This document shows, one piece after another, positions 1-64,000 of a DNA stretch of 64,000 nt (the first letter of the stretch is position 1; the number at the start of each line of letters is the position of its first letter). The stretch lies in contig JAHLMK010000030.1 in NCBI GenBank assembly GCA_019915135.1, positions 186,001 through 250,000 of the forward strand. The letters are read 5' to 3'. Source of the stretch: Strobilurus pachycystidiatus. Taxonomy: Eukaryota; Basidiomycota; Agaricomycetes; Agaricales; Physalacriaceae. Below the pieces are notes generated by a model. The model was not told where the DNA came from. It saw only the letters and a list, made by a program, of their open reading frames with translations, and did not search any database. The translations under genes and the position numbers were made by a program.

Positions 1-25
1 CTCATCATCTCCTTCTCCAGTTCGC

Positions 26-3000
26 ATGCGATCTCGCAGCGTCGCACAGTACCTCGCTTCTTTTACACTTCCTCCTCTCGAATCCAAATACATCCACACT
101 CCTGAATCCAGTCTGGGAGATGCGTGCCTTCAATCCATGTCTTTGCCGCCTTTGGATCTGGACTTTATGAACATCGGCGACGCTTCTTCGGCATCGTCAG
201 ATGGCGATGACGAGGAATACCAACCTCCTCGGATCCGTCAACCCACCAGAGTCGAACAATCCCAGAATGACGCTGTCAACGTCCAGGCGGAAACCCCTGT
301 TGGGTCCTATGGTACGTTACATCTTATTCCTCACATCAAACATCAAATCCCGACATCAATCCTTATTCAGAAGCGGAGGTGGTCACCGGCTATGTTCTGG
401 ATAGCATTCTGGATAGTCTTCAGTTTAACGCCCCCGCAACTTGGATCGACCAAATGTCCCTTGACACCTTCTTAACGTTAGAACGTTCTCGCCATCGGGT
501 TGCTGATTTGTGCACTCTCTACGTTCCCATGGAATACCATCACTCTCGTAACCTCCCTGCTCAAGAAGAAATCCAGATCTACAACCGACGACTCCCCTCT
601 CCGGATGATGTCTCATCCTATCTTATCTCAACCCTTGTCCACAACAGCGACCACTTCTTTGGTGTATTCATTCATCCCGCTGAACGGGCCGTGTACGTCT
701 TTGGCCAGCACGTCAACAAATCGTACATTGATACAGATGCCGGCCGAGGCTGGCAATCATGGCGGGGGGGGCACGTCTTAAACTGCCTCTGTCTCCTACA
801 CGACATCCCTTCTTTTACACCTCGAGTGGTCATTGGCATCAATTGGGAGCAGCCTGGGGGTACAGAGTGCGGTGCGGAATGCGGGGAGACACTATTTGTC
901 ACTCAATGCAGCCCGCTCCTCTTCCAGGCTGACGGCGTCCCGTCTCGCCCCTCTCATCGCTGTACTCATCGGTTTCGCCTTCATATGCTCCTCACGCTCT
1001 ATGAGACTGCAACTGCAGCCTTGGTTGCATTCTGTTCTTCAGGACGTCCTGAAGAGCAGGACATAGTTACGGCACTACGTTCCAGGTGGTTGGAGGATCC
1101 AGCTGTTTTAGAGAGTGTTATCAACACCCCAAGGAGCTCTCTACGTCGCGCTATGGCCTTGTGCCTTCGTTGTCAACAAGATGAGCTCCCCGCTCGGGGC
1201 CGTCAAGTGTCCGTCTTGCCTCGCAAACTAGCACGTGATGCTCGCCATCCTCCTACTCTTCGTGATCTCCGGGACGCCTTCCCTGAGTTTTCTGATGCTC
1301 GCAACAGTCTTGCCATCCAGGCTGTCAATGCTCCAGATGAGGAGGTGGATGAGGAGGCGGAGGAAGAGGCCGAATTGGCAGCGGCAAATCCTGAAGTGGT
1401 GGAACTTACTATGTCCCATCATCGTAAGATAACCCTTCGAGACGCGGCCGCGGCCGAGTATCGCAAGTTTCCACATCCCATTCCCACTCCCGTTCCCCCT
1501 ACAGTTTCCCTACGTGGTCGTTGCCTTCCTTTTGACCCCTCATATGACGCCTACGACGAAGGTCCGTCTCTTATTGCCACTAGACTCATTCCCGAGGACT
1601 TTGGTTTCCTTGTCCACCCCCACATCTACACCTACCTACGTCCGAGCGGTGTAGAACAAAGTCTAAACCCCAATCCGTTCCCTACCGAATGGGCAGACTT
1701 TGGATATCGACTCTTACCCGATTTTGGTCAGACGTTTGACAGGACTCTCTTCCCGTGGAGTCCAGCCGATCATCTCTTCCCAGAACTTCCCTCTAGCTTC
1801 ACAGGCTCGGCTCAATATGAGCAAGAAGTGGACTGCAAAACCCTCAGTCTCGCCGAGTTCAATACCCAATCTCAGACCAAATCCCTCTTCCCCCTCACTG
1901 GTGTTTCTGTTGACCATCCTCGTCTCTACGTGCGAATAGACCCGGAGCTGGACTCTGTGCCGCCGCAGCACATTCAGCTTGATTGCGACATTGATTCTTT
2001 CATTGCTGTTGCACTGGATCTACCGTTTGCAGACACAATCACTCTACACACACTCCCTCAGCAACGCAGAACACCACCTCTCTCCGTCAACAATCACGTT
2101 TACGTGGACATCCTTCTCCCTCGCTCTGAGTTCGATATTCAGAACTCAAGGCGTCCTCATCGAAAGGTACCCCATGATGATGGGGTTAGTCGAGGAGAGT
2201 GGTGGACAAAATCCTATCCGTTATCCAACATCCCTCACTTTGAGCTTGGGTCCTTTCCGAAACGGGGCGGGCAGCTGCTTGTGTTCTTTCCCCGGATGAT
2301 CCACCGTCAGATGTTCAACGCTTATCACGCCACCAACATTCCCTATGATCTCAAATCACTCTTCTACGAGAAACTATTGTACCCTGGCATACAAAATGCT
2401 AAACCGCACTCGGAACATCAGTATTGGATCTACTCCAAGGTTATGCTGGCCCATAAGACGGGAAAGTCCAAATCTTCTGCTCCCTTGGACATCACTCCAG
2501 AGCAATTCCGGGCGATGACTGATTTCATACGGAAGAAGGCATGTAGATTAAATACCTTTATATCAAAATTCTTCAATCTGACTTTCTAATAGATTCAATC
2601 GGATACGAGCGGTTGGCTTGACCGTTTTGGCGGTTTCTTCTTTGTCTACACAGTCAAGGGGGTCAAGGGTCTCACCAAACACCCCTACGGAGGTGACTTG
2701 ACCCTCAGCCAGGCCATCAGCCATGCCTGCAGCTCCTTCTTTCGCCACTTTCATGTTCTTGATTCCGAAAAGCTGAGCATTGAGAACGGGGTCGAAACCT
2801 TCTTTGATCTTGGCTTCACCTTTACGGCCTCTCACTCCGAGACCCCGTTACTAGGACTGTGGCGTCTCGACTTTTTGGAGGCGGCCTTCTCTGCAAGTGG
2901 CTACCAGGCCGGTAAGGCCCACCACTACAACACTTTCGATCGGTATGGCGGATTACAGGCTGAGATGAAGAAGACACACTCGCGCCAGTCCCATGTTTCC

Positions 3001-4801
3001 TCTTCAATTGCCTACGGGTTACATTACCAAATGTGGCGCACTCGGGACAACAAAGTGGCGTCCTTCACCACTTCTCAGGTAGCGGAGAACAATTCAGATT
3101 ATGAGGGTTACCTGCTGCGCTTACAGCATGGTTTAGAGGAAACTCAAACCAACTGTGTCAATTATGGAGTGAGGCGGGAATTCCGAATGGGTTTTGAGGC
3201 TTTAGTGGCCTTGATACAGCTTGACGAAAGTGCTGACTTTGTAAGTTTACATACACAGTCATATTCTCCAACCTTCACTGATTCAATTCAATGTGGCTAG
3301 GATCCTGTATCCCGGATTGCATCCAGTGTTCTTTGGGTGCCTGCCGCCAACTATTCGCTTTTTCTTCGTAATCGCTTAAACGCGCTGGACGAAGTAGTTC
3401 AGTCACTTGCGCACTTCAGACCTCGGCTGGAGAATCACCTGACTCTCAGCGGGTTGATGAGCTATCTTTTGCAGGCGTTGATGTCTACGCCGGTGAATGT
3501 TTCTAGCTCTGTGCGTGCAGCCCTACTGGAGCTAGCCTTTGGAGCAAACGTTGCCCGCTTTGGGGCTTTCTTCCTCTCAGATCTCAACTTGAACAACGTA
3601 AAATCTCTGGGGCTCAGTCTCGGAGAGGTTGCTGGCCTAGATGTGGATTCATTTGACACCATACACGAAGCCAATGTTACACTTGGCTCACAGACAGCCA
3701 AGGTTCGTTTGAAGCATCATCTCAAAGTCTCCTACGTGCTAAAACTCTTGATAGCTTCCGTACAAAGGGCAGCCTGACCCGGACAAGGAAGAAATGTCGT
3801 GGACGGACATCCAAGACGCTTTGAAAACTATGCCCGGGAGTGTTGTCGCTCCGTGGACCTTTCCAACCTCCTTAGAGCTCCATACGCAGCCCGCCCAGCA
3901 TGACAACGCCATAATGCGAGAGGCGGCAGACATCTTTGTTCAGTTTACGCAGACGTGGTGGGCTGTTCTTGGCGACTCCATCAAGAGGAATCCTAATAGA
4001 CAGGAGAACCCTACCACGCTAGAGCAGGCCACTGCCTTCTGGAGTCTCAGTCGGCTATGGGATACTATTGATCTTGTGCATGTACGGCCACTGCAACGCG
4101 GTCGAGATGATGGCTTTCGAGACCGGCTTCACATGTGGTTCAGACCCGCCGATGACCCGCACAAGCTCCAGGGCAAGTGGGCGTGGTTTCTCTCCAGTTA
4201 CTTGACGAAATATCGCTCTGCTGTTACGCGTCTCAGCAAGATTCCGTCGTTGGAGACCGGTGAAACTGGACAACAGGTCCATCCAGACGTACATCTTCTT
4301 GACAATGCCCTGGGTGACATCCTCGCCCTTATCCAATGTTTCCCGGACGCGGACTATCGCATGCCATGCAAGACTGATGCCACTACTGGTGCTGTCCAGC
4401 TGCTGCTCAACCCCGCTGCCCTTATTGTTCGTGGACGGGCTGATGGCGGTACGAAGCGGATCGCACCGCCAGGTATGAATGAGAAGGACCGCTTTCTTGG
4501 GCATCTCGTAACAGCCGGTGTACCTCTTGCTGATCCCGCGTCCAAGAAGCGGGCCGTACAGCAGTACAAACGTGACACCAAAGCTTTTGCTGCTGAACAG
4601 AGGGCAGGAAAACAGTGGCGTCGTGGCAGGGGAGGACGGAAGGGTCTTCCCGGCCGGCCACGCAAATCTGTTGTAACACAGGTGGATGAGGAGGAGGATA
4701 AGGATGACGAGGACGCGGCACAGGATGGTTCGGAGTCCGGTGGAAGTGATGATGATGAGTTTGAGTTGGATAGCGGGCAGGACAGCGATGAGTATTACTA
4801 G
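26..4801 (+). CDS. Ulp1-like (C48) cysteine protease homologue with AT-hook tail, 5 exons
   Basis: Exons 26-311, 371-2538, 2593-3240, 3301-3702 and 3773-4801 join in frame to about 1,510 aa. Residues 96-270 resemble a Ulp1/SENP peptidase: His190 (NSDHFFGVF), Gln256 and Cys262 (WEQPGGTECG) sit at the family spacing. Proteases of this family remove SUMO or similar modifiers in the nucleus. The catalytic Asp expected about 17 residues after the His is replaced (VYVFGQ), so activity is doubtful. The C-terminus has an AT-hook-like basic patch (RGRGG then GRPRK) and a long acidic tail, which suggests a chromatin-associated protein. The remaining roughly 1,100 residues are not recognised. ATG 26 is the first in-frame start, but a possible acceptor (ctccag, ending at 20) lies just upstream, so the gene may begin outside the window. 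It converges on gene A. Such Ulp1-like genes often travel with KDZ-type transposons in mushrooms; no transposase is seen here. Confidence 0.72.
2539..2592 (+). other. GC-AG intron in the protease-like gene
   Basis: The frame stays open only if a 54-nt intron beginning GCATGT after AAG and ending TAATAG is removed. The nearby GT alternative (GTAGAT) leads to a stop soon after the junction. The downstream exon then reads IQSDTSGWLDRFGG in phase 0. Confidence 0.65.
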
Positions 4802-4916
4802 TTGTATCGATGTAGAAGACACTGAGTGGAGTTTTCTGAGGAGTGAGAGCCAACGCCAGGTAACGAGCACGGACGTGAAATACAGGTAGCACCCAAGCAG
4901 ACAAAATGTGATGGTG
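4802..4916. other. 3' flank of the protease-like gene
   Basis: This is short non-coding sequence between the stop codon at 4799-4801 and the 10-bp satellite. No terminator or poly(A) signal is clear. Confidence 0.4.
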
Positions 4917-6030
4917 TAGAGCCAGACCTGACGAGTACGAACGACCGCGAACGAGTGCGGACGAACGCGGGCGAACACCGACGAGGTCTGTTACCCAAAA
5001 GAGCTTGGACAATAACTGATGTGTTGGAGCAAGCCCCGACGAATACGAACGAGCTTGGATGAGTGTGAGCGAACACGGACGAGTTCAAGCGAACACGGAC
5101 GAGTTCAAACGACCGCGGATGCTTGGCACTGGAACCTGAACCAACAAACATGAAAGAATCCCAGACGTGGTCCATGAGCAACTAGCACCAAGAAGAATCA
5201 ATGAACACGGAGAAGACCCTACGAATGTAAAAAAAGACAAAGGGCAGTGTATGCCTAATCAAGTTGGACAGTACCTGACGAGAACGGAACTGTTCCTACG
5301 AGTGCGGACGAGTACCAACGAGTACTAACGAACGTGAACGAGAACCTACGAACGCGAGCGAGAACCTACGAACGCGAACCAGCACTAACGAACGCGAACG
5401 AGAACCGACGAACGCGAACGAGAACCTACAGGTGCCAACGACAACCAAGGACGGTGTGTGTTTAATCCAGTGTGCCAAGGCCTTACGAGAACGGACGAGT
5501 ACCAACGAACGCGGACAAGTACCAACGAACGCGGACGAGTACCAACGAATGCGAACGAGAACCTACGAGTGCCAACGAGAACCAAGGACGGTGTGTGTTT
5601 AATCCAGTGTGCCAGGGCCTTACGAGAACGGACGAGTACCAACGAACGCGGACGAGTACCAACGAATGCGAACGAGTACCTACGAGTGGCAACGAGAACC
5701 AAGGACGGTGTGTGGTTGGTCCAGTTTGCCAAGGCCTAACGAGAACGGGCCAGTACCAACGAGAACGGACGAGTACCAACGAGAATGGACGAGTACCAAC
5801 GAGAATCAGCTACTTAGCGTGGCCACTCAAACATGACGAGCACGGACGAGTACCAACGAATGCTAACGAGTTCCAACGAAAGCCAACGAACACCTACGAG
5901 TGCCAACGAGAATCAGCTACGCAGGGTGGCCACTGAAACATGGCAAGGCCCAACGAGACCGGACGAGTACCAACGAACGCGAACGAGTTCCAACGAAGGC
6001 GAACGAGAACCAACAAGAATGGACGACAAA
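4917..6030. repeat. ACGA satellite with a 10-bp period and higher-order units
   Basis: Decamers beginning ACGA follow one another for about 1.1 kb, for example ACGAGTACCA then ACGAACGCGG. They are grouped into blocks separated by a related spacer containing AAGGACGGTGTGTG and a CCAGTGTGCCAAGGCC-like end, near 5450, 5584 and 5701. Later spacers near 5806 and 5918 carry CAGCTAC and GTGGCCACT instead. Long open frames exist on both strands but are by-products of the repeat. The tract lies between two convergent genes. Confidence 0.9.
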
Positions 6031-6661
6031 TGTCAAAAGTAGATAACAACCTCTGAACCAGTACAAGAACTTACCTGCGGTGTAAGGAGTGTGCGAACAC
6101 CGGCAGGCTAGGTAGCCTCCAACCTAGGTATCGCCTCCGTCGGCCAACCCAGACGGAAGAACTGAGGTCAATGTAACCCTATTAATCTACGGCCGGAAGC
6201 ATGGTCCATACTTCCCTTGCCCAATATTCATTTTTGAAGGAATTTGTCGCTCTATTATTTGCCCTTTGAGTTCTTTCATGAAATTTTTACCCACAATTTA
6301 ACGCTCGGTCTTTTGTGGTACCATCATCAAAGACGCCTATTTTCCCGCTAGACCTTTTGGGGCATAGTCAATCCCCCAAATTTAACGCTGGACCTTTTGG
6401 GGTATTTTGATTCTCCAACTTGAACACCCACCATATTGAGTTTGTTCTACGAAACTTTCCCTACTACTACTACCAGCAAAATTTAACGCTACCATTTTTT
6501 GGGTTTAGTTTACACCAGGCAGTTATCAATCAAAGCAATTCTCTTACATCCATGTAATCACTTACTTTTATGCAATCCAAGCTCTCTCTTATTATGAATC
6601 ATTTACTGTAAGACCTTCTCATTGGTGTATTTGTCAAGAACTCTATTGTTACATCAAATAA
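6031..6661. other. AT-rich convergent intergenic region with degenerate repeats
   Basis: No gene is seen. Between about 6293 and 6510 a motif close to AAATTTAACGCT followed by GACCTTTTGGGG recurs four times with drift (near 6296, 6345, 6378 and 6480). A small inverted repeat (CTAGGT...ACCTAG) lies near 6109-6137. The stretch separates the 3' ends of the protease-like gene and gene A. Confidence 0.6.
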
Positions 6662-9600
6662 TTAATCATCTTCATAGTCAACCTCATCATCAGGATAACG
6701 ACTCTCATAGCTTTTGACTGGCATTACGCCTTTTAGTTCAGCTTCCTGTAAACAGTTAATAGCACATCTTAATAGTGTCGAATAACATACCAAGTTGGAA
6801 ACCATGTCATCTTCACTTGAGTTATGAATCTCCTTGTTTGCGTCTGTTTCTTCACATTGTGAGTGAACATCCGCATTCTCCTACTTATTTTATGAGACCA
6901 TGTATTAAAACAAAATTTATACGTACTAGTTCATTTTGTTGCTGGTCTTGCACCGTCTGCAATGCATGTCCATCCTCTGGAGTTTCTTCTATTGAGGGAG
7001 GATCATGACTCGTTGATAGCTGAGTAACAGTGGTCTCTTGTTCTTTTTCTAGACCGTCATCTCTGTTCAAACCTGATAGTTTCACATTAACAAGCTGAAT
7101 GATATTAAATATTAAGATAATACCTGATTCTTGTTCCTTTTCAATATTTCCATCGTGATTCAAAGTTTGACTCTCAACATCATCAGATGGAGACTCTCCT
7201 CGGCCAACTAATGGTGGTGTGATACTGCGACTATCCTTTTCCCTCTCGGGCAAATCCTGCACTTGTGTATCTTTTGTTACATCCTTATTAAATGGTTAGT
7301 AAAGTGCCGATGCTTGAATTGATCACACACCTTTTCAATCTGAGAGTCATCCATCGCATTCATCGCCTGAAGTTCCAAATATGTCAAAAGTTTACTAGGC
7401 ACAACACTATCCTTCTCGAGGGTAAAGCTTTCCAGCTTTGATAATTCGTTCTCAGCCCATTGCCGATCATAATCTTTGACTGATTTATCCGGGTTTTCGA
7501 TGACCGCTGCATGAGCACCCATGAGCTCATACATCCCCTACAATTATATCAGATATAACATTGAATGCAAAGACAAGAACGTACAATAGCCATTGCTCTT
7601 CGAGCACTAGCAACACTTTCAGTGAGTGGCTTGGCCTCTTCCAGCATGGGCATGAACTCGTTGATGAGAGAGTCCAAAGCATGCATAAAACTATAAAAGT
7701 CTTTGCGTTTTTCTCTAGCTCGACGTTGGCGAATTAGGGTTGCATCCACGAGTAGGGCTGCTTCGGAAGGATCCTCATACATAAAGCCATCCCAAGTCAG
7801 CTGGTAGGTCTTCTGATGTATTGCCGAGCCTGAAACTGTGGCATAAACATTGTTGCAGAATTCAGCGATTGCCGGATGAGATCGAAGTTTAGTGAACCAG
7901 TCGAGTCGCGAGAGTATATCGAGGATTAGGGCTGTTAAGCGCTTGCGTTGTTGCTGAGGATGTCCAAGTCCGCGTCCCAGTGAATACCATTCCGTAGCAG
8001 AATGCTTGAGCATATCAAGGACAAGGTTGAGCTTTCCTGCATTTGGAGGATGTTGAACTCTGTCGAGCTCAACTCCCTCAGTTGTCAGCTCCCACTGATC
8101 CTGTGGCAATGGCACTTGACGCATATTCCTCGAGAGCAATGCATCAATCTTGTTGGAGAGTTCCTCCCTTTCTGCATTCAAAGCCTCTTTTTGACCCTTC
8201 TTTCCCCTTGATTCTCCTTTTTTAACGCGCTGGTATTCTGGTTGGAGCGACAACCAATCAATTGCCTCGCTGATACCACGAGGAAGGCCTTCAATGTAGC
8301 ATTTAGCCAGAGAAGCTGCCAGCGCAGGACGGTCCGTGTCCGGGAATGTGCGGCATGCAGCTTCAATCAACAGCTCCCACTCTGCCCTCTTGGGAACAGA
8401 GTCGACTGTGAACTCAACAACACCAACAACCTACATTGATTTAGCGTATTTCAGGATAAGGGACAGACACAATCGTACCGTGCTGAAAAACCTCTTCCAA
8501 GCCTTCGTCTCACCCTTCACAACAGATGGAAGGAAAAGACGTACAATGTTCAAAAGAACACTCCTTGTGAGAATAGGCAAAGGACACGACAGTTGGACAA
8601 GTGATGAGTCAGAGGAGTGGTTCATGAGATCTGTTTCAAAGACATAGAAGCATCGAAGACGTAGGGTGGTGACCAAGAGTGCATGATCCTTGAGTGGAGA
8701 ACGGGCTATGGCCAGCAATGCCTCCATCTCTTCAACAAATGTTTGCACCACTGCAACCACTCGAGATTTCCAGGACTTTCCCTCCTCTGAACGCGCTGAT
8801 AAGCCCAAGCTCATGAGAAAGTCGCCTTCCAACTCCTCTCTGAACAATTCGTTATAGCGATCAAGCATACGGTTAGGCATGATATGACGCTGTCCATGAG
8901 GGATAAGTTCGAATGCCATCCATGTATCTGCAAAAAAAGTGTGTCTCTCGTCGCGTGATAGTTTTCCAAACTCTTCTTTTGTAGGGAGCTTTTGGAGCAC
9001 TGGGGAACACAGTAGCTGAGTTGTGATCAACGCTGTTCGTACTAGGGCAGCAAATAACTAATTCATCATTAGTATTAGTCTTACGAAAAAAAAATCACAT
9101 ACCGGCGTCGTATGAAATCCAATGTCATAAAGATTTCTCTCTTTGGCCCATTTCTGAAAACCCGTAGTCTGCTTTTCCCAAAAATAGATATAATTTGAGA
9201 GATCCTTCAGCGCAAGCATAAGATTCAGATTTGTGTAAACCGCATTTGGTACACTGGTATCTCGAGATTGAGGGCGAATGTGGGAGTATACAAGCTGAAG
9301 ACAAGATTGCTGTTCTGAACGTGTCGCAGTGGCAGGAAGACGATTGAGCTGTACAAGAATGTTGCGGAGTGTAGCATCATCCCCTTCCTCAACTCGGAAT
9401 GGTTGAACATTGGAAGCTAAATGCATTTTGATGGCTTTTGCTTGCAAATAAGTAGCAATGCGCTCTAAAACCCACAGTGAGCACACTCACACAATGAGCA
9501 AAGTCCAACATACCGCGTGAATAAACCTTTACAATCCACTGACCGGCCAAAGCGCGTTCCTTGGCAATCAACTTGATACGTGCGGTGATATCCTTTTCGA

Positions 9601-12110
9601 CCTCACTATCCTTTTTGGCTTGGGTGTAGAGTGTTTCCATCTTCTCCTGCTCGTCGTCCAACTGTTGTCTATGTTTCTCCCAGACTATACGGAGACGATG
9701 TTGACCATCCCCAAGATCTGCTCTGCCTCTACCAACCCAGACTATGTTGCGGTGATTTTCGGGCCGAACATCGGTGGATAATGAGGAAAGATCGATGTTC
9801 TTCTCGCTCACAATAAGGATGATTTTATGTAAAGGATTGAAGCGATCAATGCTCTTGCCCTTCTTCAATACCAGCCACAGTTGATCTTTCCCTTCTGGTG
9901 TTGTGACTCTGGAATTGTAATGTCCCATACGTAGAGAGATCTCCGTTTCAGGGAGTTTTCTCGAGCTCTTATCAAGCGCCTTCAGCCCAAAGTTGACTTT
10001 GCCGTAGCCAAGAAAACAAGCGTCTGCAGCTGCAGAGATGCCCTTTGTTGGATCAGCGTCAAGGATAGCATCTTGCGCATCAAGCTTGTTCAGCTAGCGG
10101 CGAAGTAAGCAGTATGATCTCTCGAAATCTTTGCCACATACCTTCTCTAAGACTTTTCCCTGTTTGTTGCCAAGCCTCTTAGCCTTCGGCTGTAGCTGAG
10201 CACTTGCAATCGCCTTTTCACATATCAGATATGAATGTACTACTAGAGCTTAATCATACCTCTTCTTGCGCCTGAACTATATCCTCATCTTCAGAATCCT
10301 CTGTCTCCTCGCTGCTATCCTATTTACACGAGGATTAGGTCGCAAACACACAATCTAAAGGAAAGTACACACCGTCTGCTCGTTTCGACTTTTATTCACC
10401 TTCTTAGTTGAGATCGACTCTTTGTTTGGAGTCAAAGAATTCTGGTGTCCTGGTCACCGAAATTCCACACTTATATCAAGAATACACTTACCGTCTCCTT
10501 CTGTCTCTTGTTACTCGCCTTCTGTGCCGCCAGTGTTGCCTCTCTTACAGTCGAGGAATTCTGGTGTCCTGGTCACCAGAATTCTATAGCAATCCCAAAT
10601 TATAACGTACCTTCTTTGAGCGCTTAGCTTCACGCATCTGAAACGATAACAAGATTGTCAGGCATATACTTCATAAATACTAGTTATGTACATACAACAA
10701 CACTGGCCTCATCGCCGCTTGAATCGCTAATGACAGTTTGACTCTGATGACCCGTGAGTATACATGATCACCTCAACAATATTGTATCTCATACCTTGCG
10801 CTTCTTACTCTTGTTTGGAGAAGCCTCTTTGGGAGACGCGCCTTCCTGAGTAGACGCGTATTGTCATCAAGATGAAGATTATCTCAAATAGACAATAGAT
10901 GATACCTTGAGTTTTGCAACCATCGCTTGGGCGGCCTCACGCATCTCTTCATCACGTCGACTTTGCCTTGGCACGTTCCTCTTCTACGAGAAAAGTCAGA
11001 ACAAGCCTCAGGCGTACGGTGCTGTATATCGTACCTGGAGCTTGGCAGCCACCATAGCCTGAGCAGCGCTATGCAACTCCTCATCATGCCGAGTGCGTGT
11101 GGGCACAACGTCAACCTACACCTTGCCATGAGCGAGAGAATCTAGATCAAAGTACAGACATACCTGCTTGCTATTGGCGGACAACGCGTCATTATTAGAC
11201 TCATCAGCGTCGCTCTCATTGATATCTCTCTACAGTTTACAGTTAGTGCAAAAAGCCTTGTTATCGACTTGCCACATACCCCCCGAGTTTTCTTTGTTCG
11301 CCGCTTTTCAGCCCTCGATGCGGACTTGGCAATCTGTTTGTGTCACTTCCCTTGCTCAATAGGACAGCAGACATACCTTGCGTTTTTCACTCGCCGCGTG
11401 CTTCTTCTTTGACTTCTTATGCTGGTGAGTCTGCATAATATCAGCATACACATACAAAAGTTATAAATCAGAACATACCGAGACATCATCCGTTTCAGAC
11501 AAGGCAGATTCCGGAGTACGCTTGTGACTATCAGGCAGACCGCAGGAGATAGCGGGAGACGGAATTCGATCATCCTCTGGCTCTGCCTTGACGACAATGG
11601 GCTTAGACCGAGGCTTTACAGTCCTATCCTCCCTGTCTGATTCCTGCGTCCATCAGTATTAGTCCTTTAGAAATCCTGGTAACAACATACTGAATCGCTG
11701 CCATGAATCTCAATAACGTCGGCTACAGTAGGTGCTGGATCTGTCGAGGTCTATTCATGGCGTGTAAACAGAGGGTGAATCTATACCGAACAGCGAGTAT
11801 ACCTCATTGCCAAGGCTAAGCTCCTCCTGATGACCAACAGCAACGGCCATGGGCGACTATCATGAGGGTTAGTCTTACATCTATGCGCTTCTGCTTGAGA
11901 GCTCACCTTGTAAATCCGGGAGCGACCGCTGTCGCTGTCGGAAAGCAGCTGCTAAAGAGTGAGCCACAAAATCATTGACAACGAGCTAGAGCCATACCGG
12001 GCTAGAATCCGGGACTAAGACTCGCTCCTACATCGACTCTTCAAAGACCTATAAGATAATAACTCGAGAGGACCTACCTTGCCCTTGACTTTTTGCGGTG
12101 ACTTTTTCAT
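6662..12110 (-). CDS. Gene A: multi-exon protein with DGQHR motif (possible ParB/sulfiredoxin-like fold)
   Basis: Twenty-seven exons join from MKKSPQKVKGK at 12110 to a TAA ending at 6662, giving about 1,360 aa. Residues 1-350 come from 18 tiny exons (9-55 codons) and are charged and low in complexity, with lysine runs (KKSKKKH, NKSKKRK) that look like nuclear signals. The large exon around 10095-9512 encodes GHYNSR near residue 403 and GDGQHRL near residue 474. An N-x-R stretch followed by DGQHR is the signature of the DGQHR/DndB and ParB-Srx group, but this assignment is only by motif. The rest (to about residue 1,200) is helical and unrecognised, and the tail is acidic (DDEVDYEDD). Gene B is a paralogue: both have the N-x-R/HR-L block, a conserved WIVKVYSR or WVADIYDR end to that exon, and a shared QWA-N...DS..PS...Y block. 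The gene is probably nuclear; its function is unknown. Confidence 0.7.
10437..10466. repeat. Palindromic element, intronic copy 1 (gene A)
   Basis: GAATTC, then TGGTGTCCTGGTCACC, then an imperfect right end GAAATTCC. It is 30 nt, one base longer than the other copies. It lies wholly inside an intron on the minus strand. Confidence 0.85.
10556..10584. repeat. Palindromic element, intronic copy 2 (gene A)
   Basis: Arms GAATTCTGGTG and CACCAGAATTC pair perfectly around a 7-nt centre (TCCTGGT). The left half, GGAATTCTGGTGTCCTG, is identical to the copy in every unit of the 1,157-bp array. Confidence 0.9.
10906..11115 (-). repeat. Duplicated coding exons in gene A
   Basis: Exon 11115-11035 encodes VPTRTRHDEELHSAAQAMV and more. 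The next exon, 10983-10906, encodes VPRQSRRDEEMREAAQAMV and more. They are 27 and 26 codons, both phase 0, separated by a 51-nt intron, and align along their length. This is an exon duplication separate from the palindrome-bearing one. Confidence 0.8.
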
Positions 12111-12294
12111 CGTAGTGGGGAAAAGGAAGAAAGAAAATAGGAGTAGGGCACCCGAGCGCACTTAAATATATCCAGCTCACACTTGATCGATCGATATTCA
12201 TAAAAGGTAACTCTGTTTTACACAAGATCACGCAATCAGTGTCCTATGTTTAGCCGTTAGATCTTGTCACAAGAGAGAGCAATGAAATAACTCA
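12111..12294 (-). promoter_or_regulatory. Gene A promoter region
   Basis: This is a 184-bp gap between the stop of the oxygenase-like gene and the gene A start. A TATA-like GGATATATTTAAG on the minus strand (12161-12173) lies about 55 nt upstream of the ATG. A purine tract on the + strand (CT-rich in the transcript direction) with GGAAGAAAGA at 12125-12134 follows. The same 10-mer sits in the same place before gene B and the helicase gene. Confidence 0.55.
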
Positions 12295-15200
12295 CTACAT
12301 AGCCAAATCCTCAGCTGCTAGCGCCTTCCATTCTGTAAAGTGTACACAAACCGCCTCATACCACTTCTGTGTCATCAAGTGCCATGGCTTCGTCTCACCG
12401 GCCCTGAACCACCTCTTGATCTTGCATAGAATATGCTCTGTCGTCCATGGTCCAAAGTCAACCGCAGTCTTCTCCGGCTCCGTGAGTGACGCTTCAAGAT
12501 AGCGATGTACGATACGAAAGGCGAGGGCTGTATCTTCCGGCGTTCCACAGTAGAACCCCAATCTGATCAGTCCATCCTTTGCGCCTCTGCCATGTTGACC
12601 GACCCACTTTGCCATCTCAACTTCTTTGAGTGATCGCAGCAAGCCCAAACAGACCATCGAGTTCATCATCTGGAGACGAGTAAGTGTGTTGGGTGCAAAA
12701 CAGTACCCCAATTTCCTTTCTCCTCGGAAGAAGGCGTCAAAGTCGGCCACGGTAGGCAGCGTTTCCTCCCACTGAGACACATCCTTGCCGTCCATGCCGT
12801 ACTTCTTCAAGAATTCCACCCAATTATCCTGCAGATCGCTCTTCCAATATTCCGCCAGCTTCTCCTCCAATGTCTTGCCCTTATGCTCTAGTGAGAGCTG
12901 CGCACACGTCTGTCCCCAGGCGTTCTTATCTGCATGATCATTCGTCAGGTTCAGCAAAAGACCCTCCTTTGTGAACGGCTTTGGTAGGGTGCCCAAATGG
13001 TTCCTCGTCCCGTAACCCATTCCAAAACCGTGAATGGACATGAGCTGCGACAGACCATCACGGCCGGTGAAACTCGATCCCAAGGGCCAATAGGTCTGAA
13101 TGAGCTGCGTAAGATTGTTGAGACTCCTGAATGGGAGACGATGATCTGGGTTAACCTCCTTGGCATGCTTGTCGACTGCACCCAGGACCATAGGTTGACC
13201 ATCAAAAAAGCGCTTGTGCTCAACGACGCGACAAGTACCCTGCACTTGGTTCTGGTAGCCATCGAGGATCATCATACCAGCCCATTGCAAGTTGAGCGCA
13301 ACTTCATCCAATGGACGCGCAAGCTGCGGATGAACTGGATCCCGCTGCATTTGCTCTTCCTCCCCTTCCTCCTCCTCCCCCTCCTCTTCGACAACTTTGT
13401 GCTTCTTGCCGCCCTTCGCACCGCTACCACGCTTCTTCTTCGTACTTGCGCCACGAGCTGCAACTTTGCGTCCGGCCTTTGGTAGAGCACTTCCAGTCGC
13501 CCCGTTACCAAGGAGAAGCGTCACTCCCATGTCCCTCCTCGCTCGCTTGCTCGTCCTTTCACCAGCACCATCGTCTGGGTCGACACGTGCATGCACGGCA
13601 CCTCCTCCCTTTCGGCCCATTCCCGTCAGCAGTCGGTTCACCTCCTTCTCCAAAGCGGATGCCTCAGCTAGGGTTTCGGGTGTGGGAGGAGGGAACATAT
13701 CCTGCAAGCCCTTTTTCGCCATATAGGCAACGATGGACTCCAAGCGGGATTCAGCAGCAAATGAGCTACTGTGGGAGAGGAGGAAATCCTGCACATGTCC
13801 CAGATAGAGGCAGCTGTTGCTGTTGAAGACCGTCGTAAGCTGAGAAACAAGCTCTCCCAAGAGCAAGACTGTGCGTCGCGTTTTCTTCCCATCATCTCGC
13901 CCATAAAGTCGTCGCAGCTTGGGGAGTATGATACCCTCCTCGAGCACGTCTGCTAGAAGATCAATGACATGCTCGGCAATGTCATTCTCCGAGATACGCT
14001 TCGTCGGATAGTGGTCATACTTGACAAGATCCAGTGGAGGAAGAGATGCTGCCGATGAGGCGTCCGTAAGATAAAGTCCCTTTGGAAGTTTGGTGATAGA
14101 CGACGACGCGGAGGATGGAGATTTTGTAGTGAACTGAGCCCAGACAATTTCCTCACTGGGCTTGAGAGTTCCCTTCTGGTTACCCACCCAGCTACCCACA
14201 GCGAACCAGACATGCCACAGCAGCTTCAGAAGCCCGCTAACCTTCTCGCCTGGTGTACAGATCCGCTTCAGTGCCCCAATATACCGCATCACGTACGGAC
14301 GCAGCGTGTCTTCCTTTCCTGAAGTCCACCAGACGCTGATGAGATGGAGACTCTGTAACCGATTCACCCCGAATTTGACCCCCAACAAGTTGGTCTTGGC
14401 CTCGCTCAAGACATCTTGGTCCAACACAGTGACCGATCGTGCCAACAGAGTAACCGTCCAACACTCCAGTGAGCCATCATCAGCCTCAACCGCAGACCCC
14501 GACTGCTTCTCCCAGTATTCCTCCTGCGCCCTCTCATCATCAGCCAGACGCGCCGCAACATCCCCAACCTTTGTAACACCAAATGTGTCCCGGGGACGTT
14601 CAAAGTTGGACGTCACAGCCTTCAACCTCGCCAAGCTGTCCTTCACTGCATCACCTCTAGTCACCGCCGCAAGAACCTCATCTTTACAGTTCCAATCCGT
14701 TGGAAGACGAAGAGACGGTGGATAATACGCTCGTTGCTGCACCAAAAACGAGTGCAAAGCAGTACGGAGACTCGCTTTTCTGCAGTATTCAATTAGAGTT
14801 GTCTTCAAGCCCAAAAACGAACACTTGCCTTGCTGCGGGCGCCGTAAACCACGTAAGGTCTTCTCCATCCGCTCCTTGAAACCCAAACTCTTGAGTCAGG
14901 CCCTATTCAACATTAGATAACCGAAAAAACAATTTGATTGAACACTCACCACCCAACGCTCCTGCGTAAAGCGTCCCACCCTCAACTCGGCTGGTTCACC
15001 GCTTGGCTGAGCGTCCTCGGCAACCTCTACATCACCGGCACCCTCCGTCGGCACAACTGCTGAAGGGAGCACACCCTTTGACTGCCTCGTCCCCCCACTC
15101 GCTTGAGGATTTGCAAGCTTCTCCTTCATCTCCAGCATACTCTGCGTAGTCAAAGAGTGGACCCTCTGATCGGCTAAATCTGAAATCCATGCTGACACGG

Positions 15201-18200
15201 CTCGGTACTTGGTCAATTCGTCAAGGGACAAATCGGCGATAGAAAAGTCATCCCGCCGACTGCCACCGAACCTGGTATGGATGGGCTCCAGAAGCTGTTT
15301 CATTGAGAATGGAAGGTCCAAGTTCGCCAGCGTATTGCTGTTCCTGAAGTGTAGAGCGTTCTCGGTAGCAAAACGAAGCTCACGAGAGTATCGATCCCCA
15401 AGGAGATGTGGATTATCACTGTAGGGACTGAGATAGTCTAGACGCGCCTCTTGTCGTCCACTGTGCCCAAAACCGGGAGGTTCAGTTGTGCATACAGCAA
15501 TCGATCGGTTGTGTGACTTTTCGCCCGTATAGGATACAAACGCACATCGATTTGCCTCCCCCTTTGTTCCCGCTGTCATCCAAAGTCTGTGAGCTAGCGC
15601 TGTAGCGGGACTATGCTCCAGAGACTCCAAGACTCCATCTATTTCCGCCGGTGACTCGCCTGAATGGCAGGATATCCGGCCGTTGATGAAAACCCAGGAG
15701 ATGACGAGATCCGACTCTGCTAGATAGAGACCCTCAAAGGGCGTCATGAATCCACCAGGTGCTACACCCTCGAACGTCTCTTTATCCATTCGCATCGCCA
15801 GAGTCACCATAGACACTTTGGTTCGTGCGTCTCGGTGGTCAAAGTGATCGCCACCCTGCACTCCAATGGCAGTTGACAGTCTCGACTGTTTCACTGCAGC
15901 CTGGACCACATTGCGCAAACTATCCCACCGTGTCTTGGTGTTTGACCGGTTCGCCTGAACAGACCCTGAGCCGGGGCCCATTCCTCCTAGTGAAAATGAA
16001 TTCACGTCACACTGTTGAACAAGAGAGTTCGTCCACTCGAGCCTCGATACGACAAAGGGCATCAGAGTCTGGTACCAATTTTGGAGGATGATGTGCAGCT
16101 CCCCAACAACGGCAACACAATGAGGGTCCGAATTCTGCCTCGCAGCGTGCACCTTCCCATCACCTTCACCGTTGATCTCCGTTGCACCAAGACTCGAGGA
16201 GACAGAACCCTTTGTCAGGCGACGATCGGTAGGATCCACTGTATTTGGCGACTTTGTCACAACAACAGGCGCTGGAGGTGTAGTACCAACAGAACACCCT
16301 GAAGCCAGAGGAGGCGCCTCCGCCGTTAGAAGTTCAGCCGGAGGTTTACTGGGGAGGATGGTGGTACGTGGTGCGTCACGTTTTTCATTTCTGACTCCCC
16401 GGTTTGCTCGATGGTTGGGCAGGAGACTGAGCTGCGCTATGCCCTCCTCAAAGTACTCGATCTCTTCTCCATCCTCATTCATCTCTTTCCCTCTCTTGCC
16501 CCAAATCAGCTCGATTCCTCGCCGCACGGTGGAGACAAAGTCGGTAAACTGCGACCTTGTCAAAGCCGCCTGCATCGTCGCCAAGTTGTGTGCACAGAGC
16601 ACCGTCATCGGAAACCCCTTGAATTCAGGAGTATCAACCTCCCGAGCATAGGGAATGCCCCACTCAACGGCGACAAAGCTTGGCAACGGTCTTCGAACAA
16701 GGTGGCCGTGCAATATCTCGAACCCTTGGTGCGCAGGGCTGGCCATCCGCCGTATCTTCTCTGAATCGGCAACAGCAAACGTATACTGGTCGATATACAC
16801 AAGCCCCAACCGATACCTTCGGTCATCTTCGTGGAGAACAAAAGTACCAGCATGGGGTACGAACCATGGTGGATTGGGGGCAGGTGTCTCAACACGAAGA
16901 GTCTTGGGAAGGTGGCGAGAGGGAAGGCAATGATGTCGCAGGAGTTCTGTTTCCCATTCGAGGATAATGCCCGCATCGAGTGGATGAACTGGTTGAATGG
17001 ATTCGCCACGTCCAAACAATCGATGAGTAACTGACGCTGAACAACATGAATAACATCAGTATGGAATAATGGTGTAAACACTGGACGTTTCACCTTTGTA
17101 AAACCTCAATATCGGCTCACCGTCCTCCGTCCTCCTGTCGTCACCGTCTCCATCCTTCTCAACTAATGCCCGACCATCCCTGCTCCGGATTGGTCCGAAT
17201 CCTACCTCATGTTGAGTACAAGAATATGATACAGGTTTGTGTGGTACGCGTACCGCTTGGCTTCAGCCATGGACGAGTGTCCACGAGGGTACCCTTATAG
17301 ACATCTAGACTCGTAAGTATCCCACTATGCTATAGATCAAGATAACCTACCAAGATCAGTCCAGCTTTTCTGGACGCGTAATCCTGTAGGACGCGAAAAG
17401 AGCTCCTCAAGCTCTTTGTCATCCCATTCTAGGTAATCATTGAGCCTTTGAGTTGAATAGGCACAGACCAAACTCACGCTCACAAGCCAAACACTCCGGC
17501 TCCATATCCTCATCGTCGTTTGGGAGGCGAGTGCTCGAATTCCACACGTCATCTGCAATATCCTTCAGTATCTCCACCAACGGCGTCTCTACCAACATAC
17601 CCTCTCGCGTCCCAACAGGGGCAGTCATCTCCTCCTCATCGCTGTCTTCCTCTTGTACAATCATCCTCACGCGACGAGGGGTCGTCGTTACTGCAACAGA
17701 CTATGAACGAGGAATCAAACCTTATATCGGGCCACTCACTCATGTCCTCTTCCTCGGAACTCTCTTCCTCTTCCTCGCGCATCATGACGCTCGGTCCATA
17801 TCCTACGACCAACAGTCAGTGTTACGCAATGCCACACTGGGTGTGTTGTTCATTTACCGTCATCCTCGGTTTCCCGTTCTTTGCCACTCCCTTTGACCTG
17901 GGTCGCGAGCCAGACATCAATATCTACACGGCTCAATTTCAGCATCGTTCAGTTCAGAAGCATACAATACCTACCGTCGTCCTCTGATTCGCTCTGCCTG
18001 GACGATGAGCGGCTCCCGATTTGGCCTGGAATGCGACATGTGATGGGACCCTTGACACATTGGACCCGGTTACACACCTTGGTCATCGTCGTCTTCCATC
18101 CCCATGCTTCCAACCGAGTGCTCACCCGATCCTTGGTGGAGAGAGTCATCCTGCCCAGATGACGGTGCGTACAAGCCCATGCCTCCCCCATCATTGCTGC

Positions 18201-18375
18201 CACTGTAGTCCATCTGAAGTTCTCCCATCGCAGAGTCTGCGTTGTCCCGCTGCAGTCCATCGTACCCTTCCTCACCCGGATCGTACCCAAGCCCCAAAAA
18301 AACATCTACAGACGTCAAATCCTCTAGTCATCACCTCTAGACAATGGACTGAAGCTTACCTGCATTGCGAGCCAT
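12295..18375 (-). CDS. Large protein with acidic N-terminus; possible 2OG-Fe(II) oxygenase-like core
   Basis: Eleven exons join from ATG 18375 (MARNADVFLGLGYDPG) to the stop at 12295, about 1,850 aa. The first nine exons are short (5-77 codons) and acidic (MEDDDDQ, EEEEESSEEED, QEEDSDEEEM). Two long exons, ending near 14950 and 12295, carry the rest. At about 15830-15851 the chain reads GGDHFDHRDA. A GG-F-x-x-P segment, a hydrophobic strand and RISCHSG (about 15659-15680) follow. An HxD, then GG..P, then a distal His is the layout of double-stranded beta-helix dioxygenases such as the TET/JBP group. The metal ligands are guessed, not proven. A basic stretch (KRARRD; STKKKRGSGAKGGKKHK) followed by a poly-Glu run near 13370-13560 suggests a nuclear protein. 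The intron before the last exon is read as 60 nt ending CTCAAG. No other domain is recognised. Confidence 0.62.
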
Positions 18376-18422
18376 CCCTTTAGAAGCGATGGTGGTGGCA
18401 GGAGGCAACGTGTCGATAAGCC

Positions 18423-18479
18423 TAGGGTTAGGGTCTCATGATCGTCAACTTTCCACAGTGCTGTGGAAAACGGACGATC
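18423..18479. repeat. Telomere-like motif next to a compound hairpin
   Basis: TAGGGTTAGGG occurs at 18423-18433. It is followed by GATCGTC (18440) ... GACGATC (18473) enclosing TTTCCACAG-TG-CTGTGGAAA (18450-18469). The block is about 50-100 bp upstream of the start codon of the oxygenase-like gene. Confidence 0.7.
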
Positions 18480-19125
18480 GTGCAGCTCCGGCCCGGGTCC
18501 AACTGGAAACTGACGGGCTCGATGTAAAGTGTGTTGCACCGCCCGCTCTTCTCCCTGAGACGACTAGCCAGACCATGCAGACGCCCTGCACATTTATGCC
18601 AAACGAGTCATCCCTCGCCAAGAGGCACGGGAGACATTTCGCGTTGCATAAGGGGTGCGTGGAGATGGGCGTGCACGGACTGGAGAGGGCTCCGGGGGTG
18701 GCGGGGGTGAAATGAATGTCGGACTCGGTAGGGCGCCGTCCATAGACCGAATGGAGAGTGTGGCTGAATTTTAGAGCATCAGAATAACACAAAGTAAAGA
18801 AAAAGGGACGCACCAGATGTCCGCATCGACTCTGCACGCCCTGACGCATCACAACAGCTCCTGCACCCTCTCCTGCACCTGTAGTCCCCATCCCTTTCAA
18901 ATCGGGTCTTGAACATCCGTCGTTCCGCGCCCGCCGTCGTCGTCTTGGGATGGGCGGGCAGCAGCGCCCGCATACGCAGTCCTCAGGTACGGACAGCGGC
19001 GTCGAGGGCGGGTGGGGTGGCCTAGAGCGTCGTGCTCTCATTGAAATGGGCCCCGTCGTCCAGCTTGGGATGGAGAGGGAAGAGAGAGAGAGAGAGATTC
19101 GGAGCGCTGGGAATGCTGACGAATT

Positions 19126-19263
19126 CCAACCAGCACGTGATTTCGTGCACGGTTGGCGATCTAACGGCTGCCCGCCAGCCCACAACGCGTCGCGTTGCGG
19201 CGCGCCCCATCCCTCCATTCCCACTCTAATATGCACAGCGGGCATACCCGCGTCAATTGACGC
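19126..19263. repeat. Two inverted repeats
   Basis: CCAACC...GGTTGG with an inner GCACG/CGTGC stem spans about 19126-19156. GCGTCAATTGACGC at 19250-19263 is a perfect palindrome. Confidence 0.6.
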
Positions 19264-19811
19264 AGGCTGCATACGCGTTGCATAACATGGAGGTAGAATG
19301 TGGGGTGGTTGGCGGGCGGGCATCGATGACGGCGGTGACAGGGGTGCGGGCGGTATCGGTATCCGCGGAGGGTCGTCCCAGGAGTTGGTGCCGGATCGTT
19401 GGATCTTCAAAAGTGAGCATGAGTCAAATCAAAACGAAAAAGCACGCACCAATGTCACAGGCCATTCCCGCCGCTGTGCGCGTGCCATCGGCGCACACTC
19501 CTCGGCGCACCCTCACACCACCTTCTACTCCACATCCCGGCGAGTTCCGGTCTCCAAATCCGGGGTTGACCGCGCTCGTCGTCGTCGTTGGGCGGGATCC
19601 AATGAGCAGTGGGGCGTGACCGCGGTTTTACGGCGATCAAAGCATCGGGCTGGGGTCCCGCGACGCCTAAGGAGGGTATCCGGCTGGAATTGAGGCGGGT
19701 GTCGTCCGTGGGTGCGGCCGGTGCGTAGGGGATGGACGTGGTGACGGATCAAGAGACCAAGCACAGCCACCTAGCCGTGCTTGGCTCTGGGTCCCGATCC
19801 GGGCCAGGGCT

Positions 19812-19948
19812 GTGCCTTCGGCACTTGAGCTCTTACCACGACTTGCTCGCGCAAGTCGTGCCTCTACCCACTGGATAGTAGCCGCCGCGGCCGCCCACTC
19901 GAACGATGCGCATTCGCCTGCGCGGGACTCGTTTCCATGGAAACGAAT
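19812..19948. repeat. Cluster of three hairpins
   Basis: GTGCC-TTC-GGCAC (19812-19824), CACGACTTGC-TCGC-GCAAGTCGTG (19837-19860) and CGTTTCCATGGAAACG (19930-19945) are consecutive perfect inverted repeats. The last extends outwards with one mismatch. Confidence 0.75.
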
Positions 19949-20182
19949 CCCAACACGGACGCGTAAGCCCCACCAACATGGGCAGCTCGCAGCCCAAGCC
20001 GGTCTTGGGACTGCAGGACGACGACGCCGCCCTCTACGTAGGCCTGTGCGATTATGCCGACGCCCGGAGCGATGCCCCGCCGCACTGGTGGTTGGGAGCG
20101 GGCGGGGCTGTCAGTTTGAGCTGGACGCGTCGCCTGGAGGCGGGCGTCCACGCAAGGTACGTGTTTTTCAGTTATTTCATTG

Positions 20183-20251
20183 TGGATACGCCAGTCCTGA
20201 ACTGGCGTATCCATTTTCAATGCTCAACTTTGCGTAGATCCAGATCTACGC
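20183..20251. repeat. Two adjacent perfect hairpins
   Basis: TGGATACGCCAGT and its complement flank a 5-nt loop at 20183-20213 (13-bp arms). GCGTAGATC-CA-GATCTACGC lies at 20232-20251. Confidence 0.8.
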
Positions 20252-20392
20252 GCGGGTAAGCCCTCCAACGAGGCACCCACCCATTTCTCCCAACTCCACG
20301 CGACCACACCACCTCGACCACGCCCGCAACAGCCGCATCTTGGCGTGCTGTGGCGCCTACCTCTCTTCCCCCTCCCGCTCGTAATCCCGACC

Positions 20393-20454
20393 CCGCCCAT
20401 GAAAACTGCGCAGACGATAAGGGTGCTTATTGACTCCGCAGTTTTTATGGGCGG
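20393..20454. repeat. MITE-like inverted repeat
   Basis: Arms of 18 bp with one mismatch (left CCGCCCATGAAAACTGCG at 20393-20410; right 20437-20454) flank a 26-nt centre that has its own small ATAAG/CTTAT stem. No target-site duplication was established. Confidence 0.65.
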
Positions 20455-21304
20455 GACGCTAACTGCACCGTCCACAGCAGCGAGTGGAATCAATCGTCTG
20501 AGGAAGAAATACATCGATGACAATGCCGCCAATCACCAAATGGGCGGCGCCATGCCGGAATGAGGGGGCCCTGCGTTCAGAACCGCACGAGTCCATCTTT
20601 TGATTACTCGCCAAGGTAAGCAAAAATCTGTACGTCGAGGTCTAATCATTGTTTGACTTCCATCACATCTTCGGCCTTCACATCCTGCACGTATCACTCC
20701 GTTGAACGTGAACACAGTACTTGTGCCGTTCAAGAAAACAGCGTACCTCCCGTCAAGATCCGAAGATATTTCAAACAGATCAAATGACGCTTGAACATTT
20801 AGGTGAATCGCATGCTAACAACAATGAATCTTGACTTACCTTCCCGCTCCAAGGAGGCTAGCTAGTTTGACGAATGAGCTACGGTCTGTGGGCAGTCTGT
20901 CGGTCGCACCTTCTGCCGGCCATCTATAGCCGCAGCCAAACAAGCTGAACCGCTTCTTGCATGATATTTTGGACAAATTTACATATCTTGCCTGCAAATA
21001 CAGTAGCTGTACAATGTTTCGTTGTGGATATCTTGTTGATACATGGCTGCAGCTGCAGCCGCCGAGTCACACGTGATATCGCATACGGTTTGCAATCTTC
21101 GGCAAAGGCCGCCGACACCGTGGGACATATTGCTAAGCCTCCCCTCTCTTCCTCTTTACACTCATCTTCAATTTACCTGATCCTCAGCACAACGCCAGTT
21201 TCCAATCACTCCCACTATTAATTTAGGTGCGTAATGTGCGCCCATTTCACCATTGTAACTCATCGCAGAGATGGAAGATCATCTACCACGCGTCAAGTCA
21301 TCCC

Positions 21305-24300
21305 ATGAGCACGCAACAGGAGGCCGAGTCCTTCGCACAGGAGGCCGAGTCCTTCGCACAGGAGGCCGAGTCCCTCGCACAATACCTACCGGTCCTTCGA
21401 CCTTACCTGCAGCACCCATTTGTCCAAAGCGCCACTTTTCTCGGTGCACGCCCGGGCGAGTCAGGCCAGCCCGATCATAGTCAAAATCCACAAGTAAAGG
21501 AATTCTACGAGGTCTGTCAACTCCCAATAGTACCAGGAAGACTTTAACAGACAATTAGGCATGCGTTGCTGCAGTCACTTCCGGCGCTGCTGAGGTAGAG
21601 CGTTTTGAGCCATCCCAAAGTCAGCCATCCTTGCTCGACCTGACCAGTACCGGAAAGGACGCCTTCCACGTCTCTACACGTCTTTTCACGATGCGTCTCC
21701 ATGCTTTAGCCATGACAGATCACCACCTTCTTGGCCACATTCCCACTGTTATTCCTCTTCCTGCTGTTCGGCCCGCATTATCGGACAAGATCGCGAACCA
21801 GGCCAAGCTCATCTTTGATGTCTTCGGAGACGTCCACAAAACCTCTGCCAAGTTTCTCAGCACCATGAATACCCTCCGAGCCGCCCTCAGCCACCGTCCA
21901 GGCCCAACTTTGATATCCAAAGATGTAGGACGTGTAGCCATCCGGGAAGGGTACGAAATGGGGATGCACACTAGCGTTGGCGCCCAATACATGATCCGGC
22001 TGGCCTACTTTGCCGATGAATTGAGAAATCTCGTCGTAAGTGTTTGACGCGTGACCTTGTGCTATTAAATTCCTACTCAACATTCACAGCGACCCTTCGA
22101 AGACCCTGTTGTCGGAGAGTAGGCCACTTTTTGCCTGGATTTTGTTCCCATCTCACCCATGTGCAGGTTAGAATCGTCTGTCACGGATTTTCTACTGCAG
22201 TCCGACGTGCTAAAGAAAAAAGAACACAAATTTGCCCTCTTCATAGCTGTGTCCCCACTGTTTCTTATCGTTGAACACATCGGACGAAGCTTGGTCGTCA
22301 CTACGCACTCATTACAGGTCTGATTTCCTCTTTGAATCATCGGAGCAGAAAATCCAACTAACAACAAATCAAGTTAGGAGACCGACTTCGGCGCTTACGC
22401 GGTGCAACACCGTCACTCGTCGCTCGTTCCGAACAGGCCTGCTTCAAGTGTGTTTACAGTGTAGCCGCTACCGGCGTTGGCGTACCAACAGCCTTGTTCA
22501 CGCTCGCCGAGGAGCTGCAGGCCATTCTCAAGGACGAACCCACTGCAGATAGCACGTGGATCACAGAGCTGCAAGCCGCCACCCTGAAACAGGGTTCTCC
22601 TCCCGTCGCACAGTCTTTACCAAAGCAACCATCATCGACCGAAGCAGCTGCCAACGGCAGTGCAACCCCTGGCTCACTCCCCAACGTCTCGTCACCGGGT
22701 GCCGATGCCAACCCTCCGATTGAGGCTGACGCCCAGGCCAACCCTTCCACCGCGCCAACGGACAACTCTCTACTAGAATCGCCTCCAGGTCCTAGGAAGT
22801 CTCTTCGCCTAAAGGCAATCGTCCCCTCTCCGCCTGCTATGGTCGATCCCCTGCCCACAGCGGTTCAGAAGGCTCGTGACGGAAAAGAGAAACAGCAGAA
22901 GAAGGTGGAGAAGAAGGTTGCCGAGAAGAAGAGTGATAAAAAAGGAACCGACAAGGAGGAGAGTGTTCTGAAGAAGACTACTTACGAGGACGAGCCACAG
23001 CGCGTTCATGAATCGTTGACGCCGGACGGTCCTACACGTCAATCTACAAAAACACTCAAACTCAGCGAAATGTCTCTTCGCGAGCGGACAGAGACCTTGG
23101 AGCGCTCAAAGACCATTGGCTTACAATATGTGGCCACGTTGTACACGACTCATCAGAAGACTGAAACGAAATCCGTTCCAGCGCGCCTACCACCATCCAT
23201 CTATACTGGATATGAATCACACCGACAGGTAGAGCCAGCTATCGGCCCATTTTGTACTTGGCTGACGCCTACCAGAGAACCTCAAGTAAACTTGGCGTGC
23301 GTGTGTGGGACCACCGTACCGGAGGCGAACTCATGCTTACCTTTCGGCCACTGAAGCTTCTCGTAAGTCTGAATTCACGTACCACGTCATTTCTATTCAC
23401 CATTTGTAGGCCAGTATACTTTCTCGCCGGCTCTTCAACGTTTTGAGCCAGCTCCGTGTACGGATCGGATTGGTTCATATCTATTCGGCATTAGAGTGGC
23501 GGGAGCTCAACATGAACGAACACATGGACATTTCGTCTTCGACAAGACATCGCACTCAGCTAACATATGTTGTGGAGCACACCCAAGTCCAAAAGAGTTT
23601 TCGTCCCCTTACACGACACTCATTCACCAAGTTTGTCGATGTCGACGAACAGAGGAGCGTTACCCGTACGTCCTTCAGCCATGCCTTTCACGTAGCTAAG
23701 ATTTCTGTAGTGCCGCTATCCAGAGATCAGGGGAAGCCTGACTATCACCTTCAAATGTCCATCAGAGCCGTGCTACATGAGATTGCACTTGGCGTTGAAG
23801 GCTTGTGTCTTAATTGTATCGATATACCTCAGCCCGCCGCAAGCAGTGATGACCTTCTACCCTCCTGGATAGTGTACGCTCACTCTTGAACTTGTGAAGC
23901 CACTTTCTCATATATACGCAGCGACATTGACGAGTCACACCTTGTCATGCAATCAACGGCACATATCTTTACAGGAGCACACGCTCACAATCCAGCCGAG
24001 TGGATGGGCTGGCACTTGCTTGGTGCCGAAGGTACAGACTCTTGCATCCATGTTGATACCGGTGGTCTAGGCACTATCGTCTTCTGCGTAGAGGGATGGA
24101 AGCTCTGGGTTACGCACGAACATTCCTTCAAGAACGCCCAGATCTATAGGTTCATTGAACATTGGGAGGCAGATGACTCGGCGGATGACATGCGCAACGT
24201 AGCAAATACGGACGCGGTTGTGATGCAAGGAGGGGACTACCTGTAAGCTTTATACATCAGCATGACTAGTCTTACTCACGTGCCGTTTGGTAGCATAATG

Positions 24301-26103
24301 AAGCCGTTGACGCCTCATTACACACTGAATCTTCGGGCCACAGCAATGCGCGGAAAGCACTTCCTTAATCGTGCCTCGATGTATGATGCTCTTGTTGGCC
24401 TCATTTTCAGCTATGTCCTCGACAAGAGCCTCACGAACACGACTCATCTTGAAGCCTGGGCACTCTACGGACGGTTCCTCATTTTCTGGATTGAACCAAT
24501 GCGTGAGTTCATTTCACCGTATATTCAGAAACTTGCTGCAATTTTGAAGGCGAACGACTCCCATTCCATCAACCCAATCTCAGCACGTACGACGGGTTCA
24601 TGGAAATTATGCGACTAGGAATGGTCATGGTATGCGCACCCCTGATTCTTAACCCGGCAGACTACGAAACAGTCTCGCCCGAGCTTGCTGTGGCTGTCGA
24701 GATGCTCAGGCTGTTCATTGAGAGCCACCGGCGAGTATTTCACCTTGCTCTCACTGGTGACACCGTCTTTGAGGATGTTGATCTTGGGGACGCCATTTCC
24801 AATATTGTGTTATCCTTCCTTCGGCGCCTTTACCGCGCACTTGCACTATCCGGTCAGTTGTACAACAACTTTGATACGCCTGCCGAAAAGAGGAGGCTTG
24901 AACGTCCAGCGCTTCAAAAGTCCTTCAAGGCTGCCTGGTCCACCTTCACCAAGGTATTCAGCATGGTGCCTCATCCGTTTCCTTCTATGGACTCTACTTC
25001 ATACAATAAGGACGATGTTCTTTTTGAACCCTTTCATGGCGAACTTACGTTTCTGCCGGCGCCGTCCCCTACGCATCAGGATCTGATGGACGCCGACACA
25101 GTGATGGCAGATGCGGCTTCACAAGCCGATGAACACGAAGACGTGGTCATGATTGACTCGCTAGTCTCTGACAGCCAAACAGAACACACTCTCCTACAGC
25201 AATTGGCCGAGCCAGATGTGGGTTTCTCTCTCCTCTGAAAATATTGTTGCATTGAGACAAGAAATAGGTCCAAGTCGACCAGAGACCGTTGACCGCGACC
25301 CCACCACCGAGACAGTCTACCGCCAAACCAACGCCGTCCACCGCCAAACCGACAATGTCCACACCCAAGCCGGCACCGTCCACCGCCAAACCAACCCCTA
25401 CTGCCAAACCCGGACCATCCACTGCCAAAACCACTGCGAAACTGGGACCGTCCACCGCCAAGTCGACGCCGTCCACCGCCAAGTCGACGCCGACCACACC
25501 CACACTGTCCATCCCCAAACCGGGACCATCTACCGCCAAGTCGACTCCATCTACACCCAAGGCGGGACCATCCACAGCCAAAGCAGGAACTTCCACCGCC
25601 AAACCGGGACCGTCAACTGCCAAACTGGGACCGTCCACCGCCAAACCGGGACCGTCCACCGCCAAACCGAGACCGTCCACCGCCAAACCGAGACCGTCCA
25701 CCGCCAAACCGGGACCGTCCACCGCCAAACCGGGACTGTCCACCGCCAAACCGTCCACCGCCAAACTGTCCACCGCCAAACCGGGACCGTCTACTATCAA
25801 TGCCGCCAAGCAAAATGCAAAGGTCAGCTCACTTACCGTCTCAGAACGTCACATTAAGGACAGTTATAGAAATCTGTCAGAGCATCGACGGGAGGTACAG
25901 ATTTTGCCACCAAATTCTACGTCCAACGGAAAGAAGCTGAACAACTTGAAGCAACTCAGGATGCAGAGCTAGCGCGGAAGGAGAGTATCTTCGCACTTGG
26001 CTTGGGGAGCACGTCAAAGTTACAGAAACGCCGAAAGCCCAGTGATTCTGACGATGAAACTCCTCCGCAGAAAAAAGCGCATCTCCGTCAGAAACCTACA
26101 TAG
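21305..26103 (+). CDS. JmjC-like domain protein with STAKP repeats, 12 exons
   Basis: Exons 21305-21511, 21559-22035, 22090-22118, 22167-22317, 22374-23228, 23276-23362, 23410-23873, 23922-24242, 24294-24502, 24550-25217, 25268-25822 and 25870-26103 give 1,418 aa. Exons 8-9 hold a cupin-type JmjC signature: GWHLLG, then IHVDTGG (HxD near 24050), VEGWKLW, GGDYL and MKPLTPHYTLNL (second His near 24315). JmjC proteins are Fe(II)/2-oxoglutarate hydroxylases that often demethylate histones; the substrate here is unknown. The chain starts with three QEAESFA heptads. It has a central lysine-rich linker (KKVEKKVAEKKSDKK), a Thr/Pro/Lys repeat region, and C-terminal basic motifs (QKRRKPSD, QKKAHLRQK) that suggest a nuclear location. 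ATG 21305 was chosen because it opens the frame of the heptads; an ATG at 21271 is in another frame. The gene converges on gene B. Confidence 0.75.
21317..21379 (+). repeat. Three 21-bp coding repeats (QEAESFA)
   Basis: Three in-tandem copies of CAGGAGGCCGAGTCCTTCGC plus one base lie immediately after the start codon of the JmjC-like gene. The third copy differs by one base (Phe to Leu). Confidence 0.9.
25306..25795 (+). repeat. STAKPGP coding minisatellite
   Basis: About 490 bp are built from 21-bp units of the form CCGTCCACCGCCAAACCGGGA, with shorter and variant copies, and encode STAKPGP-like heptads. It sits within exon 11 of the JmjC-like gene. Frames on the other strand through this tract are by-products. 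Confidence 0.9.
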
Positions 26104-26288
26104 TCTAACATTGCTGGACTGCATGTATCTTCCATTTTTTCTTCTACCTACTTTTTGAACTCTTGCACGCGTACATACACGACCGCTTTACTTGCCTCAG
26201 TATAGCAGCTTATTTCTCTCTACATATTCAATTATCTATATTGTATTATGAATCTATCTTGGTAAGTGGACACTCTTTCGTCACCCTT
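26104..26288. other. Convergent 3' intergenic gap
   Basis: These 185 AT-rich bases separate the stop codons of the JmjC-like gene (+) and gene B (-). No gene or clear terminator signal is seen. Confidence 0.5.
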
Positions 26289-29200
26289 TTAAGTACGCCT
26301 CTTTTTGCCCTCTAACATATGTTAGTAAGACCACACTGATGCACATACTGATACACATACCATCCTTTCTTTCAGTTGTCTTGACATCTTCCACTTTGCG
26401 CTTCAGTGCGCTCTGGACAGTTGCTTCCGTCATCTTCTGTCCATTGACACCAAATACATCATCGATGTATCGTGCCACAAACTCTTTCCAGTACGCTTCT
26501 TTTTCGGATGGCTTTGTTGAATCAGTAAGCCACAAGCCTTGTTCCTTTATTTGATTGATTGCCCATTGTTCAGAACAGTCCTCTTCACGAAAAGCTTTGT
26601 TCTTCATCTTCTCTTGTCGTATATACTTCATCTTGAAGAGGCCCTGTCTCTTGTAAGTATATCATTCCCCTAGACGAATAACTTCACTCACTGCTTTTAG
26701 CAAATTCAAGCCCTGGATTATTGTGTTGTCAAGCGCCTTCACTTCAACTGTCTTCCCATTGTTATCGACCCGGGTGTACTCGTAGCTCGTGAAGGTGGAC
26801 TTCATCAGTGACTTCTTCAGATTTTCTGACTCGCGTTCAACTAGAATTTCCTCCCGGAGGATGTGATTCTCCTGCATTGCACATAGGTCCCGCGTCTCTG
26901 ACAGGTCACAATCCCAATCCTCTGGCACAGTGAAAGCTCCATCCCATGTCTTCACATTTGCCGTAGTACCTGCTGGGGCGACAGAGATCCAGTCCATTCG
27001 CATCCGGTAAGCAGATGGATCTTTGAATGCTTCAAGGCTCCATTCATAATGCACAAATGCATAGAACAAATGCCGAACTAGGTGTTCACGATACTTGTAG
27101 TGTCGATCAGTTGGGTATGACTTCCACTCTGCCTCCGAAGTGGATAGCATTTTCCAGGCTAGGCCAACGTATTCCGCTTCCTTTGACGACAACTTGATCC
27201 CCTTCTTTTTCATCAGACTGTCAACGTCTGAACCATCAAGAACTGTAAGGGAGGGAATAACGTTCTTTTTAGCCAAAGCAAGCCACTCTGCAATAAGATC
27301 TTGTAACGCTTTTGAGAGCCGGGCAATATTTATGTGGTGAAGTACGCCACTGTAGCTCTCGAGAGAACTCAGTGCCACCGGTTTTCCAAGGTGGTATTCT
27401 GTCAGGTGACGACGAGCTGAGATCATAAGAGATAGGAAGCCCCCGAGACGGTTCCGGAAGAAGACCTCGGCACGTAGAAACGGAATAGTTGAAGAACCTC
27501 TTGGATCTTGTAGAGCAAAGCGCTGATGACGATTACTCATAGCAACAACACCATAAGCCAAGCGCGCATTGGACGTCACAAAGAGTGTTTGCCACTCCTG
27601 ACAGCCAGTCAACTGCAAACATTTAGTCTTCTAACGGGCAAATGTGAGTATTTGACTTACAGCAGTCCAGCTTGTTTTCCATGCTAACACTCCGCTTGTA
27701 TCCTTTTCATCAATTGGCGATAAAATATGACCCAAATCACGCAATAACGCAGGGGTAAGCAAGGGTGGGACAGTTGATAGTTTCATGCCAAACACATGTC
27801 CACCACGGCGCGTCATATTGGTGAGCAACATGTATCGGAGACTGTTGGGCAGGGCCTTGATGGTTTTTGTTTCCACGTAGCTGTTGGTGGCAAGAGATTC
27901 GGCAAGAAGTCTCTCAAAGGTCATGATATAAGTCTCCAACAAAGCATTCCATGCCTTGACTCTAGTGGGATGGCGTTCGGCATCGGCACCAAAGAGGTAA
28001 CAAAAGTTTGAAGAACCAATTGATATAGCATACGCCTGGTCGGCTGCCTCCATCAACAGTACTGGAATGTCTTCAGTCGGTGCTCGCACATCAAATCCAT
28101 TGCGTGCGGTGGCAAGAACCTCTTTGCGTGCCGCTCTTTCCATCCTTTCGAACTCATCAAAGGGTGGCAGTCCAAGGACATTGGAACTGAACAACCAGCG
28201 TAGTTGACGACGACTAGACTCAACAACAGCACTCCAAATCTGGAACAACGTTAGGGAATTTCATAACTTATCAAGGCAATTGACTTACTGCTTCAGAGTG
28301 CGAGGCTACAAAGCGTAGACGAGTCAATACCATCCAAGAAGCGGGATTTCCAAAGATCCACTCCATCGACGCCATGTCAACAAAAGTCCCCATCAATCTT
28401 GGATTGAGAGTGATTTCGTATGCCCGGTGATTGATTTTTTGATTGAAGATCTCTTGGCTCAAAATAGGGAGTTTGTCTTCAATCTCGCTGCGTTCATGGC
28501 GTGCTAGCTGATTGACCAAGGTAAGAAGCTTATTCTCCTCTGTATCAGGCTGAGTAAACATGCGCAAGTTTCCGCAGAGTCGTACAATCTGTGCAGTACT
28601 ATCCTCAGCGTGTACAATGCCATCTGGAGGTAAGGTCAGTATGCCGTCGTTTCAGTGGTGGATACTGAACCACACATACCACGATCGTAAATATCTGCCA
28701 CCCAATATTCTTTCTGAGCAAGGTCCTTCTCTAACTTGGCTTTTCCACTAAGTAGTAGATTTCTGGCCTCTGTATCTTCCACGCGGGCGAGATAGGCATC
28801 AATTTCTCTAAGACTCTTGTACATGGGTGCAACGACCTTATCACGTTGCATAGCTAGCCGATGTCCGCCATCTGCTAGTGCTGGAGGACTACGCTTAGCC
28901 TCCGATGTCCACCGAATAATGGATAGTGGTCCCGTGTTGGGTGCCTGCAAGGTAGTATGTTCAATAGCTAACGTAGTGCAGATGATTTTGACAGCACAGT
29001 CCCCACTCAAGTTCCGAATGGTGCGTCCAAAATTTGTAGAACGAAACAACGCATTGACACTGGCTTGTTCCGGACGGCGTGCATTCCATGGATTCACGCC
29101 AAGAAAGTCAGTTACTTTGAAAAGCCCTCGACCAAGGTAGTTTGCACGTAGACTCTTTTCAACTGCGCTGGCTGAGGTACGAGCAAGCTCGTTATATTCA

Positions 29201-29587
29201 TCATCCCATCCGTTATCCTGGTTCAACTGTTATATGTAAGTCTTCAGTATAACCTTAAGAAGCAGGTGTACTCACGCGTGCTAAGAAAGCATGAACTTTT
29301 GCTTGAGCTCTCTCCGATTTACTCATCTCTTGACAAAGCAAGGCCGCTGGCTCTGTATTGTCAGGTATAATTGGATTGTCCTAAGACTGAAGTAAGTCAT
29401 GATCACGTTCAACTCAAGGTCAAGGACTCACACTGGAGTCTTGACTAGCAGGTACAATCTCCAACTCTACATTTTTTGTCGATGGAATTTCCTTGTCCTG
29501 GACGCCTGAATTCACACCGGAATTTGGCACAGGTTCATCCTTGTGCATGGGTCCTCTTACGGGGCCTTGCTTTGCCGACTTTTGCAT
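26289..29587 (-). CDS. Gene B: paralogue of gene A with degenerate DGGHR motif, 8 exons
   Basis: Eight exons join from ATG 29587 (MQKSAKQGPVRG) to a TAA ending at 26289, about 985 aa. Exon 1 contains the palindromic element in frame (VNSGVQDKEIP, residues 25-35). Residues 130-137 read GVNPWNAR and 206-210 read DGGHR, matching in order the GHYNSR and DGQHR of gene A. Here Gln is replaced by Gly, so any nucleotide-binding or catalytic role of that motif may be lost or changed. The exon end WVADIYDR and a C-terminal QWAIN...DSTKPSEKEAYW block also match gene A. The chain ends with a basic EGKKRRT reached through a 49-nt intron with a CTAAC branch site. It lacks gene A's long micro-exon N-terminus. 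Function is unknown; it is probably nuclear. Confidence 0.72.
29485..29513. repeat. Palindromic element, coding copy in gene B
   Basis: GAATTT, a 17-nt spacer (CCTTGTCCTGGACGCCT), GAATTC. It has the same 29-nt geometry as the other copies, with more mismatches. It is translated on the minus strand as NSGVQDKEIP. Confidence 0.75.
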
Positions 29588-29919
29588 GTTTGTTCTTATT
29601 TCAGTCGATCGCGACAGAGACTAGTGAAGACAATTCTGTAAGTTTCTTTTGCACTATATTCGAGCAGCATACCTTGGTAGAAAATTCCAGAGGACGAGGA
29701 CGATTAGTAAGCCTGCTACCTGGGGCCATTGACAGACAAGCGGGGGGGAGGGGAAGAAAGAGGGAAGACAAAAACAAAAACCGGGAAAGTTGCCCACCTT
29801 ATATACTTTTGAAGCTGTGCCTGAAAAAAAAATTCCCACAGTTGCTCCATGATCGTATGATCATGTGATCGCTATATTGCCAAAATAGGATCCTACCCAA
29901 CAGGTACGGGCTAAACTAC
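29588..29919 (-). promoter_or_regulatory. Gene B promoter region
   Basis: This 332-bp gap separates the helicase stop codon and the gene B start. It has TATATAAG on the minus strand (29798-29805) and the shared GGAAGAAAGA (+ strand, 29752-29761) in a CT-rich leader tract. A small ATGATC-rich palindromic patch is near 29850-29872. Confidence 0.55.
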
Positions 29920-32900
29920 TTAACCCATGTGCTTATTGACATACCACGTGAATAAAGCCACTAGATGGGTGGGATATCCACCATATGTCGTCATCGTCAT
30001 CCAATTGCAGTAATCTTCCCAAGTATTCCAGACTCGGCTTGTGCCAAATGTGGTACATGCATCATCAAACAAGTGAGGTGTCCAGTAGATCATATACCCA
30101 ATTGCAGGAAGAACATCACGGTGAGCACATCCACTAGCTCCAAATGTCTCGTGAAAGCAATTACGTGGACCGTGGGGAACGTGGCAGAAGTAGCAGACAC
30201 GCCAATGCATCAGGTCGGGATAGCGGAGACGCTTCTGCCAACCATCAACATACATGTCACGATGACGATGGTAACCCGGCTCAGGGCACTCTGTAAGCAT
30301 CAAGGGACATTGCAGAATTCCTCCTTCGTGAGCAGCAACACGGTCAGTCTTGTCGGTACATATTGCACAGACACCTTGATACATTGCCAGCCCATTCTCA
30401 AGCTCCGCCACCCAGAACGGATCCTGAGCATTCTGTCTGGTCCGTTCATTGCTACGGGCAAAGGCTCGAGCAATAGGAGATGACGTAATCTCAGGAACAT
30501 CGTCCAGGTTAAAGGCATTGCCACCGGCACCATGATGTTTCTTCAACGGTGGCTGCTCTGTGAACGCATCATCGGCAGCAGGTCGCTTCAGTTGATTGTT
30601 GCGTCCCAGAGGTGATGGTGTAACTGGACTTGATTTGAACAGAGCTTGCTGCTGCTGTGTACGAGCCGCATTGGCAAATGCCGCTGTAGACGTCTCCCCA
30701 CTCTGTACAGAGGGTGCGCTCAAACGTCTGGCAGACATAGTCCCCACGGGAGGAGAACGCTTCTGAGGCGTAGTGCGGGTAAGAAGCTGTGTGGCAACGA
30801 CCCTTGGCCAGACTTTCTCTGCACACAAGTCACAGAGAATACAGTCAGGCATATCCTGTAAGTGTATCAATAAGGTATCCTCTTAAGGGAAGAAAAAATT
30901 ACTTACCCGACATTCACGCTGAATTCCGTCATTGAATATATTGATCATCTGACGACGGCAACCAACCTGAGCGGCAGCATATTGATTCGCCTCTTCCTGA
31001 CCATCATACTTGACATATTCCTTCTTCTTGGCCATCCACGCATTGCTTCCATTAGCAAGCATTACACTCTTGGCCGGCAAGTCATCACGTCCCCCACGGC
31101 CAGTCTCCTGTACGTAGCCAATCAAACTTCCTGACGTTCCATAGTGAAGAACAAGTCGAACATGTGCATTATCAATGCCGGAGCTCAGTGCTGAAGTGCC
31201 AATGATGGTCTTGCAGGTACCGTCCACCCAACGCTTGTAGATCTTCTTCCTCTCAACTACACTGAGTTTGCCATGATAGAAATCGCACCCAAGCTTTGCC
31301 GCAAGATTGGTTCCTTCAGCTTTTGTATTGACATAAACAATGGTGCGATCCTCCTCATCATAGTCTTGGCTCTCCGTGTTCACAATCCTTGCCGCTTCAT
31401 TCTCCATATCCTCTGACTTTATCCGCCTAACAACATACATCATATTCTTGCGTTCTGTTGACTCACGAACAACAACATGTGGGTCCGAAAGGCCCCACCA
31501 GTCAACAAGAGTGGACTGGTATTTGGGCGGTATAGTTGCTGAAAGAAGCAGCATGGGTACTGATCTCTGTCGCAGACGATATGGATTACGAAGCTCAGGA
31601 CGAAAGTCAGAGCTAGTCAAAGAATAGTGTGCTTCGTCCACCACAATACGGGCAATTCGGCCTGCTGGTGTGTCATACTTGTCCAAGTACTCTCCAAACT
31701 TTGGAGTTGTATACTGATTGATGGTGACTAGCAGGATGAACGTGTTGGGGGGAATGCTCTTTTGTGCGGATGATTCGTCCTCCCATACAAAGTAAGCCAC
31801 ACCATGCTTCTCCAAACGACGCTCCCAGTCATGAAGGAGAACCACCAACGGCACCATCACAACATGTAACCGCCTCGAAAGTGTGGCCAAAATCATTGCA
31901 ATCAGACTTTTGCCACCCCCAGTTGGTAAGATGCCAAGAACGTCACAATCTCCCTGAGCGGCTTGCGCTATGATCCAGTTCTGGCCCTCAGACTTCCAGG
32001 TAGCCCCAGGGTCTCCTGTTAGTCGTCGGAGGCAATTAAGCATTTCCCGTGTTGCCACAATGGGTGTACGGGTACATGTAACCGTCCGGTCAGTGTCGTG
32101 AAGCTCTTGCCCAAGAATCTCGGAGGTTTCATCATTGTTCTCAATGGGAATGAAGTCGTCGGATGGAATGGGGTCCTCATTGCCTGACATTGACTCTTCT
32201 TCATCCGATGATAGTTCCCCCTGGTCCGATGACATCTCTGACTCACTCTTAGGGTCATTTTCTTCCCCAGTGTCACTTTCTAGAAACAGAGTAAGTCAGA
32301 TTGACTTGACTAGTAAGTATATTCTCTTACCCGATGACGATTGATATTCTATACTAAGGGACCTGTTGGTTCGATTCTCGTCATCTTGTGCAACATCTGA
32401 CCCAAAGTGAGTACAAAAACATTTGTTGCATAAGAAAACACACCTTTATTCGTCATTCCCGCTTGTATCACAGTATACACCGTCTCTGCCAGCGATTCAA
32501 ACATGTTCTCAGCCTTCATCTTGCACCACAATCCTTCAACAATTTTTGCCACTAGTCGTTTCTCATCCCTGTCATCCTCATATACTCCACTAGGCCTGTC
32601 AAACTTTTCAAAGACGCCACCATCGATCAAGCCATCATAGGCTTCGTGACGAACGGTGTCATAGCTCAGATAAGTGCCACCCGGTACAATTCCCAAAGCT
32701 CTCTGATAGGTATGGCTGATGATAGCTTGCATATTGATATCTGCAGCTGATGATGAACCCAAAGCATGTGAACTTATAGCATAATGCTGCTGTTCAACCG
32801 CGACAGAATGTCCAGCCTGTTCAGCTGCAAGTGTAGCAAATTGATCAACCGTGTGGAGCTTGCGGAGTGGCGCACGACATAGGTTCTGCTGAAAAGCAAT

Positions 32901-35900
32901 CATGACTTGGCGAAAGCCTGAAATTCCAAGTTTGACGTCCATTCCCTCCTCTGTCAGCTTTTTCAATGCCTCTGACAGGGTATCCGTTGTGAAGAGGTGT
33001 GTCATATCAACAAAGAGATGTGTCTTCCATAGCGAGAGAATATGACCATGAGTCTCTGCAGGATACACCTGACTCGCCGCAAATTGGACAAATGGTAGGA
33101 CAGTGACAAGATATGAGACTAACAGATGAGAGCTCACTCCGTCTAGAGCATGTACAATGTGTTTGTCTTGTCCCGTCATAGCCGTTGTCTTTGAGTATGC
33201 ACCGGCGAGTAACACATCACCGCCAACACAGAAGACATTGCGTAGACGAGTTTCTGAATTGGCAAACATCATTGCGGTGAGCTCACTGCCCCTCTTTGGA
33301 GCACCAGCAGTGCATTCATCATGAAGACACAGATGAAGAAGCCAGTTTCGTACGCTCCGGAGCCACTCATGAAGCTCATGTCGATTCCACAATGGTAGAC
33401 CGGTTGCAGAATCCTTGCCACGGAGGAAACATCTTCGCAGATGCTCTGATGAAAGAACCATCTCCAAAAAACTGGTACGACAAATCCCAAACTGTTCATC
33501 GTTACGCTCATCGGCAACAAAAGAGTAGCCAGCAGCATTGTTTGTGAGGTCATCCGCATATGCTCGCATGTCCGGAAAGATCAAATCATTTCGTCTGCCC
33601 AAGCAGACCTTGTCTTCGAACATGCGTATGAGCTCGGTCTCATGTTTCCTGACCATAGTGGAGACTTTATCAAAATCACAGTTTGCACCTTTGTACTGTA
33701 AAAGAGCGACATTTGATGGGTCCGGATAGGTGCAGGTGGCCGCGCCCCGCGTGGTCATAGCAACTTTTGTAGCATAGTGTTGCAAGCTTCGCAGATCGCT
33801 GAACGTGGATCGTTTATCAGTGCGAAAGAAAGGGCGGAATGTCTCTGCAGCCTGTTCAAGATCTTCCTCTTCCTCATTTTTGACATCACAGTGCATAGAG
33901 TATAGGAAGATCAATCGCATCACATGCGTAAACTTGGCCAAATCAGGTGTTGTGTTCTTTGCATCACTGAAGTCACCACTGACTTGAACTTTGGAGTATG
34001 CTAGTGCTCGTAGAGTTGGGTCAGGGTACAGGACATCGGTGGCAGGTGTCCAAGGCCGCGTCCAGACATGGCGCAGAAGCTTATACAAGCACTGTAGGGT
34101 TTTTGCTCGACCCTCCTCAGTATGACCGTCTTCATCAAAGTGAGACCGAGTATAGTCTTCGTACAATTGCCTGACAGCGGGTGTTTCTGTAGGAGATGTC
34201 TTGGAAAGCATCACCAGCAGCTTGAATACCGGGGCTGTATACGCATGGAGAGTCTCGGTGTGCTGATGCGCCCCAAATGGCACGTTTCTGGAGAAATGTG
34301 AGTATTGATTTTCACAATGAAAAGCATATTTACTTGATTCGTTCCCCGTCATATTCTGAATGCAGCCTACACAAAACATTGATATCGGTCATAGCAATCA
34401 AGGCGGTCGCGTTTTCCAGCAACTCGTACAGGTGATTGTGCATATAATCGAGATCATCATCCGGTGTAACAAGGGTGCGTGCTATTTCGGAACCACCAAC
34501 CGCAGCGACCATTTCAGGCCACTGAGTACGGATCAAGAATGGATGAACCAGGTGTTTGTCCTCCATTGGATTCACAGCAGCCTTGAGTTCTTTCTCTGTG
34601 CTCTGTTGCATGGAGTGTATGAGGACATCGACTGATCTAACAGCTTGAACGCCGATTGGTCGTACTGCAAAGTACGATTTGTGTTGCTGCCGGTCTAAGC
34701 GTTGTGCCCGACATTGTATCCATGGCTTGCGCTCTTTTTTGGGAATGCGATGAATCTTTTTGTCGTGTTCATTCATGGATCCCGCGGAGACCAGAACCTT
34801 TGAGCAATGGGAACACTGATAGGCATTATAGGTGCCAAGTCCTTTGACTTCATCGGTAATTGTGGAGATATCTGGCATTCCCCTGATGGCACCCAGTGTC
34901 TCCATAGCTTCATTGATCTCTACAGGATTCACCCGCACATTTGTCCGATGCCCTTTCACATGGCTACAGAGATTTCCCCATTCAACAAAACACTGACAAT
35001 CACAGACAACTCCTCGAAGTTCTGCAGTATAGTTGAGACCAAAGTTTGACAGGATCTGATGAGCCTGCTCCATTGTCTGTAAAGAGATTAGTGATATTCA
35101 GCTAGCACTGCTCTGATGCGCACCATAGTTGCCGTTGGAGACTCTACATCAACATTCGTCAATGGAGTTGCACTCGAATGGTCAAGCGTCTCTCCCTGTT
35201 TGAATAAATCAGTTTTCGTGACTGTAATACAGATAAAATAACTAACCACAACAGTCTCCTCCGAGATTTTATTATGTTCTCGACTAAAAACACGTAGGAC
35301 GGAAGCATTAGAAAGGACACCGGAATCTAGGCCTGCATAAGGAATTTTGGTGTCTTGGACAGTAGAATTCACACCAATACTTCCAACGTCAAGTCCGTCT
35401 TCAACTCCAAATTCAGCATTCGGTCCTGCATTAGGAATTCTAGTATCCTGGACACCAGAATTCACATCTATGCTTCCAAAGACAAGTTTGCGTCGAACGA
35501 GTTCAGGACCAAGGCCAGCGTTTGGAATTCCGGTGTCTTGGACACCAGAATCCGCATCGACGCCTCGAAGAAGAAGTCCATCATCCGCATTGACGCTTCC
35601 AAAGACAAGTGCGTGTGGCAGTCCAACTTCATGATCCGCGTCAGCACTAGAATTGGGAACGCCGCTTCCAGAAACAACTTCTCGATAAGCAGGCATCCCA
35701 TCGACATTTCTAGAACACAATGGCTCAGACTAGGCGTATGTAAGCAACGTGAGGGAAGAATATTGCAAGTCTGAACTCACCACTCTGCCAGAATCCATCG
35801 GAAGACGAGTACGGTCACGAGTACGATGGAGGGGAGATCCCTGCGACGGTAAGATGCTTGCCACCATCTCATCGTCACTGTCCGAGGAGAATTCCATTGA

Positions 35901-36108
35901 AGCATTGGCATCCTATGAGACAACTGTGAGTAAGGCGTAGAATGTATGAAAAAAAGACCCCACTCGATCCAAATTCACCAACGTCTCCTGGCTCGACTCT
36001 GGACGCTGTGACTGAAGGTGTTTGTAAGCCAAAAGGACAGAAGAAAGGAAACAATGATCATACAATGAGCGACGGGGAGCGTGTTTCTCTGTCAAGATCA
36101 ATATCCAT
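29920..36108 (-). CDS. OrsD-like zinc finger plus RecQ helicase (telomere-linked-helicase type), 10 exons
   Basis: Exons 36108-36064, 36011-35964, 35912-35781, 35729-35247, 35195-35124, 35076-34334, 34287-32444, 32396-32331, 32279-30907 and 30855-29920 give about 1,913 aa. Exon 6 carries a Cys-rich segment (CDCQCFVEWGNLCSHVKGH) and a C2H2 finger (QCSHCSKV...EHDKKIH), the arrangement of the fungal OrsD/DUF3505 group. Exon 9 has a full SF2 RecQ-type helicase core: a Q motif (SEGQ), Walker A GILPTGGGKS, DEAH (VVDEAHYS), LLLSATIPP and QETGRGGRD. Exon 10 has Cys/His pairs (CILCDLC, CAICTDK, CYFCH). All motifs are intact, so it may be active; RecQ helicases unwind DNA 3' to 5'. Lying beside a terminal satellite and read away from the presumed telomere, it fits telomere-linked helicases of other fungi. 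The exon 2 donor (GTGGGG) is weak; GTGAAT 15 nt upstream is possible. Confidence 0.85.
35342..35370. repeat. Palindromic element, helicase coding copy 1
   Basis: GAATTT, a 17-nt spacer (TGGTGTCTTGGACAGTA), GAATTC. On the minus strand it is translated as NSTVQDTKIP. Confidence 0.85.
35435..35463. repeat. Palindromic element, helicase coding copy 2
   Basis: GAATTC, a 17-nt spacer (TAGTATCCTGGACACCA), GAATTC. On the minus strand it is translated as NSGVQDTRIP. Confidence 0.9.
35525..35553. repeat. Palindromic element, helicase coding copy 3
   Basis: GAATTC, a 17-nt spacer (CGGTGTCTTGGACACCA), GAATCC. The inner GGTGTC and GACACC arms are both intact. On the minus strand it is translated as DSGVQDTGIP. 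Confidence 0.9.
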
Positions 36109-36240
36109 GTCGTTTGTATTCTCGTGCATGCCGTGGGGTGGGAGGTGGGAGAAAGGAAGAAAGAGGAAATTCGGAAAATTGCAGGTTTTACGTGGACACA
36201 CTTTGAAATTCACCCATATAAGGAAACTGCCACGAGGAAG
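36109..36240 (-). promoter_or_regulatory. Helicase gene promoter region
   Basis: CCTTATATG on the minus strand (36215-36223) lies about 108 nt upstream of the ATG. A CT-rich leader tract contains the shared 10-mer (GGAAGAAAGA on the + strand, 36155-36164). The element GGAAGAAAGAGG is identical over 12 bases to that before gene B. Confidence 0.55.
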
Positions 36241-36639
36241 GTTCTGTAGAATGACGCAATATGCCGATCCATCGGAACAGTACTTGAGGATGACTCATAT
36301 ATCAATCCACGGCAACATATGTGTCTCAATATGCGGCTCGCACACTGCGCGTCTCCGACAGCCACCATCTACATGGGCAGGCCTCATGAATGGGCGACCT
36401 GGCTGCTGTGCGTTGTGTTCTCTTGCCCAGATTCTGACATTTGCCGGCGGTGACCTCACTTGACACTGTGTACATAAGTGGGCTGATATCCGTGCTGAAG
36501 GTCGAAGTGAACTCTGCCGCGTAAACAACAACTGAGACAATGTCGCACCTGTACTAACTGCGTGACTGTCCGGACCATTCGAGAATGGACGGAAACGTGG
36601 TGCTTGTGTCCTGCCGCACTACCTGCTCCTGGTGACCAT
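36241..36639. other. Non-coding stretch between helicase promoter and LINE remnant
   Basis: No credible gene is seen. Part of it may be decayed LINE sequence, because the recognisable remnant begins just downstream, but no longer frame could be followed. Confidence 0.4.
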
Positions 36640-36893
36640 TTGTGAGCCCAGTTTAGCTTTGACTCACATGACATTCCTTGTCTGGTATGCACCACAACCG
36701 AGCTGACGGCGCTGTTCAGCCGGTGTGGCTCTGCAGACACTGTCGCCTGGCTCTTGGGACTCCTGAGCACATGCTCCTGGAGTGCACAGGCGTCAATTTG
36801 TTCGAGCGTGTTAGCAGAAGAGCATGGGCGGTTCTGGGTGTCCATGGACAGGCAGTATTTGTGCGTGAAGAGTCCTTGCACCGACCACTATAG
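36640..36893 (+). pseudogene. LINE ORF2 C-terminal remnant (zinc knuckle)
   Basis: A short frame reads VWLCRHCRLALGTPEHMLLE and then CTG, a C-x2-C-x8-H-x4-C knuckle of the kind that ends the reverse-transcriptase polyprotein of fungal LINEs. It stops at 36893. No reverse transcriptase or endonuclease frame is present upstream, so this is a fragment. It lies between the helicase gene and the satellite array, a common place for LINE insertions near fungal telomeres. Confidence 0.55.
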
Positions 36894-37033
36894 GAGAAGG
36901 TACCACTACGACTAAGCATGACAGCTACTGCCGTCAGTTCAATCAATTCCTTGCGAATATATGATATAGTGTTGCTTGTGTCAATCACAAAGAGAGATGT
37001 TAAAGTTGAGCAGTTGTTCGGGGTGCTGTACAC
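36894..37033. other. Junction between LINE remnant and satellite array
   Basis: These are 140 bases of unique AT-richer sequence. The array sequence begins abruptly at TATGTGCGAG (37034). No target-site duplication or telomere tract was seen at the junction. Confidence 0.5.
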
Positions 37034-37218
37034 TATGTGCGAGAACGGGCAAGTGAGATGCGAGTGAGTGTGCGGCGCGGGTTCGTGAGGCTCTGACGGG
37101 CTGAGGGAGTGTGCGATGTATGCGTTGAGGGCCGTTCTCAGAAGGCGCGTGTCTGTGTCGGAGGCCTGTGAGCGGGTATACGGACCGGTTAGAGGGTCAG
37201 GGAGACGCGCAGTTCCGG

Positions 37219-37228
37219 TTAGGGTTAG
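37219..37228 (+). repeat. TTAGGGTTAG telomere-like motif (first of one per unit)
   Basis: The decamer TTAGGGTTAG follows GTTCCGG in every unit of the array. Its orientation is the same as the G-rich strand of a telomere at the right end. Confidence 0.9.
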
Positions 37229-37358
37229 AAGAGGTGCGGGTTGGTTGGGGTTCTGTCTCGGGGTGAAGAAAACGGTATTGTCTCTCGTGCGGGCGCAAAG
37301 GTGACTGTCTGTGTGAGTTTTGGGGTGAGTGTGTGAGGCTGCTGTCTGTGCGCATGTG

Positions 37359-37387
37359 GAATTCTGGTGTCCTGCTTATGAGAATTC
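37359..37387. repeat. Palindromic element, array copy (first of 24)
   Basis: GAATTC, a 17-nt spacer (TGGTGTCCTGCTTATGA), GAATTC. The outer arms GGAATTCT/AGAATTCC still pair, but the inner right arm has diverged. Twenty-four copies are in the window, one per unit, the last starting near 63956. On the minus strand it reads NSHKQDTRIPHA, matching the helicase version in frame. Confidence 0.9.
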
Positions 37388-37740
37388 CGCGTTTTGGTCA
37401 AAGGTGATGTAGGGTGCGTGCGAGTGGCCGCGGGAGGCTTGAGCTGAGATGGAGGATGATCTGGGTGGGTGTGTGAGAATGGGTGATGACAGCAGAGGCG
37501 AGGGTGTCTGTGAGCGTTCACTTTCTTTCATGCGCAACGTGTCCGAGTGGGTGTTTCTTGCTCTCGTCGGCTTGTCGGTGTCCGTCGGAAGTGGAGGGTG
37601 TGTGCGATGGACGGAGGGATGAGTATGAGCTGTGATGAGAGTTGAGGCGAGTGGCGGGGATGTCCGGGTGACTCTGCGGAGGGTGCGTGCGGAGGAACGT
37701 GAAGGCGGGGCTGTTGTGGGCCGAGTTTGCGATTGTGTGA

Positions 37741-38190
37741 GATGAGGGTTTTATATTCTGAATCAGAAAAATGAGGCCGTCGCGGTGATACCCTATGCGG
37801 GAGCTGCGGTGAGGTATTTACTTTTCTCGTGCGGCGCGCGTTCGCATCGCTCTCACGGGCCGGGGATGAGTGCGATTGAGATGAGGGTTTTATATTCTGA
37901 TTCAGAAAGAAGAGGGCTTTCTGATGATACTATGTGCGGGAACGGGCGAGTGATTATTAAGTTGAGTGTGCGGCGATCGGTCGTGGTGCTGCTGCGAGCT
38001 GTGTGTGAGTGCGAATGAGAAGAGGGTTTTATATTCTGATTCAGAAAGAGGAGGGCTTTCTGAGGATACTATGTGCGAGAACGGGCGAGTGAGATGCGAG
38101 TGAGTTTGCGGCGCGGCTCGGGTTCGTGAGGCTCTGACGGGCTGAGGGAGTGTGCGATGCAGATGAGGATTTTGAAATGTGATTCAGGAA
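37741..38190. repeat. Four nested 140-bp subrepeats within the unit
   Basis: In the first unit, blocks starting GATGAGGGTTTTATATTCTG or a close variant recur at spacings of about 139, 139 and 143 bp. Three contain the 13-bp palindrome TTCTGAWTCAGAA (37756-37768, 37895-37907, 38034-38046). The fourth is degenerate (38177-38189). Confidence 0.85.
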
Positions 38191-41100
38191 GGAGGGGGCT
38201 TTGTGGTGATACTATGTGTCGGTGCGAATGGAGGAGAATGGTGCGGTTTGCTTTTTATGTCGTTTCAAGGCGATGTATGCGTTGAGGGCCGTTCTCAGAA
38301 GGCGCGTGTCTGTGTCGGAGGCCTGTGAGCGGGTATACGGACCGGTTAGAGGGTCAGGGAGACGCGCAGTTCCGGTTAGGGTTAGAAGAGGTGCGGGTTG
38401 GTTGGGGTTCTGTCTCGGGGTGAAGAAAACGGTATTGTCTCTCGTGCGGGCGCAAAGGTGACTGTCTGTGTGAGTTTTGGGGTGAGTGTGTGAGGCTGCT
38501 GTCTGTGCGCATGTGGAATTCTGGTGTCCTGCTTATGAGAATTCCGCGTTTTGGTCAAAGGTGATGTAGGGTGCGTGCGAGTGGCCGCGGGAGGCTTGAG
38601 CTGAGATGGAGGATGATCTGGGTGGGTGTGTGAGAATGGGTGATGACAGCAGAGGCGAGGGTGTCTGTGAGCGTTCACTTTCTTTCATGCGCAACGTGTC
38701 CGAGTGGGTGTTTCTTGCTCTCGTCGGCTTGTCGGTGTCCGTCGGAAGTGGAGGGTGTGTGCGATGGACGGAGGGATGAGTATGAGCTGTGATGAGAGTT
38801 GAGGCGAGTGGCGGGGATGTCCGGGTGACTCTGCGGAGGGTGCGTGCGGAGGAACGTGAAGGCGGGGCTGTTGTGGGCCGAGTTTGCGATTGTGTGAGAT
38901 GAGGGTTTTATATTCTGAATCAGAAAAATGAGGCCGTCGCGGTGATACCCTATGCGGGAGCTGCGGTGAGGTATTTACTTTTCTCGTGCGGCGCGCGTTC
39001 GCATCGCTCTCACGGGCCGGGGATGAGTGCGATTGAGATGAGGGTTTTATATTCTGATTCAGAAAGAAGAGGGCTTTCTGATGATACTATGTGCGGGAAC
39101 GGGCGAGTGATTATTAAGTTGAGTGTGCGGCGATCGGTCGTGGTGCTGCTGCGAGCTGTGTGTGAGTGCGAATGAGAAGAGGGTTTTATATTCTGATTCA
39201 GAAAGAGGAGGGCTTTCTGAGGATACTATGTGCGAGAACGGGCGAGTGAGATGCGAGTGAGTTTGCGGCGCGGCTCGGGTTCGTGAGGCTCTGACGGGCT
39301 GAGGGAGTGTGCGATGCAGATGAGGATTTTGAAATGTGATTCAGGAAGGAGGGGGCTTTGTGGTGATACTATGTGTCGGTGCGAATGGAGGAGAATGGTG
39401 CGGTTTGCTTTTTATGTCGTTTCAAGGCGATGTATGCGTTGAGGGCCGTTCTCAGAAGGCGCGTGTCTGTGTCGGAGGCCTGTGAGCGGGTATACGGACC
39501 GGTTAGAGGGTCAGGGAGACGCGCAGTTCCGGTTAGGGTTAGAAGAGGTGCGGGTTGGTTGGGGTTCTGTCTCGGGGTGAAGAAAACGGTATTGTCTCTC
39601 GTGCGGGCGCAAAGGTGACTGTCTGTGTGAGTTTTGGGGTGAGTGTGAGGCTGCTGTCTGTGCGCATGTGGAATTCTGGTGTCCTGCTTATGAGAATTCC
39701 GCGTTTTGGTCAAAGGTGATGTAGGGTGCGTGCGAGTGGCCGCGGGAGGCTTGAGCTGAGATGGAGGATGATCTGGGTGGGTGTGTGAGAATGGGTGATG
39801 ACAGCAGAGGCGAGGGTGTCTGTGAGCGTTCACTTTCTTTCATGCGCAACGTGTCCGAGTGGGTGTTTCTTGCTCTCGTCGGCTTGTCGGTGTCCGTCGG
39901 AAGTGGAGGGTGTGTGCGATGGACGGAGGGATGAGTATGAGCTGTGATGAGAGTTGAGGCGAGTGGCGGGGATGTCCGGGTGACTCTGCGGAGGGTGCGT
40001 GCGGAGGAACGTGAAGGCGGGGCTGTTGTGGGCCGAGTTTGCGATTGTGTGAGATGAGGGTTTTATATTCTGAATCAGAAAAATGAGGCCGTCGCGGTGA
40101 TACCCTATGCGGGAGCTGCGGTGAGGTATTTACTTTCTCGTGCGGCGCGCGTTCGCATCGCTCTCACGGGCCGGGGATGAGTGCGATTGAGATGAGGGTT
40201 TTATATTCTGATTCAGAAAGAAGAGGGCTTTCTGATGATACTATGTGCGGGAACGGGCGAGTGATTATTAAGTTGAGTGTGTGCGGCGATCGTCGTGGTG
40301 CTGCTGCGAGCTGTGTGTGAGTGCGAATGAGAAGAGGGTTTTATTTCTGATTCAGAAAGAGGAGGGCTTTCTGAGGATACTATGTGCGAGAACGGGCGAG
40401 TGAGATGCGAGTGAGTTTGCGGCGCGGCTCGGGTTCGTGAGGCTCTGACGGGCTGAGGGGTGTGCGATGCAGATGAGGATTTTGAAATGTGATTCAGGAA
40501 GGAGGGGCTTTGTGGTGATACTATGTGTCGGTGCGAATGGAGGAGAATGGTGCGGTTTGCTTTTTATGTCGTTTCAAGGCGATGTATGCGTTGAGGGCCG
40601 TTCTCAGAAGGCGCGTGTCTGTGTCGGAGGCCTGTGAGCGGGTATACGGACCGGTTAGAGGGTCAGGGAGACGCGCAGTTCCGGTTAGGGTTAGAAGAGG
40701 TGCGGGTTGGTTGGGGTTCTGTCTCGGGGTGAAGAAAACGGTATTGTCTCTCGTGCGGGCGCAAAGGTGACTGTCTGTGTGAGTTTTGGGGTGAGTGTGT
40801 GAGGCTGCTGTCTGTGCGCATGTGGAATTCTGGTGTCCTGCTTATGAGAATTCCGCGTTTTGGTCAAAGGTGATGTAGGGTGCGTGCGAGTGGCCGCGGG
40901 AGGCTTGAGCTGAGATGGAGGATGATCTGGGTGGGTGTGTGAGAATGGGTGATGACAGCAGAGGCGAGGGTGTCTGTGAGCGTTCACTTTCTTTCATGCG
41001 CAACGTGTCCGAGTGGGTGTTTCTTGCTCTCGTCGGCTTGTCGGTGTCCGTCGGAAGTGGAGGGTGTGTGCGATGGACGGAGGGATGAGTATGAGCTGTG

Positions 41101-44100
41101 ATGAGAGTTGAGGCGAGTGGCGGGGATGTCCGGGTGACTCTGCGGAGGGTGCGTGCGGAGGAACGTGAAGGCGGGGCTGTTGTGGGCCGAGTTTGCGATT
41201 GTGTGAGATGAGGGTTTTATATTCTGAATCAGAAAAATGAGGCCGTCGCGGTGATACCCTATGCGGGAGCTGCGGTGAGGTATTTACTTTTCTCGTGCGG
41301 CGCGCGTTCGCATCGCTCTCACGGGCGGGGATGAGTGCGATTGAGATGAGGGTTTTATATTCTGATTCAGAAAGAAGAGGGCTTTCTGATGATACTATGT
41401 GCGGGAACGGGCGAGTGATTATTAAGTTGAGTGTGCGGCGATCGGTCGTGGTGCTGCTGCGAGCTGTGTGTGAGTGCGAATGAGAAGAGGGTTTTATATT
41501 CTGATTCAGAAAGAGGAGGGCTTTCTGAGGATACTATGTGCGAGAACGGGCGAGTGAGATGCGAGTGAGTTTGCGGCGCGGCTCGGGTTCGTGAGGCTCT
41601 GACGGGCTGAGGGAGTGTGCAATGCAGATGAGGATTTTGAAATGTGATTCAGGAAGGAGGGGGCTTTGTGGTGATACTATGTGTCGGTGCGAATGGAGGA
41701 GAATGGTGCGGTTTGCTTTTTATGTCGTTTCAAGGCGATGTATGCGTTGAGGGCCGTTCTCAGAAGGCGCGTGTCTGTGTCGGAGGCCTGTGAGCGGGTA
41801 TACGGACCGGTTAGAGGGTCAGGGAGACGCGCAGTTCCGGTTAGGGTTAGAAGAGGTGCGGGTTGGTTGGGGTTCTGTCTCGGGGTGAAGAAAACGGTAT
41901 TGTCTCTCGTGCGGGCGCAAAGGTGACTGTCTGTGTGAGTTTTGGGGTGAGTGTGTGAGGCTGCTGTCTGTGCGCATGTGGAATTCTGGTGTCCTGCTTA
42001 TGAGAATTCCGCGTTTTGGTCAAAGGTGATGTAGGGTGCGTGCGAGTGGCCGCGGGAGGCTTGAGCTGAGATGGAGGATGATCTGGGTGGGTGTGTGAGA
42101 ATGGGTGATGACAGCAGAGGCGAGGGTGTCTGTGAGCGTTCACTTTCTTTCATGCGCAACGTGTCCGAGTGGGTGTTTCTTGCTCTCGTCGGCTTGTCGG
42201 TGTCCGTCGGAAGTGGAGGGTGTGTGCGATGGACGGAGGGATGAGTATGAGCTGTGATGAGAGTTGAGGCGAGTGGCGGGGATGTCCGGGTGACTCTGCG
42301 GAGGGTGCGTGCGGAGGAACGTGAAGGCGGGGCTGTTGTGGGCCGAGTTTGCGATTGTGTGAGATGAGGGTTTTATATTCTGAATCAGAAAAATGAGGCC
42401 GTCGCGGTGATACCCTATGCGGGAGCTGCGGTGAGGTATTTACCTTTCTCGTGCGGCGCGCGTTCGCATCGCTCTCACGGGCCGGGGATGAGTGCGATTG
42501 AGATGAGGGTTTTATATTCTGATTCAGAAAGAAGAGGGCTTTCTGATGATACTATGTGCGGGAACGGGCGAGTGATTATTAAGTTGAGTGTGCGGCGATC
42601 GGTCGTGGTGCTGCTGCGAGCTGTGTGTGAGTGCGAATGAGAAGAGGGTTTTATATTCTGATTCAGAAAGAGGAGGGCTTTCTGAGGATACTATGTGCAA
42701 GAACGGGCGAGTGAGATGCGAGTGAGTTTGCGGCGCGGCTCGGGTTCGTGAGGCTCTGACGGGCTGAGGGAGTGTGCGATGCAGATGAGGATTTTGAAAT
42801 GTGATTCAGGAAGGAGGGGGCTTTGTGGTGATACTATGTGTCGGTGCGAATGGAGGAGAATGGTGCGGTTTGCTTTTTATGTCGTTTCAAGGCGATGTAT
42901 GCGTTGAGGGCCGTTCTCAGAAGGCGCGTGTCTGTGTCGGAGGCCTGTGAGCGGGTATACGGACCGGTTAGAGGGTCAGGGAGACGCGCAGTTCCGGTTA
43001 GGGTTAGAAGAGGTGCGGGTTGGTTGGGGTTCTGTCTCGGGGTGAAGAAAACGGTATTGTCTCTCGTGCGGGCGCAAAGGTGACTGTCTGTGTGAGTTTT
43101 GGGGTGAGTGTGTGAGGCTGCTGTCTGTGCGCATGTGGAATTCTGGTGTCCTGCTTATGAGAATTCCGCGTTTTGGTCAAAGGTGATGTAGGGTGCGTGC
43201 GAGTGGCCGCGGGAGGCTTGAGCTGAGATGGAGGATGATCTGGGTGGGTGTGTGAGAATGGGTGATGACAGCAGAGGCGAGGGTGTCTGTGAGCGTTCAC
43301 TATCTATCTCACAACGTGTCCGAGTGGGTGTTTCTTGCTCTCGTCGGCTTGTCGGTGTCCGTCGGAAGTGGAGGGTGTGTGCGATGGACGGAGGGATGAG
43401 TATGAGCTGTGATGAGAGTTGAGGCGAGTGGCGGGGATGTCCGGGTGACTCTGCGGAGGGTGCGTGCGGAGGAACGTGAAGGCGGGGCTGTTGTGGGCCG
43501 AGTTTGCGATTGTGTGAGATGAGGGTTTTATATTCTGAATCAGAAAAATGAGGCCGTCGCGGTGATACCCTATGCGGGAGCTGCGGTGAGGTATTTACTT
43601 TTCTCGTGCGGCGCGCGTTTGCATCGCTCTCACGGGCCGGGGATGAGTGCGATTGAGATGAGGGTTTTATATTCTGATTCAGAAAGAAGAGGGCTTTCTG
43701 ATGATACTATGTGCGGGAACGGGCGAGTGATTATTAAGTTGAGTGTGCGGCGATCGGTCGTGGTGCTGCTGCGAGCTGTGTGTGAGTGCGAATGAGAAGA
43801 GGGTTTTATATTCTGATTCAGAAAGAGGAGGGCTTTCTGAGGATACTATGTGCGAGAACGGGCGAGTGAGATGCGAGTGAGTTTGCGGCGCGGCTCGGGT
43901 TCGTGAGGCTCTGACGGGCTGAGGGAGTGTGCGATGCAGATGAGGATTTTGAAATGTGATTCAGGAAGGAGGGGGCTTTGTGGTGATACTATGTGTCGGT
44001 GCGAATGGAGGAGAATGGTGCGGTTTGCTTTTTATGTCGTTTCAAGGCGATGTATGCGTTGAGGGCCGTTCTCAGAAGGCGCGTGTCTGTGTCGGAGGCC

Positions 44101-47100
44101 TGTGAGCGGGTATACGGACCGGTTAGAGGGTCAGGGAGACGCGCAGTTCCGGTTAGGGTTAGAAGAGGTGCGGGTTGGTTGGGGTTCTGTCTCGGGGTGA
44201 AGAAAACGGTATTGTCTCTCGTGCGGGCGCAAAGGTGACTGTCTGTGTGAGTTTTGGGGTGAGTGTGTGAGGCTGCTGTCTGTGCGCATGTGGAATTCTG
44301 GTGTCCTGCTTATGAGAATTCCGCGTTTTGGTCAAAGGTGATGTAGGGTGCGTGCGAGTGGCCGCGGGAGGCTTGAGCTGAGATGGAGGATGATCTGGGT
44401 GGGTGTGTGATGGGTGATGACAGCAGAGGCGAGGGTGTCTGTGAGCGTTCACTTTCTTTCATGCGCAACGTGTCCGAGTGGGTTTTTCTTGCTCTCGTCG
44501 GCTTGTCGGTGTCCGTCGGAAGTGGAGGGTGTGTGCGATGGACGGAGGGATGAGTATGAGCTGTGATGAGAGTTGAGGCGAGTGGCGGGGATGTCCGGGT
44601 GACTCTGCGGAGGGTGCGTGCGGAGGAACGTGAAGGCGGGGCTGTTGTGGGCCGAGTTTGCGATTGTGTGAGATGAGGGTTTTATATTCTGAATCAGAAA
44701 AATGAGGCCGTCGCGGTGATACCCTATGCGGGAGCTGCGGTGAGGTATTTACTTTTCTCGTGCGGCGCGCGTTCGCATCGCTCTCACGGGCCGGGGATGA
44801 GTGCGATTGAGATGAGGGTTTTATATTCTGATTCAGAAAGAAGAGGGCTTTCTGATGATACTATGTGCGGGAACGGGCGAGTGATTATTAAGTTGAGTGT
44901 GCGGCGATCGGTCGTGGTGCTGCTGCGAGCTGTGTGTGAGTGCGAATGAGAAGAGGGTTTTATATTCTGATTCAGAAAGAGAGGGGCTTTCTGAGGATAC
45001 TATGTGCGAGAACGGGCGAGTGAGATGCGAGTGAGTTTGCGGCGCGGCTCGGGTTCGTGAGGCTCTGACGGGGCTGAGGGAGTGTGCGATGCAGATGAGG
45101 ATTTTGAAATGTGATTCAGGAAGGAGGGGGCTTTGTGGTGATACTATGTGTCTGCGATGGAGGAGAATGGTGCGGTTTGCTTTTTATGTCGTTTCAAGGC
45201 GATGTATGCGTTGAGGCCGTTCTCAGAAGGCGCGTGTCTGTGTCGGAGGCCTGTGAGCGGGTATACGGACCGGTTAGAGGGTCAGGGAGACGCGCAGTTC
45301 CGGTTAGGGTTAGAAGAGGTGCGGGTTGGTTGGGGTTCTGTCTCGGGGTGAAGAAAACGGTATTGTCTCTCGTGCGGGCGCAAAGGTGACTGTCTGTGTG
45401 AGTTTTGGGGTGAGTGTGTGAGGCTGCTGTCTGTGCGCATGTGGAATTCTGGTGTCCTGCTTATGAGAATTCCGCGTTTTGGTCAAAGGTGATGTAGGGT
45501 GCGTGCGAGTGGCCGCGGGAGGCTTGAGCTGAGATGGAGGATGATCTGGGTGGGTGTGTGAGAATGGGTGATGACAGCAGAGGCGAGGGTGTCTGTGAGC
45601 GTTCACTTTCTTTCATGCGCAACGTGTCCGAGTGGGTGTTTCTTGCTCTCGTCGGCTTGTCGGTGTCCGTCGGAAGTGGAGGGTGTGTGCGATGGACGGA
45701 GGGATGAGTATGAGCTGTGATGAGAGTTGAGGCGAGTGGCGGGGATGTCCGGGTGACTCTGCGGAGGGTGCGTGCGGAGGAACGTGAAGGCGGGGCTGTT
45801 GTGGGCCGAGTTTGCGATTGTGTGAGATGAGGGTTTTATATTCTGAATCAGAAAAATGAGGCCGTCGCGGTGATACCCTATGCGGGAGCTGCGGTGAGGT
45901 ATTTACTTTTCTCGTGCGGCGCGCGTTCGCATCGCTCTCACGGGCCGGGGATGAGTGCGATTGAGATGAGGGTTTTATATTCTGATTCAGAAAGAAGAGG
46001 GCTTTCTGATGATACTATGTGCGGGAACGGGCGAGTGATTATTAAGTTGAGTGTGCGGCGATCGGTCGTGGTGCTGCTGCGAGCTGTGTGTGAGTGCGAA
46101 TGAGAAGAGGGTTTTATATTCTGATTCAGAAAGAGGAGGGCTTTCTGAGGATACTATGTGCGAGAACGGGCGAGTGAGATGCGAGTGAGTTTGCGGCGCG
46201 GCTCGGGTTCGTGAGGCTCTGACGGGCTGAGGGAGTGTGCGATGCAGATGAGGATTTTGAAATGTGATTCAGGAAGGAGGGGGCTTTGTGGTGATACTAT
46301 GTGTCGGTGCGAATGGAGGAGAATGGTGCGGTTTGCTTTTTATGTCGTTTCAAGGCGATGTATGCGTTGAGGGCCGTTCTCAGAAGGCGCGTGTCTGTGT
46401 CGGAGGCCTGTGAGCGGGTATACGGACCGGTTAGAGGGTCAGGGAGACGCGCAGTTCCGGTTAGGGTTAGAAGAGGTGCGGGTTGGTTGGGGTTCTGTCT
46501 CGGGGTGAAGAAAACGGTATTGTCTCTCGTGCGGGCGCAAAGGTGACTGTCTGTGTGAGTTTTGGGGTGAGTGTGTGAGGCTGCTGTCTGTGCGCATGTG
46601 GAATTCTGGTGTCCTGCTTATGAGAATTCCGCGTTTTGGTCAAAGGTGATGTAGGGTGCGTGCGAGTGGCCGCGGGAGGCTTGAGCTGAGATGGAGGATG
46701 ATCTGGGTGGGTGTGTGAGAATGGGTGATGACAGCAGAGGCGAGGGTGTCTGTGAGCGTTCACTTTCTTTCATGCGCAACGTGTCCGAGTGGGTGTTTCT
46801 TGCTCTCGTCGGCTTGTCGGTGTCCGTCGGAAGTGGAGGGTGTGTGCGATGGACGGAGGGATGAGTATGAGCTGTGATGAGAGTTGAGGCGAGTGGCGGG
46901 GATGTCCGGGTGACTCTGCGGAGGGTGCGTGCGGAGGAACGTGAAGGCGGGGCTGTTGTGGGCCGAGTTTGCGATTGTGTGAGATGAGGGTTTTATATTC
47001 TGAATCAGAAAAATGAGGCCGTCGCGGTGATACCCTATGCGGGAGCTGCGGTGAGGTATTTACTTTTCTCGTGCGGCGCGCGTTCGCATCGCTCTCACGG

Positions 47101-50100
47101 GCCGGGGATGAGTGCGATTGAGATGAGGGTTTTATATTCTGATTCAGAAAGAAGAGGGCTTTCTGATGATACTATGTGCGGGAACGGGCGAGTGATTATT
47201 AAGTTGAGTGTGCGGCGATCGGTCGTGGTGCTGCTGCGAGCTGTGTGTGAGTGCGAATGAGAAGAGGGTTTTATATTCTGATTCAGAAAGAGGAGGGCTT
47301 TCTGAGGATACTATGTGCGAGAACGGGCGAGTGAGATGCGAGTGAGTTTGCGGCGCGGCTCGGGTTCGTGAGGCTCTGACGGGCTGAGGGAGTGTGCGAT
47401 GCAGATGAGGATTTTGAAATGTGATTCAGGAAGGAGGGGGCTTTGTGGTGATACTATGTGTCGGTGCGAATGGAGGAGAATGGTGCGGTTTGCTTTTTAT
47501 GTCGTTTCAAGGCGATGTATGCGTTGAGGGCCGTTCTCAGAAGGCGCGTGTCTGTGTCGGAGGCCTGTGAGCGGGTATACGGACCGGTTAGAGGGTCAGG
47601 GAGACGCGCAGTTCCGGTTAGGGTTAGAAGAGGTGCGGGTTGGTTGGGGTTCTGTCTCGGGGTGAAGAAAACGGTATTGTCTCTCGTGCGGGCGCAAAGG
47701 TGACTGTCTGTGTGAGTTTTGGGGTGAGTGTGTGAGGCTGCTGTCTGTGCGCATGTGGAATTCTGGTGTCCTGCTTATGAGAATTCCGCGTTTTGGTCAA
47801 AGGTGATGTAGGGTGCGTGCGAGTGGCCGCGGGAGGCTTGAGCTGAGATGGAGGATGATCTGGGTGGGTGTGTGAGAATGGGTGATGACAGCAGAGGCGA
47901 GGGTGTCTGTGAGCGTTCACTTTCTTTCATGCGCAACGTGTCCGAGTGGGTGTTTCTTGCTCTCGTCGGCTTGTCGGTGTCCGTCGGAAGTGGAGGGTGT
48001 GTGCGATGGACGGAGGGATGAGTATGAGCTGTGATGAGAGTTGAGGCGAGTGGCGGGGATGTCCGGGTGACTCTGCGGAGGGTGCGTGCGGAGGAACGTG
48101 AAGGCGGGGCTGTTGTGGGCCGAGTTTGCGATTGTGTGAGATGAGGGTTTTATATTCTGAATCAGAAAAATGAGGCCGTCGCGGTGATACCCTATGCGGG
48201 AGCTGCGGTGAGGTATTTACTTTTCTCGTGCGGCGCGCGTTCGCATCGCTCTCACGGGCCGGGGATGAGTGCGATTGAGATGAGGGTTTTATATTCTGAT
48301 TCAGAAAGAAGAGGGCTTTCTGATGATACTATGTGCGGGAACGGGCGAGTGATTATTAAGTTGAGTGTGCGGCGATCGGTCGTGGTGCTGCTGCGAGCTG
48401 TGTGTGAGTGCGAATGAGAAGAGGGTTTTATATTCTGATTCAGAAAGAGGAGGGCTTTCTGAGGATACTATGTGCGAGAACGGGCGAGTGAGATGCGAGT
48501 GAGTTTGCGGCGCGGCTCGGGTTCGTGAGGCTCTGACGGGCTGAGGGAGTGTGCGATGCAGATGAGGATTTTGAAATGTGATTCAGGAAGGAGGGGGCTT
48601 TGTGGTGATACTATGTGTCGGTGCGAATGGAGGAGAATGGTGCGGTTTGCTTTTTATGTCGTTTCAAGGCGATGTATGCGTTGAGGGCCGTTCTCAGAAG
48701 GCGCGTGTCTGTGTCGGAGGCCTGTGAGCGGGTATACGGACCGGTTAGAGGGTCAGGGAGACGCGCAGTTCCGGTTAGGGTTAGAAGAGGTGCGGGTTGG
48801 TTGGGGTTCTGTCTCGGGGTGAAGAAAACGGTATTGTCTCTCGTGCGGGCGCAAAGGTGACTGTCTGTGTGAGTTTTGGGGTGAGTGTGTGAGGCTGCTG
48901 TCTGTGCGCATGTGGAATTCTGGTGTCCTGCTTATGAGAATTCCGCGTTTTGGTCAAAGGTGATGTAGGGTGCGTGCGAGTGGCCGCGGGAGGCTTGAGC
49001 TGAGATGGAGGATGATCTGGGTGGGTGTGTGAGAATGGGTGATGACAGCAGAGGCGAGGGTGTCTGTGAGCGTTCACTTTCTTTCATGCGCAACGTGTCC
49101 GAGTGGGTGTTTCTTGCTCTCGTCGGCTTGTCGGTGTCCGTCGGAAGTGGAGGGTGTGTGCGATGGACGGAGGGATGAGTATGAGCTGTGATGAGAGTTG
49201 AGGCGAGTGGCGGGGATGTCCGGGTGACTCTGCGGAGGGTGCGTGCGGAGGAACGTGAAGGCGGGGCTGTTGTGGGCCGAGTTTGCGATTGTGTGAGATG
49301 AGGGTTTTATATTCTGAATCAGAAAAATGAGGCCGTCGCGGTGATACCCTATGCGGGAGCTGCGGTGAGGTATTTACTTTTCTCGTGCGGCGCGCGTTCG
49401 CATCGCTCTCACGGGCCGGGGATGAGTGCGATTGAGATGAGGGTTTTATATTCTGATTCAGAAAGAAGAGGGCTTTCTGATGATACTATGTGCGGGAACG
49501 GGCGAGTGATTATTAAGTTGAGTGTGCGGCGATCGGTCGTGGTGCTGCTGCGAGCTGTGTGTGAGTGCGAATGAGAAGAGGGTTTTATATTCTGATTCAG
49601 AAAGAGGAGGGCTTTCTGAGGATACTATGTGCGAGAACGGGCGAGTGAGATGCGAGTGAGTTTGCGGCGCGGCTCGGGTTCGTGAGGCTCTGACGGGCTG
49701 AGGGAGTGTGCGATGCAGATGAGGATTTTGAAATGTGATTCAGGAAGGAGGGGGCTTTGTGGTGATACTATGTGTCGGTGCGAATGGAGGAGAATGGTGC
49801 GGTTTGCTTTTTATGTCGTTTCAAGGCGATGTATGCGTTGAGGGCCGTTCTCAGAAGGCGCGTGTCTGTGTCGGAGGCCTGTGAGCGGGTATACGGACCG
49901 GTTAGAGGGTCAGGGAGACGCGCAGTTCCGGTTAGGGTTAGAAGAGGTGCGGGTTGGTTGGGGTTCTGTCTCGGGGTGAAGAAAACGGTATTGTCTCTCG
50001 TGCGGGCGCAAAGGTGACTGTCTGTGTGAGTTTTGGGGTGAGTGTGTGAGGCTGCTGTCTGTGCGCATGTGGAATTCTGGTGTCCTGCTTATGAGAATTC

Positions 50101-53100
50101 CGCGTTTTGGTCAAAGGTGATGTAGGGTGCGTGCGAGTGGCCGCGGGAGGCTTGAGCTGAGATGGAGGATGATCTGGGTGGGTGTGTGAGAATGGGTGAT
50201 GACAGCAGAGGCGAGGGTGTCTGTGAGCGTTCACTTTCTTTCATGCGCAACGTGTCCGAGTGGGTGTTTCTTGCTCTCGTCGGCTTGTCGGTGTCCGTCG
50301 GAAGTGGAGGGTGTGTGCGATGGACGGAGGGATGAGTATGAGCTGTGATGAGAGTTGAGGCGAGTGGCGGGGATGTCCGGGTGACTCTGCGGAGGGTGCG
50401 TGCGGAGGAACGTGAAGGCGGGGCTGTTGTGGGCCGAGTTTGCGATTGTGTGAGATGAGGGTTTTATATTCTGAATCAGAAAAATGAGGCCGTCGCGGTG
50501 ATACCCTATGCGGGAGCTGCGGTGAGGTATTTACTTTTCTCGTGCGGCGCGCGTTCGCATCGCTCTCACGGGCCGGGGATGAGTGCGATTGAGATGAGGG
50601 TTTTATATTCTGATTCAGAAAGAAGAGGGCTTTCTGATGATACTATGTGCGGGAACGGGCGAGTGATTATTAAGTTGAGTGTGCGGCGATCGGTCGTGGT
50701 GCTGCTGCGAGCTGTGTGTGAGTGCGAATGAGAAGAGGGTTTTATATTCTGATTCAGAAAGAGGAGGGCTTTCTGAGGATACTATGTGCGAGAACGGGCG
50801 AGTGAGATGCGAGTGAGTTTGCGGCGCGGCTCGGGTTCGTGAGGCTCTGACGGGCTGAGGGAGTGTGCGATGCAGATGAGGATTTTGAAATGTGATTCAG
50901 GAAGGAGGGGGCTTTGTGGTGATACTATGTGTCGGTGCGAATGGAGGAGAATGGTGCGGTTTGCTTTTTATGTCGTTTCAAGGCGATGTATGCGTTGAGG
51001 GCCGTTCTCAGAAGGCGCGTGTCTGTGTCGGAGGCCTGTGAGCGGGTATACGGACCGGTTAGAGGGTCAGGGAGACGCGCAGTTCCGGTTAGGGTTAGAA
51101 GAGGTGCGGGTTGGTTGGGGTTCTGTCTCGGGGTGAAGAAAACGGTATTGTCTCTCGTGCGGGCGCAAAGGTGACTGTCTGTGTGAGTTTTGGGGTGAGT
51201 GTGTGAGGCTGCTGTCTGTGCGCATGTGGAATTCTGGTGTCCTGCTTATGAGAATTCCGCGTTTTGGTCAAAGGTGATGTAGGGTGCGTGCGAGTGGCCG
51301 CGGGAGGCTTGAGCTGAGATGGAGGATGATCTGGGTGGGTGTGTGAGAATGGGTGATGACAGCAGAGGCGAGGGTGTCTGTGAGCGTTCACTTTCTTTCA
51401 TGCGCAACGTGTCCGAGTGGGTGTTTCTTGCTCTCGTCGGCTTGTCGGTGTCCGTCGGAAGTGGAGGGTGTGTGCGATGGACGGAGGGATGAGTATGAGC
51501 TGTGATGAGAGTTGAGGCGAGTGGCGGGGATGTCCGGGTGACTCTGCGGAGGGTGCGTGCGGAGGAACGTGAAGGCGGGGCTGTTGTGGGCCGAGTTTGC
51601 GATTGTGTGAGATGAGGGTTTTATATTCTGAATCAGAAAAATGAGGCCGTCGCGGTGATACCCTATGCGGGAGCTGCGGTGAGGTATTTACTTTTCTCGT
51701 GCGGCGCGCGTTCGCATCGCTCTCACGGGCCGGGGATGAGTGCGATTGAGATGAGGGTTTTATATTCTGATTCAGAAAGAAGAGGGCTTTCTGATGATAC
51801 TATGTGCGGGAACGGGCGAGTGATTATTAAGTTGAGTGTGCGGCGATCGGTCGTGGTGCTGCTGCGAGCTGTGTGTGAGTGCGAATGAGAAGAGGGTTTT
51901 ATATTCTGATTCAGAAAGAGGAGGGCTTTCTGAGGATACTATGTGCGAGAACGGGCGAGTGAGATGCGAGTGAGTTTGCGGCGCGGCTCGGGTTCGTGAG
52001 GCTCTGACGGGCTGAGGGAGTGTGCGATGCAGATGAGGATTTTGAAATGTGATTCAGGAAGGAGGGGGCTTTGTGGTGATACTATGTGTCGGTGCGAATG
52101 GAGGAGAATGGTGCGGTTTGCTTTTTATGTCGTTTCAAGGCGATGTATGCGTTGAGGGCCGTTCTCAGAAGGCGCGTGTCTGTGTCGGAGGCCTGTGAGC
52201 GGGTATACGGACCGGTTAGAGGGTCAGGGAGACGCGCAGTTCCGGTTAGGGTTAGAAGAGGTGCGGGTTGGTTGGGGTTCTGTCTCGGGGTGAAGAAAAC
52301 GGTATTGTCTCTCGTGCGGGCGCAAAGGTGACTGTCTGTGTGAGTTTTGGGGTGAGTGTGTGAGGCTGCTGTCTGTGCGCATGTGGAATTCTGGTGTCCT
52401 GCTTATGAGAATTCCGCGTTTTGGTCAAAGGTGATGTAGGGTGCGTGCGAGTGGCCGCGGGAGGCTTGAGCTGAGATGGAGGATGATCTGGGTGGGTGTG
52501 TGAGAATGGGTGATGACAGCAGAGGCGAGGGTGTCTGTGAGCGTTCACTTTCTTTCATGCGCAACGTGTCCGAGTGGGTGTTTCTTGCTCTCGTCGGCTT
52601 GTCGGTGTCCGTCGGAAGTGGAGGGTGTGTGCGATGGACGGAGGGATGAGTATGAGCTGTGATGAGAGTTGAGGCGAGTGGCGGGGATGTCCGGGTGACT
52701 CTGCGGAGGGTGCGTGCGGAGGAACGTGAAGGCGGGGCTGTTGTGGGCCGAGTTTGCGATTGTGTGAGATGAGGGTTTTATATTCTGAATCAGAAAAATG
52801 AGGCCGTCGCGGTGATACCCTATGCGGGAGCTGCGGTGAGGTATTTACTTTTCTCGTGCGGCGCGCGTTCGCATCGCTCTCACGGGCCGGGGATGAGTGC
52901 GATTGAGATGAGGGTTTTATATTCTGATTCAGAAAGAAGAGGGCTTTCTGATGATACTATGTGCGGGAACGGGCGAGTGATTATTAAGTTGAGTGTGCGG
53001 CGATCGGTCGTGGTGCTGCTGCGAGCTGTGTGTGAGTGCGAATGAGAAGAGGGTTTTATATTCTGATTCAGAAAGAGGAGGGCTTTCTGAGGATACTATG

Positions 53101-56100
53101 TGCGAGAACGGGCGAGTGAGATGCGAGTGAGTTTGCGGCGCGGCTCGGGTTCGTGAGGCTCTGACGGGCTGAGGGAGTGTGCGATGCAGATGAGGATTTT
53201 GAAATGTGATTCAGGAAGGAGGGGGCTTTGTGGTGATACTATGTGTCGGTGCGAATGGAGGAGAATGGTGCGGTTTGCTTTTTATGTCGTTTCAAGGCGA
53301 TGTATGCGTTGAGGGCCGTTCTCAGAAGGCGCGTGTCTGTGTCGGAGGCCTGTGAGCGGGTATACGGACCGGTTAGAGGGTCAGGGAGACGCGCAGTTCC
53401 GGTTAGGGTTAGAAGAGGTGCGGGTTGGTTGGGGTTCTGTCTCGGGGTGAAGAAAACGGTATTGTCTCTCGTGCGGGCGCAAAGGTGACTGTCTGTGTGA
53501 GTTTTGGGGTGAGTGTGTGAGGCTGCTGTCTGTGCGCATGTGGAATTCTGGTGTCCTGCTTATGAGAATTCCGCGTTTTGGTCAAAGGTGATGTAGGGTG
53601 CGTGCGAGTGGCCGCGGGAGGCTTGAGCTGAGATGGAGGATGATCTGGGTGGGTGTGTGAGAATGGGTGATGACAGCAGAGGCGAGGGTGTCTGTGAGCG
53701 TTCACTTTCTTTCATGCGCAACGTGTCCGAGTGGGTGTTTCTTGCTCTCGTCGGCTTGTCGGTGTCCGTCGGAAGTGGAGGGTGTGTGCGATGGACGGAG
53801 GGATGAGTATGAGCTGTGATGAGAGTTGAGGCGAGTGGCGGGGATGTCCGGGTGACTCTGCGGAGGGTGCGTGCGGAGGAACGTGAAGGCGGGGCTGTTG
53901 TGGGCCGAGTTTGCGATTGTGTGAGATGAGGGTTTTATATTCTGAATCAGAAAAATGAGGCCGTCGCGGTGATACCCTATGCGGGAGCTGCGGTGAGGTA
54001 TTTACTTTTCTCGTGCGGCGCGCGTTCGCATCGCTCTCACGGGCCGGGGATGAGTGCGATTGAGATGAGGGTTTTATATTCTGATTCAGAAAGAAGAGGG
54101 CTTTCTGATGATACTATGTGCGGGAACGGGCGAGTGATTATTAAGTTGAGTGTGCGGCGATCGGTCGTGGTGCTGCTGCGAGCTGTGTGTGAGTGCGAAT
54201 GAGAAGAGGGTTTTATATTCTGATTCAGAAAGAGGAGGGCTTTCTGAGGATACTATGTGCGAGAACGGGCGAGTGAGATGCGAGTGAGTTTGCGGCGCGG
54301 CTCGGGTTCGTGAGGCTCTGACGGGCTGAGGGAGTGTGCGATGCAGATGAGGATTTTGAAATGTGATTCAGGAAGGAGGGGGCTTTGTGGTGATACTATG
54401 TGTCGGTGCGAATGGAGGAGAATGGTGCGGTTTGCTTTTTATGTCGTTTCAAGGCGATGTATGCGTTGAGGGCCGTTCTCAGAAGGCGCGTGTCTGTGTC
54501 GGAGGCCTGTGAGCGGGTATACGGACCGGTTAGAGGGTCAGGGAGACGCGCAGTTCCGGTTAGGGTTAGAAGAGGTGCGGGTTGGTTGGGGTTCTGTCTC
54601 GGGGTGAAGAAAACGGTATTGTCTCTCGTGCGGGCGCAAAGGTGACTGTCTGTGTGAGTTTTGGGGTGAGTGTGTGAGGCTGCTGTCTGTGCGCATGTGG
54701 AATTCTGGTGTCCTGCTTATGAGAATTCCGCGTTTTGGTCAAAGGTGATGTAGGGTGCGTGCGAGTGGCCGCGGGAGGCTTGAGCTGAGATGGAGGATGA
54801 TCTGGGTGGGTGTGTGAGAATGGGTGATGACAGCAGAGGCGAGGGTGTCTGTGAGCGTTCACTTTCTTTCATGCGCAACGTGTCCGAGTGGGTGTTTCTT
54901 GCTCTCGTCGGCTTGTCGGTGTCCGTCGGAAGTGGAGGGTGTGTGCGATGGACGGAGGGATGAGTATGAGCTGTGATGAGAGTTGAGGCGAGTGGCGGGG
55001 ATGTCCGGGTGACTCTGCGGAGGGTGCGTGCGGAGGAACGTGAAGGCGGGGCTGTTGTGGGCCGAGTTTGCGATTGTGTGAGATGAGGGTTTTATATTCT
55101 GAATCAGAAAAATGAGGCCGTCGCGGTGATACCCTATGCGGGAGCTGCGGTGAGGTATTTACTTTTCTCGTGCGGCGCGCGTTCGCATCGCTCTCACGGG
55201 CCGGGGATGAGTGCGATTGAGATGAGGGTTTTATATTCTGATTCAGAAAGAAGAGGGCTTTCTGATGATACTATGTGCGGGAACGGGCGAGTGATTATTA
55301 AGTTGAGTGTGCGGCGATCGGTCGTGGTGCTGCTGCGAGCTGTGTGTGAGTGCGAATGAGAAGAGGGTTTTATATTCTGATTCAGAAAGAGGAGGGCTTT
55401 CTGAGGATACTATGTGCGAGAACGGGCGAGTGAGATGCGAGTGAGTTTGCGGCGCGGCTCGGGTTCGTGAGGCTCTGACGGGCTGAGGGAGTGTGCGATG
55501 CAGATGAGGATTTTGAAATGTGATTCAGGAAGGAGGGGGCTTTGTGGTGATACTATGTGTCGGTGCGAATGGAGGAGAATGGTGCGGTTTGCTTTTTATG
55601 TCGTTTCAAGGCGATGTATGCGTTGAGGGCCGTTCTCAGAAGGCGCGTGTCTGTGTCGGAGGCCTGTGAGCGGGTATACGGACCGGTTAGAGGGTCAGGG
55701 AGACGCGCAGTTCCGGTTAGGGTTAGAAGAGGTGCGGGTTGGTTGGGGTTCTGTCTCGGGGTGAAGAAAACGGTATTGTCTCTCGTGCGGGCGCAAAGGT
55801 GACTGTCTGTGTGAGTTTTGGGGTGAGTGTGTGAGGCTGCTGTCTGTGCGCATGTGGAATTCTGGTGTCCTGCTTATGAGAATTCCGCGTTTTGGTCAAA
55901 GGTGATGTAGGGTGCGTGCGAGTGGCCGCGGGAGGCTTGAGCTGAGATGGAGGATGATCTGGGTGGGTGTGTGAGAATGGGTGATGACAGCAGAGGCGAG
56001 GGTGTCTGTGAGCGTTCACTTTCTTTCATGCGCAACGTGTCCGAGTGGGTGTTTCTTGCTCTCGTCGGCTTGTCGGTGTCCGTCGGAAGTGGAGGGTGTG

Positions 56101-59100
56101 TGCGATGGACGGAGGGATGAGTATGAGCTGTGATGAGAGTTGAGGCGAGTGGCGGGGATGTCCGGGTGACTCTGCGGAGGGTGCGTGCGGAGGAACGTGA
56201 AGGCGGGGCTGTTGTGGGCCGAGTTTGCGATTGTGTGAGATGAGGGTTTTATATTCTGAATCAGAAAAATGAGGCCGTCGCGGTGATACCCTATGCGGGA
56301 GCTGCGGTGAGGTATTTACTTTTCTCGTGCGGCGCGCGTTCGCATCGCTCTCACGGGCCGGGGATGAGTGCGATTGAGATGAGGGTTTTATATTCTGATT
56401 CAGAAAGAAGAGGGCTTTCTGATGATACTATGTGCGGGAACGGGCGAGTGATTATTAAGTTGAGTGTGCGGCGATCGGTCGTGGTGCTGCTGCGAGCTGT
56501 GTGTGAGTGCGAATGAGAAGAGGGTTTTATATTCTGATTCAGAAAGAGGAGGGCTTTCTGAGGATACTATGTGCGAGAACGGGCGAGTGAGATGCGAGTG
56601 AGTTTGCGGCGCGGCTCGGGTTCGTGAGGCTCTGACGGGCTGAGGGAGTGTGCGATGCAGATGAGGATTTTGAAATGTGATTCAGGAAGGAGGGGGCTTT
56701 GTGGTGATACTATGTGTCGGTGCGAATGGAGGAGAATGGTGCGGTTTGCTTTTTATGTCGTTTCAAGGCGATGTATGCGTTGAGGGCCGTTCTCAGAAGG
56801 CGCGTGTCTGTGTCGGAGGCCTGTGAGCGGGTATACGGACCGGTTAGAGGGTCAGGGAGACGCGCAGTTCCGGTTAGGGTTAGAAGAGGTGCGGGTTGGT
56901 TGGGGTTCTGTCTCGGGGTGAAGAAAACGGTATTGTCTCTCGTGCGGGCGCAAAGGTGACTGTCTGTGTGAGTTTTGGGGTGAGTGTGTGAGGCTGCTGT
57001 CTGTGCGCATGTGGAATTCTGGTGTCCTGCTTATGAGAATTCCGCGTTTTGGTCAAAGGTGATGTAGGGTGCGTGCGAGTGGCCGCGGGAGGCTTGAGCT
57101 GAGATGGAGGATGATCTGGGTGGGTGTGTGAGAATGGGTGATGACAGCAGAGGCGAGGGTGTCTGTGAGCGTTCACTTTCTTTCATGCGCAACGTGTCCG
57201 AGTGGGTGTTTCTTGCTCTCGTCGGCTTGTCGGTGTCCGTCGGAAGTGGAGGGTGTGTGCGATGGACGGAGGGATGAGTATGAGCTGTGATGAGAGTTGA
57301 GGCGAGTGGCGGGGATGTCCGGGTGACTCTGCGGAGGGTGCGTGCGGAGGAACGTGAAGGCGGGGCTGTTGTGGGCCGAGTTTGCGATTGTGTGAGATGA
57401 GGGTTTTATATTCTGAATCAGAAAAATGAGGCCGTCGCGGTGATACCCTATGCGGGAGCTGCGGTGAGGTATTTACTTTTCTCGTGCGGCGCGCGTTCGC
57501 ATCGCTCTCACGGGCCGGGGATGAGTGCGATTGAGATGAGGGTTTTATATTCTGATTCAGAAAGAAGAGGGCTTTCTGATGATACTATGTGCGGGAACGG
57601 GCGAGTGATTATTAAGTTGAGTGTGCGGCGATCGGTCGTGGTGCTGCTGCGAGCTGTGTGTGAGTGCGAATGAGAAGAGGGTTTTATATTCTGATTCAGA
57701 AAGAGGAGGGCTTTCTGAGGATACTATGTGCGAGAACGGGCGAGTGAGATGCGAGTGAGTTTGCGGCGCGGCTCGGGTTCGTGAGGCTCTGACGGGCTGA
57801 GGGAGTGTGCGATGCAGATGAGGATTTTGAAATGTGATTCAGGAAGGAGGGGGCTTTGTGGTGATACTATGTGTCGGTGCGAATGGAGGAGAATGGTGCG
57901 GTTTGCTTTTTATGTCGTTTCAAGGCGATGTATGCGTTGAGGGCCGTTCTCAGAAGGCGCGTGTCTGTGTCGGAGGCCTGTGAGCGGGTATACGGACCGG
58001 TTAGAGGGTCAGGGAGACGCGCAGTTCCGGTTAGGGTTAGAAGAGGTGCGGGTTGGTTGGGGTTCTGTCTCGGGGTGAAGAAAACGGTATTGTCTCTCGT
58101 GCGGGCGCAAAGGTGACTGTCTGTGTGAGTTTTGGGGTGAGTGTGTGAGGCTGCTGTCTGTGCGCATGTGGAATTCTGGTGTCCTGCTTATGAGAATTCC
58201 GCGTTTTGGTCAAAGGTGATGTAGGGTGCGTGCGAGTGGCCGCGGGAGGCTTGAGCTGAGATGGAGGATGATCTGGGTGGGTGTGTGAGAATGGGTGATG
58301 ACAGCAGAGGCGAGGGTGTCTGTGAGCGTTCACTTTCTTTCATGCGCAACGTGTCCGAGTGGGTGTTTCTTGCTCTCGTCGGCTTGTCGGTGTCCGTCGG
58401 AAGTGGAGGGTGTGTGCGATGGACGGAGGGATGAGTATGAGCTGTGATGAGAGTTGAGGCGAGTGGCGGGGATGTCCGGGTGACTCTGCGGAGGGTGCGT
58501 GCGGAGGAACGTGAAGGCGGGGCTGTTGTGGGCCGAGTTTGCGATTGTGTGAGATGAGGGTTTTATATTCTGAATCAGAAAAATGAGGCCGTCGCGGTGA
58601 TACCCTATGCGGGAGCTGCGGTGAGGTATTTACTTTTCTCGTGCGGCGCGCGTTCGCATCGCTCTCACGGGCCGGGGATGAGTGCGATTGAGATGAGGGT
58701 TTTATATTCTGATTCAGAAAGAAGAGGGCTTTCTGATGATACTATGTGCGGGAACGGGCGAGTGATTATTAAGTTGAGTGTGCGGCGATCGGTCGTGGTG
58801 CTGCTGCGAGCTGTGTGTGAGTGCGAATGAGAAGAGGGTTTTATATTCTGATTCAGAAAGAGGAGGGCTTTCTGAGGATACTATGTGCGAGAACGGGCGA
58901 GTGAGATGCGAGTGAGTTTGCGGCGCGGCTCGGGTTCGTGAGGCTCTGACGGGCTGAGGGAGTGTGCGATGCAGATGAGGATTTTGAAATGTGATTCAGG
59001 AAGGAGGGGGCTTTGTGGTGATACTATGTGTCGGTGCGAATGGAGGAGAATGGTGCGGTTTGCTTTTTATGTCGTTTCAAGGCGATGTATGCGTTGAGGG

Positions 59101-62100
59101 CCGTTCTCAGAAGGCGCGTGTCTGTGTCGGAGGCCTGTGAGCGGGTATACGGACCGGTTAGAGGGTCAGGGAGACGCGCAGTTCCGGTTAGGGTTAGAAG
59201 AGGTGCGGGTTGGTTGGGGTTCTGTCTCGGGGTGAAGAAAACGGTATTGTCTCTCGTGCGGGCGCAAAGGTGACTGTCTGTGTGAGTTTTGGGGTGAGTG
59301 TGTGAGGCTGCTGTCTGTGCGCATGTGGAATTCTGGTGTCCTGCTTATGAGAATTCCGCGTTTTGGTCAAAGGTGATGTAGGGTGCGTGCGAGTGGCCGC
59401 GGGAGGCTTGAGCTGAGATGGAGGATGATCTGGGTGGGTGTGTGAGAATGGGTGATGACAGCAGAGGCGAGGGTGTCTGTGAGCGTTCACTTTCTTTCAT
59501 GCGCAACGTGTCCGAGTGGGTGTTTCTTGCTCTCGTCGGCTTGTCGGTGTCCGTCGGAAGTGGAGGGTGTGTGCGATGGACGGAGGGATGAGTATGAGCT
59601 GTGATGAGAGTTGAGGCGAGTGGCGGGGATGTCCGGGTGACTCTGCGGAGGGTGCGTGCGGAGGAACGTGAAGGCGGGGCTGTTGTGGGCCGAGTTTGCG
59701 ATTGTGTGAGATGAGGGTTTTATATTCTGAATCAGAAAAATGAGGCCGTCGCGGTGATACCCTATGCGGGAGCTGCGGTGAGGTATTTACTTTTCTCGTG
59801 CGGCGCGCGTTCGCATCGCTCTCACGGGCCGGGGATGAGTGCGATTGAGATGAGGGTTTTATATTCTGATTCAGAAAGAAGAGGGCTTTCTGATGATACT
59901 ATGTGCGGGAACGGGCGAGTGATTATTAAGTTGAGTGTGCGGCGATCGGTCGTGGTGCTGCTGCGAGCTGTGTGTGAGTGCGAATGAGAAGAGGGTTTTA
60001 TATTCTGATTCAGAAAGAGGAGGGCTTTCTGAGGATACTATGTGCGAGAACGGGCGAGTGAGATGCGAGTGAGTTTGCGGCGCGGCTCGGGTTCGTGAGG
60101 CTCTGACGGGCTGAGGGAGTGTGCGATGCAGATGAGGATTTTGAAATGTGATTCAGGAAGGAGGGGGCTTTGTGGTGATACTATGTGTCGGTGCGAATGG
60201 AGGAGAATGGTGCGGTTTGCTTTTTATGTCGTTTCAAGGCGATGTATGCGTTGAGGGCCGTTCTCAGAAGGCGCGTGTCTGTGTCGGAGGCCTGTGAGCG
60301 GGTATACGGACCGGTTAGAGGGTCAGGGAGACGCGCAGTTCCGGTTAGGGTTAGAAGAGGTGCGGGTTGGTTGGGGTTCTGTCTCGGGGTGAAGAAAACG
60401 GTATTGTCTCTCGTGCGGGCGCAAAGGTGACTGTCTGTGTGAGTTTTGGGGTGAGTGTGTGAGGCTGCTGTCTGTGCGCATGTGGAATTCTGGTGTCCTG
60501 CTTATGAGAATTCCGCGTTTTGGTCAAAGGTGATGTAGGGTGCGTGCGAGTGGCCGCGGGAGGCTTGAGCTGAGATGGAGGATGATCTGGGTGGGTGTGT
60601 GAGAATGGGTGATGACAGCAGAGGCGAGGGTGTCTGTGAGCGTTCACTTTCTTTCATGCGCAACGTGTCCGAGTGGGTGTTTCTTGCTCTCGTCGGCTTG
60701 TCGGTGTCCGTCGGAAGTGGAGGGTGTGTGCGATGGACGGAGGGATGAGTATGAGCTGTGATGAGAGTTGAGGCGAGTGGCGGGGATGTCCGGGTGACTC
60801 TGCGGAGGGTGCGTGCGGAGGAACGTGAAGGCGGGGCTGTTGTGGGCCGAGTTTGCGATTGTGTGAGATGAGGGTTTTATATTCTGAATCAGAAAAATGA
60901 GGCCGTCGCGGTGATACCCTATGCGGGAGCTGCGGTGAGGTATTTACTTTTCTCGTGCGGCGCGCGTTCGCATCGCTCTCACGGGCCGGGGATGAGTGCG
61001 ATTGAGATGAGGGTTTTATATTCTGATTCAGAAAGAAGAGGGCTTTCTGATGATACTATGTGCGGGAACGGGCGAGTGATTATTAAGTTGAGTGTGCGGC
61101 GATCGGTCGTGGTGCTGCTGCGAGCTGTGTGTGAGTGCGAATGAGAAGAGGGTTTTATATTCTGATTCAGAAAGAGGAGGGCTTTCTGAGGATACTATGT
61201 GCGAGAACGGGCGAGTGAGATGCGAGTGAGTTTGCGGCGCGGCTCGGGTTCGTGAGGCTCTGACGGGCTGAGGGAGTGTGCGATGCAGATGAGGATTTTG
61301 AAATGTGATTCAGGAAGGAGGGGGCTTTGTGGTGATACTATGTGTCGGTGCGAATGGAGGAGAATGGTGCGGTTTGCTTTTTATGTCGTTTCAAGGCGAT
61401 GTATGCGTTGAGGGCCGTTCTCAGAAGGCGCGTGTCTGTGTCGGAGGCCTGTGAGCGGGTATACGGACCGGTTAGAGGGTCAGGGAGACGCGCAGTTCCG
61501 GTTAGGGTTAGAAGAGGTGCGGGTTGGTTGGGGTTCTGTCTCGGGGTGAAGAAAACGGTATTGTCTCTCGTGCGGGCGCAAAGGTGACTGTCTGTGTGAG
61601 TTTTGGGGTGAGTGTGTGAGGCTGCTGTCTGTGCGCATGTGGAATTCTGGTGTCCTGCTTATGAGAATTCCGCGTTTTGGTCAAAGGTGATGTAGGGTGC
61701 GTGCGAGTGGCCGCGGGAGGCTTGAGCTGAGATGGAGGATGATCTGGGTGGGTGTGTGAGAATGGGTGATGACAGCAGAGGCGAGGGTGTCTGTGAGCGT
61801 TCACTTTCTTTCATGCGCAACGTGTCCGAGTGGGTGTTTCTTGCTCTCGTCGGCTTGTCGGTGTCCGTCGGAAGTGGAGGGTGTGTGCGATGGACGGAGG
61901 GATGAGTATGAGCTGTGATGAGAGTTGAGGCGAGTGGCGGGGATGTCCGGGTGACTCTGCGGAGGGTGCGTGCGGAGGAACGTGAAGGCGGGGCTGTTGT
62001 GGGCCGAGTTTGCGATTGTGTGAGATGAGGGTTTTATATTCTGAATCAGAAAAATGAGGCCGTCGCGGTGATACCCTATGCGGGAGCTGCGGTGAGGTAT

Positions 62101-62403
62101 TTACTTTTCTCGTGCGGCGCGCGTTCGCATCGCTCTCACGGGCCGGGGATGAGTGCGATTGAGATGAGGGTTTTATATTCTGATTCAGAAAGAAGAGGGC
62201 TTTCTGATGATACTATGTGCGGGAACGGGCGAGTGATTATTAAGTTGAGTGTGCGGCGATCGGTCGTGGTGCTGCTGCGAGCTGTGTGTGAGTGCGAATG
62301 AGAAGAGGGTTTTATATTCTGATTCAGAAAGAGGAGGGCTTTCTGAGGATACTATGTGCGAGAACGGGCGAGTGAGATGCGAGTGAGTTTGCGGCGCGGC
62401 TCG

Positions 62404-62590
62404 GGTTCGTGAGGCTCTGACGGGCTGAGGGAGTGGTGCGATGCAGATGAGGATTTTGAAATGTGATTCAGGAAGGAGGGGGCTTTGTGGTGATACTATG
62501 TGTCGGTGCGAATGGAGGAGAATGGTGCGGTTGCTTTTATGTCGTTCAAGGCGATGTATGCGTTGAGGGCCGTTCTCAGAAGTGCGCGTG
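62404..62590. repeat. Variant patch in a late array unit
   Basis: Several one-base changes and indels are clustered here (GGGAGTGGTGCG; CGGTTGCTTTTATG; CAGAAGTGCGCG), while the flanking units are otherwise uniform. A similar cluster lies at about 45070-45220, in the same part of the unit. Confidence 0.7.
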
Positions 62591-64000
62591 TCTGTGTCGG
62601 AGGCCTGTGAGCGGGTATACGGACCGGTTAGAGGGTCAGGGAGACGCGCAGTTCCGGTTAGGGTTAGAAGAGGTGCGGGTTGGTTGGGGTTCTGTCTCGG
62701 GGTGAAGAAAACGGTATTGTCTCTCGTGCGGGCGCAAAGGTGACTGTCTGTGTGAGTTTTGGGGTGAGTGTGTGAGGCTGCTGTCTGTGCGCATGTGGAA
62801 TTCTGGTGTCCTGCTTATGAGAATTCCGCGTTTTGGTCAAAGGTGATGTAGGGTGCGTGCGAGTGGCCGCGGGAGGCTTGAGCTGAGATGGAGGATGATC
62901 TGGGTGGGTGTGTGAGAATGGGTGATGACAGCAGAGGCGAGGGTGTCTGTGAGCGTTCACTTTCTTTCATGCGCAACGTGTCCGAGTGGGTGTTTCTTGC
63001 TCTCGTCGGCTTGTCGGTGTCCGTCGGAAGTGGAGGGTGTGTGCGATGGACGGAGGGATGAGTATGAGCTGTGATGAGAGTTGAGGCGAGTGGCGGGGAT
63101 GTCCGGGTGACTCTGCGGAGGGTGCGTGCGGAGGAACGTGAAGGCGGGGCTGTTGTGGGCCGAGTTTGCGATTGTGTGAGATGAGGGTTTTATATTCTGA
63201 ATCAGAAAAATGAGGCCGTCGCGGTGATACCCTATGCGGGAGCTGCGGTGAGGTATTTACTTTTCTCGTGCGGCGCGCGTTCGCATCGCTCTCACGGGCC
63301 GGGGATGAGTGCGATTGAGATGAGGGTTTTATATTCTGATTCAGAAAGAAGAGGGCTTTCTGATGATACTATGTGCGGGAACGGGCGAGTGATTATTAAG
63401 TTGAGTGTGCGGCGATCGGTCGTGGTGCTGCTGCGAGCTGTGTGTGAGTGCGAATGAGAAGAGGGTTTTATATTCTGATTCAGAAAGAGGAGGGCTTTCT
63501 GAGGATACTATGTGCGAGAACGGGCGAGTGAGATGCGAGTGAGTTTGCGGCGCGGCTCGGGTTCGTGAGGCTCTGACGGGCTGAGGGAGTGTGCGATGCA
63601 GATGAGGATTTTGAAATGTGATTCAGGAAGGAGGGGGCTTTGTGGTGATACTATGTGTCGGTGCGAATGGAGGAGAATGGTGCGGTTTGCTTTTTATGTC
63701 GTTTCAAGGCGATGTATGCGTTGAGGGCCGTTCTCAGAAGGCGCGTGTCTGTGTCGGAGGCCTGTGAGCGGGTATACGGACCGGTTAGAGGGTCAGGGAG
63801 ACGCGCAGTTCCGGTTAGGGTTAGAAGAGGTGCGGGTTGGTTGGGGTTCTGTCTCGGGGTGAAGAAAACGGTATTGTCTCTCGTGCGGGCGCAAAGGTGA
63901 CTGTCTGTGTGAGTTTTGGGGTGAGTGTGTGAGGCTGCTGTCTGTGCGCATGTGGAATTCTGGTGTCCTGCTTATGAGAATTCCGCGTTTTGGTCAAAGG

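Follow-up and report, generated by a model that had tools for sequence, protein, structure and literature searches.

We observed that two loci at chromosome ends each have their own 29-bp palindrome in homologous genes, motif A on contig C30 and motif B on contig C49. In both loci the palindromes lie in a gene for a RecQ-like helicase (TLH) and in a member of a second gene family, the gene A family.

The helicase genes and the gene A family

The window, i.e. the whole stretch of 64,000 nt analyzed here, comprises positions 186001-250000 of C30 (284,865 bases) in a genome of 51,781,917 bases and 61 contigs; coordinates without a contig name refer to it. The right end of C30 carries TTAGGG-type repeats, and the end of C49 likewise. 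Together with the short introns, such repeats point to a fungus, probably a basidiomycete. The TLH gene of the window (29923..35729, minus strand) is composed of a 5' exon with three motif A copies, a weak, possibly OrsD-like, C2H2-like segment and a RecQ-like helicase core that matches the Pfam families DEAD (4.6e-13) and Helicase_C (3.4e-15) at 30886-32295. All splice sites given in this work are predictions from the sequence; the 5' exon would join the next exon via an intron for which 35123-35077 is the best candidate. A genome search with the TLH sequence resulted in 26 matches at E ≤ 0.001, other helicases included, and the four best are located on C30, C49, C1 and C25. By its RecQ-like core, its position near the telomere and its paralogs at other chromosome ends, the C30 gene is a telomere-linked RecQ-like helicase.

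Directly 3' of the TLH gene lies gene 2 (26284..29587, minus strand, 3' limit approximate) with seven inferred exons and the motif LADGGHRL. The core part of gene A (7552..10950, minus strand, limits approximate) shows short 5' exons, two inferred 50-nt introns and the motif LGDGQHRL. The two genes are paralogs with the common motif L-x-D-G-x-H-R-L. The order of TLH and gene 2 is repeated on C1, where the gene 2 exon is 48% identical, and C12 holds a copy of gene A with 94.7% DNA identity over 1200 bases and three stops within the exon match. A gene A-like fragment was also seen at C9:1152788. The DGxHR motif of the family presumably recalls ParB/sulfiredoxin-like and DGQHR proteins, but the resemblance concerns the motif only: when a five-member alignment of the gene A family was searched against PDB, NCBIfam and Pfam at E ≤ 10, the ParB/sulfiredoxin-like (DGQHR) family was absent, and profile searches of the same three databases recognized no DNA-binding domain. 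In a protein database search with gene 2 none of 8000 scored candidates reached E 0.001, and the structure prediction of a gene 2 exon, built on a two-sequence alignment, gave a poor model (mean pLDDT 49.2). The other open reading frames produced only sub-threshold matches to Pfam, among them C2H2 and DacZ_P (0.0019, under the cut-off), and nothing in Rfam was matched at gathering thresholds.

Motif A on C30 and motif B on C49

Motif A has the consensus GAATTCTGGTGTCC-N-GGACACCAGAATTC and forms a palindrome of 29 nt with 14-nt arms and a 1-nt centre. Its gene copies are distributed as three in TLH, one in gene 2 and two in gene A, all on the minus strand. The TLH copies in the 5' exon are found at 35525..35553, 35435..35463 and 35342..35370 and are read in the frames DSGVQDTGI, NSGVQDTRI and NSTVQDTKI, respectively, while the gene 2 copy in the first inferred coding exon (29485..29513, frame NSGVQDKEI) is the most diverged one with 6 mismatches. 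In gene A both copies overlap inferred 3' splice sites of the 50-nt introns: the copy at 10556..10584 (13 of 14 pairs) spans one of them and the copy at 10437..10465 (11 of 14 pairs) the next. A satellite array with a repeat unit of about 1157 bp (37359..63983) adds 24 copies, one in each unit, and continues on C30 past the window. The array copy has kept one arm intact, whereas the inner part of the other has degenerated, which leaves 9 of 14 pairs. A 111-base piece of the array gave 49 candidates in the genome, and the 40 of them that were scored all lie on C30; the whole array has about 49 copies, with at least 44 exact GAATTC-17-GAATTC copies among the matches listed on C30, and is apparently private to this contig.

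An earlier note on this DNA had listed these sites and described them by a common layout of two GAATTC boxes separated by 17 nt. Motif A is present at every coordinate it named. The layout is exact at 26 of the 30 sites (10556, 35435 and the 24 array copies) and is off by one base at one end at 10437, 29485, 35342 and 35525; the 10437 copy, which was thought to be 30 nt long, in fact measures 29 nt. The statement that the protease, oxygenase-like and JmjC genes contain no copy was confirmed when positions 1-37400 were searched with a consensus of 31 nt, allowing up to 11 mismatches: the search returned only the seven named kinds of site.

Next, we compared the palindromes with chance expectation. 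Between positions 1 and 37300 three palindromes with at least 12 of 14 pairs at gap 1 were observed, compared to a mean of 0.0 in 20 single-base shuffles; two of them are motif A (10556 and 35435) and one is the unrelated palindrome C at 20184. The latter is a third 29-nt palindrome; it lies in an intron-like context, and its arms hardly vary whereas its loop does. In 24 other loci (84,458 bases), a non-random sample in which two loci had been chosen for palindrome C, six palindromes with at least 12 of 14 pairs at gap 0 or 1 were present, four of which are palindromes C and E and two AT-rich. Across the 51.8 Mb a degenerate 30-nt pattern of motif A at up to 3 mismatches, which misses the copy at 29485 (6 mismatches) and the array (5), matched seven places, five in the window and two within the gene A copy on C12, and the reversed control matched none. 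The bare GAATTC-17-GAATTC layout had 55 forward matches in the genome, at least 44 of them in the C30 array, against 11 for the reversed control, and outside the array (C9, C12:361280, C17) there is no excess over this control. The signal of motif A resides in the inner arms and not in the bare layout. A 31-nt pattern at up to 3 mismatches found five genome places, which were taken as chance level. One layout site on C9, 279 bp from a B copy, was rejected as motif A with 6 mismatches.

Motif B, TGATTTYGTCCACC-N-GGTGGTCAAAATCA, has a different sequence and is equally a 29-bp palindrome. At up to 3 mismatches it was found at seven places genome-wide (reversed control, 0): four in the TLH paralog of C49, where the copies are in frame at spacings of 81, 54 and 60, two at C49:31117 and 31344, and one at C9:1620860. 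The C49 gene at 31 kb, assigned to the gene A family by matches of its next exons, contains five motif B copies in all, and four of these lie in inferred introns of 50-52 nt, beginning about 8 nt after the start of the donor GT. C9 has a pair of copies at a distance of 104 bp, of which one shows 5 mismatches, in intergenic DNA where no gene was recognized. The half-sites of A and B have 7 of 14 bases in common (P ~0.04, assuming that all bases are equally frequent and that the register is fixed). Since C49 has another palindrome of equal build in its TLH and gene A paralogs, the gene set comprises two or more locus-specific motifs and not one repeat family. The earlier proposal of a single repeat family tied to a subtelomeric gene set therefore holds for the tie, which includes TLH, gene 2 and gene A, but not for the single family. 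Likewise, of the enrichment proposed for other chromosome ends and the same families, the sequence itself shows none, as motif A at up to 3 mismatches is restricted to C30 and the gene A copy on C12, whereas the 29-nt layout does recur in the TLH gene and the gene A paralog of C49.

We also compared the 5' regions of five TLH paralogs, on C49, C1, C25, C37 and C12 (further TLH matches include C41, C6 and C50). Multi-copy palindromes were not found in the regions of C1, C25, C37 and C12, which show at most one palindrome of 11 of 14 pairs each; C1 resembles C25 and C12 resembles C37, so these amount to about two independent absences. The gene A paralog of C25 holds decayed relics only, at corresponding places, which are 8-9 mismatches away from B and conserved no better than their flanks of about 70%. 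No A- or B-like palindrome occurs in the gene A-type stretch of C1, which departs from C25 after 555 bases, and the gene A paralogs of C37 and C46 have neither A nor B but single-copy palindromes, e.g. one of 12 of 14 pairs with gap 2.

Candidate dyad sites and alternative readings

Comparing copies between genes, we observed identities of 0.72 and 0.82 for the two arms of motif A and 0.21-0.29 for its flanks (7 copies, 17 pairs, C12 copies left out), and of 0.82 and 0.88 for the arms of motif B (11 copies, 38 pairs); over both motifs the flanking blocks range from 0.21 to 0.33. Conservation ends at the edges of the palindromes, and the conserved unit is therefore the palindrome itself. The copies of A and B occur in inferred exons, at inferred 3' splice sites, in inferred introns of about 50 nt, in intergenic DNA (C9) and in the satellite. 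From these varied contexts we infer a common constraint on the DNA, as neither a peptide nor splicing alone explains the copies.

Our best explanation, to which we give slightly less than an even chance, is that a dimeric DNA-binding protein, itself encoded by the subtelomeric set of TLH and gene A genes, recognizes the 29-bp palindromes as dyad sites whose sequence is specific to each locus. One to five copies in the 5' region of every gene in the set would then serve like clustered operators or iterons, possibly in its regulation. Each chromosome-end locus would have its own site sequence, A on C30 and B on C49, which is what a coordinated change of protein and site should produce. The array would add about 49 half-intact sites to the C30 end and might thereby allow the protein to load there as well. 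A candidate for the binder is the gene A family, since the loci with good palindromes (C30, C12 and C49) contain gene A-type genes, although C25 and C1 also hold such genes, with decayed or no palindromes. The centre base of motif B, with an identity of 0.21, is as expected of a free centre between two half-sites; that of motif A is fully conserved (1.0) and thus not free, which speaks against dyad sites. By analogy to ParB-type proteins with parS clusters, one may further imagine a self-recognition system of fungal chromosome ends, in which a protein of the gene A family whose dyad specificity changes fast would bind the 29-bp sites of its own locus (TLH, gene A and the array) and mark, silence or maintain that end, but we consider this extension quite improbable.

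The most serious rival is a tiny mobile or recombination-spread palindromic repeat that was passed on by copying between neighbouring genes within a locus and has no function for them. We think it unlikely, yet it has to be taken seriously because the TLH genes of C1, C25, C37 and C12 lack multi-copy palindromes and those in the gene A paralog of C25 are decayed. The sharp edges would fit it well. One mismatched pair is common to 7 of the 11 B copies, and all gene copies of A and B have a single orientation relative to their gene, which suggests that the palindromes were copied from one another. Tandem exon-intron duplication in gene A (spacing 119) and in its C49 paralog (211, 208 and 227) points in the same direction. 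However, functionless spread does not readily account for two different motifs that, at up to 3 mismatches, are almost confined to the same pair of gene types at two loci. Nor are seven places for each motif at this threshold the dispersal of a mobile element, and no target-site duplication of 2-10 bases was present at any of the 18 copies tested.

A role in RNA, i.e. a hairpin that folds in the pre-mRNA and controls splicing or translation, appears improbable to us. In gene A the motif overlies the 3' splice site and in the C49 paralog it occupies the 50-52-nt introns, gene-strand hairpins of -5.7 to -17.5 kcal/mol are predicted for 17 of 20 copies (the array copy among the 20), and palindrome C at 20184 has a similar context and build. 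On the other hand, the mismatched pairs, with the array copy left out, comprise 6 G-U and 8 A-C in motif A and 6 and 7 in motif B, in total 12 and 15. The two kinds of mismatch are thus similar in number, which gives no indication of RNA pairing. Copies also lie in inferred exons, in intergenic DNA and in the satellite, and the position of the palindrome relative to the intron differs between C30 and C49. The fixed orientation was set aside as support for an RNA role, as it represents too few independent events.

The DNA could also be conserved for the peptide that it encodes, a short linear motif (NSGVQDTRIP in C30, DFVHPVVKI in C49) within disordered N-terminal tails, but we consider this distinctly improbable. 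In favour of such a peptide repeat, the TLH spacings are all multiples of three, on C30 (93 and 90) as on C49, and the gene 2 copy is read in the frame used in TLH. Among the C30 copies of these two genes silent changes are frequent, and a peptide role there also fits. However, the gene A copies are mostly intronic by our gene models, and the array and C9 copies are non-coding. The four copies in the C49 TLH exon show one silent and three amino-acid-changing codon changes, with six consecutive codons unchanged, silent sites included. Moreover, the peptides differ between the loci, yet both DNA motifs are palindromes of equal length. A target for cleavage or recombination by an element-encoded nuclease or recombinase that moves or maintains the subtelomeric unit would agree with the size and dyad build of the motif and with its single occurrence in each unit of a long homogeneous array near a chromosome end, but it is very improbable, as neither the 19 open reading frames scanned nor further domain scans gave a nuclease or recombinase domain.

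Comparison with known systems

Subtelomeric RecQ helicases are known in fungi (PMC7473861, PMC8381367). For Agaricus bisporus var. burnettii 19 subtelomeric RecQ gene models are given in PMC7473861, together with citations of Ustilago maydis, Magnaporthe and Metarhizium. The C30 gene is like these fungal TLH genes in its RecQ-like core, the adjoining telomeric repeats and the paralogs near other contig ends. It differs by its palindromes, as a text search of PMC7473861 and PMC8381367 gave no mention of any. In the literature surveyed, mostly titles and the openings of abstracts, palindromic sites in subtelomeric RecQ helicases are not described.

Introners and intron-borne MITEs also place palindromes within short introns, whereas A and B are found in exons, satellite and intergenic DNA as well, in few copies and without target-site duplication. 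Rickettsia palindromic elements and similar mini-repeats are palindromes that stand in frame within unrelated genes, but they are longer and genome-wide, whereas A and B each occur almost exclusively at one locus. Operators, iterons and parS sites are palindromic, clustered, located in or near the gene of the presumed binder, element-specific and bound by dimeric proteins. In contrast to these, motifs A and B belong to a eukaryote, lie inside exons and introns and have a candidate binder only. We know of no settled role and of no cis-acting sites for the subtelomeric RecQ-like helicase genes of fungi. If each TLH locus has its own dyad sites, it would be a self-contained unit with its own recognition system, and its function would become testable.

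Palindrome pair in a repeated element

We found two palindromes 260 bp apart within the same repeated element, one at 20184-20212 with the layout GGATACGCCAGT-N5-ACTGGCGTATCC and intron-like surroundings, the other at 19924-19951. Searching the genome with at most 3 mismatches, we observed 16 places that match the 20184-20212 palindrome, and between copies the arms are nearly constant while the loop is variable. Among these places are contigs C1, C25 and C49, where the palindrome lies ~6-9 kb upstream of genes for the telomere-linked RecQ-like helicase (TLH). The 19924-19951 palindrome accompanies it in four of the five loci compared (L046 and L048-L050) and was not found with it in L047.

A further 28-bp palindrome (1032-1059, 13 of 14 positions paired) is single and lies within a large ORF (271-2586); among the sequences compared, no second copy nearer than 8 mismatches was found.

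Gene family adjoining TLH genes

Gene 2 (26284-29587) and gene A (7552-10950) belong to a family with a common L-x-D/N-G-x-H-R-like motif; members of the family adjoin TLH genes on C30, the contig of the window, and C1. No domain was recognised in the family by searches of PDB, NCBIfam and Pfam (E<=10) with a five-member alignment.

Satellite array and telomere-adjacent repeat

The array units (37359-64000) contain a telomere-like CGGTTAGGGTTAG stretch and, internally, subrepeats of 139 bp. Another repeat, with a period of 606 bp, precedes the C30 telomere (L045, C30:282866-284865), and 90 bases of it recur without any difference on C1, close to a further helicase match.
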